From: Patescibacteria group bacterium
GTDB lineage: Bacteria; Patescibacteriota; Doudnabacteria; UBA920
Length of the DNA stretch: 53,486 nt
Direction of reading: 5' to 3'
Assembly (NCBI GenBank): GCA_023484515.1
Contig: JAMDAY010000035.1
Location: 1-53,486 of the forward strand
Each line of letters begins with the position of its first letter. The first letter of the stretch is position 1. Position numbers and translations under genes: made by a program. Below, piece after piece: positions 1 to 53,486 of this stretch. A model generated the notes under the pieces. The model was not told where the DNA came from. It searched no databases and worked only from the letters and a program-made list of their open reading frames with translations.

Positions 1-25
1 CAAATTAAATAAAAACAGCAATGAA

Positions 26-577
26 ATGTCTGGGGGCTTAAAAGCAAAAGTAACAAAAATTGAACAATTGAAAGGATCCCGGAATTGGGACGGGACCATG
101 TATTATCGCCTGAAATTCCAAGTTAAGTTAGAAAATGGTCAGGCGGTTTTTGCCATGACTGACGTGGTGCCGGGATACCGGAATTTTCCGTGGTGGGAAC
201 CGGTGATTAAAGCCGGCGCTGGGACTGTGATCGGCGGTGTATTTTTAAAAGACGGATATAAGCCGGTAAAAGTTAATGCTGACAGCCAAGTATTTATTAT
301 CAATGAAACACTATTTCCGCAGAAATTAGAACCGCTACCAATGGATAAAATCCGACTGGTAAAGGCCGGTTATCCGGAAACGTGGTATGTGCCAAGTAAA
401 AGCGAATTTGGCAAAGGCCATCATGTTAATTTATTTTACGGTATGGGCGAATGCGACTGTCAGGGTTTTAAATACAGCGGCAGCAAGCGGACGTGCGATC
501 ACATTAAGCAGGTTTTGGATTTAAAGAAAAAAGTGGCGCAGCAGCAGGTGGAAAAAGTAATACAAAAGCTTTTTTAA
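26..577 (+). CDS. SWIM-type zinc-finger phage protein
   Basis: A 183-residue soluble protein. Near the C-terminus (about 138-160) lies CDCQGFKYSGSKRTCDHI, which fits the SWIM zinc-finger pattern CxCx(n)CxH, a fold used for DNA or protein binding. The N-terminal part has no motif I recognise. It sits 2 bases before a replication-O-like gene, so a role in early phage DNA metabolism is plausible but inferred. An upstream ATG at 21 runs into a stop after six codons, so ATG 26 is the start. The true operon start may lie outside the window. Confidence 0.7.
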   Translation: MSGGLKAKVTKIEQLKGSRNWDGTMYYRLKFQVKLENGQAVFAMTDVVPGYRNFPWWEPVIKAGAGTVIGGVFLKDGYKPVKVNADSQVFIINETLFPQKLEPLPMDKIRLVKAGYPETWYVPSKSEFGKGHHVNLFYGMGECDCQGFKYSGSKRTCDHIKQVLDLKKKVAQQQVEKVIQKLF

Positions 578-579
578 CT

Positions 580-972
580 ATGGATAAATTTATTCCAAAT
601 ACAACCCAAACCCCGAATGATGTATTTGATTATTGGATGCTTCGCTTAAAAGACGTGGAATACCGCGTTTTGTCTGTTATTGTGAGGCAAACTTTTGGAT
701 GGGTGGAAGACATAGCCACCGGTAGGCGCAAAGAAAAGGACTGGATCAGCAGATCGCAGCTTATAAAAAAGACGGGACGGTCCGCGTGGGCGGTTACAAA
801 GGCTGTGGATAGCCTATGTAAAATCGGGATTGTGCTGATTTATGACAGGGACGGCAAACTTCTTGATACGGCAAAAAAAAGACAGCACAATTTTAATAAA
901 ATCTTTTATAGATATAACCAAAATTACGGAAAAGATATGTTACTTAACCCATTGGATAAACGCCGTGTGTGA
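580..972 (+). CDS. Phage replication protein O-like (winged-helix)
   Basis: A 130-residue protein resembling the N-terminal DNA-binding domain of phage replication protein O: TPNDVFDYWMLRLKDVEYRVL, then RQTFGW and KEKDWISRSQLIKKTG, the conserved helix-turn-helix stretch. In lambda-type phages this protein binds origin iterons and recruits the helicase. The typical longer tail is missing. The reading frame closes at TGA 970-972 inside an array of TTCACAYAC repeats, and the next frames still read like a replication-protein tail (HTTKETYLQNINN from 1010). The gene may therefore be truncated by a change in the repeat array. DNA-binding role is confident; the exact family assignment is moderate. 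Confidence 0.7.
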   Translation: MDKFIPNTTQTPNDVFDYWMLRLKDVEYRVLSVIVRQTFGWVEDIATGRRKEKDWISRSQLIKKTGRSAWAVTKAVDSLCKIGIVLIYDRDGKLLDTAKKRQHNFNKIFYRYNQNYGKDMLLNPLDKRRV

Positions 973-1070
973 TTTTCACACACGAGGAAATTCACATACG
1001 TGAAATTCACACACTACAAAAGAAACTTATTTACAAAATATTAATAATAGCTGTGGAAAAGTGGATAAAG
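964..1070 (+). other. Iteron array with near-DnaA boxes, candidate phage origin
   Basis: Three direct copies of TTCACAYACK start at 975, 991 and 1006 (16 and 15 bases apart). The first copy forms a perfect 9-bp hairpin, CGTGTGTGA/TCACACACG, with a 3-base loop at 964-984. The second forms TTCAC-ATAC-GTGAA. An AT-rich stretch follows, with two overlapping near-DnaA boxes, TGTGGAAAA (1052) and AGTGGATAA (1060). Position right after an O-like gene fits an iteron-type replication origin. A repressor operator is the main alternative. Confidence 0.45.
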
Positions 1071-1147
1071 AAAATTCTAAAATGGTTGGAAATTTCTGTA
1101 AGCTTTTTAATTTATCAATTAGCAAAATTAATATTTAAATAAAAATC

Positions 1148-1855
1148 ATGAAAACTGTGATTATTGGCTTAGGGGAAGTAGGTAAAGCGTTATACGAAAT
1201 TTTGTCCGAACATTATAAAACCGTAGGTTTTGATAAAAATGACTGGCACGCGAACTTTGATTATGACGGGGAAGAAAATTGCGAAACCGAAGTAATGCAC
1301 GTTTGCATTCCCTATTTTGATAACTTCGTGGAAATTGTGGGCCAATATCAACAGAAATTCCAGCCTAAAATAACTATTATCCATTCCACGGTGCCGGTAG
1401 GAATTAGCCGGCGGTGCGGCGCGGTGCATTCGCCGATCCGTGGCATTCATCCGAATTTGGAAGGCGGTATCCGGACATTTGTGAAGTTTTTAGGCGGTGA
1501 GCAGGCAAGCGAAGTAGCTGATTATTTCCGCCGCGCCGGGCTGAAAGTGCATTTGTGCGATGAGCCGGAAACTACGGAATTAATGAAGCTGATGGACACT
1601 GAATACTACCGGGTCTGTATAGAGTTCGCGCAGCGAGTTAAAAATTTGTGCCGGATGTATGAAGTGCCGTTTTCTGATGCTTATAGACTTTCAAATTTGA
1701 CCTATAACGAAGGCTATACCAAATTAGGGCATCCGGAATTTGTGCGGCCTGTTTTGGAACCGATTATGAAGGAAATTGGCGGCCATTGCGTGCTTCCAAA
1801 TAAAAGGATTTTGGAAGGCATGGCAGCCAAAATGCAAGGAAACTGCCATGCTTAA
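1148..1855 (+). CDS. Truncated UDP-sugar dehydrogenase-like NAD-binding protein
   Basis: A 235-residue protein starting with the Rossmann motif GLGEVG (residues 7-12). It then shows the STVPVGISRR stretch and a central helical region (ELMKLMDTEYYR...) seen in UDP-glucose/GDP-mannose 6-dehydrogenases. Full enzymes are about 430 residues; the C-terminal UDP-binding domain is absent, so the oxidation to a uronic acid cannot be assumed. It could act on a different nucleotide or sugar substrate, or supply a modification step for the glycan cassette at 11-19 kb. It is followed, with an 8-base overlap, by a small ORF and then groES. Confidence 0.65.
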   Translation: MKTVIIGLGEVGKALYEILSEHYKTVGFDKNDWHANFDYDGEENCETEVMHVCIPYFDNFVEIVGQYQQKFQPKITIIHSTVPVGISRRCGAVHSPIRGIHPNLEGGIRTFVKFLGGEQASEVADYFRRAGLKVHLCDEPETTELMKLMDTEYYRVCIEFAQRVKNLCRMYEVPFSDAYRLSNLTYNEGYTKLGHPEFVRPVLEPIMKEIGGHCVLPNKRILEGMAAKMQGNCHA

Positions 1856-2003
1856 TCTGCGTTTTGACATCAGCTATGTGGATCCGGAAACCGAAGAAGT
1901 GCTGCATCAGGACGCGGAAAGTAAGGAAGAAGCCGATCAGGTGGCGGAAGAATTGGAGGATGAAGGATATATTAAAATTAATATTAATAAAATAAGGACT
2001 TAA
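1848..2003 (+). CDS. Small acidic hypothetical protein
   Basis: A 51-residue acidic protein (MLNLRFDISYVDPETEEVL...) whose ATG overlaps the end of the dehydrogenase-like gene by 8 bases, suggesting translational coupling. A longer reading of the same frame begins at 1776 but overlaps the upstream gene by 80 bases, so the internal ATG at 1848 is preferred. No family recognised; the composition (many E, D and I) looks like a small compact alpha-beta protein. It lies directly before groES. Confidence 0.5.
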   Translation: MLNLRFDISYVDPETEEVLHQDAESKEEADQVAEELEDEGYIKININKIRT

Positions 2004-2007
2004 ATTT

Positions 2008-2292
2008 ATGAAGCTACAAGCCATAAATGATTCCATTTTGGTGCTGCCGTTGCAGCCTAGCACCACCCGCAAATCGGGTTTAGAAATTCCGGCTACCGCC
2101 AAAAAGGTGCCGGTGCAGGGCGTAGTGTTAAGCGTCGGCCAACTGATTGATTTTGTGCAACCAGGCGATAAAATCGCTTACGCGCAGTATGCCGGCGATG
2201 AAATTGAGTGGGAAGGGCAGCAGTATTTGTTTTTGCTGCCAAAAGATATTTACGCAAAATTAACCGAAGAAGGAGAAACTTCAAATGCCTAA
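2008..2292 (+). CDS. groES: Phage-encoded co-chaperonin GroES
   Basis: A 94-residue Cpn10 protein: INDSILVLPLQPSTTRKSGLEIP at the start, the mobile-loop region, then QGVVLSVGQ and PGDKIAYAQYAGDEIEWEGQQYLFL, the standard GroES core. It caps the GroEL ring to enclose a folding substrate. The stop overlaps the start of groEL by 8 bases, so the two are translationally coupled. Lying among phage replication and packaging genes, it is best read as a phage chaperonin, perhaps devoted to capsid folding. Confidence 0.92.
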   Translation: MKLQAINDSILVLPLQPSTTRKSGLEIPATAKKVPVQGVVLSVGQLIDFVQPGDKIAYAQYAGDEIEWEGQQYLFLLPKDIYAKLTEEGETSNA

Positions 2293-3826
2293 AATTACGG
2301 TCCGCGGCAAAGAAGCCCGGGAAAAGGTTTTACAGGGTGTCAATGAATTAGCTGATATTGTTAAATCAACTTTGGGGCCAAATGGCCGCAATGTCATTTT
2401 GGAAACCGGCAACGGTCCGGTAATTACCAATGACGGGGTAACAGTTGCCAATGCCACGGATTTTGAGGATCCGCACATGCAGATTGGCGCGCAGTTAATT
2501 AAAGAAGTGGCTCAAAAAACCAATGACATTGCCGGCGATGGCACCACTACAGCCACGGTTTTAGCGCAGGCAATAGTTGCCGGATGGGAAAAAGTGGAAG
2601 AAAAAGCCAATGTGTATGACATCCGCCGCGGTATAGACAAGGCAGTGGCCTTTGTAGTTGAACAATTAAAGAAGCAGGCGCGGCCGGTGGAAAGCCACGA
2701 AGACAAAGTGCGCGTGGCAACTATTTCCTGTTTAGATCCCAAAACCGGCGAATTAATTGCATCCTGCTTTGACGAAGTGGGTAATGACGGCGTTATAACC
2801 GTGGAAACCGGGCAAGTGGTAGGGCTGACCAAAGAGGTTGTAAAAGGCATGCGGATTGACCGCGGTTTGGTTTCACCATTTTTTATTACTGACACGCAAA
2901 AAATGCAGGCTGTTATGGAAAACGTGCCAGTGGTTTTAATTGAAAAGAAAATTAACACCGTAGAAGATTTTACCCCAATGCTGGAAGCGGCAATGGGCGG
3001 AGGAAATAAGCAACTTGTAGTGATTGCCGATGATTTCAGCGAAGAAGTGATTGCTATGGCTGTGGTAAACCGGCTGAAAAATATTTTCCGCGCGGTGCTG
3101 ATAAAATCGCCGATGTTTGGCGATCGCCGGAAAGATGTTATGTCTGATATTGCGGTGCTGACTGGCGCTAACGTGGTAACACCGGAATTGGGAATTGAAT
3201 TAAAGCAGGTGGACCAATCTTACTTTGGTCAAATTAAGAAGCTTATTGCCAACAAAGACAATACCACTATCATTGCCGGGCAGAATCAGGAAGCCATTGA
3301 CGCGCATATTTCCGCATTAAGGCAACGGATTGAAGGCGAAACCAATGATTATACCAAAGACTTCTTAAAATCGCGTTTGGCGCGCCTTACGTCCGGCGTA
3401 GCTGTAATTAAAGTTGGCGCTGATACCGAAGTGGAAACCAATAACCGGAAACTAAAGATTGAAGATGCTATAAATGCTACGCGTGCAGCGGTGGAAGAAG
3501 GGGTAATAATGGGCGGCGGTGTGCCTTTGTATAAGATTGCAACTGAAAATGAATTTGATGCCATAGGGGAAAATGAAGGTGAAAAAATCGGCGCAGAAAT
3601 TATTGATGCTGCTTGCCAAATGCCACTATTTCAAATCGCGGCAAACGCCGGTAAGGACGTTGCGGAATTTGCCAATACTGTAACTGAAGATGTAATAGAT
3701 CCGGTCAAAGTCGCGCGCACTGCATTGGAAAAAGCGGCCAGTATTGCCGGCGAACTGCTGACTACGGAAGCCGTAGTGATTAACATTCCTGATAAACAGC
3801 CTGCTTTAAAAGGCTTATATGACTAA
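2285..3826 (+). CDS. groEL: Phage-encoded chaperonin GroEL
   Basis: A 513-residue Cpn60. The ATPase signatures are intact: ITNDGVTVA with D50, GDGTTTA at 84-90 with D85, and IEDAINATRAAVEEGV before GGG, which holds the third catalytic aspartate. It is about 30 residues shorter than E. coli GroEL and ends KGLYD without the Gly-Gly-Met tail. With GroES it would form the ATP-driven folding chamber in the cytoplasm. It sits 6 bases ahead of the small terminase gene, so it is part of a phage transcription unit. Chaperonins with divergent tails are known in some phages; catalytic competence is inferred from the intact motifs. Confidence 0.95.
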   Translation: MPKITVRGKEAREKVLQGVNELADIVKSTLGPNGRNVILETGNGPVITNDGVTVANATDFEDPHMQIGAQLIKEVAQKTNDIAGDGTTTATVLAQAIVAGWEKVEEKANVYDIRRGIDKAVAFVVEQLKKQARPVESHEDKVRVATISCLDPKTGELIASCFDEVGNDGVITVETGQVVGLTKEVVKGMRIDRGLVSPFFITDTQKMQAVMENVPVVLIEKKINTVEDFTPMLEAAMGGGNKQLVVIADDFSEEVIAMAVVNRLKNIFRAVLIKSPMFGDRRKDVMSDIAVLTGANVVTPELGIELKQVDQSYFGQIKKLIANKDNTTIIAGQNQEAIDAHISALRQRIEGETNDYTKDFLKSRLARLTSGVAVIKVGADTEVETNNRKLKIEDAINATRAAVEEGVIMGGGVPLYKIATENEFDAIGENEGEKIGAEIIDAACQMPLFQIAANAGKDVAEFANTVTEDVIDPVKVARTALEKAASIAGELLTTEAVVINIPDKQPALKGLYD

Positions 3827-3831
3827 AAATC

Positions 3832-4296
3832 ATGGCGAAAAAGAAGCAAAAATCCAAAGAATTAAATGTATTTGAAGGCTACGTTATTCCGGACATAAAG
3901 GAATTAAGCACGCAGCATGAATTATTTTGCCAACTTTACGTAAATAACAGTGATTTCTTTGGGAATGCTACTTTTTGCTACGCTGCGGCGTATGGTATGG
4001 ATTTGGAAAAAGGCAGTCATAAGACCAAGAAAAACGCCTATAAAGTGGCGCAGGTTAATGGATCCCGCTTGCTTTCAAATGCTATCATACGCCGCCGAAT
4101 CTACCAGTTGTTAAATCAGTTAATGAAAGATGAGGTTGTGGATGGAGAATTAGCGAAAGTTATCATGCAAAATTATAAATTGGATGTGAAGGTGCAGGCT
4201 ATCCGGGAATATAACCGCATTAAGAATCGGGTTAAGCCGGCAACAAATCAAATGTTTCAATTGAATTTAGGGGAATTACGCAATGAGTATAAATAA
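3832..4296 (+). CDS. Terminase small subunit
   Basis: A 154-residue protein matching small terminase subunits: an N-terminal stretch beginning LSTQHELFCQLYV, N-A-(x)-AAYG in the helix-turn-helix region, and NGSRLLSNAIIRRRI, the motif typical of the Terminase_2-like family. It recognises phage DNA and delivers it to the large subunit. The lysine-rich start MAKKKQKSK may contact DNA. The next gene overlaps by 14 bases, and terL follows, which supports the call. Confidence 0.85.
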   Translation: MAKKKQKSKELNVFEGYVIPDIKELSTQHELFCQLYVNNSDFFGNATFCYAAAYGMDLEKGSHKTKKNAYKVAQVNGSRLLSNAIIRRRIYQLLNQLMKDEVVDGELAKVIMQNYKLDVKVQAIREYNRIKNRVKPATNQMFQLNLGELRNEYK

Positions 4297-4707
4297 ATCA
4301 TTATTTTCCAGTAAAACCGATGATTGGGAAACCCCACAAGTATTATTTGATGGATTAAATCAGGAATTTAGATTTGACGTAGATGTATGCGCTGATTGGT
4401 TAAATACCAAATGCCGGGAATATATTTGTAAAGAATCGGATGCATTAGTTAAGGATTGGACCGTTTGGAAGGCACGTTGGATGAATCCGCCTTATGGACG
4501 GGAAATTGGTAAATGGATTAAGAAGGCTTACGAATCAGCGAAGCAGGGGGGGTTACAGTATGTTTGCTGCCTGCGCGCACTGATACTAAATGGTTCCATG
4601 ATTATATTTATGGCAAAGCAGAAATAAGATTTATTAAAGGCCGTTTAAAGTTTGGAAATAGCAAAAATTCGGCACCATTTCCAAGTATGATAGTAATATT
4701 CCGATGA
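4283..4707 (+). pseudogene. Phage adenine methylase (Dam-like), frameshifted at a G7 tract
   Basis: The first frame (4283-4627) gives DDWETPQVLFDGLNQEF, DVCAD and the catalytic NPPYGREIGKWI, the pattern of phage DNA N6-adenine methyltransferases (PF05869 type). After the G tract at 4546-4552 it reads into unrelated sequence. One extra G would join the frame to VCLLPARTDTKWFHDY...KGRLKFG...PSMIVIF, the conserved second half, ending at TGA 4705-4707 with a 4-base ATGA overlap to terL. The intact coupled end implies a recent frame change: a homopolymer sequencing error, phase variation or programmed slippage. When in frame, the enzyme would methylate adenine in phage DNA. Confidence 0.85.
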
Positions 4708-6290
4708 AGTATAAGAAATTTATTGAAGACAATTTTTTGATAGACGAACCGGAATTAGGCAAACTGATCCCGTTTAAGTTTAATAAGGTCCAATCCAAAT
4801 ATTACGACATTTTATGCAAGGAATGTGATATTGAGAAAAAGGGGGTAGGCGCGGCGCTGCGCGAACTGGATCTAAAGGCTAGACGGGAAGGCATGAGCAG
4901 CTTTATTTTGGCCTTATTTGCTGCGGATGATATGACCAATGAAAACCCTACGGAATCGGAAGTTATTTCCTATAAGGACGATGCCACAAAGAAATTCAGG
5001 AAGCGCTACCGCAATTACATTTTATCCTGCTATGCCAAGCGTGCCGGCGTTGCTTACGAAGACATTATTAAAAATCCGGACGTATTGGAACAGTTTGCCA
5101 AATCAGCTTTTTTAGTGGATTCAAACGAATTAGAACTGCGGGAAAACCGGGCGCACTTCTTTTGTGGAACTGCATCAGCAAGGACTGGTGAACGCGGTGG
5201 CACCCTGCAAAAGCTGTTGCTTTCGGAAGCAGCATGGTATCCGGATACGGAAAACATGACGGCGGAAGAAATCATCGAAGGCACCATGCGGCAGATCGAT
5301 ATTAAGTCAGGCTGGATATTTATTGAAACCACGGGCAACGGCAAGGGCAACCATTACTACAAAATGTGGGAAAAGGCTGTCAAAAAGCTGTCCCGCTTCA
5401 AGCCCCGTTTCTTTGGCTGGCGCGATTTCTACACGGAAGAAGAATTTGAGATCATCAAATCGGAATTTGTGGACATGTCCATGCTAAAGCAGGAATACCC
5501 GGAAACCGCTGACGATGCCTTCCAAGCCACATCTTCCAGCTTCACCGATGAAGTCAGTCTTGCGCAGCTCATAGAAAATGAGAAATCCCCAAAGGAGTTA
5601 GTGGATTGGATCAGCTTTCAGGGAACTAATTATATTGAACAATGCGAACTGATTAAGGACTGGCTGCAAGGACTGGAAATGAACGCCAAGCATTATAACC
5701 TTTATGTGGGAATTGACGTGGCAAAAAGCATGGACCAAACCGTAGTAACGGTGTTAAAGCTTAGGCAGGGCTTTCAAAAGGGCGGCATTCAGCAGATTTG
5801 CATAGATTCCACCGGCGCCGGGGACTTTATGCCTGACTGGTTTGATCTAAATACCCGCTGGCAAGTTACCGGAATAAAGTTTACGGCCCAAATGAAAGAT
5901 ATTTTATACCGAAGTCTGCAGGCCATTATTGCTAAAAAACTGACCGCGCTGCCGCAGATCCGGGTAGATGACATGGTGTTTGTAACCGAAGCGCATGAAA
6001 ACTTTTGGGAACAGATGCTTTATTTGGAAAAGGAAATTGTTGGCCGCATTTTGGTAGTTAAGCATCCCGGGCAAAATAACAGCAACCGCAAGGAATCTAG
6101 CGCATGGGACAACCGCGATCACGATGACTATCCGGATTCGTGGGTCTTGGCAGAACACGCTTACGTGGTGGTCCACGGCTTGCCGGCAAAGGAAGACACC
6201 AAACAGATTCAGCCTAATAAATCTATTGTTGCCAACTTATTAAATAATAAAGATCCGCGGCAGCACAGTAGGACCGGGGATAGCGAATAA
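4704..6290 (+). CDS. Terminase large subunit
   Basis: A 528-residue packaging motor. The N-terminal ATPase has an LKARREGMSSF Walker A variant (57-67), Walker B with catalytic acid LLLSEA (171-176) and the coupling motif ETTGNG (208-213). The C-terminal RNase H-like nuclease shows acidic residues in GIDVAK (D338), CIDSTGAGD (D368) and DYPDSW (D478). It cuts concatemeric DNA and pumps it into the prohead through the portal. Its ATG overlaps the stop of the restored methylase frame (ATGA). Length is usual for the family. Confidence 0.95.
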   Translation: MKYKKFIEDNFLIDEPELGKLIPFKFNKVQSKYYDILCKECDIEKKGVGAALRELDLKARREGMSSFILALFAADDMTNENPTESEVISYKDDATKKFRKRYRNYILSCYAKRAGVAYEDIIKNPDVLEQFAKSAFLVDSNELELRENRAHFFCGTASARTGERGGTLQKLLLSEAAWYPDTENMTAEEIIEGTMRQIDIKSGWIFIETTGNGKGNHYYKMWEKAVKKLSRFKPRFFGWRDFYTEEEFEIIKSEFVDMSMLKQEYPETADDAFQATSSSFTDEVSLAQLIENEKSPKELVDWISFQGTNYIEQCELIKDWLQGLEMNAKHYNLYVGIDVAKSMDQTVVTVLKLRQGFQKGGIQQICIDSTGAGDFMPDWFDLNTRWQVTGIKFTAQMKDILYRSLQAIIAKKLTALPQIRVDDMVFVTEAHENFWEQMLYLEKEIVGRILVVKHPGQNNSNRKESSAWDNRDHDDYPDSWVLAEHAYVVVHGLPAKEDTKQIQPNKSIVANLLNNKDPRQHSRTGDSE

Positions 6291-6291
6291 T

Positions 6292-6516
6292 ATGATCATA
6301 TTTTTAGCCATTTTGATTATCGTTAATTTAATCTTTTGGGGCCGCACGCTGACAATAGGATGGGGAACCATAGTGCTATTTAGTTTAATTGGCCTTGTAA
6401 GCAATTATTTAGGCGTGCGCGGATTTATTCATATGTCCATGCGGCAAGTAACTAGACTTCAACAATTAATCCAAAAACAAAATGCTGGAATTTCTAAAGA
6501 CCAAACCAAAGATTAA
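6292..6516 (+). CDS. Small two-helix membrane protein
   Basis: A 74-residue protein with two hydrophobic segments (about residues 1-17 and 22-43) and a polar, Gln-rich C-terminal tail. It follows terL by one base and overlaps the deformylase gene by 35 bases. No family recognised. It could be a membrane-tethered accessory factor; a holin is less likely because lysis genes lie at 29.6-32 kb. Confidence 0.6.
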   Translation: MIIFLAILIIVNLIFWGRTLTIGWGTIVLFSLIGLVSNYLGVRGFIHMSMRQVTRLQQLIQKQNAGISKDQTKD

Positions 6517-6967
6517 AGAGCCATTGCAATTAGTAAAATATCCGGATCCGCGGCTGAAAATTATATCAAAACCTGTGGAAAAGTTTGATGCGGAGTTGGA
6601 AGAATTTGTGATGGATCTGCTTTCCTTTATGAAATCGCAACCGTGGGGAAAAGCCGTAGGGTTTGCAGCGCCACAGGCCGGCAGGAACATTCGGGTATTT
6701 ATTGCTTTGGACGACGTATATATTAATCCGGAAATTTTGTGGAAGCCGGAAGGCGGTCAAAAACCATGCCGGGAAGGATGTTTTAGCTTAGAAGAAAAGC
6801 GGTTTGATTACGAAGTTACCCGGGCTTATGCCGTTAAATTGCGCTGGCAGGATTTAAAAGGCGCTATCCACGAAGACAAATTTACCGGGTTTAAGGCGCA
6901 GGTAATACAGCACGAAATGGATCATTTAAATGGCAAATTGTGCTGCGGGGAAGGAAAACAAAAATGA
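6482..6967 (+). CDS. def: Phage peptide deformylase
   Basis: A 161-residue polypeptide deformylase with all three metal-site motifs: VGFAAPQAG (59-67), EGCFS with metal ligand C100, and QHEMDHLNG with H144, E145 and H148. It removes the formyl group from nascent N-terminal methionine. The first glycine of the usual GxGLAAPQ is replaced (AVGFAAPQ), and the C-terminus is short, as in other viral deformylases. The chromosome carries its own def at 51166-51660, so this is an auxiliary phage copy, perhaps boosting processing of virion proteins. Confidence 0.9.
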   Translation: MLEFLKTKPKIKEPLQLVKYPDPRLKIISKPVEKFDAELEEFVMDLLSFMKSQPWGKAVGFAAPQAGRNIRVFIALDDVYINPEILWKPEGGQKPCREGCFSLEEKRFDYEVTRAYAVKLRWQDLKGAIHEDKFTGFKAQVIQHEMDHLNGKLCCGEGKQK

Positions 6968-7164
6968 TTACTGACGATTGCGAACACAAAAAAATACCGA
7001 TGGAACTGACAAAGGTGGAACACGATATTATTATGGATTTGCGGTCCGCCAAACCGTTTGAAGAAGTGCGGATAACTAAGGATCAGCTAGGGCGGTTTGA
7101 CAGCTACTTATTCGTTTCCACCCAAAAAAAGATATATTCCGGCAGCAAAGCACATTTTTCTTGA
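6964..7164 (+). CDS. Hypothetical small phage protein
   Basis: A 66-residue protein (MITDDCEHKKIPMELTKVEH...) whose ATG overlaps the deformylase stop as ATGA, indicating translational coupling; a longer reading from 6940 is less likely. Its own stop codon lies within the -35 box of the next promoter, so it closes this operon. No domain recognised. The region KVEHDIIMDLRSAKPFEEVRITKDQLGRF looks like a short DNA- or protein-contact domain, but no function can be assigned. Confidence 0.55.
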   Translation: MITDDCEHKKIPMELTKVEHDIIMDLRSAKPFEEVRITKDQLGRFDSYLFVSTQKKIYSGSKAHFS

Positions 7165-7276
7165 CAGGATTAAATTTAGGGTTTACTATAAAGAAAATAG
7201 CATATAAATTCCACGGAAAGACCGGGAATCCAACTAACTTGATGCAAATCAGGTTATAGGGTTCCCGGTATTTTTT
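7161..7276 (+). promoter_or_regulatory. Late promoter-leader-terminator module 1
   Basis: TTGACA (7161-7166), a 17-base spacer and TACTAT (7184-7189) form a promoter. The leader contains CACGGAAAGACCG, shared with modules at 19.1 and 31.2 kb. Then comes a long hairpin with outer stem ACCGGGAAtCC/GGgTTCCCGGT (7221-7231 with 7259-7269) and an inner stem in the loop, followed by TTTTTT (7271-7276). The ATG of the next gene is immediately after the T-run. Transcription should stop here unless antiterminated. Confidence 0.65.
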
Positions 7277-7540
7277 ATGGCTAATGGGCAGCAGGAAACA
7301 AAAAGAACTGAACGGATCAAGGCACTGGCGCGCGGTTATTACGGGCAGCATCTTATTGCGTGGCTGGAAGAAATTAAGCTGACTTATTCCGACGTGCGGA
7401 ATGCCAAAAAGCTAGGCATGACATTGGAAACAGCCTGCGCCGTGGCCGGGATTTTGGAAGATGAATTAATTAATCCCCTAAAGCAGTGGCAGGGAACAAG
7501 AGATTCCAAGCCGCAGCCTTCCGGGGAAGAAATGGAGTAA
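7277..7540 (+). CDS. Hypothetical phage protein
   Basis: An 87-residue polar protein (MANGQQETKRTERIKALARGYYGQ...). It is the first gene after the module-1 terminator, with its ATG directly abutting the T-run, so there is no separate ribosome-binding site unless transcription initiates nearby or the hairpin is read through. No domain recognised. It begins the head-assembly block leading to scaffold and capsid. Confidence 0.55.
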   Translation: MANGQQETKRTERIKALARGYYGQHLIAWLEEIKLTYSDVRNAKKLGMTLETACAVAGILEDELINPLKQWQGTRDSKPQPSGEEME

Positions 7541-7542
7541 TT

Positions 7543-7746
7543 ATGCCGGCAACCGTAAATAAAAACTCTAAGGGCGGATATACTGTCCGCACTCCAAACG
7601 GTGTTCACGCGAAGAACACCACCAAAGCAAAGGCCGAAAAGCAAGCTAAATTATTAAACGCCATTGATCACGGCTTTAAGCCGGGTGAAAAACCGATGCA
7701 TTCCAAATCGCAAATGCGCCGGATGATGGCAATGAAAGGCAAGTGA
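7543..7746 (+). CDS. Small basic phage protein
   Basis: A 67-residue Lys-rich protein (MPATVNKNSKGGYTVRTPNG...SQMRRMMAMKGK). ATG 7543 is two bases after the preceding stop and is preferred to an in-frame ATG at 7486 that overlaps the upstream gene. The repeated basic residues suggest nucleic-acid or capsid-interior contact, but this is inference. Similar short proteins with an -MRRMMAMKGK-like end occur in phage head modules; no firm family. Confidence 0.5.
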   Translation: MPATVNKNSKGGYTVRTPNGVHAKNTTKAKAEKQAKLLNAIDHGFKPGEKPMHSKSQMRRMMAMKGK

Positions 7747-7747
7747 T

Positions 7748-7948
7748 ATGCACGGCGGAAAATTTACGTGGATAAATCCGGCCACCAAAGCAACCTATTC
7801 GGAAACCATTAATGATGCTACCGAATCCAAGATTGCTGCGGCCAATGCCCGGGCAGCCACGGCGCTATCTGCAACAACTGCCACGATAGAACTGATTTTG
7901 CCAAACGGCCAAAGGCGCGGCAATTGTTCCGGTGATAAACTTAAATAA
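7748..7948 (+). CDS. Hypothetical small phage protein
   Basis: A 66-residue Ala/Thr-rich protein (MHGGKFTWINPATKATYSE...). It begins one base after the previous stop, in the same operon. No domain recognised. The central NARAATALSATTATIEL stretch is likely helical. It may be a minor head component, but only its position suggests this. Confidence 0.45.
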   Translation: MHGGKFTWINPATKATYSETINDATESKIAAANARAATALSATTATIELILPNGQRRGNCSGDKLK

Positions 7949-8042
7949 TTTTTAATTTTGAGGGCTACGGCAAACCTCATTAAAAACCGACTTATGGGAC
8001 AAAACCCATTTCAAAAATGAAATTAAGGGAAAGGTTTACCTT

Positions 8043-8633
8043 ATGGCACAAGAACCAAACCAAGCTGCCGACTTGGAAAAAGATGACATCGGCATAGACT
8101 TATCGCAAGTCAATAAAGATGCGGAAGAAAATAAGCCGTTGCTGACTGCCGTTGCGCAGCGCGACCATTGGCGTGAGAAAGCCAAAGATCCCAAAACTGG
8201 GAAAACGTATAAGGAGTTATACGAACAGGCTGTTAAACCTAATCAACCAGAGCAGGTTAAGCCTGATTCTCAACCGAAGCCGGATGCTTCGCCACAGCCG
8301 GCAAAACCCGAACAAGTGTCGCAGGATCTTCCAATTAAGGATGTCCTGAAATTGAAAAGCGAAGGGTATAGTGATGCTGAAATTTTAGAGATTGCTGAAC
8401 AGGCAAACTCCATGAAAATTTCCGTATCCGCCTTGCTTAACAATCAGACATTCAAGAAGGGTATTGAAGCAAACCGTGCCGAGAAAAAGGTTAATCAGGG
8501 AACCCCTGCACCCTCCCAACGTGCTGCCTTTAGTCAGAAGGCTAAGTCCATCAAGGACCTAAAAACACCGGCCGAACGTCAGGCTGCGTTTGACGCCGCA
8601 AAGAGGGGAAAACGCTCAAGCGAAAGTGAATAA
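8043..8633 (+). CDS. Probable capsid scaffolding protein
   Basis: A 196-residue, highly charged, proline-rich protein with no hydrophobic core: acidic N-terminus, a Pro/Gln linker around 60-95, and a helical C-terminal region ending in basic KRGKRSSE. This composition, plus its position 4 bases ahead of the major capsid gene, is typical of scaffold proteins that template the prohead and then leave it. No protease motif is visible. The upstream gap 7949-8042 holds a short hairpin (ATGGG/CCCAT near 7995-8010) and a purine-rich stretch before the ATG. Confidence 0.6.
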   Translation: MAQEPNQAADLEKDDIGIDLSQVNKDAEENKPLLTAVAQRDHWREKAKDPKTGKTYKELYEQAVKPNQPEQVKPDSQPKPDASPQPAKPEQVSQDLPIKDVLKLKSEGYSDAEILEIAEQANSMKISVSALLNNQTFKKGIEANRAEKKVNQGTPAPSQRAAFSQKAKSIKDLKTPAERQAAFDAAKRGKRSSESE

Positions 8634-8637
8634 ATAA

Positions 8638-9570
8638 ATGGCAGTTACATCTGATCCATTTACAGCTACAGACCTTGCTGGAATGATCCCGGACCTTTGG
8701 GTCCCTTATGTGCTGGAAGAAAAGTTTGCGAAGTATGTCTTAGGGAATTTCGTGCGTGATTACACGATCTACGCACAAGACGGTGGCAACACCTTTGAAA
8801 TCCCGGATGTCTTCACTAACTCCTTCACCCCGCAGACACAATCCACGCAAGGCGCGGAAGTTACCACTGAATCCGTGGCGCAAGCCAAAGTTCAGTTGGC
8901 AATTAACACCCACAAATACATCGCTTTGTTGATCGGCGATAAGGACCAAGCCCAGCTTTGGAAATCCTACGACTTCAACGGCGTGTATGGCCGCAAGTGC
9001 GGATCCGCCCTTCACATTGTTTTGGAAGATGCCTTGACCGCATTGTGGTCCGGGCTTTCCACCAATTTGATCGGCGACACCGCCACGCAGCTAGTGGATG
9101 CTGAAATCCGTCAGGGCATCAACAAGCTTGCCACCGGCAAGTTTGATCTTCGCGAATGCGCCTTCTTCATCCATACCTATGTGTTTTGGGTGCAGTTGGC
9201 TTCCATAGCGAAGTATTACGATGCTTCCCAAAGCGGCCTGCTTGGCAAAGCCCAAAGCTTTGTCATTGACGGCAACTTTGGCCCGATGGATGCTAGCCGC
9301 GGCTTAACCGGCGCCCTTTATGGCATCTCAATGTTCACCACCCCGGAAATTGTTTCCGGCTTGCAGACTTACCGCAACTTACTGTTGCATAAGGATGCAC
9401 TCGGGTTTGGAACTCAAACCCCGGGCGGCAACATTGTCCGCATCCAAGCGGAAAACGCTATCCGAAACTTAGGTCTTTTGACCGTTTTGGACATCGTTTA
9501 CGGCGTAAAGGTTGTCCGCGAACCCGCTGCTGTGCTGTTAAATGCATCATCCGCCTTTATCGGATCTTAA
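8638..9570 (+). CDS. Major capsid protein
   Basis: A 310-residue protein consistent with an HK97-fold phage coat protein: N-terminal MIPDLWVPYVLEEKFAKYV, a long beta-rich E-loop-like region (GNTFEIPDVFTNSFTP), the IALLIGDKDQAQL helix, and a C-terminal domain with mobile beta segments. It directly follows the scaffold gene. Codon use is more GC-rich and C-ending than in neighbouring genes, as expected for the most highly expressed virion protein. It forms the icosahedral shell. I rely on overall pattern and position; there is no short diagnostic motif. Confidence 0.75.
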   Translation: MAVTSDPFTATDLAGMIPDLWVPYVLEEKFAKYVLGNFVRDYTIYAQDGGNTFEIPDVFTNSFTPQTQSTQGAEVTTESVAQAKVQLAINTHKYIALLIGDKDQAQLWKSYDFNGVYGRKCGSALHIVLEDALTALWSGLSTNLIGDTATQLVDAEIRQGINKLATGKFDLRECAFFIHTYVFWVQLASIAKYYDASQSGLLGKAQSFVIDGNFGPMDASRGLTGALYGISMFTTPEIVSGLQTYRNLLLHKDALGFGTQTPGGNIVRIQAENAIRNLGLLTVLDIVYGVKVVREPAAVLLNASSAFIGS

Positions 9571-9576
9571 TTTAAC

Positions 9577-9607
9577 CGGCTAATACGCTTACTTAGGCTA
9601 TTAGCCG
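9577..9607 (+). other. Hairpin after capsid gene
   Basis: A perfect 9-bp stem CGGCTAATA/TATTAGCCG (9577-9585 with 9599-9607) with a 13-base loop just after the capsid stop. There is no T-run, so it is more likely a 3' mRNA-stabilising hairpin or a partial terminator that sets capsid protein ratio than a full terminator. Confidence 0.55.
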
Positions 9608-9619
9608 TAGGAAGCCGAA

Positions 9620-10267
9620 ATGTCATCCGGCCCTGAATCTAGGTGTTTGGGGCCGGAAGACAGGCAAAATTATATGGCAAAACAAGGAATATTTGATACA
9701 TCAAGTGATACGCATCAGCTTGTTCACAAAAAGCTGGTTTTAGGTAAAATAGACGATCCGCAACCGGTATTTTTTTATCAGCGCCGGGATGGGTCGGTTT
9801 TTAGTTGCGGGGAAGACGAAGCTTTTACGGTCCACGAATTTTATATTACTTACGGCGGCTTTGTCGGTAGAAGCGATGGCCGGACTTCGCACGAAGCTTT
9901 ATTGAAACTCAAAGAATGGCAGGATGGGGAAATAGGCAAGTTGCATTTGAAACTGCGCGGGGCTAAGTCCAAGATCCGCCGGCTGGAACGAAAAAATAAG
10001 CTGACCAAAAAAGAAGAAGCGGAACTGGACGAACTTTATGACTTGGATGAAAACTTTGACGAACACGTGGAAAAAATCGTGGACAAGGTCAAAGCCGGCA
10101 TATCTGAAGCATGGAAAGCGGAATTGAAAGCGGCAAGGGGTAATTTTATTCCGCCGCAGGATTTATCTGTTATTGGCGGCGGTCAGACTGTCGGATCGGA
10201 CGGCAGGATGCTAAGCAGCAGGCAATTTTTTGGCTTAGGCGGCCTTAAAAACATTAACTTGAACTGA
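9620..10267 (+). CDS. Hypothetical virion-module protein with coiled coil
   Basis: A 215-residue protein. Residues 95-175 (LKLKEWQDGEIGKLHLKLRGAKS and following) are strongly helical, charged and coiled-coil-like. The C-terminus is Gly-rich. An AGGAAG sequence about 6 bases before ATG 9620 supports this start, but ATG 9674 (MAKQGIF...) is a real alternative giving 197 residues. It lies directly after the capsid gene, so a minor head or head-completion role is possible. No family recognised. Confidence 0.55.
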   Translation: MSSGPESRCLGPEDRQNYMAKQGIFDTSSDTHQLVHKKLVLGKIDDPQPVFFYQRRDGSVFSCGEDEAFTVHEFYITYGGFVGRSDGRTSHEALLKLKEWQDGEIGKLHLKLRGAKSKIRRLERKNKLTKKEEAELDELYDLDENFDEHVEKIVDKVKAGISEAWKAELKAARGNFIPPQDLSVIGGGQTVGSDGRMLSSRQFFGLGGLKNINLN

Positions 10268-10268
10268 C

Positions 10269-10697
10269 ATGCAAAAGACGGCTGAACGCAGGCTTGAACA
10301 CATCGGCGCGCAAATTCCGCAAAGGCTTTTAGGCCGGGCCATAGACAATAAGGGCGGCGAAGAAAAAGAAATTGTGGATGATATTTTAAAAAATAAGCGC
10401 GTGCCGGAAAAGCTGAAAAAAACCTTAACGGACCTGCGGGACAACAAAAAAGCCTTTAATACCGAATACAGGGAAGAAAATTTGGAAGTTAAAGCCGAAT
10501 TGGACCGGTTTGTGGGTAAGCGCGTGGCACACGAAATCCGCGTTGGCAGGCTTACCCCGGCAGATCCGAATGATCCGTTTTTGCGCAAAGTGCGGAAATT
10601 AACGCGCGGCAAGCCACCGGCCCGGGAACGCCTGTGGAAGCCGGCAGCGCCAACTAGCAATTTGCCGCCTTCAATGCGCGGATTGGGGAAAGTATGA
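10269..10697 (+). CDS. Hypothetical basic phage protein
   Basis: A 142-residue Lys/Arg-rich, mostly helical protein (MQKTAERRLEHIGAQIPQRL...). It ends in a proline-rich basic tail (RGKPPARERLWKPAAP). It begins one base after the previous stop and overlaps the HNH gene start as ATGA. The basic tail suggests DNA contact inside the capsid, but this is inference; no domain is recognised. Confidence 0.5.
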   Translation: MQKTAERRLEHIGAQIPQRLLGRAIDNKGGEEKEIVDDILKNKRVPEKLKKTLTDLRDNKKAFNTEYREENLEVKAELDRFVGKRVAHEIRVGRLTPADPNDPFLRKVRKLTRGKPPARERLWKPAAPTSNLPPSMRGLGKV

Positions 10698-11164
10698 AAA
10701 ATATATTATTTAAAGCACATAATATCAAAGGCGAAAATAGAAATTGCGTAGTTTGTGGCAATAAATTTTGGGCGTATCGCTACAGAATTAAGCAAGGGCG
10801 TGGCAAAGTTTGTAGCCATGAGTGTGCTAATAAATATCAATTAGGTCAGCACCATAGTCAAAAAACAGAATTTAAAATAGGCAACATTCCGGCCAAGCGA
10901 GAATATCCACGGGGAATCAGCCACCCGAATTGGATGGGGCAAAAAGTTGGATATTTTGCTTTACATCTATGGGTTACAAAATGGCGTGGCAAGCCTAAAA
11001 AGTGCGAACATTGCGGATTAGAAGGTAAAAAAGTCGGTAGGCGATGGAATATAGAATGGGCTAATATTGATAGAAAATATCGGCGTTGTTTAAAAGATTT
11101 TATAGCCTTATGCAAAAGTTGCCACACTATTTATGATAACAATCTTATAAGGCAATGCGGATAA
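10694..11164 (+). CDS. HNH-type homing endonuclease-like protein
   Basis: A 156-residue protein with an N-terminal CVVCGNKFWA...CSHEC zinc-binding stretch and a C-terminal HNH-like module: CEHCG, IEWANIDRKYRR, then LCKSCHTIYD. The first catalytic His of HNH is replaced by Glu in the usual IHWAN position, so nuclease activity is uncertain. It is more AT-rich than its neighbours and is inserted between structural and sugar genes, as expected for a free-standing homing endonuclease. Its start overlaps the preceding stop (ATGA), and its end overlaps the next gene by 10 bases. Confidence 0.75.
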   Translation: MKNILFKAHNIKGENRNCVVCGNKFWAYRYRIKQGRGKVCSHECANKYQLGQHHSQKTEFKIGNIPAKREYPRGISHPNWMGQKVGYFALHLWVTKWRGKPKKCEHCGLEGKKVGRRWNIEWANIDRKYRRCLKDFIALCKSCHTIYDNNLIRQCG

Positions 11165-11889
11165 TAGGCTTCATGGTAGTGGGTAAGGGCGAGGCTGATC
11201 GCTATCTTGAAGGATCATTAAAGGAATTTAAGCGTCTATGCGATGACGCAATAATCTGCGGAAACAACACCGATGCCAAAACCGAAAAACTTATCAAAAA
11301 ATACGGATATTGGTTTTACAGGGATGATCGCGAATGGGGTTATAATCAACCTCTTATTAAGACCGATTTACTGCGCCGTATTGGTAATCTATCGCCTGAC
11401 TGGATCGTGGCGTTGGATGCAGACGAAAGGTTTGCACCAGAATTTACGCGGCGTGAAGCGGAGGCTTTGGCGAACAGTGGCGAAATCGCCTTCCACTTCC
11501 TTATTGTCAATCTCTACAACGACGAACAGCACTTCGCGCATGACACAGGGATCCAAAGATTTTGGAATGTAAGGTTTTATAAGTTTTTGCCGCAGTATGG
11601 TTTGGAGTTTCAAAAGACCAATCTGCACTGTGGTTTAGGTCCGCCCATTGCCTATAGCCACGGCTGGCACGCGCCTTATTACGTTTTGCACTACGGATTA
11701 ATGAAACCAAAAGACAGGCAGGCAAAAGCGGAAAGATACAAAAAATACGACAAGCGGGACATGAAGCCGGCATATTACGCGGATTTGGAAAGGGATTTAA
11801 AAATGCATCCGTTTAATCCGGAAAAATTATTAAAGCAGTTGGCAGAAAGTCCGGACTGCCAAACAAGAAACGAGAGGCCACAATTATGA
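11155..11889 (+). CDS. GT-A glycosyltransferase (family 2-like)
   Basis: A 244-residue cytosolic glycosyltransferase. The N-terminus reads as the nucleotide-binding fold, and ALDADERFAPEF at about 82-93 carries the DxD metal/nucleotide-sugar motif. It would transfer a sugar from an NDP donor to a phage or host glycan. It is the first gene of a sugar cassette running to about 18.9 kb and overlaps the HNH gene by 10 bases. Substrate unknown. Confidence 0.8.
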   Translation: MRIIGFMVVGKGEADRYLEGSLKEFKRLCDDAIICGNNTDAKTEKLIKKYGYWFYRDDREWGYNQPLIKTDLLRRIGNLSPDWIVALDADERFAPEFTRREAEALANSGEIAFHFLIVNLYNDEQHFAHDTGIQRFWNVRFYKFLPQYGLEFQKTNLHCGLGPPIAYSHGWHAPYYVLHYGLMKPKDRQAKAERYKKYDKRDMKPAYYADLERDLKMHPFNPEKLLKQLAESPDCQTRNERPQL

Positions 11890-12173
11890 TTAAAGGCGAA
11901 AGAAAAGAATACAGCAAAACCAAATTCGTCTATGTCCGGCGCCTGCTTGACGGGCAGCTTTTGGACATGAGCGAGTGGGACTGGTATGAAAATATCTGCA
12001 ATAAAAACGAATTTCAGTTTATAGGATATGTCGGCGATGTGCAGCAGACAGTCAATGAGCCGCCAAAATTCTTTGCGCCCGGGGATACGGCGATGCACGC
12101 CTGTCCTTTGTGCGGCAAAACCTATAAGACTGAAAAGCTGTTAAAGACGCACCGCGAAAAAGCCCATGCCTAA
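11886..12173 (+). CDS. Small protein with C-terminal C2H2 zinc finger
   Basis: A 95-residue protein whose last 23 residues, CPLCGKTYKTEKLLKTHREKAH, match the classical C2H2 zinc finger (C-x2-C-x12-H-x4-H) often seen in eukaryotes. The N-terminal 70 residues are unrecognised, with many aromatic residues (EWDWYENIC). ATGA overlaps on both sides link it to the glycosyltransferases. It may bind nucleic acid or act as a protein scaffold. Confidence 0.65.
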   Translation: MIKGERKEYSKTKFVYVRRLLDGQLLDMSEWDWYENICNKNEFQFIGYVGDVQQTVNEPPKFFAPGDTAMHACPLCGKTYKTEKLLKTHREKAHA

Positions 12174-13092
12174 AATCCTTTACATCGGATCATTTCAAAG
12201 GCTGTGGGATGAAGAAGGAATTGCGCAGGCTTTGGAAGCGGCCGGCTGCAAAGTATTTAGGATGGAAGAAAACAGCTTTAAATTTTCCGTGGCTAAGGAT
12301 TTGCTGGATTTGGAAAAGCCAGATTTGGTGATGTGGGCCAAGCTGAAAATAGATCCGCGGATCCGCTATTTCTTTTTGCAGCACCTTGAACAGTTAAACT
12401 TTACCACTGCCTGCTATTTGCCGGATCTGTATTGGGGGCTGACAAGGCAGTGGAAAGCTCAAAGGAAAGAGCCGCCATTTAGATGCACTTACGCTTTTAC
12501 CCCGGACGGCGGACACGATCAGGACTGGAAAGAATCAGGTATCAGGCATTTTACCATCAGGCAGGGTATTGCCAAAGATTTCTGTTATTTAGCCAAGCCG
12601 GAAAAAAAATACAGCTTTGACGTGGTATTTGTAGGATCAATGAACGGGGAATACCCTTACCGGCAAAGGCTGATTGAATGGCTTAGGAAAGAATACCCGG
12701 GCAAATTCAAATGGATTGGCAAAGGCGAAGAACAGGAAATCCGCGGACACGAATTAAACAAGCTATATGCATCCTGCAAAGTGGTTATTGGCGAATCAGT
12801 CTATTCCCCTTTTTACTGGTCAAACCGGATTTACGAAACCATTGGCCGCGGCGGGTTTATCATCCATCCGACGGTGCCGGGACTGGACAGCGAATACGAA
12901 CCCTATAAGCATTTTGTGCCTTACTTCCACAATGATTTTGACGGTTTAAAAGAAAAAATCAATTACTTTTTAACACACGAAACCAAACGCAAAAAAATCG
13001 CATTAGCCGGGTTTGAACATACTAAAACGCATCACACTTTGGATTATAGAATTAAGCAATTATTGGATGTTTTACGATTACCACACAACTAA
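12166..13092 (+). CDS. GT-B glycosyltransferase (CgeB-like)
   Basis: A 308-residue glycosyltransferase of the GT-B type. The C-terminal half has FDVVFVGSMNGEYPYRQRL, then ELNKLYASCKVVIGESVY and RIYETIGRGGFIIHPTV, the donor-binding pattern of the Glyco_trans_1_2/CgeB group. The N-terminal half reads as the acceptor domain. It overlaps the zinc-finger gene by 8 bases, so is co-translated. It probably adds a sugar to a glycan or a virion component. Confidence 0.75.
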   Translation: MPKILYIGSFQRLWDEEGIAQALEAAGCKVFRMEENSFKFSVAKDLLDLEKPDLVMWAKLKIDPRIRYFFLQHLEQLNFTTACYLPDLYWGLTRQWKAQRKEPPFRCTYAFTPDGGHDQDWKESGIRHFTIRQGIAKDFCYLAKPEKKYSFDVVFVGSMNGEYPYRQRLIEWLRKEYPGKFKWIGKGEEQEIRGHELNKLYASCKVVIGESVYSPFYWSNRIYETIGRGGFIIHPTVPGLDSEYEPYKHFVPYFHNDFDGLKEKINYFLTHETKRKKIALAGFEHTKTHHTLDYRIKQLLDVLRLPHN

Positions 13093-13093
13093 G

Positions 13094-14176
13094 ATGGCAG
13101 AACGGGAAAAGCTTTTGGAAGGCAACCGCCCGTTTAAATGGGTGGAAGTTAAACCAACTGATATTTTAAAAGTGGATGATGATAAAGACCGCGGCAAAAG
13201 CATTATTTGGGATCAAGACTATGATAGCTTTTACGAAAATGTTTTTAATTCCATGACTGAAACGCTGCGGCAATACGATGAAAACCCGCAGATCAGGCCG
13301 GTGGATACGTTTTATTTTCAAAAATGGCGCAAATTAAAAGGCGATGCGGATATGGCGATGCGCACACAGCAGTTTTTTGAACTTTATGAATCCATCAAAG
13401 CCAAAGGTTTTGACCCGGAAGCCGGCAATTTTGCCGGTGGCATCTGCGTAGAGCAGACTGGCGAAAGGCTGGACGGATCGCACAGGACGGCAATTTTAAT
13501 TCATTTAGGCATTGAAAAAGTTAAGGTCAAACAATTTGCTTTTAACTGGCAGGATATTGATGAAGATTTTATTTGCCGGAAATTAAAAGCGCGGGAATTA
13601 GGCATTGGCCCAAATTATTATTTTATAGATTACGGCAATTTCACCAATTTGCCGGCAAGCGTGCATCCGACTTACAAAGAAAATGCCGCGCCGCGATGGG
13701 AACTGCTGGAAAATTTAATTAAGCCACAGGGCAAAGTAATTTTGGATCTAGGCTGTAACGAAGGTTATTTGTCCATCATGGCGGCAAAGACGGCCAAGCG
13801 GGTGATTGGTTATGACTATTCTTACATTGATGGGGCCAATACCAATAAGCTGATTTTTGAATATTTAGCACAAAGAGATTTGCCGGTGGAATTTGTGGAA
13901 GCGGATATTTCTGATGTAGTTTTTCCAGTTTGTGATACTGCGCTTTTGCTTAATGCGATTTACCATTTGCCGCGGCCAAAGCAGATCCCGATGCTGTTTA
14001 GGCTGCACCAGAAATGCAAGCATTTGGTGGTGCAGTGCAATTTAAGGAAAGCGCACGTTCGGGAAGAATATTTTGGATCGCACCCGGAAGATATGAAAAA
14101 GCTTTTAGAAGCTGCCGGCTGGAAGGTGAAGGAAGAAATCCAGTGGCTTGATAAACCAGTAATTATTGCCGTATGA
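13094..14176 (+). CDS. ParB-like domain fused to SAM methyltransferase
   Basis: A 360-residue two-part protein. The N-terminal half holds GERLDGSHRTAILIHLG (about 123-139), which resembles the ParB/Srx-type nucleotide-binding core DGxHR. The C-terminal half has the class I methyltransferase motif VILDLGCNEGYLSI (215-228), followed by a sugar- or small-molecule-type fold. ATG 13094 lies one base after the previous stop and is preferred to 13013. It overlaps the next methyltransferase by 4 bases. Substrate unknown; the sugar-cassette context suggests glycan methylation. Confidence 0.7.
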   Translation: MAEREKLLEGNRPFKWVEVKPTDILKVDDDKDRGKSIIWDQDYDSFYENVFNSMTETLRQYDENPQIRPVDTFYFQKWRKLKGDADMAMRTQQFFELYESIKAKGFDPEAGNFAGGICVEQTGERLDGSHRTAILIHLGIEKVKVKQFAFNWQDIDEDFICRKLKARELGIGPNYYFIDYGNFTNLPASVHPTYKENAAPRWELLENLIKPQGKVILDLGCNEGYLSIMAAKTAKRVIGYDYSYIDGANTNKLIFEYLAQRDLPVEFVEADISDVVFPVCDTALLLNAIYHLPRPKQIPMLFRLHQKCKHLVVQCNLRKAHVREEYFGSHPEDMKKLLEAAGWKVKEEIQWLDKPVIIAV

Positions 14177-14655
14177 AACGCGAAGTAGATAAATTGGAAT
14201 TTTGGAAGGAACGGCTTGATACGGCGCCGGCCGGGTATCCGCATTATTCAGTTTACGTGGCAAACACTACGCTTTGGAAGTTTATTGAAAAGAACCACCA
14301 GAAAATAATTAAGCAGCACATGACGGTGAAGGACAAGGTTTTGGATGCCGGATGCGGTTACGGCCGGGCCAGCGAATTTTTGCCGGCAGACTATACGGGC
14401 GTGGATTTTTCCCCGGACTTTATTAATAAGGCAAAGGAACTGTATCCGGACAAGGCTTTTATTCAGGCGGACTTAAAGCAACTGCCGTTTGCGGATAACA
14501 GCTTTGATTGGGCGGTTTGCATATCCATCAGGCACATGATAGTTGGTAATTTGGGGCAGGATGCATGGCTGCCGATGCAGCAGGAATTAAAGCGCGTGGC
14601 AAAAAAGGTTTTAATTTTGGAATACGAAGATTCATCAATTTACGAAATTTTATGA
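14173..14655 (+). CDS. Class I SAM-dependent methyltransferase
   Basis: A 160-residue Methyltransf_11-type enzyme: VLDAGCGYGRASEFLP (motif I, about 56-71), GVDFSPDFINKAKELYPD (motif II acidic residue), and LPFADNSFDWAVCIS (motif IV region). It is short for the family (about 200-250 residues), but all core motifs are present. ATGA overlap at both ends. It probably methylates a sugar or lipid intermediate in the same cassette. Confidence 0.8.
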   Translation: MKREVDKLEFWKERLDTAPAGYPHYSVYVANTTLWKFIEKNHQKIIKQHMTVKDKVLDAGCGYGRASEFLPADYTGVDFSPDFINKAKELYPDKAFIQADLKQLPFADNSFDWAVCISIRHMIVGNLGQDAWLPMQQELKRVAKKVLILEYEDSSIYEIL

Positions 14656-15146
14656 TTGATATTAACACATTACCCGAAGGTTGGCTGGATCAGGAAGAAG
14701 CGGATTTGCTTTTGAAGTGGGCGGAAAAGACCAAAGGGCCGATTGTGGAAATTGGCAGCTATAAGGGAAGGTCCGCGGCGCTGCTTGCCGGCTTGAACCG
14801 CTGGCTGATTTGCGTGGATAGTTGGCAGGATTACGAAGGGCAAAAAGGCGAAGAAATTTATAAAACATTTTTGGAAAATACCAAAGGATATTTAAACATT
14901 GAGCCAGTCAGATGCAGGGCGGAAGACTGGCAGCCGGTGGAATCGGAATTTGTGTATATTGACGGGGATCACAGTTTTGAAGGAACTAAGGCGGCTATTG
15001 AAAAAGCTTTGCAATGCCATCCCAAATATATTGCCGGACATGATTATTACCGGACTTCGGACGGCTTAAACGTTATGAAAGCTTTTGATCAATTTTTTGC
15101 CAGACCTGTAGCGCAGGCCGGCAAGATGGCAATCTTTCAATTATGA
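14652..15146 (+). CDS. Class I SAM-dependent methyltransferase (Methyltransf_24-like)
   Basis: A 164-residue enzyme with IVEIGSYKGRSAALL (motif I), CVDSWQDYEG (motif II) and VYIDGDHSFEGTKAAI, the pattern of the Methyltransf_24 group often found with cephalosporin hydroxylases and sugar O-methylases. The ATG at 14652 is preferred because it overlaps the previous TGA; 14565 is an out-of-place upstream ATG. Likely part of the glycan-modification set. Confidence 0.75.
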   Translation: MIDINTLPEGWLDQEEADLLLKWAEKTKGPIVEIGSYKGRSAALLAGLNRWLICVDSWQDYEGQKGEEIYKTFLENTKGYLNIEPVRCRAEDWQPVESEFVYIDGDHSFEGTKAAIEKALQCHPKYIAGHDYYRTSDGLNVMKAFDQFFARPVAQAGKMAIFQL

Positions 15147-15856
15147 AAATAGGGATATTTACAGCAATTTGCGATAGGGATTTTAATTGGGTGCCGCAGT
15201 TTATGAAGCAGGCGGAAATTTTGCAGTATCCGGTGGCGTGGTATGCGGACAGGCTATTGCCGGAAAATCTTGTAGTGCTGAAAAATTGGAAGCTGACGGT
15301 TGGCATAGTTGAGGGCAAGGACCAATTCAGCGAAAAATCCAAAGAAAAAGCCTTTAACCTTTTAACCGGTTTTGATTGGGCTATCCAGATGGACATTGAT
15401 GAAACTTGGCAGGATGGCGCCAAAGAAATCATTGAAAAGACTTTAGCGGAAAATCCCGGGCATCAGGGCTATTGCCCGATGATCACCGTGGCAAGAAGGG
15501 ATGACAAACTTTACCGCCGGATGGATGATTATTTTTTAAAGGGCAAGGAATCGGGGCGGGAAAGAATTTATAACTTACAGGAAGAATGACACTGGATAGA
15601 TCCGATTACCTGCGGCGCTTACCGGTTTGTCAAAGGCGCGCCGACTTATGACGTAAAGCTTTTTCAGTGTTCGGCCGCTTCCGTGCATTGGGGTTACTGG
15701 ACGCTGGAACTGTGCGATGACCATAAAGCAAAGTGGTTGGATATTTGGGTAAAAACATGGGGATCCCGGCCGTATGCCACTTATGACATGCTGACTGACC
15801 GGGAATATCAGTTTAAAATGGAAGTTTTGGACCCGATTTATTTTAGGCATTTATGA
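15143..15856 (+). pseudogene. GT-A glycosyltransferase interrupted by an in-frame TGA
   Basis: The first part (15143-15589, 148 residues) begins MKIGIFTAICDRDFNWV and carries MDIDETW, a DxD motif. It stops at TGA 15587-15589. The same frame then continues for 88 codons, reading HWIDPITCGAYRFVKGAP and ending at TGA 15854-15856, where the next ORF overlaps as ATGA. The continuation is protein-like and in frame, so the whole 237-codon frame was one gene. The context is TGA-C, a leaky stop. Nonsense mutation, readthrough or a sequence error are all possible; other genes use TGA as a true stop. Confidence 0.75.
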
Positions 15857-16050
15857 AATTTCGCCGACACCACAATAACAAAGGCAGCAAGCAGATCCGC
15901 AGCGGCAAGACTCGGGTGCAGGTATTTTATATGGTGAAGAAATATTTTCCGCATTTAATACACAAACATGAAACCAACGTTAGGGCTGATAGCACGGGCG
16001 GACAATTCGGGCTTAGGGAACATGTCATGGGAACTGGCCCGGCACATTAA
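15853..16050 (+). CDS. Small basic ORF overlapping the next gene
   Basis: A 65-residue ORF starting MKFRRHHNNKGSKQIRSGKT. Its ATG overlaps the restored glycosyltransferase stop (ATGA), which supports translation. Its last 27 codons overlap the next gene in another frame, and the natural end may be around 15970. The basic start (RRHHNNKGSKQIRSGK) is reminiscent of nucleic-acid binding. Low confidence as a real protein, but the coupling is worth recording. Confidence 0.35.
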   Translation: MKFRRHHNNKGSKQIRSGKTRVQVFYMVKKYFPHLIHKHETNVRADSTGGQFGLREHVMGTGPAH

Positions 16051-16882
16051 ATTTGACCAGATCCAGATCGTTTCCAATGGCCGCTATAAGCGCTATCCAG
16101 ACCGCTTTTACAACCTTGTAGGCCGCTTGACGACAGATATTACCATTGCCATAGAAACGCCTTACCAAAGCGAATTTTGGCACGGTAAACGGGTTTTAAT
16201 TCCCATGTATGAATGCACCAACCCGGGAATAATCAGGCAGGCGGATAAGATCATAACCGTATCGCTTTTGGACAAACAATTCTATCCGGATTCCGTATTC
16301 TTGCCGTGGCCTATTGCTTTAGACCGGATTCCCTACAGGCGGCGCAGCAGGTTGAAAACCTTGATTCACAATGCCGGGCATGGCGGCCTAAACGGCAGAA
16401 ACGGCACCGCGGAATTGGTGAAAGCAATGGATCTTGTAAAATCTGACGTGAAGCTGATCATCAACAGCCAGATTCCGATCGAAAACAGCAATCCGAGAAT
16501 CGAAGTCATCGTGGGCGATTACGAAAATTACTGGCAGATTTGGGGGCAAGGTGACGCGTTCATTTTTCCGGAAAAGTTTAACGGTTTGTCGTTACCAATT
16601 CAGGAAGCGATGGCAGCAGGCTATCCGATCATTTCCACAAACCGCTTTCCGTTCAATGCCTACTTGCCAAAAAAGCTCTTGATCCCGGTAGCCAGATACA
16701 GGCGGCAGTTTATTGGCACCGCGTTCGATGCCGCGGAAGTGCTGCCGGCAGACATTGCCAATACGATCGATCGGCTGGCCGGCAAGAACCTGTCAAAGTA
16801 TTCCGATGAAATGCACTGGCTGTCGCAAATGTATTCATGGGAAAAATTAAAAACACAATGGGAAAGGGAACTTTATGGCTAA
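15968..16882 (+). CDS. GT-B glycosyltransferase (Glycos_transf_1-like)
   Basis: A 304-residue GT-B glycosyltransferase. LIARADNSGLGNMSWELARHI at the start resembles the donor/acceptor glycine loop of this fold. KTLIHNAGHGGLNGRNGTAELVKAM leads into the C-terminal domain, and GDAFIFPEKFNGLSLPIQEAMAAGYPII is the characteristic E-x7-E-type donor site. Shares the sugar operon and overlaps the epimerase by 8 bases. Sugar specificity cannot be read from sequence. Confidence 0.8.
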   Translation: MKPTLGLIARADNSGLGNMSWELARHIKFDQIQIVSNGRYKRYPDRFYNLVGRLTTDITIAIETPYQSEFWHGKRVLIPMYECTNPGIIRQADKIITVSLLDKQFYPDSVFLPWPIALDRIPYRRRSRLKTLIHNAGHGGLNGRNGTAELVKAMDLVKSDVKLIINSQIPIENSNPRIEVIVGDYENYWQIWGQGDAFIFPEKFNGLSLPIQEAMAAGYPIISTNRFPFNAYLPKKLLIPVARYRRQFIGTAFDAAEVLPADIANTIDRLAGKNLSKYSDEMHWLSQMYSWEKLKTQWERELYG

Positions 16883-17879
16883 ATATAAATTTCAAAAGCG
16901 GTATTGTGTGATTGGTGGCGCTGGTTTTTTAGGTAGCCACCTTGTAGATCACTTAATCAATGAAGGGCATTTTGTTTTGGTGCTGGATAACCTTATAACA
17001 GGCCAAAAGAAATTTTTAAATAATAGCTCAAGGTGCCAATTTATTTACTGCGACATTACCCATTCGGAAGAACAGCTACGAAAGATTTTTGTTGAACACC
17101 AAATAGAATATGTATTTAACTACGCGGCTGAACCTTACATTCCGCTGTCTTTTCAGCGGCCGCTGCACGTGTTTGACATTAATGCCCGGGGCGCGCTGAT
17201 GGTGATGAACGCGGCGCAGGAAGCCGGGGTAAAGCGAATCCTGCAAATATCAAGTGCGGAAATTTACGGGGATGCGCCGGACCATAGAATTAACGAAGAA
17301 TATCCGGCAAGGCCGCATTCCACTTATGGGGCGGCCAAGCTGGCAATCGATTGCTTAGTGCAGGCTAGGTTTAAGGAAGCCGGCACGCCGGTAATTGCGC
17401 TGCGGCAATTTAACTGTGTTGGCGAACGGGAAAGCCATCCTTACGTGATTCCGGAAATTATTCAACAAATCGCTAATTGGAAAAAAAATCAATCGGCTTT
17501 TAATGGTGGTTCAAGCCCTAGAATTTGCGATGTCAGTTTAGGCAATAATTCTTTTAGAGATTTCCAGTATGCCGGTGACGCCGTGCGCATGGCTGTGGAC
17601 TTGCTGCATAACGGTCAGTCCGGCGAAGTATATAACATGGGAAGCGAAGAAGGAATTAAAATTTATGATTTGGCTGTCCTAATTGGCAAATTGATGGACG
17701 TGGAAGTAAGAGTGCAACCAGATCAAAAGCGTGTCAGGCCGTGGGAAATCTGGCATTTGCAGTCAGACAATACCAAGCTGTATTCGGTCATTAAAACAAG
17801 GCCAACTGTCAGCTTAAAAGAAGCATTAAAGAAAACTATTGAATATTTTTATGCAAACGGTCACAAATGGGATTTTTAA
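16875..17879 (+). CDS. NAD-dependent sugar epimerase/dehydratase
   Basis: A 334-residue extended SDR enzyme: IGGAGFLGSHLVDHL (residues 13-27, NAD-binding TGxxGxxG variant), NYAAEPYIPLSF, and the catalytic YGAAK with Y151 and K155. It converts a nucleotide sugar, as an NDP-sugar 4,6-dehydratase or 4-epimerase. With the DegT aminotransferase downstream (40-base overlap or less), it suggests synthesis of an amino-deoxy sugar. Confidence 0.88.
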   Translation: MAKYKFQKRYCVIGGAGFLGSHLVDHLINEGHFVLVLDNLITGQKKFLNNSSRCQFIYCDITHSEEQLRKIFVEHQIEYVFNYAAEPYIPLSFQRPLHVFDINARGALMVMNAAQEAGVKRILQISSAEIYGDAPDHRINEEYPARPHSTYGAAKLAIDCLVQARFKEAGTPVIALRQFNCVGERESHPYVIPEIIQQIANWKKNQSAFNGGSSPRICDVSLGNNSFRDFQYAGDAVRMAVDLLHNGQSGEVYNMGSEEGIKIYDLAVLIGKLMDVEVRVQPDQKRVRPWEIWHLQSDNTKLYSVIKTRPTVSLKEALKKTIEYFYANGHKWDF

Positions 17880-18852
17880 GCAGCCTTACGAACAACTGGA
17901 AACTGCGTGGGCTAGATACATCGGCACCAATGAAGCCGTAGCGGTATCTTCCGGCACCGCCGGGCTACATCTGGCTTTGAAAGCTTTGGGCGTTGGACCG
18001 GGGGATGAAGTGATTGTGCCGGACTTTGGTATGATCGCTGCAGCATTCGCCGTAACGTATTGCGGCGCCAAGCCTATATTCGCGGACTGCCGGCACGAAA
18101 CCGTGGATGTGGACGGCGGGGAAATTAAAAGAAAAATTATCGATAAAACCAAAGCCATTATAATCGAACACCTATACGGCCGACCGGTTTACGAAACCAT
18201 CCCGATTGTTGGTTTAGGCATTCCGGTGATCGAAGATGCCTGCGAAGCGCACGGCGCGGAAATTATCGGCCGAAAAGTTGGAACCTTTGGCAAGCTGGCG
18301 GTGTTTTCGCTCTATCGAAATAAGATCATTCAGGCGGAAGAAGGCGGCTTGGTAAATACTGACGATCCAGTTTTGGCAAACCGGATTCGGGAACTGAAAT
18401 CTATGGCGTTCGGCCACGCGCACGATTACTACCACCATGCCATAGGCTACAACTACCGGATGACCAACATGCAGGCCGAACACGCGCTGATGGAACTGCG
18501 GGACATTAAGTGGTATTTGAAGCAGCGGCAGGCGTGGGCGAACCAACTGGACCAAGCGTTCAGCCACTACACTTTGTCGCGGCCAAGCGGATCTGTTATT
18601 TGGGTTTACGACATGGTGATGGAAAATCAGGATCAGCGGGACCGGGTATTGCAGGCTTTGACTAAGGCAAACATTCCGGCGCGGCACTTTTTTAAGCCCA
18701 TGAGTATGCAGCCGATGTATTGCGGCGCGGACGTGGAAATCGGCAAAAATGCTTTGAGGTTTAGCCAGCGTGGTTTGTATCTGTGCTACCATCGAAGTTT
18801 TGAGCAAAAGGATGTGGATAAAACAATTAAAATAATTAAGGAAAATTTATGA
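17851..18852 (+). CDS. DegT/DnrJ/EryC1 sugar aminotransferase
   Basis: A 333-residue PLP-dependent aminotransferase of the DegT/StrS class: SSGTAGLHLALKALG and GDEVIVPDFGMIAAAFAV, the aspartate in VIEDACEAHGA (D129), and the PLP lysine in RNKIIQAEEGG (K158). It transfers an amino group to a keto-sugar made by an SDR enzyme such as the gene just upstream. ATG 17851 is preferred over 17839 as it keeps the overlap smaller. The pair probably makes perosamine- or viosamine-like sugars. Confidence 0.88.
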   Translation: MQTVTNGIFKQPYEQLETAWARYIGTNEAVAVSSGTAGLHLALKALGVGPGDEVIVPDFGMIAAAFAVTYCGAKPIFADCRHETVDVDGGEIKRKIIDKTKAIIIEHLYGRPVYETIPIVGLGIPVIEDACEAHGAEIIGRKVGTFGKLAVFSLYRNKIIQAEEGGLVNTDDPVLANRIRELKSMAFGHAHDYYHHAIGYNYRMTNMQAEHALMELRDIKWYLKQRQAWANQLDQAFSHYTLSRPSGSVIWVYDMVMENQDQRDRVLQALTKANIPARHFFKPMSMQPMYCGADVEIGKNALRFSQRGLYLCYHRSFEQKDVDKTIKIIKENL

Positions 18853-19073
18853 GCGTATTAGACAAACCGCACCGGCAAGCTGCGGAAAGACTGCTTGCTG
18901 AAATGAGAGAGATGGTATTAGCAGATGAGGTAACGGAAATCCTTTACCGGCGCCAACTGCTTAGATCACCCAATAAGCAACTGGCGGAACAGAACCTAAA
19001 GATGGCGCAAACCAAGATCGCGGCGGAAAAGATCCTGATTCAAAATTTAGAAGAACTGCTGGCGGAAAAGTAG
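18849..19073 (+). CDS. Small coiled-coil phage protein
   Basis: A 74-residue, nearly all-helical charged protein (MSVLDKPHRQAAERLLAEMREM...QNLEELLAEK) with heptad-like Leu spacing. ATG overlaps the aminotransferase stop as ATGA. No family recognised. It ends immediately before the second late promoter module. Confidence 0.5.
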   Translation: MSVLDKPHRQAAERLLAEMREMVLADEVTEILYRRQLLRSPNKQLAEQNLKMAQTKIAAEKILIQNLEELLAEK

Positions 19074-19077
19074 CCAT

Positions 19078-19181
19078 TTGACAAAGTTTCTAATGGTGCT
19101 ACACTGTAGATAACTTAATCTATAGATTCTTCGGAAAGACCGGGAATGCCTTGAAAAAGGCTTCCCGGTTTTATATTTTAG
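19078..19181 (+). promoter_or_regulatory. Late promoter-leader-terminator module 2
   Basis: TTGACA (19078-19083), a 16-base spacer and TACACT (19100-19105). The leader carries AGATTCTTCGGAAAGACCG (19124-19142), shared with the other two modules. The hairpin ACCGGGAAtGCCTT/AAGGCTTCCCGGT (19139-19169, GAAA loop) is nearly perfect and is followed by TTTTATATTTT. It sits upstream of the portal operon. The layout (promoter, conserved leader, immediate terminator) recurs at 7.2 and 31.2 kb. Confidence 0.68.
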
Positions 19182-19193
19182 GAAACAAAATAT

Positions 19194-21014
19194 ATGGCTG
19201 CAAAATCCAAAAGCTCAAAAAATACGGTATTTGGAAAGGTCCAAAAAGAAGTTGCATCCGTGGAAACCTACGGCGTGTCGATGCCTTCGGGCTACCAATT
19301 CAACTACCTTTCCATCCTGAATAAGATTGACCTGTATTTTGCATCCCGCTTTTTAAAGGGCCAGTATGACAGCGAAAACTTTAAAAAGCTGTTCATCAAC
19401 ATCAGCAAATACCGGGTAAACACAGCCACCAAATCGGTCAATATCGGCACCAAGAACGTAAAAATCAGGTCCGCCAACGGGCAGTATTACCACGCGTGGT
19501 TTTTTGAACATGAGCTGCGGGACTGGATGCGCGAAAACGGCTGGGGCAAAATGTTCAACGATATTTGCAGCAAGTGGCCGCGCTACGGGTCCGTAATCGT
19601 CAAAGACGTGAACGGCAACCCGGTTTTAATGCAACTGCGCAACATCATTTGGGACATGACCTTAAACAGCATGATGGCTTCCACCTTCATCGATGAAAAG
19701 CACATCTACAACTTTGACGAATTTTACGAAGCCGGCAAGAAGTATGGCTGGGACAACGTGGAACAAGTGATGGACATGTATGAAAAGCAAAAGCTGGAAG
19801 AAATTCAGGTAATCGAGCGTTACGGCTACGTGCCGGGAGATGAACTGACTGAAAACCCGCAGTTGCCTACGGATTTGGTTAAGGCCCGGACCATTATTAC
19901 CGGGATGGAATGGTATCAGCAGGAATCGGGACGTAACACGCAAAACCGTAAAAATATAAAATCTAAGCCGGAAGTTTTGGAAAGCATAAAAATTCAAAAG
20001 CCGCCTTACCGGAAACTGGATTGGGAAGAAGAAGAAAACCGCGGACTTGGCGTAGGCGTGATGGAAGATCTGTTCCAGCATCAGGAATATCATAATGACG
20101 TTACCCATTTGGAAAGAAAATCTTTGCACTGGTCTTCCAAAAAATTCTTTAACAGCCGGGATCCGGAAGCGCCTTCCAATTTGTTTTCGCAGGCTACTAA
20201 CGGCACGGTATTTAATTTAAAGTCCGAACTGACGCAGGTAGATATGGCGGAACGCAACCTGCCGCAGTATAATTTAGTATTTAACCGGATTAAGGATTCA
20301 GCTGATAATAACGCCTTTACCCATGAAATCGTAACCGGTGAAGCGATGGGTAGTGGCGTGCCATTTAGATTAGGCGCACTTTTGTCCAATGCGGTTAATA
20401 CCCATTATGCCTTTAAGCGCGAAAATTTAGGGTTGTTTATTGAAGATATTATTTATGATTTTGTGGTGCCACAGTTTAAAAAGGAAAAGCGCGGCGAACA
20501 TGACTTTATCTTCAGTGGGGATCGCGATCAATTAGAGCAGGCCCGGGAATTTATGATCGCGGCTTATATGGATGAAATGGTCAAAAAGCATGAGAAGAAG
20601 TATGGCGCAGTGCCGTCTTTGGCAGCTTTTGACCGCGAACTGCAAAAGGTAACGCAAATGGTAGAACGTAGGGACCAGATTTCCATGACCTTGCCAGCAG
20701 GCTTTTATGATGACATTAAGGAAAAAGTCAAAGTGGATGTTTCCGGCGATAGCACAGATTCCGTGGATATGGAATCTTTGGGTAACATCTTAAAGATTGT
20801 TTTGGAAGCAGGTCCGGCTTTGCAGCAGAATGAAACCGCCATGCGTTTGCTCGAGCAGATTGCCAACGAAGCAGGGCAAAGCCCAATTAAATTATTTGGC
20901 ATTAAAACTAAGGCCGCTGCGCCGAATAACATGGGCGGCGCTGCACCCGCGCCGGCTGCGGCAGCGATTGCTAAAGCCGCGGACATGCCGCAAACGGAAG
21001 GACTACCGCAATGA
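19194..21014 (+). CDS. Portal protein
   Basis: A 606-residue protein interpreted as the head-tail portal ring: mixed alpha-beta stem region, a long clip-like helical part, an aspartate-rich region (LDWEEEENRGLGVGVMEDLF) and a low-complexity Ala/Pro C-terminus (APAPAAAAIAKAADMPQ). Length and position (right before connector and tail genes) match portal subunits. It anchors the terminase and is the DNA channel. There is no single short diagnostic motif, so confidence is moderate. Confidence 0.7.
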   Translation: MAAKSKSSKNTVFGKVQKEVASVETYGVSMPSGYQFNYLSILNKIDLYFASRFLKGQYDSENFKKLFINISKYRVNTATKSVNIGTKNVKIRSANGQYYHAWFFEHELRDWMRENGWGKMFNDICSKWPRYGSVIVKDVNGNPVLMQLRNIIWDMTLNSMMASTFIDEKHIYNFDEFYEAGKKYGWDNVEQVMDMYEKQKLEEIQVIERYGYVPGDELTENPQLPTDLVKARTIITGMEWYQQESGRNTQNRKNIKSKPEVLESIKIQKPPYRKLDWEEEENRGLGVGVMEDLFQHQEYHNDVTHLERKSLHWSSKKFFNSRDPEAPSNLFSQATNGTVFNLKSELTQVDMAERNLPQYNLVFNRIKDSADNNAFTHEIVTGEAMGSGVPFRLGALLSNAVNTHYAFKRENLGLFIEDIIYDFVVPQFKKEKRGEHDFIFSGDRDQLEQAREFMIAAYMDEMVKKHEKKYGAVPSLAAFDRELQKVTQMVERRDQISMTLPAGFYDDIKEKVKVDVSGDSTDSVDMESLGNILKIVLEAGPALQQNETAMRLLEQIANEAGQSPIKLFGIKTKAAAPNNMGGAAPAPAAAAIAKAADMPQTEGLPQ

Positions 21015-21769
21015 AATTTTACGATACAAGCAACCCATACGACAGCTTAGTTCACTATGTGAACGATTTATTAGGTTTGGCATCCGGCGATACTACGGTT
21101 TATTCCTTAGCGGCCAAAGCTCGGGCAGCCAATACTTCCAAATATCTGCTGGCGCTGATGCTGATGAAAGCAAGTGATGCATGGTCTTGGGATGATAATG
21201 CTCAAACGGATTTGCCAATTGCCACCTGTCCTTTGGAGGCAGGGCAGCGGGATTATACCTTGCCGGCTTATGCTATTGGTTTAGAACGCGTGGAAATCAA
21301 AGACAGCGCAGGCAATTATTATCGGTTAAACCCGATGGACGAAACTGATCGGCCGGGCGCCTTGACCAATTACGGCGAATCAAACGGCAAACCTGTAAAT
21401 TATTGGATAAAGGGTAGATCTTTGTTTATAGATCCGGCGCCGGCTGCGGCAGATGTAACTTTATTGGCTGGCTTAAAAATATACTTCCCGCGCGAAATTA
21501 GCGAGTTTAACGCTTCCACCACTACTTCGGAAATAGGGTTTGACGAACCTGGGGATCGGGCCGTGGCTTTGATGGTGGCGGAAGAATTTGCAGGCACGCA
21601 TCCGGGCTATGACAGCCAATTAGACTTTATCCAGCTTAAATTATACGGCGGGGTTAAAAACGGCAAGCCGGTGCAGGGACTTTTGGATTTGATTACCAAT
21701 CAAGAAGGATCTAATAAATTAAAAGACATGCCACCGCATATCAGGATAGTGGTGGAAGATATGGAATAA
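21011..21769 (+). CDS. Head-tail connector/adaptor-type protein
   Basis: A 252-residue protein starting MKFYDTSNPYDSLVHYVNDLLGL, with a helical N-terminus (AAKARAANTSKYLLALMLMKAS) and a beta-rich C-terminus (GQRDYTLP, FIDPAPAA, FPREISEF). It overlaps the portal stop by 4 bases. The pattern (helices followed by a beta region with PAxxxD turns) resembles podovirus-type head-completion adaptors. It seals the portal and joins the tail. Assignment rests mainly on gene order. Confidence 0.6.
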   Translation: MKFYDTSNPYDSLVHYVNDLLGLASGDTTVYSLAAKARAANTSKYLLALMLMKASDAWSWDDNAQTDLPIATCPLEAGQRDYTLPAYAIGLERVEIKDSAGNYYRLNPMDETDRPGALTNYGESNGKPVNYWIKGRSLFIDPAPAAADVTLLAGLKIYFPREISEFNASTTTSEIGFDEPGDRAVALMVAEEFAGTHPGYDSQLDFIQLKLYGGVKNGKPVQGLLDLITNQEGSNKLKDMPPHIRIVVEDME

Positions 21770-21805
21770 ACATTTTAATTAACAAATTAAGAAAGGAATA
21801 AATAT

Positions 21806-22213
21806 ATGGCAGCATTTAATAAATTTAATGCCTTTGTGGAGGCGGTAGCGGAAAAGGTCCACAACTTAGGCAGTGATACCTTAAAAGTCGCTTTGACCAA
21901 TTCCGCGCCGGTAGCCACCAACGCGGTTTTGGCCGATATTACGGAAATCAGTTATACCAACATATCGGACAGGACAGTTACGGTTTCTTCATCGGCGCAG
22001 ACTTCCGGCACTTATAAGCTGGTGTGTGCGGATTTGGTTTTGACCGCCACCGGTGCGGTGGGGCCTTTTCGGTATGTGGTATTGTATAACGATACACCGG
22101 CCGGAAAAAACCTGATTGGGTGGTGGGATTACGGATCCGCTATTACCTTAGCGAGCGGCAATACCTTTACGGTTGATTTTGACGGCACAAACGGGGTTTT
22201 ACAATTAGCCTAA
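21806..22213 (+). CDS. Phage structural (decoration/tail-type) protein
   Basis: A 135-residue beta-rich protein (MAAFNKFNAFVEAVAEKVHNLGSD..., LKVALTNSAPVATNAVLADITEI). The L-K-V-A-L-T-N-S-AP...ADITE pattern is a recurring phage virion protein motif seen in minor structural or decoration proteins. A purine-rich AAGAAAGGA lies upstream of the ATG. It comes between connector and fibre genes. Confidence 0.65.
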   Translation: MAAFNKFNAFVEAVAEKVHNLGSDTLKVALTNSAPVATNAVLADITEISYTNISDRTVTVSSSAQTSGTYKLVCADLVLTATGAVGPFRYVVLYNDTPAGKNLIGWWDYGSAITLASGNTFTVDFDGTNGVLQLA

Positions 22214-22228
22214 TAACTTATATCACTT

Positions 22229-23386
22229 ATGGCCGGAATAGATTCCTATGTTAAATTGATGCTTCATATGGATGGAACGGATGCATCCACGACTTTTACC
22301 GATTCGGAAACCACGCCAAAAACTGTTACGGCCAACGGTAACGCACAAATTGATACGGCTCAAAGCAAATTTGGCGGGGCATCAGGGCTATTTGATGGCA
22401 CAGGGGATTATCTTACTTTAGCTGATAACGCAGATTGGGCATTCGGCAGCGGGGCTTTCACCGTAGATTTCTGGATTAAAGTTAATGCAAATCCTGCTGC
22501 CATAGCAACCCTACTAGCGCAATGGCCGGATGCCGGAGGAACCCAAAGGTCTTGGGATATTGCCTTAAATCCTGACGGAACGATTAGAGTTGATGTTAGA
22601 ATAGAACCTAGCACTTATTCTGTTAATTCTGTTGCCGCAGTAAATAACGGGGCTTGGCATCATATAGCAATGGTGAGAAACGGCGATACATTGACTTTAT
22701 ATATTGACGGGTCTGCTTCCGGAACACCTGCATCGTTGGCTACATCAGGATCATTAAACGATTCAACTGATTCCCTATATATTGCAGCATATAATTTAAA
22801 CCCAGGTCTTGGGTATGAATTTAATGGCTGGCTTGATGAATTACGAATTAGCAAAGGAATTGCCAGATGGACTACCAATTTTACGCCGCCATCTGCCGCT
22901 TATAGCGCCACTGAAGCTTACACACTTGCTGCCGCATACTCCACTTTTACATTAACCGGGGAAGCATCATTATTTAAGATCGCTTTAAAAATTCTTGCGG
23001 CTTACGGGTCTATTTTATTAAGCGGTCAGACAACTTTGTTCAAATGGGGGCGAAAAGTCGCGGCGGCAGTGGGGAATTTTGTTCTGACTGGATATAGCGT
23101 GGCATTGAATTATGGCAAGATTTTGACTGCGGCAGCGGCATCTTTCACCTTAACAGGCCAAGCGGCATCTTTGGTAAAAGCCTTGATAATGGGCGCAGTA
23201 AACGCAACCTTTAGCTTAACCGGGAATTTAGTGACTTTTTTAGTAAATGGAATGGCTATCCTGTGGACCAAACAAAACAAATCCGCCGATCCGACATGGA
23301 CCAAACAAAACAAATCCGCCGATCCGACATGGACCAAACAAAACAAATCCGCCGATCCGACATGGACCAAACAAAATAGAAGTTAA
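22229..23386 (+). CDS. LamG-domain tail fibre/adhesin with C-terminal repeats
   Basis: A 385-residue protein. Residues about 15-215 form a LamG/concanavalin-like jelly-roll: GASGLFDGTGDYLTLADNADWAFGSGAFTVDFWIK and a later GAWHHIAMVRNG region, typical of carbohydrate-binding adhesins. The C-terminal part has five A-x-G-F-x-LTG beta repeats and ends with four copies of an 11-residue unit, TWTKQNKSADP. It probably binds host surface glycans. The matching 33-bp DNA repeat is noted separately. Confidence 0.8.
   Translation: MAGIDSYVKLMLHMDGTDASTTFTDSETTPKTVTANGNAQIDTAQSKFGGASGLFDGTGDYLTLADNADWAFGSGAFTVDFWIKVNANPAAIATLLAQWPDAGGTQRSWDIALNPDGTIRVDVRIEPSTYSVNSVAAVNNGAWHHIAMVRNGDTLTLYIDGSASGTPASLATSGSLNDSTDSLYIAAYNLNPGLGYEFNGWLDELRISKGIARWTTNFTPPSAAYSATEAYTLAAAYSTFTLTGEASLFKIALKILAAYGSILLSGQTTLFKWGRKVAAAVGNFVLTGYSVALNYGKILTAAAASFTLTGQAASLVKALIMGAVNATFSLTGNLVTFLVNGMAILWTKQNKSADPTWTKQNKSADPTWTKQNKSADPTWTKQNRS
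23264..23377 (+). repeat. 33-bp tandem repeat in fibre gene tail
   Basis: Three full copies and one partial copy of a 33-bp unit beginning TGGACCAAACAAAACAAATC start at 23264, 23297, 23330 and 23363. Each encodes one WTKQNKSADPT unit of the fibre protein. Copies are identical at the DNA level, so they are recent and prone to slippage. Confidence 0.9.
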
Positions 23387-23392
23387 AAATAT

Positions 23393-24817
23393 ATGGTTAT
23401 ACCAGAAGGTGCAGTAAAAATATTTGAGCTTTCCGCTGCTGATTTTTTAAAGGGCATTTCCTATCAGCGCTTTGCTGCCATTGGCGGATTATTCCAAATT
23501 TTGAACGATACGGATCCGTTTGAAGTTTTGGGGTATTTAATACCTTCTTTGACTCCCACGCGACGCGGGGATGCTACGGTTTTAACCACGCCACTATATT
23601 CAACCGAAGTCAATGACGCTGGCACTTCTTACATTTATCTGCACGACGCTTCAAAGCTGTATCAGGTTAATACTTTAAGCGGGGCTGTAACTGATATTAC
23701 CGCATCTTCGGGCATTACAACCGGATCAGCCAAAGGCGCAATCACGTGGAAGGGCAAATACATTTATGCGCTTAACGGGTCCGTGGTTGCCAATACGATC
23801 GGCACCAATACAAACACCACGCTTTTAACCGGCTTAAATACCAATGACCATGTTTTTTGCATCGGCCCTGATGGTAATTTGTATGTTACTGATGGTAATG
23901 CTGTCCACATCCTGACTTCTGCAACCGGCACCACGGGCAATTCCTTAAATGCCGTGGTCATGGAAACCGGCATGACAATTCGGGATTTGCTGAATGACGG
24001 GCAGTATTTGGTTTTAATTGCCGATGCCAGCGGCACGGCCACGTATGGCAGGTATCGCTGCGTGGTGGCTTTTTGGGATTTGGCAAAAGCCTCTTTTGAC
24101 ATTTTATGGGACTACTGGGAAACCAAATTTATCGGCGGGGAAATTTTGGATGATGATATTATCGTATTCGGCCAAGACAATATGTATCGGTGCGGCCGCG
24201 GGTATAAGTTGCGGAAGTTTTTTACTTTCCGCGGCAACAGCACTATAACGGTCAGGCCAAACGGTCCGCAGTCAATAATAAAAGTTGGCGGATCTATTTA
24301 TTGGGGCGGGGCATCTTCCAGCAGGATATATGCTTACGGCACGCAGATTGAAGGCGGCAAGAGAATATTTTATCAGCCTTACAGCGTCGGTGCCGGCAAT
24401 ATATCTTGTTTAGGTTTTAATGGTAGTTCGGTTTTTGCCGCCTGTGATCAGCCGGCTTTGTATCAGATGAATGCCGGTGCTACGCGGGGAAACTGCGATG
24501 CCTATACAACAATAATCCAATTAAAACGCGCGTATAAAATGGCTTTTGCTAAAGCTGTGTTTCGGGACAGAATGTCAGCAAACCAATCAATTGCCTTGCA
24601 GGTTATTGAAAGCGACGGGGCTGCTACGATTTCCCTAAGTGACACTAAGGCTTACGCAAATGTGGGCGCGCTTAAACGCACTACCTTTTATCCTTATGGA
24701 AACAGGACAACGGAAGACTTTGAATCTTTTTATGTGGAATTGACTTTAGGCAAACTGGCATTGGAAAGATTTGAATTATGGGCCGTGCCTTTAGGATTAA
24801 CCGGAACACAACAATAA
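23393..24817 (+). CDS. Beta-propeller-like phage tail protein
   Basis: A 474-residue beta-rich protein with recurring strand-turn units: KGKYIYALNGSV, CIGPDGNLYVTDGNAVHIL, DGQYLVLIADASG, VGGSIYWGGASSSRIYAYG, FNGSSVFAACDQPALYQ. These resemble blades of a beta-propeller, as in podovirus tail/DNA-stabilisation hub proteins. Length matches such tail-nozzle proteins. It follows the fibre gene. The exact subunit cannot be fixed from sequence alone. Confidence 0.6.
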   Translation: MVIPEGAVKIFELSAADFLKGISYQRFAAIGGLFQILNDTDPFEVLGYLIPSLTPTRRGDATVLTTPLYSTEVNDAGTSYIYLHDASKLYQVNTLSGAVTDITASSGITTGSAKGAITWKGKYIYALNGSVVANTIGTNTNTTLLTGLNTNDHVFCIGPDGNLYVTDGNAVHILTSATGTTGNSLNAVVMETGMTIRDLLNDGQYLVLIADASGTATYGRYRCVVAFWDLAKASFDILWDYWETKFIGGEILDDDIIVFGQDNMYRCGRGYKLRKFFTFRGNSTITVRPNGPQSIIKVGGSIYWGGASSSRIYAYGTQIEGGKRIFYQPYSVGAGNISCLGFNGSSVFAACDQPALYQMNAGATRGNCDAYTTIIQLKRAYKMAFAKAVFRDRMSANQSIALQVIESDGAATISLSDTKAYANVGALKRTTFYPYGNRTTEDFESFYVELTLGKLALERFELWAVPLGLTGTQQ

Positions 24818-24818
24818 C

Positions 24819-25328
24819 ATGAAAAAAGAAGATCCATTCAAAGATCATTTGGTTGAAAACGTGGTAATTGAGCCGGAACAGCAGCATCAAAATTCGCCGC
24901 AGCAGACGAGTTTGCACCAATTAATTGGCTCATTGACTTTTACAGTTTTTGCCAAAGTCGCGGATACAGACGCGCAAACTGCGGCCAAATACGGACCCGT
25001 GTTTATAGCACCATTTCCTTGCGCGCTTATAAAATTTCAGGAACGCCATGCCGTAGCAGGCAGCGATGCTGGGGCAGTTACGCTGGATTTAGAAAAGGTG
25101 TCATCTGGGACAGCCAAAGGATCAGGCACAACCATGTTGGCATCTACCCTTGATTTAAAGGCTGCGGCTGACACTATCCAAAACGGATCTTTGACTGCAA
25201 CATATGCAAATCGGGAATTGGCGATTGGTGATGCAATAGCTTTAAAAACATCTGGCGCTTTGACTGCTTTAAAAGATGTATGTGTGGAACTAACTTTTAA
25301 AGTCTTATTAACTAAAATAAATATTTAA
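24819..25328 (+). CDS. Hypothetical phage structural protein
   Basis: A 169-residue protein with a polar N-terminus rich in Gln/Glu, then beta-rich sequence including VTLDLEKVSSGTAKGSGTTM and NRELAIGDAIALKTSG. This is the repetitive Thr/Ser/Ala-rich style of phage decoration or tail proteins. It starts one base after the propeller-like gene. No firm family. Confidence 0.5.
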   Translation: MKKEDPFKDHLVENVVIEPEQQHQNSPQQTSLHQLIGSLTFTVFAKVADTDAQTAAKYGPVFIAPFPCALIKFQERHAVAGSDAGAVTLDLEKVSSGTAKGSGTTMLASTLDLKAAADTIQNGSLTATYANRELAIGDAIALKTSGALTALKDVCVELTFKVLLTKINI

Positions 25329-25332
25329 ATAT

Positions 25333-26943
25333 ATGGCCCAAGATTTAGCAACCCAAACCCAAACAACACCACCGCCTACAACTTTTAAGTTAGGCGATGG
25401 CAGCGAATATGACATTAACGGCGCGCAGGTTAAGCCGGCAGGATCCGCGCCGGATTTTAAAGTAACCCCGCCTGCGTCTTTTGATGCTAACACGGTTAAG
25501 AATGCTTTTGATCCAAACGCGCCAACTGTGGCAGATATTAGGAATACTCTTACCACTAAACAAAGTGCAATTGATACTAGCTTGCAGCGCGTGTTAGATT
25601 ATTTTACCCCTACGGCGGAAGAAACTTCGGCCGCTACTAATGTGGCAAAGTTAAAAGGCGAAGCAGCCCAAATTCAGGAAGATACCCAAAATACAATTGC
25701 GCAGGAAGGGCAAAATCCGGTTTTAACGGCCGTAAATACCGCTAAGCAGTATGAAACCCAAAGGCAAGGACAATACAAATTAAACAGCAAAAATATAGAA
25801 CTGCAAACTGCTTTGGATGTGTTAGGAAATTTGCAGACTTCCCGGCAGGCGAAACTGGATGCTGCCAAATTTGTGTATGATGCAAGTAAAAATGACCTTG
25901 CCGACACAATTAATATTTATAAGGCATTGGCACCTGAAAGCATTGGAACACAGGTAGATCAGGTTACGGGTAATGTTTATGTCATGACTAAAAATCCTTT
26001 GACAGGGCAAGTAACCACGCAAAAAGCCGGGAATATCGGACCTTCTAAAACCTATCAATCAACTAAAATCGATGTGGATGAAAATACTGGTGACACTGTA
26101 TTTTATGGGGTTAAACCCGATGGCAGCATTGAAACAAAAATTTTGTCTAAAGGCACAGGACCAACGAACATCCAATATACCACGCAGGATGTCGGCGGCC
26201 GCGTGGTCAGGTTTGGATTTGATAAATCCGGCAAAATGGTTAGCCGACAAGATTTGGGATCTTCTTCTTCCGGCGCGGGAAGTATGGTATCGCCTATGGA
26301 TTTGGTGGCCTATGCACAGCAATACGCTTCTAATGGTCAAATTCCTACTGGACTGCCAAAAGGAACGTTTGGTGTAGTTTCTGATATTGCCAAATCATTA
26401 CCTAAACCAGCAGGCACTTTGGTTAATAGCAATACAGGTATAGCGCCAGATGGAATTTCTTCCACACAAAAGGATGGTATAACCGCGCTTTACGATTTGC
26501 AAAAGAAATTAGATCAGGCAAAAGGGTTATTTAGTCAAATGTCCACTGGCGTTTTGGCAGGAACTTTTTCATGGATACATCCATCTGATACGCGGCAGGC
26601 TTACGCCACCTTGCAGGGTGAAATTACCGATTTATTGGCTAGAGCCAGAACCGGCGCGGCGATCACCGCTTACGAAGAAAAACAATATAGCGATAAATTG
26701 CCCGGATGGTGGAACAAGACTTTGTGGCTTGGCGGTGAAGGGGAAAATAAAATTGACAATCTTAAATCATCGCTTGCAGGCAAACTAGATTCAACATTAA
26801 AAATTAATGGGTTATCTATCTACGGATATTCCAAAATCAAATTATCTGATGGCAAGGAATACACTGTTGGGGATGTCCTTTCCAATGCTCAAGGCCAGCA
26901 GGCCCGGGTAAATCCGGATGGATCCTTAACCCCCCTTAACTAA
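25333..26943 (+). CDS. Large virion-associated (ejection-type) protein
   Basis: A 536-residue, mostly helical protein with a Pro/Thr-rich N-terminus, a coiled-coil middle (TSAATNVAKLKGEAAQIQED), and a C-terminal stretch LLARARTGAAITAYEEKQY with DKLPGWW. Such LxARxGAAI-type segments occur in internal virion or ejection proteins. It follows the tail genes and precedes another long helical protein. Assignment is by composition and context. Confidence 0.5.
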   Translation: MAQDLATQTQTTPPPTTFKLGDGSEYDINGAQVKPAGSAPDFKVTPPASFDANTVKNAFDPNAPTVADIRNTLTTKQSAIDTSLQRVLDYFTPTAEETSAATNVAKLKGEAAQIQEDTQNTIAQEGQNPVLTAVNTAKQYETQRQGQYKLNSKNIELQTALDVLGNLQTSRQAKLDAAKFVYDASKNDLADTINIYKALAPESIGTQVDQVTGNVYVMTKNPLTGQVTTQKAGNIGPSKTYQSTKIDVDENTGDTVFYGVKPDGSIETKILSKGTGPTNIQYTTQDVGGRVVRFGFDKSGKMVSRQDLGSSSSGAGSMVSPMDLVAYAQQYASNGQIPTGLPKGTFGVVSDIAKSLPKPAGTLVNSNTGIAPDGISSTQKDGITALYDLQKKLDQAKGLFSQMSTGVLAGTFSWIHPSDTRQAYATLQGEITDLLARARTGAAITAYEEKQYSDKLPGWWNKTLWLGGEGENKIDNLKSSLAGKLDSTLKINGLSIYGYSKIKLSDGKEYTVGDVLSNAQGQQARVNPDGSLTPLN

Positions 26944-26944
26944 T

Positions 26945-28855
26945 ATGTCGATATCACTTGAACAATTTTCACAGGGTAAGCCGGTAACAGTAACCGGCAA
27001 TCAATCCCAAGAATTAGAGGCCAAACAAAATTCCGATGGCAAGGGCTTTTTCAACAAAGTTGGATCGGCTATTGTTGATTATGGTAAGCGTGTTGGTCAG
27101 GACTATTATAAAGGCGCTGAAAATATTGTTAGGGATATTAATTTGGCAGGACAGGGAAAGCAAAATCCGCTTTCGGCAGGACTTCAAACAGCCGGTGAAT
27201 TTGCCAAAGCCGTATTTGCGCCGATAACTGAAGCTATTGCCCCGGCGGTAGAATTTAGCGCAGATAAATTGTCCAATGACAAAACATTCCAAAAAATCGC
27301 AAACAGTAAAGTTGGCGATACCATTGTGAATGCTGAAAGCGAAATTGGAACAAAATATAAAACATGGGCCGAACAGCATCCGGAAGCAGCTCGTAATTTG
27401 GAAGCTTCGGTTAATATTGGCTTATTATTAGCAGGAGAAAAACCCGGTAATAAGTTATTTGAGTCAGCAAAGCAAGGAGTTAAAACCGGCGTTGGCGGTA
27501 TAATGCCACCGCCCGGCGGTGGTGCGCCACCTGCGGTTAGAGGTGCTGTCGATGCCGTAGCGGAAGCAGCGGCAAAAATACCCGGCACCGAACCAATTGC
27601 CAATGCTGCATCTAGCGTAGGACGAACAGTTAAAAACGTAGCGGAAAAAGTTGTTGATACTGTCCAAGAAGCCAATGCAAAAGCTAATAGAATTAAAATT
27701 TTACCCCCGGCGGAACAAAACGCGGTTAGATCAGGTTTTAGTGAACAGGTAGTTAATTTTTTGCATTCAGCTACCCCGGAAGATAAATCTGCCTTTCAAA
27801 AAATGTTTGATATTGCCGAAAAGAAAGCAACGGATTTGCGATTAAATACGCAGCCGCTTGAAGTCGCCGGACAAAATATACTGAACCAATTAGTGTTGCC
27901 AGTTTCCAGTAAAATTAAAGACTTGTCTTATAAGGTTGGCCAGATAGTAAATAAAATGCCAACTGAAGCAATTGATATAACTCCAGAGGCTCAACAGTTT
28001 TTTGATATGTTAGCTAAGAAAGGTATAGAGATAACTGGTGAAGGAAAATTGTTGGAAAATCTAGCAGAAAAAGTTATAGATGGCAAAGGATCAGCTTTAA
28101 AAGAAACTGCGGGCAAACTTGTAAATACAGGGGAAGTGCCTAGTCCCGATATGAAGTTTTACCAAATGATGTATGACTTATTAGAACCGGATAAAAATGG
28201 ACAAGTTTTAAGGACCCCACAGAAATTACATGCATTTAGGGAAAGAGTATTTGAGGAATTAAATCTTGCTAAAGCACGGCAAGAAACTTTTTCCGGTGGT
28301 TTAGAGCAGGCAGCAGAAAAATTTAGAGGTTTGTTAATGAAACCCTTGCGTAATTTGGATGAAAATTATTTTAGGTATAGCAAACAAATGGCGCAGTCCA
28401 TACCACCCTTGATGAATTTTGTGAAGCTAATTGGTTATAAAGGAAATTTGGACGGAATAGGTGCTAAAACCTTGCGTGCTGGCGAGGTAGCAGCAAGGAT
28501 TCTTGGTAATGCCGCGGACCGTCCATTATCAACTTTAAGTGATCTACAGAAGGTTGTTGAAAACGTAATTGGTAAAAAAATAGCAATGAACCTTACCGAT
28601 CAGATTAAGTTTGCAGATATGCTAGAAAACTTATTTGGCACTGCACAAACAAGAAGCCTACGCGGTCAAGTCGGACGCGCAGGCATGGATGTTGCTATGG
28701 AAACCGCCGGGGCGATGGGTGATGCGGCATCAGGCGATCTTAGGGGTGTATTGGCTAGGACACTTAAAGCGGTTTTAGGTAAAGGCGATAAGGAACAGAT
28801 TAAAGCTTTGAAGGAATTATTGGATACATTAGTTAATGAAGATGTGCCGTTTTAG
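26945..28855 (+). CDS. Large helical virion/ejection-type protein
   Basis: A 636-residue, Ala/Lys-rich, largely helical protein. A hydrophobic Ala-rich region around 75-90 (AGEFAKAVFAPITEAIAPAV) and a proline-glycine patch GVGGIMPPPGGGAPPAVRG at about 180-200 are the visible landmarks. It starts 2 bases after the preceding gene. The length, helical makeup and position at the end of the virion block suggest an internal/ejected protein. No motif gives an enzymatic function. Confidence 0.5.
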   Translation: MSISLEQFSQGKPVTVTGNQSQELEAKQNSDGKGFFNKVGSAIVDYGKRVGQDYYKGAENIVRDINLAGQGKQNPLSAGLQTAGEFAKAVFAPITEAIAPAVEFSADKLSNDKTFQKIANSKVGDTIVNAESEIGTKYKTWAEQHPEAARNLEASVNIGLLLAGEKPGNKLFESAKQGVKTGVGGIMPPPGGGAPPAVRGAVDAVAEAAAKIPGTEPIANAASSVGRTVKNVAEKVVDTVQEANAKANRIKILPPAEQNAVRSGFSEQVVNFLHSATPEDKSAFQKMFDIAEKKATDLRLNTQPLEVAGQNILNQLVLPVSSKIKDLSYKVGQIVNKMPTEAIDITPEAQQFFDMLAKKGIEITGEGKLLENLAEKVIDGKGSALKETAGKLVNTGEVPSPDMKFYQMMYDLLEPDKNGQVLRTPQKLHAFRERVFEELNLAKARQETFSGGLEQAAEKFRGLLMKPLRNLDENYFRYSKQMAQSIPPLMNFVKLIGYKGNLDGIGAKTLRAGEVAARILGNAADRPLSTLSDLQKVVENVIGKKIAMNLTDQIKFADMLENLFGTAQTRSLRGQVGRAGMDVAMETAGAMGDAASGDLRGVLARTLKAVLGKGDKEQIKALKELLDTLVNEDVPF

Positions 28856-29136
28856 ACAACGCCATTATAAATTATAGCGACAAAAAATATTATTGCCAAA
28901 ACAGCACCGGTGGAATACAACACTGCTTTACGATGTTTAAGATAAAAAGTCCTTATTATATTTATTGGTTTAATAAAAAATAAGGTAATAATATTTGTCA
29001 ATAATTTCCATAGCATCTTTAAAAACTTATACATCCCTATTAAAGATAAAGAAGATATTACTAGAAACCCGGCTAAAATATAGTCCCAAAAAAGAAATAT
29101 TATCAGGGCTATTAGTATTGCAATAAGAAAGATCAT
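28852..29136 (-). CDS. Three-helix small membrane protein
   Basis: A 94-residue, very hydrophobic protein with three predicted membrane helices: 1-37 (two tight segments), 45-57 and 72-92, joined by a basic loop (KPINIIRTFYLKHRK). It is the last of three small membrane-protein genes on the minus strand, and its stop overlaps the stop region of the convergent virion gene. Opposite orientation to all virion genes suggests expression in the lysogen. No family recognised. Confidence 0.6.
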   Translation of the reverse strand: MIFLIAILIALIIFLFWDYILAGFLVISSLSLIGMYKFLKMLWKLLTNIITLFFIKPINIIRTFYLKHRKAVLYSTGAVLAIIFFVAIIYNGVV

Positions 29137-29140
29137 AAAT

Positions 29141-29281
29141 TTAATTAATTTTTTTAATTTTACGATAAATCATTCCAAAAGGTATGACTAAAAGTATATA
29201 CAAAGGAATCAAAATTAAATAAGTAAATAATGCTACTGGTATAGCCCAAAATATATAATTTAAAATAAGTTTTAGTCTCAT
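29141..29281 (-). CDS. 46-residue membrane peptide
   Basis: A short ORF, MRLKLILNYIFWAIPVAL followed by FTYLILIPLYILLVIPFGM and a basic tail YRKIKKIN. It starts exactly one base after the stop of the upstream minus-strand gene and lies four bases before the next one. Two close membrane segments and a Lys/Arg-rich end fit the positive-inside rule. It is a small integral membrane protein of unknown role, probably translated as part of the three-gene operon. Confidence 0.6.
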   Translation of the reverse strand: MRLKLILNYIFWAIPVALFTYLILIPLYILLVIPFGMIYRKIKKIN

Positions 29282-29527
29282 TTATTTAAGCCATTCCCAA
29301 ATTAAATTCCAAAATCGATTTCGGCCACTGTTCCAATAGGCAATATCCCGAATATAAAACATTATTGGTAATACAAATCCAAGAATTAAACCATTAATAA
29401 TATAAGATCCATCACGTGTAATTATTGCCATAGTAAAACCCAAAAATCCGAAGACCACAACCATACTAAAAAGAAAACCTAAAAACTCTTTTACAACTTC
29501 CCTGAATTTAACTTCATCTTTATCCAT
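29282..29527 (-). CDS. Two-helix small membrane protein, first gene of moron operon
   Basis: An 81-residue protein: polar N-terminus MDKDEVKFREVVKEF, two hydrophobic segments (about 15-35 and 43-59), then an Arg/Trp-rich tail (NSGRNRFWNLIWEWLK). It begins only 10 bases after a strong -10 box, so its mRNA is probably leaderless. Operon and orientation point to a prophage gene active in the lysogen, such as superinfection exclusion at the membrane. Function is inference. Confidence 0.6.
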   Translation of the reverse strand: MDKDEVKFREVVKEFLGFLFSMVVVFGFLGFTMAIITRDGSYIINGLILGFVLPIMFYIRDIAYWNSGRNRFWNLIWEWLK

Positions 29528-29537
29528 AGATAAGCCA

Positions 29538-29566
29538 GTTATAGCAGAAAATATTTATTTTGTCAA
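29538..29566 (-). promoter_or_regulatory. Promoter of the small membrane-protein operon
   Basis: On the minus strand, TTGACA (29566-29561), 17 bases, TATAAC (29543-29538), then 10 bases to the ATG at 29527. Near-consensus and almost certainly leaderless. A stem-loop upstream insulates it. Confidence 0.75.
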
Positions 29567-29583
29567 ACCAAAATAAAAACGCC

Positions 29584-29613
29584 GCGGGGGTGCCTAACTC
29601 TCTGCACCCCCGC
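29584..29613 (-). terminator. Stem-loop insulating the moron promoter
   Basis: A perfect 10-bp stem GCGGGGGTGC/GCACCCCCGC with a 10-base loop. On the minus strand it is followed by GGCGTTTTTATTTT, so it looks like a terminator for leftward transcripts. It protects the moron promoter from readthrough. No T-run on the plus side. Confidence 0.6.
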
Positions 29614-29639
29614 TAAAACTAATCATTAACATAAATCAA

Positions 29640-29777
29640 ATGTGGCAAAAATATTGCATTGATGGATTCCATTTTTGGTTTCTGCACCACCACTTGATTC
29701 TGACGGCAATCAGCATAATTGCTGGCGCGTGGACAGAAAAGCGCTTTGGCTGGTGGGGATTTTTATTCAACAAATAA
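29640..29777 (+). CDS. 45-residue membrane peptide (lysis region)
   Basis: A short ORF, MWQKYCIDGFHFWFLHHHLI and LTAISIIAGAWTEKRFGWWG. It has one hydrophobic segment flanked by His and Arg/Trp residues. Lying directly before a two-helix protein and the endolysin, it may belong to the lysis cassette (holin or antiholin type). Start at ATG 29640, stop TAA 29775-29777. No clear ribosome-binding site. Confidence 0.45.
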   Translation: MWQKYCIDGFHFWFLHHHLILTAISIIAGAWTEKRFGWWGFLFNK

Positions 29778-29796
29778 AAATTTAAATTAGAACGCT

Positions 29797-29985
29797 ATGG
29801 ATTCTCAAAAACAAAATGAGATCATGCGATGGGTGAGCTTTGTAATTGTTTCTATCTTACTGCTTATTGCCGGATTCAAAAATTTGAAGGACAATCAGCC
29901 GTATGATAAAACCCTGACAACCCTATTTTTGGTCGTAACCGGCTTTGCGTGGGGGGCAAACCTGTGGCGTTTTTTCAAAAAATAA
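29797..29985 (+). CDS. Holin-like two-helix membrane protein
   Basis: A 62-residue protein with two hydrophobic segments (VSFVIVSILLLIAGFKNL and TLFLVVTGFAWGANLWRFF) and a basic C-terminus (FFKK). This layout and its position immediately before the endolysin are typical of class II-like holins. It would permeabilise the inner membrane at lysis. A second candidate lies at 30984. Confidence 0.55.
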   Translation: MDSQKQNEIMRWVSFVIVSILLLIAGFKNLKDNQPYDKTLTTLFLVVTGFAWGANLWRFFKK

Positions 29986-29989
29986 ATAT

Positions 29990-30982
29990 ATGGATATAAA
30001 ACCAATTATAGAAAAAATATATCCGGAAGGATCCGCAGGCGGCCAGTGCGGCGATTTTGCGCATAAGCTGATAGATTTCCCTTCCATTGGCGATAGTTAC
30101 AGCCAAAAGAAGAAATCGGTTCAGCAATACGGCATTTTGCGCGATTACGTGGGTAACAAATTCCGCCGCGGGGATGTTGTCATAACTGACGAAGGCACTT
30201 TTTTGGGTATTGGATCCGGTCACGTGGCAACAATTTTAGATCCGAAAACTTTGGCCGTGGTGGAAAGCAACTACTTCAAAGATGGTAAAGTGCATTACGG
30301 CCGCAAGGTCCAGCCAAACAGGATCTACGGGGTGATTCGCGGGGCGTATAAGTTTCCGCTAGATTTGCCAAAACTGCTGACGTTAAAAATTTGCTTGCTG
30401 ATGAATTATAAAAAGCCGTGGGGTGCTGTGTATCCCGAAATGCTGCAAGAGTGGTTTTATGAAAATTCCAATCGGACCGTGAAGCTCGAGATCTTTCCGC
30501 TATACACAAACTTCACGGGTATAACTGACCAGGCCAACTACAAGGCCGAAGGGGTAAACGGTCCAAATAATTATTACTTTTATAACGTGCCTTCCCGGGA
30601 ATGGCTAAAGGATACGGTCATGCCGCTGCGCTTTGCCAGCGACAACCAACTGCCGGATCTGACCATCCTGTGCGTATCGAAGCAGGATTGGCGCGGATCG
30701 GTATTCAACGCGGACGGCGCCGCGGAAATTGGCTACTACTACGCCGGCGATGACATGGTGGTGTTGCAGGTGGACGAAGGCGATGTCAGTATGTTCCATT
30801 ACGGCCTGCCGGCGTTCGTCGATTATCTGATCCATGAAATGTCGCACTGGCTTTACGACAAGGCTTTGGACTACAGCCAGCAAGCCGGCACGGACCGCAC
30901 GCACTACTACTATCAGTTGAATCAGATGGACAAGATTTTTAATGATATTAATTTAAAACAATTAATGGTAAACAAAAATTAG
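29990..30982 (+). CDS. Two-domain endolysin: CHAP amidase/peptidase plus HExxH metallopeptidase
   Basis: A 330-residue protein. The N-terminal CHAP domain has GGQCGDFAHKL (nucleophile C20), GSGHVATI (H78) and VVESNYF (E92, N94), the Cys-His-Asn triad. The C-terminal part carries HEMSHWLYDKALD (H282, E283, H286), the HExxH zinc-metallopeptidase motif. Start 29990 is preferred to 29945 because it matches the CHAP start. It degrades peptidoglycan at lysis; the second domain may cleave cross-bridges or a surface protein. It sits between two holin-like genes. Confidence 0.8.
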   Translation: MDIKPIIEKIYPEGSAGGQCGDFAHKLIDFPSIGDSYSQKKKSVQQYGILRDYVGNKFRRGDVVITDEGTFLGIGSGHVATILDPKTLAVVESNYFKDGKVHYGRKVQPNRIYGVIRGAYKFPLDLPKLLTLKICLLMNYKKPWGAVYPEMLQEWFYENSNRTVKLEIFPLYTNFTGITDQANYKAEGVNGPNNYYFYNVPSREWLKDTVMPLRFASDNQLPDLTILCVSKQDWRGSVFNADGAAEIGYYYAGDDMVVLQVDEGDVSMFHYGLPAFVDYLIHEMSHWLYDKALDYSQQAGTDRTHYYYQLNQMDKIFNDINLKQLMVNKN

Positions 30983-30983
30983 T

Positions 30984-31169
30984 ATGGATATACTAACATC
31001 TGCCAGCAAAACGGTGTTTGTCTTGATGGCTTTGGCAACCATCGCAGGTTTGTTTTTAGGGAAGATCGATCCTAAAGACTTTATGATTTTGGCATCAATG
31101 GCTTTTTCCTTCTACTTCGCTTACAAGGGGTCTTCCGCGCCAAATGAACCGCCATTCGCGGGAAAATAG
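30984..31169 (+). CDS. Holin-like small membrane protein
   Basis: A 61-residue protein with two hydrophobic segments (KTVFVLMALATIAGLFLG and DFMILASMAFSFYFAYKG) and a short polar tail (SSAPNEPPFAGK). It begins one base after the endolysin stop. This is the second holin candidate, possibly holin and antiholin together with the 29797 protein. Confidence 0.55.
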   Translation: MDILTSASKTVFVLMALATIAGLFLGKIDPKDFMILASMAFSFYFAYKGSSAPNEPPFAGK

Positions 31170-31176
31170 CTTTTGT

Positions 31177-31234
31177 GATATAATACCCATAGATTCACGG
31201 AAAGACCGAAATCGTATTGATTTCGGTCTTTTTT
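31177..31234 (+). promoter_or_regulatory. Late promoter-leader-terminator module 3
   Basis: An extended -10 TGATATAAT (31177-31184) without a clear -35, then the shared leader AGATTCACGGAAAGACCG (31191-31208). It is directly followed by a perfect 10-bp hairpin GACCGAAATC/GATTTCGGTC (31204-31228, loop GTATT) and TTTTTT (31229-31234). A transcript from this promoter would be terminated after about 45 bases unless an antitermination factor acts. It precedes the second lysis gene. Confidence 0.7.
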
Positions 31235-31357
31235 CTATTAACTCATGCTAGGTTTTGGAGGGTTTGGAGGGGCCTAAATTGAGATAGTGGGGATTATATC
31301 AAAAATTTCAAATTCTGGCCGCTGCTTTGGCTACTGGCAATACTGGCTGCACTGATT

Positions 31358-31888
31358 ATGCTGATCCCAAATTCCGCGGCTGAAACAAATTCACATGACC
31401 AAATTGGCAACGAAACAAATAACCAAGCTGCTGCATTTACTGGCCCGGTCCTGCCGGCGGGATTTGCCGTGCCAAAAACAGTTCCAAAAGATAAAGGCCC
31501 GGGTGTGGCAACGGATCTTAAATCGCCTGCGGGGGATGCCGCGGTTGTCCGGGAATACCTTGAAGCTGCCGGCAGTCCGCTTGCACCATACGCGGACCAG
31601 ATCGCGCAGTCTGACTTTTGGGCCGTGCTTATCGGAATCTGCACGATCGAGCAATACGGCTGCACGAAAGCGCCTGATTGGAATTATTGGGGGATGATGC
31701 TGCCCGGCGGCGGCCTGCGGAAATTTGAATCCGCGGAAGAAGCTATCGCCTTCATGGATGCCTACTTTATCCGGCTCTACGAATCCAGAAAAACGGTGGA
31801 ATCGCTGCGCGGCTACTACTGTGCTTCCGCCTGCACTAATTGGGAACCAACGGTTGTCAGGGTAAAACGCCTGTTAGAAAGCAAATAA
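31358..31888 (+). CDS. Putative lysozyme/glucosaminidase-like lysis protein
   Basis: A 176-residue secreted or membrane-anchored protein. The ATG at 31358 lies in mid-helix: the same frame is open from 31283 and reads KFWPLLWLLAILAALIMLIPN, a signal-anchor with no in-frame canonical start. The soluble part has YGCTKAPDWNYWGMM and CASACTNWEPTV, resembling lysozyme-superfamily hydrolases. Expression from module 3 and neighbouring lysis genes support peptidoglycan hydrolysis, but the catalytic acid is not obvious. The start should be re-examined. Confidence 0.5.
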   Translation: MLIPNSAAETNSHDQIGNETNNQAAAFTGPVLPAGFAVPKTVPKDKGPGVATDLKSPAGDAAVVREYLEAAGSPLAPYADQIAQSDFWAVLIGICTIEQYGCTKAPDWNYWGMMLPGGGLRKFESAEEAIAFMDAYFIRLYESRKTVESLRGYYCASACTNWEPTVVRVKRLLESK

Positions 31889-31908
31889 AAACTTCATAGG
31901 AGGAAGTT

Positions 31909-32181
31909 ATGACGCATTGCCACGTGTGCCATTTAACGGTTGCGCCATTTGACCCGGAACGGGTGCAAAAGGGCATCCATGTCTATCACCGGCCGTGCCT
32001 GCGCAAGCAGGACCAAAAAGAGGAAGACGAACGCCGGCAGCGCGAACGGCTGCTGCTGTCCAAAAAGATCCGCGTTTTGAAGGCTGACCATGATGCCTAC
32101 AACCGGCTGTTTGCCAACGCAGCCAGTTTGGATCAGTGCATACAGATCCTAAAACGCGACTGGTGGCCGCAGTGCCAATAA
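31909..32181 (+). CDS. Zinc-binding small protein
   Basis: A 90-residue protein starting MTHCHVCHLTVAPFD, with CxxC at 4-7 and HRPC near 27-30, a CCHC-type zinc site. The C-terminal half is charged and helical (EEDERRQRERLLLSKKIR). A strong AGGAGG about 8 bases upstream fixes the start. No family recognised; it may bind nucleic acid or stabilise another lysis-region protein. Confidence 0.55.
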   Translation: MTHCHVCHLTVAPFDPERVQKGIHVYHRPCLRKQDQKEEDERRQRERLLLSKKIRVLKADHDAYNRLFANAASLDQCIQILKRDWWPQCQ

Positions 32182-32186
32182 CAGCA

Positions 32187-32221
32187 AGAAGCGCCGGCCG
32201 TCTTTCGGGCTTGGCGCTTCT
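32187..32221 (+). terminator. Stem-loop after the zinc-protein gene
   Basis: AGAAGCGCC/GGCGCTTCT (32187-32195 with 32213-32221), with an inner GGCC/GGGC region in the loop, followed by CTCTTTGG. T-run is weak, so termination may be incomplete. Confidence 0.5.
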
Positions 32222-32301
32222 CTCTTTGGTGGTTATTACATCACCGCAGAATGCTCAAATGGACATATATGTGAAATATTAGACGTTTGACAAATAAACT
32301 C

Positions 32302-32329
32302 TTGACAAAGCGAAAAATCGGTATAGAAT
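32302..32329 (+). promoter_or_regulatory. Promoter ahead of the structured integrase leader
   Basis: TTGACA (32302-32307), 16 bases, TAGAAT (32324-32329). A second TTGACA lies 15 bases upstream (32287). Transcription from here would produce the structured RNA at 32336-32540. Confidence 0.6.
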
Positions 32330-32335
32330 AAAAGC

Positions 32336-32540
32336 AAATCATTAATCGTTGATCCGAAAGGATTCTTCCCGTAAGGGAATGACGCTAACAACGATTTTGT
32401 GCTATACTAAGCGCGTAAAAGGTCCAACGCTTTTTACACCGTTTGTAGTGCATCCCTATAGGGACGTTCTACGCCCTTTGTCCGCGAAAGCGGGGTAAAG
32501 GAACGCACAAATCCCCGTTGATTAGCGTCACGGGGATTTT
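32336..32540 (+). ncRNA. Highly structured leader RNA of the integrase gene
   Basis: About 205 bases, without a gene, full of stems. An outer 8-bp stem AATCGTTG/CAACGATT (32344-32351 with 32389-32396) encloses two GNRA-loop hairpins: ATCC-GAAA-GGAT (32352-32363) and TTCCC-GTAA-GGGAA (32366-32379). Further on: GTAAAA/TTTTAC, TCCC-TATA-GGGA, and CCGC-GAAA-GCGG (32482-32493). The last hairpin, AATCCCCGT/ACGGGGATT (32510-32538), ends in TTTT seven bases before the integrase ATG and resembles a terminator. Suggests a riboswitch-like attenuator or a noncoding RNA; no known class is recognised. Confidence 0.5.
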
Positions 32541-32546
32541 GTGTAT

Positions 32547-33491
32547 ATGAAAATTGGCGACTTTTTTGGGGGGTTGCTCGAACACAAAAAAGCGCAAAAC
32601 CTAAATCAAAAGACATTCGATGAATACAAAAGGCTATGGGAAAAGGTGCTAATTCCGTCAGGGGTGCCGGACATAGAAATCGACAGATTAAAGAAAAATG
32701 ATGTGGATAAGATCTTGCTTGCCGGCCAGCAGCACGGGATGTTTGGCGGACAGCGCGGGGTGGTGTTGCGGCAGCTTTTAGAATACATCCGGGGGGAAGG
32801 CCATGCCACGTCAGTCAATTGGTGGGAAATTTCGCTGCCTACGGTAGCCAAAAAGGAAGTGGATTGGCTCGATCAAGACGAATGGCAAAAAGTCAGAAAC
32901 GCTTTTAATTTAAATTGGATAATTGGAATACGCGATCGTGCTTTGGTTGAAATCCTTCACGCCAGCGGGATGCGCATCGGGGAGGCTTTGTCACTAAATC
33001 GCGATACTATAGTTTGGGAAAAGAGGGAAGCGGAAATTATCGGTGGCAAGAAGCCGTATAAGCCGCGGAAGGTTTACTTCACGGACGAAAGTTTACAGCA
33101 TTTGAAAAATTATCTGGATCTGCGCAATGATAATTTTCCGCCGCTGTTCGTGTCTTTGACCGGGCAGCGCGCTTCGCCGGCAGGCGTGCGGCGGACCATC
33201 CACACGGCTATGAAGCTGGCCGGCATTAAAAAGCGGATCCATCCGCACATCTTCCGCAGCACCTTTGCCACGGAACTATTGCACGGCCGGACGGACATCA
33301 AGAGCGTGCAGGCTTTATGCGGCCACGAAAGCGAACGGACCACGCTGCGCTACTACGCCGCGGTCAGCAAATCCCGCTGCAAGGAAGAACATCAGCGGGT
33401 AATGAATAAGCCCTACGTGGTAAAGACTGATTACATCAAACAACAGGTCTGGAAGATCACGCCGGCGGGACTGGTGGAAAAGTCGGTTTGA
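32547..33491 (+). CDS. int: Tyrosine recombinase / phage integrase
   Basis: A 314-residue XerC/XerD-like integrase. SAM-like N-terminal domain (residues 1-100), then the catalytic core: R143 in ASGMRIGEAL, lysines of GGKKPYKPR, HPHIFRSTFA with H234 and R237, GHESERTTLRYY with H260, and the nucleophile Y269. It integrates and excises the prophage. Start is ATG 32547; a GTG at 32541 is possible. It lies beside the candidate att repeat at 33838, supporting the prophage boundary. Confidence 0.92.
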   Translation: MKIGDFFGGLLEHKKAQNLNQKTFDEYKRLWEKVLIPSGVPDIEIDRLKKNDVDKILLAGQQHGMFGGQRGVVLRQLLEYIRGEGHATSVNWWEISLPTVAKKEVDWLDQDEWQKVRNAFNLNWIIGIRDRALVEILHASGMRIGEALSLNRDTIVWEKREAEIIGGKKPYKPRKVYFTDESLQHLKNYLDLRNDNFPPLFVSLTGQRASPAGVRRTIHTAMKLAGIKKRIHPHIFRSTFATELLHGRTDIKSVQALCGHESERTTLRYYAAVSKSRCKEEHQRVMNKPYVVKTDYIKQQVWKITPAGLVEKSV

Positions 33492-33516
33492 CTTGTGGGG
33501 TCTTTGGGTTTATACT
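33488..33516 (+). promoter_or_regulatory. Leaderless promoter of the small HTH gene
   Basis: TTGACT (33488-33493), overlapping the integrase stop, 17 bases, TATACT (33511-33516), then only 10 bases to ATG 33527. The start site would be at or a few bases before the ATG. Confidence 0.65.
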
Positions 33517-33526
33517 GATAATAACT

Positions 33527-33697
33527 ATGGCATACCCAAAGAAAGAAAAACGGAATAAGGATCTTATTAAAATGGTTCACCGCGGCGAATCCTATGAAGA
33601 AGTGGGGAATCATTTTAATATTGATCGGAAAACAGCATGGGATTTGCATAAGCAGTGGTGTCCGGTGTATTATGATAAATGCCCGTTGGAAAATTAG
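33527..33697 (+). CDS. Small HTH-like protein
   Basis: A 56-residue protein, MAYPKKEKRNKDLIKMVHRG, then GESYEEVGNHFNIDRKTAWDL, a helix-turn-helix pattern (Y-x2-V-x3-F-x-I-x3-T-A). It could act as a small DNA-binding regulator, for example an excisionase or a lysogeny control factor. Start ATG 33527 fits the leaderless promoter; an in-frame ATG at 33488 lies inside the -35 box. Confidence 0.6.
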   Translation: MAYPKKEKRNKDLIKMVHRGESYEEVGNHFNIDRKTAWDLHKQWCPVYYDKCPLEN

Positions 33698-33724
33698 CAC
33701 GTGGGGTGTTGTGGATAACTACCC

Positions 33725-33904
33725 TTGCAATTTGTGGGGGGTTATGCTAAGATAAGTATAGGAACGTTGAAAACCGAACAGATCCAGACCTTTACAGGTA
33801 TAAAGGTGCTGGATTGAGGAAGGCCCCCGGAATCCCGCAGTGGGCAAAGCGTTAGTGTAAATATTTTAAAATCCTCTGTCGTAAAAAGGCAGGGGATTTT
33901 TTTT
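33725..33904 (+). ncRNA. Candidate small RNA with own promoter, hairpin and terminator
   Basis: Promoter TTGCAA (33725-33730), 17 bases, TAAGAT (33748-33753). The predicted transcript (from about 33760) holds a long hairpin ATCCAGaCCTTTA/TAAAGGtgCTGGAT (33782-33814) and a GGCC-rich segment. It ends in the terminator ATCCTCTG/CAGGGGAT with eight Ts (33868-33904). The 17-bp repeat CAGTGGGCAAAGCGTTA lies in its 3' half (33838-33854), so the RNA gene may be the integration target. No known RNA family (tRNA, tmRNA, 4.5S, RNase P) is recognised. Confidence 0.45.
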
Positions 33905-33996
33905 CTCTGCAAAGACGCCTTGATGATATTTGACTTCATCTCCGGCGTCAGGCCCGAATTCTTGCTAACAGGCTTTTGAACTTGTTTCTTAGCCAT
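33742..33996 (-). CDS. Small basic ORF, possibly truncated
   Basis: An 84-residue frame, MAKKQVQKPVSKNSGLTPEM..., with a strong GAAAGGAG 6-7 bases upstream and a promoter element shared with the RadC gene. The first 34 residues look coding. The rest overlaps the terminator and att repeat of the small RNA and reads like non-protein sequence (CLFTTEDFKIFTLTL). I think the original gene lost its 3' end, perhaps at the integration junction. Unknown function. Confidence 0.4.
   Translation of the reverse strand: MAKKQVQKPVSKNSGLTPEMKSNIIKASLQRKKIPCLFTTEDFKIFTLTLCPLRDSGGLPQSSTFIPVKVWICSVFNVPILILA
33838..33854 (+). repeat. Direct repeat copy 1, candidate attachment site
   Basis: CAGTGGGCAAAGCGTTA, identical to 42772-42788. 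It lies about 350 bases after the integrase gene and marks the start of the AT-rich defence island. Likely an att core of the prophage, the island or both; sequence outside the 17 bp does not match. Confidence 0.55.
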
Positions 33997-34011
33997 ATTA
34001 ACTCCTTTCTT

Positions 34012-34156
34012 GATTACTTATTATGGCTATCATAGACTGGCCGCAAGTTTTAGGTGTCAAGGGATTAAAATCAGCTTTATGCCCCACGGGAAATAAATTG
34101 ATTTTACCCTTGATCAGCCTAAAAACCGGACAGTATAATGAGAGGCCATAAGGAAA
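34012..34156. promoter_or_regulatory. Divergent promoter pair A/B with shared start-site motif
   Basis: Minus side: TTGACA at 34060-34055, then GCCATAATAAGTAATCAA before a GAAAGGAG. Plus side: TTGATC (34110-34115), 18 bases, TATAAT (34134-34139), then GCCATAAGGAAACAAAGG. The two outward -35 boxes are arms of an inverted repeat, TCAAGGG...TAAAATCA with TGATTTTA...CCTTGA (34058-34112). The same motifs recur at 35890-36016. A further promoter TTGACT...TAAAAT lies at 34174-34202. Confidence 0.55.
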
Positions 34157-34223
34157 CAAAGGATTTTTTGAAATTGACTTTATTTATGCAAAGTTTTAAA
34201 ATAGTGATGATAAACATAATTTT

Positions 34224-34916
34224 ATGCCATCTCAATTAATGCATAGTGTAGAAAATTTGATTTTGGGAATTCGTTATTCCCGTAGTTTTCGTATACCTGA
34301 TATTTCAGGTGAAATCGTAGACGAAATTTTATACGGCAATAACACGCCATTCGGACCCGATGTTTTTCCAAATTTAAATGACTATAGTGATGAGAAGATA
34401 CTTCACAATAAACAAACTGGGAACTTTATAAGAATTAATAGCGATGATTTAATTTTAAGAATAACCGTTAAAAATTTTGATAAAGATTTCACAAATCTTT
34501 TAGAAAAGCAGGTTCCGTATGTAGTTAATAATGTAATTATGAAGTTCGGAATAAAAAATATTTTGAGATTTGGAATGGTCTTTCGTCATAAATTCTCAAG
34601 TTCATCGGTGTTAGAAGATTTAGTAAAAAATTTTACAACTGAATCTATTCAGAATCCAAATAATGTTAGTTTGTCTTTTTCAAAAAAACTTGAAAGCTCT
34701 ACGGCAAACCTATCAGGGATTGATGATTACGTTAATACTATTCACACTTTTGCAAAGATTGAAAGCGGTATGATAGCTGAATTAGACTTTCAAAAATATT
34801 TTATACCACCCAGGGAAGATATTAGAGATGCCAAAATTGACACATTCATAAATGAGGCTAGAAGATATGTAGTCAACAATTTTCACCCTCTGTTGAGAAC
34901 TTATAATGAGGAATAA
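34224..34916 (+). CDS. Unrecognised defence-module protein A
   Basis: A 230-residue soluble protein, MPSQLMHSVENLILGIRYSRSF..., with alternating beta and helical segments: DDLILRITVKNF, VNNVIMKFGIKNILRFGMVFRH, and a C-terminal AELDFQKYFIPPRED. There is a loose resemblance to TIGR04255-type proteins (paired barrel-like units and a DFQ-YF-P end), but I would not assign it. It overlaps by 11 bases with a membrane/coiled-coil partner, so the two are one module. It is AT-rich, as is the whole island, suggesting transfer. Confidence 0.55.
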   Translation: MPSQLMHSVENLILGIRYSRSFRIPDISGEIVDEILYGNNTPFGPDVFPNLNDYSDEKILHNKQTGNFIRINSDDLILRITVKNFDKDFTNLLEKQVPYVVNNVIMKFGIKNILRFGMVFRHKFSSSSVLEDLVKNFTTESIQNPNNVSLSFSKKLESSTANLSGIDDYVNTIHTFAKIESGMIAELDFQKYFIPPREDIRDAKIDTFINEARRYVVNNFHPLLRTYNEE

Positions 34917-35400
34917 TCATCAGAAATCAGCATTTAAAAGAATAGCCCCGAAGCGTCCCGAGGAAAGAAAGCGGTATAACGCAATTTTGAAAGGTGCAGA
35001 GAGCCTCTCGGAAGAGAGGACTTTTGATGATGAGCCAACAGAGGGGACCAATAGCCCTGCATCCCAAAATGATGAGGAAAATTTAAAAACGTCTAAGGTC
35101 ATAAAAAAATCAAAATGGCTTACCATTACAGATTCTCTGAAAAATAACATTTTAGTGCTGGGAGGAATTTTAGGCTTTGTTGCTATAATTGTTGCGGTAA
35201 CTATTTGGTTTGATGGTTTGCGGAGGGATGTTGATTCCATGAAGGAAGATATAAAAAATATACAAGCAAATTATACTCAATTGAACTCGGATCGTTTACA
35301 AGATTCGAATCAGATAGGTTTTCTAAAATCAGAAATTCAAAGGCAATTAGATTCACTTTCGAGCAGAACAGAACAGCTTGAGAAAAAAATTTTCCATTGA
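34906..35400 (+). CDS. Membrane-anchored coiled-coil partner protein B
   Basis: A 164-residue protein: charged cytosolic N-terminus (1-75, with an acidic linker EPTEGTNSPASQNDEENL), one membrane helix (about 82-104, LVLGGILGFVAIIVAVTIW), and a coiled coil outside or inside (105-164, MKEDIKNIQANYTQLNSD). It is coupled to protein A by an 11-base overlap. Membrane-tethered coiled-coil effector or sensor is an inference, fitting a two-gene abortive infection module. No homologue recognised. Confidence 0.55.
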   Translation: MRNNHQKSAFKRIAPKRPEERKRYNAILKGAESLSEERTFDDEPTEGTNSPASQNDEENLKTSKVIKKSKWLTITDSLKNNILVLGGILGFVAIIVAVTIWFDGLRRDVDSMKEDIKNIQANYTQLNSDRLQDSNQIGFLKSEIQRQLDSLSSRTEQLEKKIFH

Positions 35401-35402
35401 TT

Positions 35403-35885
35403 TTAGAGTAATTTTTTTTCTTTTAAACTGAAATAAGATTCGTTTGTTATAATTATATGATCTAATACTTCAATGCCGAGCAGTTCGCCGGCATTTTTTA
35501 GCCTTTTTGTAACTGTTATATCTTCAGCTGATGGTTCAAGACTTCCGCTTGGGTGGTTGTGCACGAAAATTACTGAACAGCAATTTTGCCTGATTGCCGT
35601 TTTAAAACATTCGCGCGGATGAATTAAGCTAGCGTTTAAAGTTCCAATGCTCACAATTTCACGGTTAATTATTTTGTTTTGGGTGTCCATATGAAAAACG
35701 CAAAAATGCTCTTTTTCAGCTTTCCGAAAATCGCTGCAACGCTGGGCGATCTCAAGAGGGGAACAGGCGCTATCCGGCATTGGTTTTGGATTTAAAATGT
35801 GCCTAACATATAGCCTAGCCATTTTTTGCGCCTCTTTAAGACTTTCCGCGAAAAAACGGTAATTGATATTAACTTGGTATTCCAT
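35403..35885 (-). CDS. RadC-like JAB-domain protein
   Basis: A 160-residue protein with the JAB/MPN metal motif VHNHPSGSLEPSAEDI (HxH...SxxD) and an upstream E in REIVSIGT, typical of RadC family proteins common on mobile elements. Predicted metal-dependent hydrolase or ligand-binding protein; in vivo role of RadC proteins is not settled. It is convergent with the A/B module and is read from a promoter that shares a motif with three others. Confidence 0.85.
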   Translation of the reverse strand: MEYQVNINYRFFAESLKEAQKMARLYVRHILNPKPMPDSACSPLEIAQRCSDFRKAEKEHFCVFHMDTQNKIINREIVSIGTLNASLIHPRECFKTAIRQNCCSVIFVHNHPSGSLEPSAEDITVTKRLKNAGELLGIEVLDHIIITNESYFSLKEKKLL

Positions 35886-35888
35886 AAT

Positions 35889-36016
35889 CCTTTTTGCTTA
35901 CTGATTATGGCGTAAACCGAATTCTGGAAGTTTGGGCAGTCAAGGAATTTTCATTTTTAACGTGCCTTGACGGGCCAAAAGCCAGAATTATAATAAAAAG
36001 CCGTAAGTAAGCAAAA
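35889..36016. promoter_or_regulatory. Divergent promoter pair C/D with shared start-site motif
   Basis: Minus side (RadC): TTGACT at 35942-35937, then GCCATAATCAGTAAGCAA. Plus side (restriction-modification genes): TTGACG (35967-35972), 16 bases, TATAAT (35989-35994), then GCCGTAAGTAAGCAAAATG. Outward -35 boxes form the inverted repeat TCAAGG/CCTTGA. The motif set matches pair A/B. A second plus promoter, TTGACA (36113-36118) with TACTAT (36136-36141), lies nearer the methylase. Confidence 0.55.
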
Positions 36017-36126
36017 TGTTGGGTATATATTTTGAAAATGGCAAAAAAAGTGTTAAAATAAAGGCAAAGATAAAACGTCTAATATCTCAAGGAAATCAAA
36101 AAGTTATCCACATTGACAATAGGTGA
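36016..36126 (+). CDS. 36-residue ORF upstream of methylase
   Basis: MLGIYFENGKKSVKIKAKIK and QGNQKVIHIDNR, a basic peptide starting 21 bases after the -10 of promoter D. No ribosome-binding site is visible. It may be a leader peptide or a controller of the restriction-modification genes; it may also be chance. Recorded because it is the only ORF in this 285-base gap. Confidence 0.25.
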   Translation: MLGIYFENGKKSVKIKAKIKRLISQGNQKVIHIDNR

Positions 36127-36170
36127 ACGAACGTATACTATTTAGATGTAGGAAGTAACAAAAATAAAAT

Positions 36171-37358
36171 ATGTCTAGAATACAACAATACTCTCCCAAA
36201 ATTAATAGTGCCGGAGTAGTAGCGGAAAGATTTTTACCCCAGGGAAAACAAATTCAAGGGGCCTTATTTGACTTGCAGGTCCAAACTGCTACATTTGATG
36301 TCCAGGCACAAAGAATAGATGAAACATATCTCTATGTCCCACAAATCAAAAAAGACTGTCATCAGTTACAAAATCGAAGGTATATTGGTAGCAAACAGAA
36401 ATTGATAGAATGGATTTTTTCAGTAATTGAATTAGAATGCGAGAATGCAAATTCCTTTACTGATATATTTGCAGGCACCGGTATAGTATCAGCAGTAGCA
36501 ACCAAGCATTTTAAAAAGGTCATTTTAAATGACTTTTTACATTCTAATTTTGCTATTTACAATGCTTTTTTTAGTAATGAAAAATGGGATAAAAATAAAA
36601 TATATCGAATTATTGATGAGTATAACACAATCAACGGGGCATATTTAGAAGATAATTATTTTTCAAAATATTTTGGAAACAAATACTTTAGCGTAGACTC
36701 ATCTAAAATTATTGGATTTATCAGAGATGATATAGAAAAGAATAAAGTAAATTTGACCACCAAAGAATATTATATTTTAATTGCGTCTTTATTATATTCC
36801 ATAGATAAAATTGCAAATACAGTTGGTCATTACGATGCTTATTTCAAAAAAAGCCGTGTTGAGGATCAGTTTATAATGAAACCCGTTGATCCTCTTGAAA
36901 CAAGGCAAGTGGCAATATTTAAACAAGACGCAAATGTATTAGCAAAGCAAATTAATACTGATGTGGTCTATATTGACCCTCCCTACAATTCAAGGCAATA
37001 CAGTAGATTTTATCATGTATTAGAAACTCTAACTAAGTGGGATAAGCCCGAGCTTTATGGCACCGCGTTAAAGCCAGCACCAGAAAATGTTAGTGATTAC
37101 TGTAAAGTCCAAGCAAAATATAGGTTTGCTGAATTAGTTAGAGATTTAAACTCTAAATATTTAGTCGTATCTTACAATAATACCTATGACCCTAAGAGTC
37201 ATTCTTCAAAAAATAAGATTACCTTACAAGAAATTAAAGATATTTTAACCTCAAAAGGGAAAACTAAAATATTTGAAAAAGATTACAGGCACTTTAATGC
37301 CGGTAATACAGATTTTAAGAACCACAAGGAATATCTTTTTGTCACCGAAGTTAAGTAA
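36171..37358 (+). CDS. D12-class DNA adenine methylase, M1 of a Type IIS system
   Basis: A 395-residue N6-adenine methyltransferase. RRYIGSKQKLIEWI, FAGTGIVSAVA (100-104 FAGTG) and DPPYNSRQYSRFYHVLETL (269-272 DPPY), the pattern of FokI-type first methylases. An unusual 60-residue N-terminal extension precedes the core. It pairs with a second methylase and an AlwI-like endonuclease, so each enzyme probably modifies one strand of an asymmetric site. An AGGAAG lies 15-20 bases upstream. Confidence 0.85.
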   Translation: MSRIQQYSPKINSAGVVAERFLPQGKQIQGALFDLQVQTATFDVQAQRIDETYLYVPQIKKDCHQLQNRRYIGSKQKLIEWIFSVIELECENANSFTDIFAGTGIVSAVATKHFKKVILNDFLHSNFAIYNAFFSNEKWDKNKIYRIIDEYNTINGAYLEDNYFSKYFGNKYFSVDSSKIIGFIRDDIEKNKVNLTTKEYYILIASLLYSIDKIANTVGHYDAYFKKSRVEDQFIMKPVDPLETRQVAIFKQDANVLAKQINTDVVYIDPPYNSRQYSRFYHVLETLTKWDKPELYGTALKPAPENVSDYCKVQAKYRFAELVRDLNSKYLVVSYNNTYDPKSHSSKNKITLQEIKDILTSKGKTKIFEKDYRHFNAGNTDFKNHKEYLFVTEVK

Positions 37359-37360
37359 AC

Positions 37361-38266
37361 ATGGACTCCAATCTTAAAAGATCCCCCCTCTTTTACGTAG
37401 GGGATAAATTTAAATTGTTAAAACAATTATTAAGTTTATTTCCAAAAGAAATAAACAATTTTTACGAGCCATTTGTGGGCGGTGGTTCGGTTTTTTTAAA
37501 TACTCAAGCAAAAAAATATTTTTTGAATGACAATGATAAAAATTTAATTAACATACACACTTTTTTAATAAAAAGTTCTAAAAATCCAACTTCTTTTTTT
37601 AAGCAAGTTGAAAAAATAATCTATAAGTATAACCTTTCCCGCTCTTATAAAGAAGATGTAATCCCAAGTTCCTTAAAGAAACAATGGGTCAAAACTTATT
37701 TTGCACGTTTTAATAAGGAAGGTTACGACAAACTAAGAACGTTGGTAAACAAAAATAAAAAAAACAATCCTCTGATTTTATACATTTTACTTATATATGG
37801 ATTTAACAGGATGCTACGATTTAACGGTGGCGGCCGATTTAACCTGCCGGTAGGTAATGTTGATTTTAATAAAAATGTTGTAAAGGCTCTTAATGGTTAT
37901 TTTAATTTTGTAAAAAATAAAAATATTAAAATAACTACTCAAGATTTCAAACAATTTTTTAAAGGAAAAGGATTCAAAAAAAATGATTTCGTATACTTGG
38001 ATCCTCCATACCTTATAACGGCCAGTGAATACAATAAAAATTGGAGCGAACAATCAGAGGTTGAGCTATTAAAGGAGTTGGATGCTTTGAATAGCAAAGG
38101 AATAAAATTTGCTTTATCTAACGTAACTTATTATAATGGTATTAAGAATAAGCTGTTAATTGAGTGGATGAAAAAATATAAAATCCACAAAATAGAAAGT
38201 AATTATATAAATTACCATAATAATACTAAAAAGCAAATTAGTGAGGTCTTGGTAACAAATTACTAA
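37361..38266 (+). CDS. D12-class DNA adenine methylase, M2 of a Type IIS system
   Basis: A 301-residue Dam-like methyltransferase: PLFYVGDKFKLLKQLL (SAM motif), EPFVGGGSVFLNTQ, and LDPPYLITASEYNKNW with DPPY 214-217. It begins 2 bases after M1. Two separate D12 methylases next to one another, each with its own motif order, is the standard arrangement for Type IIS systems, where the two strands of the target differ. AT-rich codon use like the rest of the island. Confidence 0.88.
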   Translation: MDSNLKRSPLFYVGDKFKLLKQLLSLFPKEINNFYEPFVGGGSVFLNTQAKKYFLNDNDKNLINIHTFLIKSSKNPTSFFKQVEKIIYKYNLSRSYKEDVIPSSLKKQWVKTYFARFNKEGYDKLRTLVNKNKKNNPLILYILLIYGFNRMLRFNGGGRFNLPVGNVDFNKNVVKALNGYFNFVKNKNIKITTQDFKQFFKGKGFKKNDFVYLDPPYLITASEYNKNWSEQSEVELLKELDALNSKGIKFALSNVTYYNGIKNKLLIEWMKKYKIHKIESNYINYHNNTKKQISEVLVTNY

Positions 38267-38268
38267 AT

Positions 38269-39870
38269 ATGCCCATAAGAAAACCAGAGTATAAACCCTT
38301 ACTTTTTACGACCACTTTACGTAACCCGAGCAGGTTGAAAGGTTTGCTAAGCATTCTTCATAAATTTAATGGGGAGGTTCTTACGAATGGAAAAGCAGAA
38401 GAAATCATGGGCGAAATTATCCGGTATGGTTTATACAGACCGACTAGAGGTGTGACCGCCGATATTGAAGCTAAGTGGGGAGGCAAGAGAATTACTGATG
38501 AATCTACAATAGGTTTAAGATTGCTAGATAATCCTGAAGTTAAACATTTACTTGAAAATAATCCGCAAGATCACAAAGAGGCGGGTTTTAATAAGGGGTG
38601 GCCGTCCAGGTTTGCAACGGTATTTGATTTAGCTAAAGAATTGGGTTTTGTTTACTATAAACAGGATAACAAAATTAAATTTTCAGAAATTGGTTTAAAG
38701 TTAGCCAGGTCTATAAATATTGAAATTAAGGAAGGATTGATCGTATCTGAAGAAATAAGTCCGGAATTTGAACAACAGGCGTTTTTACATGCGTTAGTAA
38801 AATATCAAAGAAATAATCCATTTGTGCGGGTGCTGAATGAAAATGCACCCCTTATTTTGTTATTAAATGTAATTAATAAATTAAACTCGGATAAAGAATT
38901 AAATGGGGCCGGTATTTCTAAATTAGAATTACCATTGGTTATTTTTTGGAAAGATAACGACGCGGATAAACTTTATAAGCTGATAAAAGAGATTAGAAAG
39001 GAACATGGTTACAATCCCAGCACAGAGATTATTGTAGATATCTGCGTAAATCAAATAATGGGTGGGGCATTTAAAAAGTTTAATCCTACTTCAATAATGG
39101 TTGACTACCCCGACGAGTTTATTAGAAAGATGCGTTTGACCGGATTAATTTCCTTAAGGGGAGCCGGGAGATTTATCGATATCAACAAAAAAGAACAAGA
39201 AAAAGTTGAGTATATTTTAGCGCACTATTCAAATTACAAAAAATATGCCACGGAAGAAGAGTATTTTGAATACATGGCCACAACTGACAATAATTTGATT
39301 TCAGTTGCTACTGCGCCAATGAGTTACGCCGAAAGAGAAAAGTTTTTGGCAAAATGGGTTGAAATTTATAGCTGGGATCAGATTAAGAATGAAATGTTAA
39401 ATTTAGCAAAAAGGAGATTAACCAAGGACGAAGTTTTAAAATATTTATCGAGCCCGATACGATTAGAATTTTTGGCGGCTTTGGCAATAAAAACAAAATT
39501 TCCTGACGTTAAAGTAATCGCAAATTACCCCTACGATGATGAAGGGTTGCCTACATCAACAGCAGGCGGAGTAGGAGATAAAGGCGATATCGAATGCTAT
39601 GAGGAGGCAAATGGGATATTAATTGAGGTAACAATGTCAGAAGGTAGAATTCAGACGGTAATGGAAATTTGGCCTATTGCCAGGCACCTAAAGGAGTTTA
39701 GTAAAAATGTAAAAAAATCTATGTGCTATTTTGTAGCACCGAGTATATTTAGAGATTCCATTATGCAGGTTGAATATGTAAAGGATAAAGAAAACTTAAA
39801 TATCGCACCAAAAACGATTGAACAATTCTTAGTTTTTATGGACTCTGCCCAAACTTTATATACAACATAA
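38269..39870 (+). CDS. AlwI-family Type IIS restriction endonuclease
   Basis: A 533-residue endonuclease. The C-terminal catalytic region GDIECYEEANGILIEVTMSEG (D440, E453, T455), preceded by RLEFLAALAIKTKF, matches the AlwI/BstNBI/PleI-type family, a PD-(D/E)xK variant. The N-terminal two-thirds would be the DNA-recognition part (helical with winged-helix-like segments such as KRITDESTIGLRLL). It starts 2 bases after M2, so M1, M2 and R form one operon ending at the terminator at 39888. Recognition sequence cannot be read from sequence, though AlwI itself cuts near GGATC. Confidence 0.8.
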   Translation: MPIRKPEYKPLLFTTTLRNPSRLKGLLSILHKFNGEVLTNGKAEEIMGEIIRYGLYRPTRGVTADIEAKWGGKRITDESTIGLRLLDNPEVKHLLENNPQDHKEAGFNKGWPSRFATVFDLAKELGFVYYKQDNKIKFSEIGLKLARSINIEIKEGLIVSEEISPEFEQQAFLHALVKYQRNNPFVRVLNENAPLILLLNVINKLNSDKELNGAGISKLELPLVIFWKDNDADKLYKLIKEIRKEHGYNPSTEIIVDICVNQIMGGAFKKFNPTSIMVDYPDEFIRKMRLTGLISLRGAGRFIDINKKEQEKVEYILAHYSNYKKYATEEEYFEYMATTDNNLISVATAPMSYAEREKFLAKWVEIYSWDQIKNEMLNLAKRRLTKDEVLKYLSSPIRLEFLAALAIKTKFPDVKVIANYPYDDEGLPTSTAGGVGDKGDIECYEEANGILIEVTMSEGRIQTVMEIWPIARHLKEFSKNVKKSMCYFVAPSIFRDSIMQVEYVKDKENLNIAPKTIEQFLVFMDSAQTLYTT

Positions 39871-39887
39871 AATATTATTTCTTAAAG

Positions 39888-39913
39888 AACACCGATTATA
39901 CGCGGTGTTTTTT
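39888..39913 (+). terminator. Terminator of the restriction-modification operon
   Basis: AACACCG (39888-39894) pairs with CGGTGTT (39903-39909) across an ATTATACG loop and is followed by TTTTT. A clear intrinsic terminator separating the restriction operon from the AAA ATPase unit. Confidence 0.8.
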
Positions 39914-39920
39914 AATTTTC

Positions 39921-39949
39921 CTTGTAATAAAGCGAACTAAGGAATATAC
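39921..39949 (+). promoter_or_regulatory. Promoter of the RloC-like operon
   Basis: TTGTAA, 17 bases, then TATACT, about 50 bases upstream of the ATG at 40000. Approximate bounds; the match is reasonable rather than perfect. Confidence 0.5.
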
Positions 39950-39999
39950 TTGATATTAGGCAAGGGAAAAGATTTTATTTCAACGTTTTTTCGGTTTTT

Positions 40000-42309
40000 A
40001 TGATAGTAAAAATTAACAAGATAAAAAATCTGCAATCAGTGTTATGTGACTATAGCTGGAATTCCCAACTACCGGATTTTAAACGTTATAATTTAATATA
40101 CGGGTGGAATGGTACCGGCAAAACGACCTTGTCAAAAGTTTTTGATGCCCTTGAAACTGGCATCCATAAAAGTTTTCCAGATCTTGAATATGAAATGCAA
40201 GATGAAAAAGGGGTGGTTTATAAACAAGGTGAGGCTTTTTCAAAAAAAGTAAGGGTTTTTAATCAAGATTATGTAGAAAATAACATCAAAATCAGAGAGG
40301 GCCGTGCAAAAGCCATAACTTTGGTTTTGGGAGATATTAATAAGGAAACTGTCGAACAAATTGAAAAAGATAAAAAAGAATTAAGGGAAAAAAATGACGA
40401 ACAAAAAAAATTAAACGAACTGAAAGGCCAAAAAGTAAAAAATAAAGGTAAAACATTCACCGAAATTGCAAAAACAATTTACGTCGCGATAATGGGAGGA
40501 GCCATTAGAACATATCGAAAAGATAATGCCGAATCAGATTTTGGACTATTGGCCGCAAAAGAATTGTTGGAAGATCCCGACCTTTCTAAATTAGCCTTGG
40601 TAGTAAAGCAAAATTCAAAACCGCAAATCGAAGTTCTAAAAAAAGTAGAAGTAAGCCTAGACGGAAAAAATAATAGTAGTATATCTGATGCGGTCACCGC
40701 ACTTATTGCCGAGTCCAAGCAGTTATTATCGCAAACTGTCCATGCTAAAGTTATTGAAAGATTAAAAGTAAATAAAGATATTTCCGATTGGATTGAGTTG
40801 GGTTTGGGGATTCATGATAATCATAAGTCTGGAAATTGCGAATTTTGTGGCCAAGTGCTTCCAAGCGGGAGAATTGAGGAATTGTCTAAACATTTTAATG
40901 ATGCCGATAAAGAACTCAAAGTAAAGATAGATGTTTTAGTTTCTAGATTTTCTCAAATTTATGGTTTAATTAGCACTATTAGCTGCCCTGATAAAGCGCG
41001 TTTCTATGACGAACTTGGTATGGAATACGAAAAGGGCTGCAAAAAGTTGGAACAAGAGAAAACAGAACTATTAAAATCAATAACTGACATCGAGGGGGTC
41101 ATAAAGGAAAAGAAGTCAAAAACGACAGAACCCGTTTCATTGACAGAAACTATAAATCCTACAAATTTCGAAGTTGCTTTAGAGGCTATAATTAAAATTA
41201 TTGAACAGCATAACAAAAAGACTGACGATTTTGAAAATGAAAAAAATACCGCTATCTTAAAATTAAAAAAACATTACCTAAGCACGATTTTTGACGAAGT
41301 AAAACAATTAGACAATGAAATACAGGAATGTAGAACTAAGATTGACCAATTAAATTTTGGTGACAAAGCAAGGCCTGAAATTCTCGGGATTGAGGCTTTA
41401 AAAGCGAGAATATCAGATAATCAGGCAAAAATATCCTCTACCCACAAGGCCTGCGATGATATTAATTTAGGGTTGGCGACATTTTTGGGCCGTGGCGAGC
41501 TAATATTTGAACCAAATAAAATTACTACCACGGATGAAAGTGGCAAGAAGGTCGAAGTCGAGGATGGCTATATAATAAAAAGAGGCGGTAAGGTCGCACA
41601 AAATTTAAGCGAAGGGGAAAAGACGGCCATTGCCTTTGTATATTTCACAATCCATTTAAAGGATAGGGATTTTGATTTAAAAAATGGGATTGTTGTCATA
41701 GACGATCCTGTTTCCAGCTTGGATTCGAACTCATTATTTCAAGCTTTTGCCTTTCTAAAAAATGCAGTTGCAGATGCTGAGCAGATATTTATCTTTACTC
41801 ATAATTTTGACTTTTTGAGGTTGCTTCTAAACTGGGTAAAGCACATAGACCATGGTAAAGAAAATAGCTATTACATGCTCAAGAATTGTTATACAAATAA
41901 TGCCAGGTGCGCTTATCTCGATAGGATGGATAAGGCTTTATACGAATATGAGAGCGAGTATCATTATCTTTTCAAAACGCTAAAAACATTTGAGTCTGAC
42001 GGGACCATAGCCCAGGCTTACCCGATTCCAAATATAGCCCGCAAGGTGCTGGATACATTTTTGATGTTTAGAGTGCCATCAGGAGGTGGCACTTATAGTA
42101 AGTTAGAGGTTATAAAAGGCACAACAAACTTTGATAAAAATAAATTGACAGCGATATACAAGTTTACGAATGACCAATCGCACATAACCGGGTCGGGATT
42201 TGATCCGGCACTAGTTCCAGAAACTCAAAAAAATGTTACCTATTTATTGGAAATGATTAAAGATGTTTTTCCGGAACATTATAAAATTCTTGAAGAATCC
42301 GTAAAATGA
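40000..42309 (+). CDS. RloC/PrrC-like AAA ATPase with zinc hook and HEPN-like end
   Basis: A 769-residue ABC-type ATPase: Walker A GWNGTGKTT (35-43), a coiled-coil middle with a zinc-hook-like CEFC (C280, C283), signature LSEGE (about 536-540), and Walker B VVIDDPVSSLDS (about 564-575). The C-terminus has ARKVLD (R681, D685) and QSHITG (H728), which resemble the R-x3-E...H triad of the PrrC/RloC anticodon nucleases (E replaced by D). Such proteins sense DNA damage or phage and cleave tRNA to abort infection. The nuclease assignment is inference; the ATPase and hook are clear. Confidence 0.7.
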   Translation: MIVKINKIKNLQSVLCDYSWNSQLPDFKRYNLIYGWNGTGKTTLSKVFDALETGIHKSFPDLEYEMQDEKGVVYKQGEAFSKKVRVFNQDYVENNIKIREGRAKAITLVLGDINKETVEQIEKDKKELREKNDEQKKLNELKGQKVKNKGKTFTEIAKTIYVAIMGGAIRTYRKDNAESDFGLLAAKELLEDPDLSKLALVVKQNSKPQIEVLKKVEVSLDGKNNSSISDAVTALIAESKQLLSQTVHAKVIERLKVNKDISDWIELGLGIHDNHKSGNCEFCGQVLPSGRIEELSKHFNDADKELKVKIDVLVSRFSQIYGLISTISCPDKARFYDELGMEYEKGCKKLEQEKTELLKSITDIEGVIKEKKSKTTEPVSLTETINPTNFEVALEAIIKIIEQHNKKTDDFENEKNTAILKLKKHYLSTIFDEVKQLDNEIQECRTKIDQLNFGDKARPEILGIEALKARISDNQAKISSTHKACDDINLGLATFLGRGELIFEPNKITTTDESGKKVEVEDGYIIKRGGKVAQNLSEGEKTAIAFVYFTIHLKDRDFDLKNGIVVIDDPVSSLDSNSLFQAFAFLKNAVADAEQIFIFTHNFDFLRLLLNWVKHIDHGKENSYYMLKNCYTNNARCAYLDRMDKALYEYESEYHYLFKTLKTFESDGTIAQAYPIPNIARKVLDTFLMFRVPSGGGTYSKLEVIKGTTNFDKNKLTAIYKFTNDQSHITGSGFDPALVPETQKNVTYLLEMIKDVFPEHYKILEESVK

Positions 42310-42692
42310 CAATAACAAAATCAGAACAAGGGTATTACTGCAAAATATGCGGGGAGGAAAAACAAAGGGCAACCATGCAAATTGTACCAGTTGATTGTTG
42401 GAGTTGCGGTAGTCCTATGAAAATGGCATTAATATTAGTTTCGGGTACTTGGCTCGGGCCGGAAGCCTTTACTTCTGATCAAATCGAATTGGCCCGGTCA
42501 AAAAGTGTGGTTATACAGGAGCAGTTCAGTAAAACAAGCGAGTCCAAGTATTTTGCCAATACCTGCCCAAATTGTAAAAACTTCATCGGTGAATTTTTTA
42601 TCCATGAATATCTTTACTTGCCGGCAGAGGATATTGACCTGGGTTTTGTTTGTGGTAAGTGCGCTTTAAAAAATATTGAAAATTTGATATAA
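42306..42692 (+). CDS. Zinc-ribbon partner protein
   Basis: A 128-residue protein with four CxxC knuckles: YYCKICGEE, DCWSCGS, NTCPNCKN and VCGKCAL, giving two zinc-binding sites. The ATG overlaps the ATPase stop as ATGA, so the two are co-translated. It may be a sensor, antitoxin or nucleic-acid adaptor for the RloC-like protein. No known family with this pair is recalled. Confidence 0.65.
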   Translation: MTITKSEQGYYCKICGEEKQRATMQIVPVDCWSCGSPMKMALILVSGTWLGPEAFTSDQIELARSKSVVIQEQFSKTSESKYFANTCPNCKNFIGEFFIHEYLYLPAEDIDLGFVCGKCALKNIENLI

Positions 42693-43010
42693 TACCCTTA
42701 GAAAGCTATTTTAAAACAGTATAGTTATCAACAATAGTTCTACATGATTTTTGGTTTCAAGCGTGCATTACCAGTGGGCAAAGCGTTAATTTAAGGCGTT
42801 CATGCGCTCCTAATGCAGAAATAACCGATAGATAAAAATTGACTTCTCATATATCTGATATCTGAATTTAACGGCTCAACGGACAAATCCGTTGAGCCGT
42901 TAAAAAATTACAATTTAAAAAATTGCAACTATCCGTTACTTTTTCCCTAATTTATCGTATAATAAGGTAAAGTAACATTAAATGCCAAACGGCAAGAAAT
43001 AAACGGACAA
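42693..43010 (+). other. Island-host junction with perfect 15-bp stem-loop
   Basis: A 318-base gap with no gene. It holds the second att repeat and a perfect stem TAACGGCTCAACGGA/TCCGTTGAGCCGTTA with loop CAAA (42869-42902). After it there is an A-run but no T-run, so it is not a clear terminator for either strand. A -10 TATAAT (42958-42963) serves the next gene; its -35 is poor. Confidence 0.55.
42772..42788 (+). repeat. Direct repeat copy 2, candidate attachment site
   Basis: CAGTGGGCAAAGCGTTA, identical to 33838-33854, about 80 bases after the zinc-ribbon gene. It marks the right end of the AT-rich island before the chromosomal genes. Boundary is inferred from the repeat and the composition change. 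Confidence 0.55.
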
Positions 43011-43781
43011 ATGAATAATTTATTACCAAAATGGCTGGCAGCGGGCCTGGGAGGCTTGTTGCTGGTTTTTGTGGCTCTATTAGTTGTGGATAAAAGCCAT
43101 ACATTGGTGGACGCGTTCCAGGACAAAAAACCTGACAACACAATTTCCATTTCCGCGGAAGGCAAAGTTACCGCCACTCCTGACCTGGCTACCGTAAACC
43201 TCGGGGTAATTACCCAGGGAATAACGGCGGCTGACGTGCAAAGCAGGAACAACGAAAAGATAAACCAGATTACCGCCTTTATTAAAGGCCAGGGGATTAA
43301 CAAAGAGGACATAACCACATCCAATTTTAATCTTTATCCGCAGCGGGATTACCGGAACGGCCAAGACGTAATTGTCGGCTACCAGGCGAACCAGACGGTA
43401 TCGGTTAAAGTCCGCGGCATAGACAAATCCACGGAACAACTGGGAAAAATAATTGACGGTGCCGCTAACAACGGCGCCAACGAAGTCACCGGCATCAGCT
43501 TAAGCTTTGACAATCCCGATGACTTGAAAGAACAAGCAAGGGAGCAAGCCATCCAAAAGGCTAAAGAAAAAGCCGGACAACTCGCTAATACTGCGGGGTT
43601 AAAACTTGGAAAGGTTATAAGCATTTCGGAAACCGGCGGCGGTTATCCTACGCCCGTATATGATGTGGCAACACGCAATGCCGCCGCAGGCGGATTAGCG
43701 GCAAAAACCATTGCCCCTTCCATTGAACCCGGCAGCCAGGATATTATTGAGCAAATGACAGTAGTATTCGAAATCAAGTGA
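43011..43781 (+). CDS. SIMPL-domain (DUF541) envelope protein
   Basis: A 256-residue protein with an N-terminal membrane anchor or signal (WLAAGLGGLLLVFVALLVV), then the SIMPL/DUF541 region: ISISAEGKVTATPDLATVNLG, GYQANQTVSVKVRGID, and EQAREQAIQKAKEKAGQLAN, the conserved C-terminal half. Proteins of this family (BP26/OMP28 type) form ring-like oligomers at the cell surface in several bacteria; function is unclear. First clearly chromosomal gene after the island. Confidence 0.88.
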   Translation: MNNLLPKWLAAGLGGLLLVFVALLVVDKSHTLVDAFQDKKPDNTISISAEGKVTATPDLATVNLGVITQGITAADVQSRNNEKINQITAFIKGQGINKEDITTSNFNLYPQRDYRNGQDVIVGYQANQTVSVKVRGIDKSTEQLGKIIDGAANNGANEVTGISLSFDNPDDLKEQAREQAIQKAKEKAGQLANTAGLKLGKVISISETGGGYPTPVYDVATRNAAAGGLAAKTIAPSIEPGSQDIIEQMTVVFEIK

Positions 43782-43820
43782 TGTAATTAAGTCTGATGTT
43801 CTATTATTTTTGCTAAAATT

Positions 43821-43849
43821 TTGAAAAGCCGCCTCCAATGTGGTATAAT
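43821..43849 (+). promoter_or_regulatory. Leaderless promoter of the DUF5654-like gene
   Basis: TTGAAA (43821-43826), 17 bases, TATAAT (43844-43849), 8 bases to ATG 43858. Confidence 0.75.
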
Positions 43850-43857
43850 ACTGCGGT

Positions 43858-44151
43858 ATGAAGGAAATACTGGAAAAAACCCGGCAAAACGTTAAGGAAG
43901 CCAATAAGGAAATTTTATCCCAGAGCATCAGCCTGATCAGTTCCGCTTTTATATTGGTGGCTGCTTTGGCTTGGAACGAGGCCATTAAAGACCTGATTTC
44001 CCAGTATTTCCATTCCGGTTCCGGCCTGGTTTCCCGTTTTGTTTACGCAATCGTTGTCACCATAATAGCAGCCATAGTCGCCAGCCGTTTGAACAGGATA
44101 TTGCAAAAATATAAAGAATCGGGCAGCCAAAAACCCCCCTTATCTTCCTAA
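43858..44151 (+). CDS. DUF5654-like two-helix membrane protein
   Basis: A 97-residue protein: basic N-terminal helix, hydrophobic segment SISLISSAFILVAALAWNEAI, and a second segment FVYAIVVTIIAAIVASRL, ending in a short basic tail. The WNEAIKDLI signature is typical of DUF5654 proteins, common in Patescibacteria and archaea. Function unknown. The TATAAT lies only 8 bases before ATG, so the mRNA is probably leaderless. Confidence 0.75.
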   Translation: MKEILEKTRQNVKEANKEILSQSISLISSAFILVAALAWNEAIKDLISQYFHSGSGLVSRFVYAIVVTIIAAIVASRLNRILQKYKESGSQKPPLSS

Positions 44152-44198
44152 GGCTATTTGCTGATATTTACGGACCGCGAAGCTAAATTTTAAAACCC

Positions 44199-44642
44199 AT
44201 GAAACAAACATCCAAAACCATCAATCTGGAAACGAAAAAACAATTTGAACTTATAGATATTACCGCCCGGGTTAAAACCGCAGTGGTAGAGTCAAATATT
44301 AAAAGCGGCATGGTAGTGGTTTTTTGCCCGCACACCACCGCGGCCATCAGGATAAACCACAATGAATCCCTGCTTATGCAGGACATTATGAAAACCCTTT
44401 ACCGCCTGGTTCCCATTGACATCAGTTACAGCCATGACCTGTTTGAGGTCAGGCAAACAGTCGCTCCCAACGAACGATCCAACGGGCACGCGCACGTCAA
44501 GGCTTTTCTTCTCGGCTCTTCGGAAAACTTGATTATAGAGCAGGGGGAATTGGTCTTGGGCGAAAAACAAAGCATTTTTTTTATAGAATTGGACGGAGGG
44601 CGTTCCAATAGGGAAGTGCATATTAAGATAATCGGGGACTAA
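44199..44642 (+). CDS. YjbQ/UPF0047 family protein
   Basis: A 147-residue protein with VVVFCPHTTAAIRINHNESL, NGHAHVKAFLLGSSE and ELDGGRSNREVHIKI, the YjbQ (UPF0047, secondary thiamine-phosphate synthase-like) signature; conserved histidines are present. Predicted to bind a metal and phosphate-containing ligand. A hairpin terminator follows at once. Confidence 0.9.
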   Translation: MKQTSKTINLETKKQFELIDITARVKTAVVESNIKSGMVVVFCPHTTAAIRINHNESLLMQDIMKTLYRLVPIDISYSHDLFEVRQTVAPNERSNGHAHVKAFLLGSSENLIIEQGELVLGEKQSIFFIELDGGRSNREVHIKIIGD

Positions 44643-44664
44643 AGGCTGCCTTTTAGCAGCCTTT
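44641..44664 (+). terminator. Terminator after yjbQ-like gene
   Basis: AAAGGCTGC/GCAGCCTTT (44641-44664), a perfect 9-bp stem with a 6-base loop, overlapping the stop codon. Short T-run. Confidence 0.7.
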
Positions 44665-44753
44665 AATTAATCCTTAAAGGGCATTGGCCCGCGGTCGGTT
44701 TTAAGGACACATCTTTGAGACAAAAATATTTATAAAGAAAGGAGTAAAAAAAA

Positions 44754-45440
44754 ATGGATTACCCAACTTACCAAGTAACAGTTTTCCAGTCCTTGAAGGA
44801 ACTTTATTACCAAGTATTGGTTTACGTGCCAAATTTAATTGCCGCCATTATTGTGGTAATATTAGGATGGCTGGTAGCCCTATTCTTAAGCAAACTGGTG
44901 TTAAAAATTCTGGAGCTGGTTAAAATTGACCACTTGGCCGACCAGCTTGGCTTGCAAAATCTTTCGGAAAAAGCCGGCCGCAGGCTTAGCCTGGCTAAAA
45001 CCGGAGCCTGGATTGTCAAATGGTTTTTCTTTTTAAGCAGCTTCATTGCCGCTGCCGATATTTTAGGGCTTCGCGATGTCAGCGTCTTCCTTTACCAGGA
45101 TGTGTTAGGTTATGCCGGGCACGTGGTGGTAGCCATGGCGATACTGCTGCTGGGGATTTTGGCGGCTAACTTCTTCTCCGGCATTGTGGAAACTACGGTC
45201 AAAGCCGGAGGCATGGGTTCTTCCAAAACTTTGGGCGCCCTGACAAAGTGGTCAATAGTTGCTTTTGCCGTCATAACCGCCTTGTCCGAGTTATTGCCTA
45301 CGGCCAGCGGCTTCTTGCAGGATTTGTTTAAAGCCATTGTGGCCATGGTAGCCATAGCCGGCGGCATTGCTTTTGGCCTGGGCGGACGCGACCATGCCAA
45401 GAAGATATTGGATAAAGTGGAACAAGAAATGGGCAAATAA
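44754..45440 (+). CDS. TM-helix (MscS-type) membrane protein
   Basis: A 228-residue protein with about five membrane helices, starting VLVYVPNLIAAIIVVILGWLVALFLS and ending AGGIAFGLGGRDHAKKIL, the pattern of conserved TM-helix proteins (PF05552) related to small mechanosensitive channels. It lacks the large cytoplasmic MscS domain. A clear AAAGGAG is 10 bases before the ATG, in contrast to neighbours with leaderless starts. Could form part of an osmotic-stress channel. Confidence 0.8.
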   Translation: MDYPTYQVTVFQSLKELYYQVLVYVPNLIAAIIVVILGWLVALFLSKLVLKILELVKIDHLADQLGLQNLSEKAGRRLSLAKTGAWIVKWFFFLSSFIAAADILGLRDVSVFLYQDVLGYAGHVVVAMAILLLGILAANFFSGIVETTVKAGGMGSSKTLGALTKWSIVAFAVITALSELLPTASGFLQDLFKAIVAMVAIAGGIAFGLGGRDHAKKILDKVEQEMGK

Positions 45441-45505
45441 AGATCTTCAAACCAGAAATTTATTTTTCCAGCGCCAAAATAAAATTTAGCTTGCAAACTA
45501 AGTTT

Positions 45506-45534
45506 AGCCGCGCCGGCTCCCCTGCGCGGCTTTT
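45506..45534 (+). terminator. Intrinsic terminator after TM-helix gene
   Basis: AGCCGCGC/GCGCGGCT (45506-45531) followed by TTTT. Confidence 0.75.
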
Positions 45535-45581
45535 CAATTTTGCAAACCCGGGAAGGCTTTCTGGCAAAAGGTAAAATATAA

Positions 45582-45621
45582 TTTCCTTCTTAAAATTACG
45601 GCCGTAATTTTAAGAAGGAAA
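45582..45621 (+). repeat. Perfect 40-bp palindrome upstream of mltG
   Basis: Left arm TTTCCTTCTTAAAATTACGG (45582-45601) is followed directly by its exact reverse complement (45602-45621), with no loop. It is 54 bases before the mltG ATG. It could extrude as a cruciform or act as an operator; no T-run for simple termination. Confidence 0.8.
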
Positions 45622-45663
45622 ATTGACCAGACTGCCCGCATAGCCAAACCTTCTTTTTCTTGA

Positions 45664-45669
45664 TAGAAT
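45664..45669 (+). promoter_or_regulatory. -10 box of mltG (leaderless)
   Basis: TAGAAT 6 bases before ATG 45676. No good -35 box; CCAAACC-like sequence at the position. Confidence 0.45.
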
Positions 45670-45675
45670 ACCCAT

Positions 45676-46545
45676 ATGTTGAAAAAAATATTGGCATCTT
45701 CTGTAATTTTTTTAGTTTTAGTCCTGGCTGCCGGGATTTTTGTTGCTAAAAAGGTTCGCCTAGAACGGCAGGCCGCCAGGCAATCGGCCAAAGCCCCGGA
45801 AGAAACAGTGACTATTATAGAAGGCTGGGCTGGCCAAGACATTGCTTACTACCTGGAAAAAAAAGGCGTTGCCAATGCAAAAGATTTCCTGGATTCAATA
45901 AAATCTTATGACGTTGCCAAATATCCGTTATTGGCCGACAAGCCTGAAAATGCGGATTTGGAAGGTTACCTGTTCCCGGACACCTATCGCATCAGCAAAA
46001 GTGACAAGAATAACCAATTTACAGGCATGCAGTTAAGCAGCCAATTAATAGGGAAAATGCTGGACAATTTTAACGCCAAATTTACGCCAGAAATGCGGCA
46101 AGCGGCAAAAGACCGCAATATGTCCGTATATCAAATTATTACCCTGGCTTCCATAATTGAAAAAGAATCCGGGAACAGCCCTGCCGAACCGAAAAGCCAG
46201 GCGCAATTGGACCAAGAACGCGCCACAATTGCCGGAGTATTCTATAACAGGCTTAAAATTGGCCAGCCTCTGGAAAGCGACGCGACCATAAATTTTATCA
46301 CGAATAAGAACGACCCGGCCGCCTCCAGCGCAGACCTGTCGGTGAATTCCCCTTATAATACTTATAAATACGCGGGGCTTCCTCCTGGGCCGATTTGCAA
46401 CCCTTCCCTTTCTTCCATAAAAGCGGCGCTTAACCCAATCCAAAGCGACTACTATTATTTTCTGCATAAACAACCCAGCGGAGAAGCGGTCTTCAGTAAG
46501 ACTTTCGCGGAGCACGTGCAAAATAAGCTGAAATATTTAAAATAA
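45676..46545 (+). CDS. mltG: Endolytic transglycosylase MltG
   Basis: A 289-residue MltG/YceG: N-terminal membrane anchor (ILASSVIFLVLVLAAGIFVA), LEGYLFPDTYRI, ASIIEKESGN with the catalytic glutamate, VFYNRLKIGQPLESDATI, and SPYNTYKYAGLPPGPICNPS. It cuts glycan strands in the membrane and ends peptidoglycan elongation. Shorter than the E. coli enzyme (340 residues) but all motifs intact. Confidence 0.95.
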   Translation: MLKKILASSVIFLVLVLAAGIFVAKKVRLERQAARQSAKAPEETVTIIEGWAGQDIAYYLEKKGVANAKDFLDSIKSYDVAKYPLLADKPENADLEGYLFPDTYRISKSDKNNQFTGMQLSSQLIGKMLDNFNAKFTPEMRQAAKDRNMSVYQIITLASIIEKESGNSPAEPKSQAQLDQERATIAGVFYNRLKIGQPLESDATINFITNKNDPAASSADLSVNSPYNTYKYAGLPPGPICNPSLSSIKAALNPIQSDYYYFLHKQPSGEAVFSKTFAEHVQNKLKYLK

Positions 46546-46585
46546 GGGCCGCCCCGCATGGCCATAAATTTTCGCAGACCGAACA

Positions 46586-46608
46586 AAAGCGCAAAGCGCG
46601 CTTTTTTT
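46586..46608 (+). terminator. Terminator after mltG
   Basis: AAAGCGC/GCGCTTT (46586-46592 with 46598-46604), then a T-run to 46608. The rest of the gap to 46835 has no reliable gene. Confidence 0.65.
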
Positions 46609-46835
46609 GTAAGCATAAAATATTGATAGCGTCCTGTAAGGTAGTATTCATTGTAATAATATCAGGTCCAACCCCTTATGGGCATTTTACTTTGGTTTAT
46701 TTTAAGCAACTTTTCCGAATGGATGGTTTCTTTCGCGATTGCCAAGAGTTTGGAATTTTAAATTCGGCATATTTTATTTTGTTTGGCTGGGGCGGCCAAT
46801 TGGTTAATTATTTGCAATAATTAATAGTTGTCCTT

Positions 46836-48974
46836 ATGGATACAAAATTAAAACGTTTATATATATTTCTAAGCGCCTTTGGTTTTTTAGTTTTCGCAGG
46901 CATTGCCCATCCCGAAACAACTTTTGCTGCCGCGAACGATTGGCCGCAAAAAGGCGTAAGCATACGCTCCGCTTGGAACGGCGATTTTGCCAGCCAATCG
47001 TTTAAACAATCAATAGACAATTTGGCGGCTACCGGCGCCAACTATGTTTCCCTGGTATTTAATTACTACCAATCAAACGATTATTCCACCGACATCCAGC
47101 CCGGAGCGGATACGCCTACGGACAGCGCCTTAATTTCCGCCATTGACTATATCCATTCAAAAGGCATTAAAGTCATGCTCAAGCCGCATCTTGACGCTTA
47201 CAGCGGCGGTTGGAGGGCCAATATTAACCCCGGCGACCGCGCTACCTGGTTTGCCAATTACGGCAACATGATAAACCATTACGCGCAAATTGCCCAGGCG
47301 CACAATGTAGAATCGTACTGCATTGGCACGGAGCTTGTCGACATGTCGGCTTCCAGCCAAAATTATTCCAATACCCAGTACTGGATAGACATGATAAATG
47401 GCATCAGGAAAATTTATTCCGGCCAACTGACTTACAGCGCCAACTGGGGGCCGCCGGGGTTTGGCGATGAAAAGAACCATATAGATTTTTGGCCGTATTT
47501 GGATTTTGTTGGGGTTTCCGCTTACTTTAATTTATATTCCGACAACTCGGTAAGCGGACTGGAAAACGCCTGGAACTCATATCTGGATGACCTGCAAAGC
47601 CTGTCCCAGCGAACCGGCAAACCTATAGTGCTTACGGAAATAGGATACAAAAGCGTAACCAATGCCCATTTACAGCCTTGGGATTACGGCTATGGCGGCC
47701 CTCCTGACCAGCAGGAACAAGCCAACGACTATACGGCCCTGTTTGATTTTTGGGGCAGGTATTCTTGGGTGCACGGCGTCCATTTATGGGAATGGCGGTC
47801 AGACCCTAACGCCGGCGGTCCCAACGACACGGACTATACCCCCCAACATAAAACAGCCCAGGACGTAATGGCTTCCTGGTTCGGCGCAAACGGGAATAAT
47901 CCAGCCGGCAGCCAGCCTCCGGATCCCGCCTTAACCGGCTTGTCCTGCGCCAGCCCTGCCAACAACGCCTTTACCGGCTGCTATTATTCCAGCCAAGACT
48001 TTACCAAACTGGCATTTACCAGGACAGACAATGCGATCAATTTTGACTGGGGAGGAGGATCTCCCGATCCTAAAGTACCCGTGGATCATTTTTCCGCAAG
48101 ATGGCAGGGGAACTTCAATTTTAACGCCGGCAATTATTATTTTACAGCTACGGCCGATGACGGCATTAAAGTGTATGTAGACAACAATCTCGTGTTAAAT
48201 AAATTTTTTGACCAACCGGCTACGACTTACAATTTTATCCAGGATATATCCGGCGGCACGCACTTAATTACAGTGGAATATTACGAAAACGGGGGAAATG
48301 CCGTGGCTAAGTTGTCCTGGACCCAGGCCGGCATTCCTTCCGAACCGTCCTCTTCTTGCCCCGGTCCGGCAGACAATGCTTTTTCCGGCTGTTATTATTT
48401 GGGACAAAATTTCAATAACCTTGTCCTTTCAAGGACCGACAATTCCGTAAACTTTGACTGGGGAGGAGGTTCCCCCGATCCCAAAGTGCCGGCAGACCAA
48501 TTTTCCGCCAAATGGCAGGGAAACTTTAATTTCAATTCCGCCGGCGATTATGCTTTTACAGCCACGGCCGATGACGGCGTTAAGGTCTTTTTGGATGGAA
48601 ATCCCATTATTGACCAATGGCATGACCAGCCTGCTACCAGTTATACAACCATAAAAAACCTGGCCTCCGGCACTCATAACATCAAGATGGAATATTACGA
48701 AGCCTATGGCAATGCCGTGGCCAAGCTGTCCTGGACCCAAATTAATAGCGGATCCACGCCTCCTTCCACCTTGCCGCCGCCAAATCCTAACTCTCCTGCA
48801 AACAACAATATTGTCTACACGAACGGATATCCTACAATAAACGGCAACTACATTGATTGCAGCGGCAACATTGACAACGACGCGGCACACCATACTTTGG
48901 ACCCCAGCGACCGGGATCCTGCCCACCACTCCGGCCAGCAATGCCCGGCTAACTCTTTCGTTGGGGTGCACTGA
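46836..48974 (+). CDS. Secreted GH113-like glycosidase with two PA14 domains
   Basis: A 712-residue exported protein: signal peptide (1-33), then a TIM-barrel with YCIGTELVDM (E166) and VLTEIGYKS (E268), consistent with a GH113/beta-mannanase-type hydrolase. Two tandem PA14-like domains follow (about 370-500 and 505-635), each with NFDWGGGSPDPKVP, FSA-WQGNFNFN, ATADDGIKVY/F and W/F-DQPA turns. They are near duplicates. The tail is proline-rich, then a Cys-containing stretch (DCSGNIDNDAAHHT...). It would bind and degrade extracellular polysaccharide. Confidence 0.78.
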   Translation: MDTKLKRLYIFLSAFGFLVFAGIAHPETTFAAANDWPQKGVSIRSAWNGDFASQSFKQSIDNLAATGANYVSLVFNYYQSNDYSTDIQPGADTPTDSALISAIDYIHSKGIKVMLKPHLDAYSGGWRANINPGDRATWFANYGNMINHYAQIAQAHNVESYCIGTELVDMSASSQNYSNTQYWIDMINGIRKIYSGQLTYSANWGPPGFGDEKNHIDFWPYLDFVGVSAYFNLYSDNSVSGLENAWNSYLDDLQSLSQRTGKPIVLTEIGYKSVTNAHLQPWDYGYGGPPDQQEQANDYTALFDFWGRYSWVHGVHLWEWRSDPNAGGPNDTDYTPQHKTAQDVMASWFGANGNNPAGSQPPDPALTGLSCASPANNAFTGCYYSSQDFTKLAFTRTDNAINFDWGGGSPDPKVPVDHFSARWQGNFNFNAGNYYFTATADDGIKVYVDNNLVLNKFFDQPATTYNFIQDISGGTHLITVEYYENGGNAVAKLSWTQAGIPSEPSSSCPGPADNAFSGCYYLGQNFNNLVLSRTDNSVNFDWGGGSPDPKVPADQFSAKWQGNFNFNSAGDYAFTATADDGVKVFLDGNPIIDQWHDQPATSYTTIKNLASGTHNIKMEYYEAYGNAVAKLSWTQINSGSTPPSTLPPPNPNSPANNNIVYTNGYPTINGNYIDCSGNIDNDAAHHTLDPSDRDPAHHSGQQCPANSFVGVH

Positions 48975-49077
48975 CTAATAACTAAAAGGAGCAAGTAGGT
49001 TTTAGATTATTGGATATTGATCATTGTCAATCTAACTTTATAAGGCCGGTTCTCTTAAAAAGTACCTTCGCCGGACA

Positions 49078-49111
49078 GTAAAAACAAGACGCCTAGGCGT
49101 CTTGTTTTTAC
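49078..49111. terminator. Bidirectional terminator
   Basis: A perfect 34-bp palindrome, GTAAAAACAAGACGCCT and its reverse complement, with A-run and T-run on either side. It ends both the plus-strand glycosidase and the minus-strand fmt operon. Confidence 0.9.
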
Positions 49112-49127
49112 AAAATTAAAACACTAA

Positions 49128-50054
49128 TTATTCCAACAAGCTGCCTGGGAAATTTTGATAACCATTCAAAAAACTGCCAATGTCCGTTTCGGCCTTGCCT
49201 TCCAATTGCAGGGAATTTATTTGCAGCGCTTGCCCGTTGCCGCATGCCACCAGGCCGCCCTCCAAGACAGATCCGGGATTGCCGGCAAGCCCTGCTGTTT
49301 TTTTAACAGGACGGCAGTCCAAAATTTTCAATTTTTTTCCGTTCCATATTGTCCAAATGCCCGGCCAGGGATAAAAAGCACGGAACTGGTTATATATTTC
49401 GCCGGCAGTCTTTTGCCATTGCACGCGACCGTCGTTTTTGGTAATAATCTTTGTGCGGGTGGCTGCGGCATCGTCCTGGGGCAGGGGAGTGGTTTTGCCT
49501 GAAACATAACCTTCTAACACCGGGACAATAAGATTAGCGGACCTCCGCGCCAATTTTTCCGATAAGGTGATGAAATTGTCATCCGGTTCAATATTAATAA
49601 TTTCCTGGGCAATCATCGGCCCGTGGTCAACCAGCTCGTCCAAAATAAAAATTGTCGTGCCTGTTTGTTGGTCGCCGTTCAGCAGGGCGGATTGGATAGG
49701 GGAAGGGCCGCGGTATTTTGGCAAGGGCGAAAAATGCACGTTAACGGTTTTAAAGGCCGGCAAATTTATAATGTCCCGGGGCAAAATTTGGCCGTAAGCC
49801 ACCACCACAAAAATTTCAGCTTTTAAATTTTCCAGCTCCATGCGGAGCAATTCGTTATTTTTTACTTTTTCCGGTTTAAAAGTTTTTTTTCCCATCTCTT
49901 TTGCCAAAACCGAAACCGGACTTTCCGTAAATTGCCTTTTCCGGCCGGCTGGAGCGTCCGGCTGCGTTACCACTGCCAAAACTTCATGGTGCTTGTCCAG
50001 CACTTCCAAAACTGGCAATGCCACATTAGAAGTCCCAAAAAATATTATCTTCAT
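49128..50054 (-). CDS. fmt: Methionyl-tRNA formyltransferase
   Basis: A 308-residue Fmt: FFGTSNVALPVLEVL, VAVVTQPDAPAGRKR, VVAYGQILPRDIINLP, NVHFSPLPKYRGPSPIQSALLNGD (HxSLLPxYRG variant) and a C-terminal beta domain. It formylates initiator Met-tRNA. It is the last gene of a minus-strand operon with def, a natural pair (formylation and deformylation). Overlaps the exonuclease gene by 4 bases. Confidence 0.96.
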   Translation of the reverse strand: MKIIFFGTSNVALPVLEVLDKHHEVLAVVTQPDAPAGRKRQFTESPVSVLAKEMGKKTFKPEKVKNNELLRMELENLKAEIFVVVAYGQILPRDIINLPAFKTVNVHFSPLPKYRGPSPIQSALLNGDQQTGTTIFILDELVDHGPMIAQEIINIEPDDNFITLSEKLARRSANLIVPVLEGYVSGKTTPLPQDDAAATRTKIITKNDGRVQWQKTAGEIYNQFRAFYPWPGIWTIWNGKKLKILDCRPVKKTAGLAGNPGSVLEGGLVACGNGQALQINSLQLEGKAETDIGSFLNGYQNFPGSLLE

Positions 50055-50608
50055 ATATTGGCGATTACTTTCCTTAAAATCTCCGCTTCAATGCGGCAGT
50101 CTTCCAGAGCATCATGCCGGCTGGAAGATTTTATTTTAAAATCTTCCATAAAATCGTCTAGCGCAAAGCCGGTAAATTTTTTCTTATTTTTCAACTTGTT
50201 CCTTGCGGCCAAATAACCGTAAAATAGCCCCCATAAATTGAAATAGTGGTAATCAAATTTAAATTTTTTATGTATTTTTTTATAAGCTGCGCGCAAAAAG
50301 TCCATGTCTACCGGACCGCCGTAATATGACAAAACCACGTCATGGCCGAACAATAAGTCGAAGTCGCCTATGGCTTTCTGCAGGCTGGGGGCGTTCTTCA
50401 ACTGCTCCCAGGTAATGCGATTAACCTTCATAGACTGCGGATCGCGGCGCTTCCAATGCCTGGGCTTAATGTAGGAATTAAAGGCCTCCTTTTCTTCCAA
50501 GGTTTTTTTGTCCAATAGCAAGGCCGCCATTTGGATAATTTCATGGCGGGACGCATCCAGTCCCGTCATTTCCAAATCTACCAGCAATAAATCTTTTTTA
50601 AAATCCAT
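50051..50608 (-). CDS. DEDDh exonuclease (active)
   Basis: A 185-residue DnaQ-type 3'-5' exonuclease: LVDLEMTGLD (D-x-E), VDMDFLR (D), and SRHDALEDCRI (H-x4-D). The catalytic set is complete. Could act as oligoribonuclease or a proofreading nuclease; length is close to Orn (about 180). The next gene upstream is its degenerate twin. Confidence 0.8.
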   Translation of the reverse strand: MDFKKDLLLVDLEMTGLDASRHEIIQMAALLLDKKTLEEKEAFNSYIKPRHWKRRDPQSMKVNRITWEQLKNAPSLQKAIGDFDLLFGHDVVLSYYGGPVDMDFLRAAYKKIHKKFKFDYHYFNLWGLFYGYLAARNKLKNKKKFTGFALDDFMEDFKIKSSSRHDALEDCRIEAEILRKVIANI

Positions 50609-50609
50609 A

Positions 50610-51146
50610 TTAGACTTCTTTAATTATTTTCCTGAAAATTTCGGCTTCCAGCCTGACTTTTTCCATTGCATCAAACGGGCGTTTCTGCTTCAGCTTGAAA
50701 TAATCCGCAAAAGTACTGAAAGTCGGCATTTTGTTCAGGCCATAATTTAGGGTATAAATATAGCCCAGGGTCCAAAGGTCAATTATATGCACGTCATAAT
50801 CAAACGGCACCGCCGCTTTTTTAAAAGCGTTCCGCAGGAAGAACACATTGTTCATGTTATGCGTAGCCAGCAAAAAACCCGTTCCAAACCTGTCTTTGAA
50901 TTTTTTTGCCACGTCAAAAATTTTCGGGCTGCGCTTAATGGTATCGTAATCCACGTGCAGCATTTTTGCGTGCTGCGCCATAATACTGTCTAAGTAACTA
51001 ACCCGCACGTACATATTGCAATAATTTTTTTCCAATAAATTGTCGCGGTCCAGCAGTATGGCGGACAGTTGGATTATATTATCCTTGTCAGGATCCTGGC
51101 CGGTTGCCATTATCTCAAAAAATAGCAAATCTTTGATAAACTTCAT
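50610..51146 (-). CDS. Catalytically dead DEDDh exonuclease paralogue
   Basis: A 178-residue paralogue of the gene downstream, starting LLFFEIMATGQDPDKDNIIQL. In the same places as the active copy, D-x-E is replaced (FFEIM), VDMDFLR becomes NNVFFLR, and HDALED becomes FDAMEK. All catalytic residues are lost, yet length and overall fold are kept and the frame is intact. It may bind the active paralogue or nucleic acid. One-base spacing, same operon. Confidence 0.78.
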   Translation of the reverse strand: MKFIKDLLFFEIMATGQDPDKDNIIQLSAILLDRDNLLEKNYCNMYVRVSYLDSIMAQHAKMLHVDYDTIKRSPKIFDVAKKFKDRFGTGFLLATHNMNNVFFLRNAFKKAAVPFDYDVHIIDLWTLGYIYTLNYGLNKMPTFSTFADYFKLKQKRPFDAMEKVRLEAEIFRKIIKEV

Positions 51147-51165
51147 ATGTTCCGCGCTCGTAAAA

Positions 51166-51660
51166 TTACTTATCCTTCAGTTTTTTTGCAATCTCGCCGC
51201 CTTTTGTATAATTTTTTATCAGGTCAATAATTAAAATCCCGTTAGTGTGGTCTATTTCGTGCTGGGCCACCCTGGCGACCCAGCCGTTGTCGGTAAAAGA
51301 GATTTTTTTTCCCTCCGCGTTCTGCGCGCTAATTTTTACCTTAAGCGGCCTTCTGACCATGCCGAAAATGCCCGGCAGGGAAAGACAGCCTTCTTCCACT
51401 TCCGCTTTCTTCAAGCTTTTGGATACGATCTTGGGGTTATACAGTGCGAACGCCGGAATGCCTTCTTTTTCCAAATTTATCACCACTAACCTGGCCGATG
51501 CTCCCACCTGGGGCGCGGCAAGGCCGACCCCGTCCTGCTGCCTGACCGTGTCAATCATGTCCCGAGTCAATTTGGCTATTTCCTTTGACAAAGGAAAAGC
51601 CACCGGCTCCGCCGGCTGGCGCAAAATTTTATTGGGATAAGTTACGACTGGCAATATCAT
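51166..51660 (-). CDS. def: Peptide deformylase (chromosomal)
   Basis: A 164-residue deformylase with GVGLAAPQVG, EEGCLSLPG (C92) and AQHEIDHTNG (H134, E135, H138). Start at MILPVVTYPN (51660) is preferred to 51681, since the extra seven residues look non-native. It removes the formyl group from nascent proteins and shares an operon with fmt. The prophage carries a second, divergent def at 6482. Confidence 0.95.
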   Translation of the reverse strand: MILPVVTYPNKILRQPAEPVAFPLSKEIAKLTRDMIDTVRQQDGVGLAAPQVGASARLVVINLEKEGIPAFALYNPKIVSKSLKKAEVEEGCLSLPGIFGMVRRPLKVKISAQNAEGKKISFTDNGWVARVAQHEIDHTNGILIIDLIKNYTKGGEIAKKLKDK

Positions 51661-51720
51661 ACATTTAATTCCAAATATCAAATTACAAATTTCAAGTAAG
51701 TTGGCTTTGTTATTTGATAT

Positions 51721-52008
51721 TTATAATTGGGAATTTTCCCGATTGTGCTTCTTTATTAAATACGCGAACAGCCGGCCCGGAGTTTTGACCGTATTGGACT
51801 CCAGCACCTGTCCGGCCAAATTCCTTAAAAAATTATGGTCATACAAGGTGGCCATTTTTAAATAAAACCCAAAATGCTTTTTGTCGTTGAATTTTCGGCA
51901 AAGTTCGTCAGCCAGCAAATGGGCAGGGGAGTGGAGGTGGGGGCTAGCCTTTACTTTGGCTGACGGGGATCTGCCAATATTCTTGACGATTTTTCCAAGG
52001 ATTTCCAT
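51721..52008 (-). CDS. Hypothetical host protein
   Basis: A 95-residue protein (MEILGKIVKNIGRSPSAKVK...) ending HNRENSQL, helical with basic patches; resembles small host proteins seen near def in such genomes, but no domain recognised. Separated from def by 60 bases that contain an AAATATCAAAT/ATTTGATATTT inverted repeat (about 51673-51723). Confidence 0.55.
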   Translation of the reverse strand: MEILGKIVKNIGRSPSAKVKASPHLHSPAHLLADELCRKFNDKKHFGFYLKMATLYDHNFLRNLAGQVLESNTVKTPGRLFAYLIKKHNRENSQL

Positions 52009-52107
52009 TTGTTTTTAGTGTGATTTTGGAGCTATTATTTAACTAACGGGCCAAAATCATCCTAAAAACATTATATAGGATTTTTTCATATCGGCCAAAT
52101 TATTAAG

Positions 52108-52136
52108 TTGTAATGTCCGGCCTAAAAAGCTATAAT
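52108..52136 (+). promoter_or_regulatory. Leaderless promoter of the TagA-Nudix gene
   Basis: TTGTAA (52108-52113), 17 bases, TATAAT (52131-52136), 6 bases to ATG 52143. Confidence 0.72.
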
Positions 52137-52142
52137 TAATGC

Positions 52143-53480
52143 ATGGATAATATAAATATTGCCGGTTTAAACATTAGCAAAACCACCAAGGCCGAACTGC
52201 TGGCGCAACTGGCCGCCCGGATCAAACGGGGGCAGCAGACTTTTGTCACCACGCCGTATTCCGAATTCTTATACCGCTGCCTGAAAGATTCCTCCCTGCT
52301 GGAAATTTTAAACCGGTCGGATTTTGCCGTGGCCGACGGGATTGGCCTGTTTTGGGCCGCAAGGTTCCTGTCAATCCCCCTGGCCGCCAAATCGTATTCC
52401 GGTAAAATTTTGCAGTCGGTTTGGCAGGCCAAGTATTCGCTGCTGTCAATCCTGTTTTATCCTAAATTTGTCCGCAGCAGCCTGCCGGAAAAAATTCCCG
52501 GATCGGATTTAATTTGGGACTTGGCAGAACTGGCCGCAAAAAACAATTGGTCAATATACCTACTTGGCGGATTTAACGACACTCCGGAGCTTGCAGCTGG
52601 CAAGCTGGCCGGAAAATTTGCAGGCAAGCTGCGCGTAGCCGGCTGGTCAAACAAGAATCCGGGCGATGCCACGGTTATTAAAGATATCAAAAACGCCAAT
52701 CCCGACATCTTGCTTGTCGCTTACGGGCCGGTTAAACAGGAGCGCTGGATAGCGGAAAATTTGCAAAATTTGCCGGCCAAACTGGCTATCGGCCTGGGCG
52801 GAAGTTTTGATTACTTAGCCGGCAAAAAAACCCAGCCGCCAAAAATTATAAGGCGTGCCGGTTTGGAATGGCTGTTCCGGCTGGCAACGCAGCCCCGCCG
52901 CATAAAAAGGATTTTCCAGGCTACGTTTGGTTTAACCTGGGCCTTGATTAAATATAGAGTTTTTTCTTCCTTGCCTTTCCGGCAAAATGTCGCCAGCGTT
53001 ATTCTAAACCAAAACGGCCTGATATTTATTGCCAAATTTAACCCGGGAAAAGCAGTCTTACGGGCCTTGGGTTATTCCCAAGGATCTTTCCAAGACTATT
53101 GGCAGTTGCCCCAAGGCGGTTTGGAAAAAAACGAAGGGATAGAACAAGGCGCTAAACGGGAAATCCAAGGGGAAACCGCCATCACTTCAATAAAATTCAT
53201 GGGAAAATCCGGCCATATTTATTCTTATTTATGGAAAGACATGGGCAAGAGGCCGCTTTTTGTGGCAAAAAGATACCATTACAAAGGCCAAGAACAACAT
53301 ATTGCATATTTTAAATTTTTTGGGCAGGATATGGAAATTAAACTGGACCGGGATGAATTTGTGGAATACAAATGGGTGCCTTGGCAAAATTTGGAAAAGG
53401 AGGTCCACCGGGAAAAGCAAGATCTGGCCAAAATCATTTTGGAAGATTTGATAAAAATGAGGGAAAAAGCTATAATATAA
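52143..53480 (+). CDS. WecG/TagA glycosyltransferase fused to Nudix hydrolase domain
   Basis: A 445-residue fusion. N-terminal WecG/TagA/CpsF domain (1-245): FVTTPYSEFLYRCL, FAVADGIGLFWAARFL, LLGGFNDTPE, LLVAYGPVKQERWI and GLGGSFDYLAGKKTQPP. C-terminal Nudix domain (about 285-440): YWQLPQGGLEKNEGIEQGAKRE and IQGETAI, the Nudix box with first E of the EE pair replaced by G and the last G by A. RppH-like context (WQLPQGG). The fusion could couple N-acetylmannosamine transfer to nucleotide-sugar clean-up. Nudix activity is uncertain. Confidence 0.85.
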   Translation: MDNINIAGLNISKTTKAELLAQLAARIKRGQQTFVTTPYSEFLYRCLKDSSLLEILNRSDFAVADGIGLFWAARFLSIPLAAKSYSGKILQSVWQAKYSLLSILFYPKFVRSSLPEKIPGSDLIWDLAELAAKNNWSIYLLGGFNDTPELAAGKLAGKFAGKLRVAGWSNKNPGDATVIKDIKNANPDILLVAYGPVKQERWIAENLQNLPAKLAIGLGGSFDYLAGKKTQPPKIIRRAGLEWLFRLATQPRRIKRIFQATFGLTWALIKYRVFSSLPFRQNVASVILNQNGLIFIAKFNPGKAVLRALGYSQGSFQDYWQLPQGGLEKNEGIEQGAKREIQGETAITSIKFMGKSGHIYSYLWKDMGKRPLFVAKRYHYKGQEQHIAYFKFFGQDMEIKLDRDEFVEYKWVPWQNLEKEVHREKQDLAKIILEDLIKMREKAII

Positions 53481-53486
53481 TTGGCA

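Follow-up and report, generated by a model that had tools for sequence, protein, structure and literature searches.

The window analysed here (the whole stretch of 53,486 nucleotides) is contig 5 of a 36-contig, 1.3 Mb genome, and phage DNA spans it from position 1 to about 33 kb. Read from the left, the phage genes encode an OB/SWIM-like protein (a label given by eye), replication protein O, GroES, GroEL, TerS, a Dam-like protein, TerL and peptide deformylase, and are followed by module 1, the first of three intergenic modules composed of a promoter, a leader and an intrinsic terminator. After module 1 come unknowns, a head protein, a sugar/methyltransferase cassette and module 2, and after module 2 the portal, adaptor and tail genes, a CHAP endolysin, a holin-like ORF, module 3, further unknowns and an integrase (Table 1). 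The CHAP match of the endolysin is weak (E = 0.0012), and the holin-like ORF was labelled by size and hydrophobicity only. The portal is 31% identical to proteins located after TerL in the contigs L124 and L125, and relatives of it are present in 14 viral contigs. The first 127 bases of the window are also the end of contig 6, on which phage-like genes extend only about 1.7 kb more, up to the host ribosomal operon rpsM-rpsI, so that a nearly complete prophage appears to be covered by the analysed sequence. Attachment sites were sought as direct repeats of at least 13 bases between the left and right prophage flanks, and none was found.

Table 1. Modules and neighbouring genes of the prophage (window coordinates; hairpin folds and energies are predicted).
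Feature	Coordinates	Strand	Remarks
Operon before module 1	2008..7164	+	GroES, GroEL, TerS, Dam-like, TerL, peptide deformylase, 74-aa protein
Module 1, intergenic	7161-7276	+	leader ATTCCACGGAAAGACCG at 7208-7224
Module 1 promoter	7161..7189	+	TTGACA-17-TACTAT; overlaps stop codon of ORF 6940-7164
Module 1 leader hairpin	7208..7229	+	ATTCC-a-CGG-AAAGA-CCG-GGAAT; candidate antiterminator; predicted fold, -8.5 kcal/mol
Module 1 intrinsic terminator	7221..7276	+	arms 7221-7231/7259-7269, T tract to 7276; about -29 to -30 kcal/mol
First gene 3' of module 1	7277..7540	+	87 aa, no assigned function; 80% identical in L055
Probable scaffold gene	8043-8633	+	by position and inference
Major head protein	8638-9570	+
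Module 2, intergenic	19078-19179	+	leader ATTCTTCGGAAAGACCG at 19126-19142
Module 2 promoter	19078..19105	+	TTGACA-16-TACACT
Module 2 leader hairpin	19126..19147	+	ATTC-TT-CGG-AAAGA-CCG-GGAAT; predicted fold, -6.0 kcal/mol
Module 2 intrinsic terminator	19139..19179	+	arms 19139-19152/19157-19169, T tract to 19179; -24 kcal/mol
Portal protein	19194..21014	+	606 aa; first gene 3' of module 2
CHAP endolysin and 61-aa holin-like ORF	29945..31169	+	end of operon before module 3
Module 3, intergenic	31176-31234	+	leader ATTCACGGAAAGACCG at 31193-31208
Module 3 promoter	31176..31184	+	extended -10 TGATATAAT, without good -35
Module 3 leader hairpin	31192..31213	+	GATTC-a-CGG-AAAGA-CCG-a-AATC, weak; predicted fold, -2.7 to -3.9 kcal/mol
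Module 3 intrinsic terminator	31201..31235	+	AAAGACCGAAATC/GATTTCGGTCTTT, arms 31201-31213/31219-31231; -18.5 kcal/mol (about -19)
First sizeable gene 3' of module 3	31358..31888	+	176 aa, without family match
Tyrosine integrase	32541..33491	+	close to prophage right end

All three modules consist of a promoter and a leader of the form ATTC-N(1-2)-CGGAAAGACCG with an overlapping intrinsic terminator, and they sit in short coding-strand gaps at or just past the stop codon of the upstream gene. The first-pass annotation had described this arrangement at three sites, and the sequence confirms it: the exact leader has three copies in the 1.3 Mb genome, all in these modules (reversed-pattern control, 0), searches of the genome with a relaxed pattern and with covariance models for a fourth copy found none, and no other hairpin-plus-T site within the structural region is as strong as the three terminators. 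A comparable promoter was found at most 75 nt upstream of 7 of 402 host hairpin-plus-T sites (1.7%; sampled sequence), and the same pairing is present at all three modules, as well as in the related viral contig L055 described below. The self-stopping promoters also each precede one of three structural or lysis blocks, as had been proposed, with the head protein after module 1 (where the ATG of the ORF at 7277 directly abuts the T tract), the portal after module 2, and the CHAP and holin-like genes before module 3; the 176-aa gene that follows module 3 had been called a second lysis gene, which is plausible but unproven.

The modules had further been described as identical, which overstates the likeness of their promoters, loops and spacings. 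No sequence relationship is seen between modules in the promoters, the terminator loops or the -35/-10 spacers. The conserved element lies entirely within the transcribed leader; modules 1, 2 and 3 have ATTC-CGG spacers of 2, 2 and 1, and distances of 18, 20 and 8 nt between the -10 box and ATTC, respectively (a variation of about 12 nt). Between modules 1 and 2 the common block ends exactly at the outer ATTC and outer GAAT arms, and the remaining terminator sequence differs. The flanked hairpin form was found twice, compared with 0 expected in shuffles of the window, module 3 having another right arm, and the 11-base core alone with two mismatches was not unusual. When viral and genome contigs were searched for CGGAAAGACCG plus a terminator, the matches were for the most part ordinary bidirectional terminators (AAAGACCG...CGGTCTTT) of unrelated bacteria; AAAGACCG is common as a bidirectional terminator arm, so that some of the core is generic, above all in module 3.

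The nearest relative is L055, a 6.2 kb viral contig with a TerL that is 76% identical, which carries module 1 at the same place. Its promoter (TTGACA-17-TATTAT) retains the boxes (TACTAT to TATTAT) with a drifted spacer, a 25-nt block (TAAATTCCACGGAAAGACCGGGAAT) is identical to that of module 1, and pairing in the upper terminator stem is mostly retained, with one double change, two single changes and one extra pair; in the window phage and in L055 alike, the terminator adjoins the start codon of the next gene. A leader search of viral contigs gave at least 120 matches, and besides the loci of the window only L055 had promoter and terminator among the matches listed; L066 and L123 have ATTCCCGGAAAGACCGGGAA but no T tract. 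Among relatives identified through their head, portal or TerL protein (about 25-57% identity; L124-L131, L133, L136, L312-L323), none had such a leader before terminators. A covariance model (R1) applied to 380 genomes of the phylum produced nine weak matches (23-27 bits), none with promoter and terminator, which were judged to be chance, and a covariance match in L125 was rejected as lying inside its terminase gene. No close prophage relative was found by TerL in the order and phylum, named phages had TerL proteins of only distant similarity and no match to module 2 DNA, and among 4227 Rfam families none scored above the gathering threshold for the modules, with sub-threshold matches only. 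The expectation that the leader would be conserved in related phages is borne out in L055, but not in the distant head, portal and TerL relatives or in the phylum genomes, and conservation of the element is narrow, with one close relative found.

In all three modules and in L055, the leader hairpin and the terminator have an arm in common, which serves as 3' arm in the former and as 5' arm in the latter, and the two predicted folds are mutually exclusive; the first-pass annotation had missed this hairpin, in which the leader pairs with the 5' arm of the terminator. The leader hairpin of modules 1 and 2 has one bulged base, and CGG and CCG close its fixed AAAGA loop; the left leader arm mimics the right arm of the terminator, as in known attenuators. 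Stepwise folding of the growing RNA showed the leader hairpin to be the best fold until the terminator 3' arm emerges, after which the terminator wins. Judged against shuffled upstream arms, the leader hairpin energy gave p = 0.0035 for module 1, p = 0.0025 for L055, p = 0.087 for module 2 and p = 0.25 for module 3. An antiterminator-type hairpin with an arm common to the terminator is predicted for modules 1 and 2 and for L055, and is weak in module 3; as an alternative fold it appears convincing for L055 and for module 1, of moderate strength for module 2 and weak for module 3. The right arm of module 3 (CCG-a-AATC) differs from that of modules 1 and 2, yet pairs with GATTC, so that paired columns are preserved through altered bases. 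An ungapped alignment, which has only four rows and includes two near-identical ones, has 96.9% of its hairpin cells paired (slid versions, at most 62.5%); in three pairs, all of them in module 3, both bases are changed. These pairing statistics may be taken as suggestive support for the leader hairpin, not as proof. Overlapping folds of similar energy are common by chance beside host hairpin-plus-T sites, many of which lie in coding sequence, and the energy of the alternative hairpin was accordingly not used as proof. Leader-peptide attenuation was ruled out, the leaders being short and without ATG.

The reading that we favour, with a confidence just short of even, is that three late operons are held off by conditional terminators with one common RNA site, and are relieved by a predicted factor. 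Polymerase would start at the module promoter and soon make the short bulged hairpin with its AAAGA loop. By default, the downstream arm would displace the leader hairpin, the more stable terminator would form, and an RNA of about 45-80 nt would be released; termination is taken as the default because the leader hairpins fall far short of the terminators in stability. An RNA-binding factor, encoded by the phage or by the host, could hold the leader hairpin and so deprive the terminator of its 5' arm, and transcription would then proceed into head, portal or lysis genes, a single factor and a common site switching on three operons together. A promoter that yields only a short RNA ahead of structural genes would be understandable if the stop were lifted at some stage. 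What the sequence shows is the build of promoter, leader and terminator, its repetition at three loci, the exclusivity of the two predicted folds and conservation in one relative, whereas an OFF state by default, the factor and its nature, and the timing are inferred. The shared leader had been proposed as the likely recognition site, which these observations support; its variable distance from the promoter is what a site that works at the RNA level should show. More specifically, and more tentatively, a new RNA-binding antiterminator from a temperate phage of a small-genome bacterium may recognise the bulged CGG-AAAGA-CCG hairpin, itself of a new kind, before the three late operons and block folding of the three terminators.

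Among the ORFs scanned, no RNA-binding factor with an assigned family was found. The CAT_RBD domain (PF03123) is absent from the genome (97.8% complete), controls having been detected in 4 genomes, and a search for the ANTAR domain (PF03861) gave no match, with controls likewise undetected. The unassigned small phage ORFs at 26-577, 7277-7540 and 31909-32181, and one on contig 6 (L352:18305-18841), are candidate factors by position only; for a 183-aa protein considered as a candidate, the predicted structure (pLDDT 41) was unusable.

Conditional terminators, as the first-pass annotation had proposed, remain the best reading of the modules, with its lambda Q comparison replaced by an RNA-switch model. 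In antitermination by modified RNA polymerase, which we regard as unlikely, a phage factor would load onto the leader, in its RNA or DNA form, or the leader RNA would itself modify the polymerase, and the terminators would be ignored, as with Q, P7 and HK022 put. A promoter with an immediate terminator before late genes is indeed the pR' layout, and P7 of phage Xp10 bypasses intrinsic terminators ahead of late genes (PMC6624301), but here the conserved block lies outside the -35/-10 spacer at varying distance from the promoter, and overlaps a terminator arm, which a processive factor does not need. No known Q family was matched in the Pfam/PHROGs hits of the scanned ORFs, which were part of the ORFs. 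Put-type elements are separate upstream stem-loops. Three features of the conserved block, its location in the transcript, its variable promoter distance and its overlap with the terminator, together favour holding of the leader hairpin over the mode of lambda Q, and at each terminator control is likely to lie in which of two RNA folds forms, without necessarily requiring a processive factor that acts at all of them.

Decidedly less probable is a DNA operator, by which ATTCC-N-CGG-N5-CCG-GGAAT would be an imperfect dyad for a phage repressor and the terminators would merely end the upstream operons; an inverted repeat near the predicted start at three late promoters is in the normal place for an operator, but the half-sites are one base unequal in every copy, the right half in module 3 changes along with the terminator, and the dyad coincides with a terminator arm in every copy, which is not required of operators. 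It is very unlikely that the modules serve to make short regulatory RNAs, the terminated transcripts acting through their common CGGAAAGACC segment in trans on mRNAs or as protein decoys. With a promoter and a terminator to itself, each module would yield a discrete structured RNA, and trans-acting terminated leader RNAs are known, GraL of greA reportedly being one, but two of the three modules directly adjoin the next late gene (7277, 19194), and the conserved block is buried in structure, not single-stranded. Equally improbable is the absence of any regulation, with a weak promoter over the terminator of the upstream operon giving constant partial readthrough and the leader being a duplicated terminator arm: the modules do begin at or just past the upstream stop codon, so that the terminator also ends that operon, and AAAGACCG...CGGTCTTT arms are frequent in unrelated genomes, but the ATTC part, conserved in L055 and in every copy, is not included in the terminator, and few host sites combine promoter and terminator (7/402).

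Detailed knowledge of late-gene control exists for few phages, and mostly concerns processive factors (Q, P7), activators, and new sigma factors or polymerases. If the favoured reading, conditional terminators with a common RNA site, is true, the same self-cancelling terminator at several operons would represent antitermination of the sugar and nitrogen type carried into phage development, and the arrangement has the look of a simple switch for virus particle production that has so far not been described. The hosts of such phages are mostly uncultured, and the module is a compact part that could be moved into E. coli for testing.

Among known systems, the put site of phage HK022 is likewise a cis-acting leader RNA tied to phage antitermination, but it comprises two stem-loops in early transcripts, acts on RNA polymerase without a protein and is not known to overlap a terminator. 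For P7 of Xp10, we know of no repeated leader element that overlaps terminators. P7 plugs the RNA exit channel of RNA polymerase (PMC6624301), and the likeness is that of a phage factor which lets host polymerase pass intrinsic terminators before late genes. At lambda pR', too, a late promoter is followed by a terminator that has to be passed for late expression, but part of the qut site falls between -10 and -35 (PMC6266700), whereas here the spacers are unrelated and the block, in three modules, is found in the leader at 8-20 nt past the -10 box and overlapping the terminator, so that the Q analogy originally drawn is not supported.

Among ANTAR systems (EutV, NasR, AmiR), P2 overlaps the terminator and the element is repeated before several operons of one regulon, and the phage loop (AAAGA) shares an A as first and a G as fourth base, but ANTAR regulators need two hairpins (P1 and P2) with A1 and G4 in both loops and a fixed spacing, whereas the phage leaders have no upstream P1 hairpin, only a single hairpin with a five-base loop. 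ANTAR hairpin loops have six bases. With EutV, one regulator uses repeated leader elements before several operons (PMC3369936). The RAT of BglG, LicT and SacY (CAT domain) is a short asymmetric leader hairpin with an arm common to the intrinsic terminator, the folds being exclusive, and has two asymmetric internal loops (PMC3369936). An asymmetric bulge and terminator arm sharing are also features of the phage modules, but the phage hairpin has one single-base bulge and a fixed AAAGA loop, and RAT controls sugar genes via the PTS, whereas the phage modules precede late operons. In layout, the modules are like protein-stabilised antiterminators (RAT/BglG-LicT, ANTAR P2) and unlike lambda Q.

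The leader core ACGGAAAGACC was found in three copies in the genome, in module 1 (window 7213-7223) and module 3 (window 31197-31207), two of the promoter, leader and overlapping terminator units, and in 23S rRNA (L367), where it lies in what we take to be the A2058 region, E. coli numbering. The sharing between the modules and 23S rRNA is probably a coincidence; a factor recognising the rRNA segment with ACGGAAAGACC would be a lead. Terminators with GACTCGGAAAGACCGGGTC were seen in Collinsella (L211, L220, L294, L298), and have an overlapping alternative hairpin (-10 kcal/mol) resembling the phage leader.

Towards the left end of the prophage, window 1-127 overlaps exactly, over 127 nt, with the end of contig 6 of the source genome (L352:19874-20000), and this points to contig 6 lying ahead of the window; in that arrangement, the ribosomal operon rpsM-rpsK-rpsD-rpoA-rplQ-rplM-rpsI would adjoin the prophage left end. 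Contig 6 also carries a phage gene matching Tad2. Around the integrase, the stretch before the gene is a possible structured leader, for which no Rfam match above threshold was found, and the intergenic stretch beside it is a possible small RNA. The genes at window 36171-42309 form a restriction/defence block next to the prophage.

Features of the prophage and its surroundings
Feature	Position	Remarks
Tad2 (Thoeris anti-defence 2, PF11195) match	L352:19384-19641	near prophage left end; E 1.8e-19
Glycosyltransferases, methyltransferases, nucleotide-sugar epimerase, aminotransferase	window 12166-18852	genes for head protein and portal lie on either side of this insertion
Promoter-like TTGACA-16-TAGAAT	window 32302	several strong inverted repeats come next, ahead of integrase (stretch 32290-32545)
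Structured intergenic stretch	window 33750-33905	strong terminator at its end (33868-33900)
Two D12 adenine methyltransferases, AlwI-like endonuclease, large AAA_13 protein	window 36171-42309	

Within the prophage, an ORF with tail/baseplate profile matches (22229-23386) contains 33-nt spaced repeats (window 23284-23370; TTGGTCCATGTCGGATCGG on the minus strand). In the terminase operon the phage has its own GroES/GroEL pair (window 2008-3826) and a peptide deformylase (window 6482-6967), in a gene order matched by the closest relative, viral contig L055. The more distant relatives L124 and L125 differ from this phage, in which the portal gene stands far from TerL.
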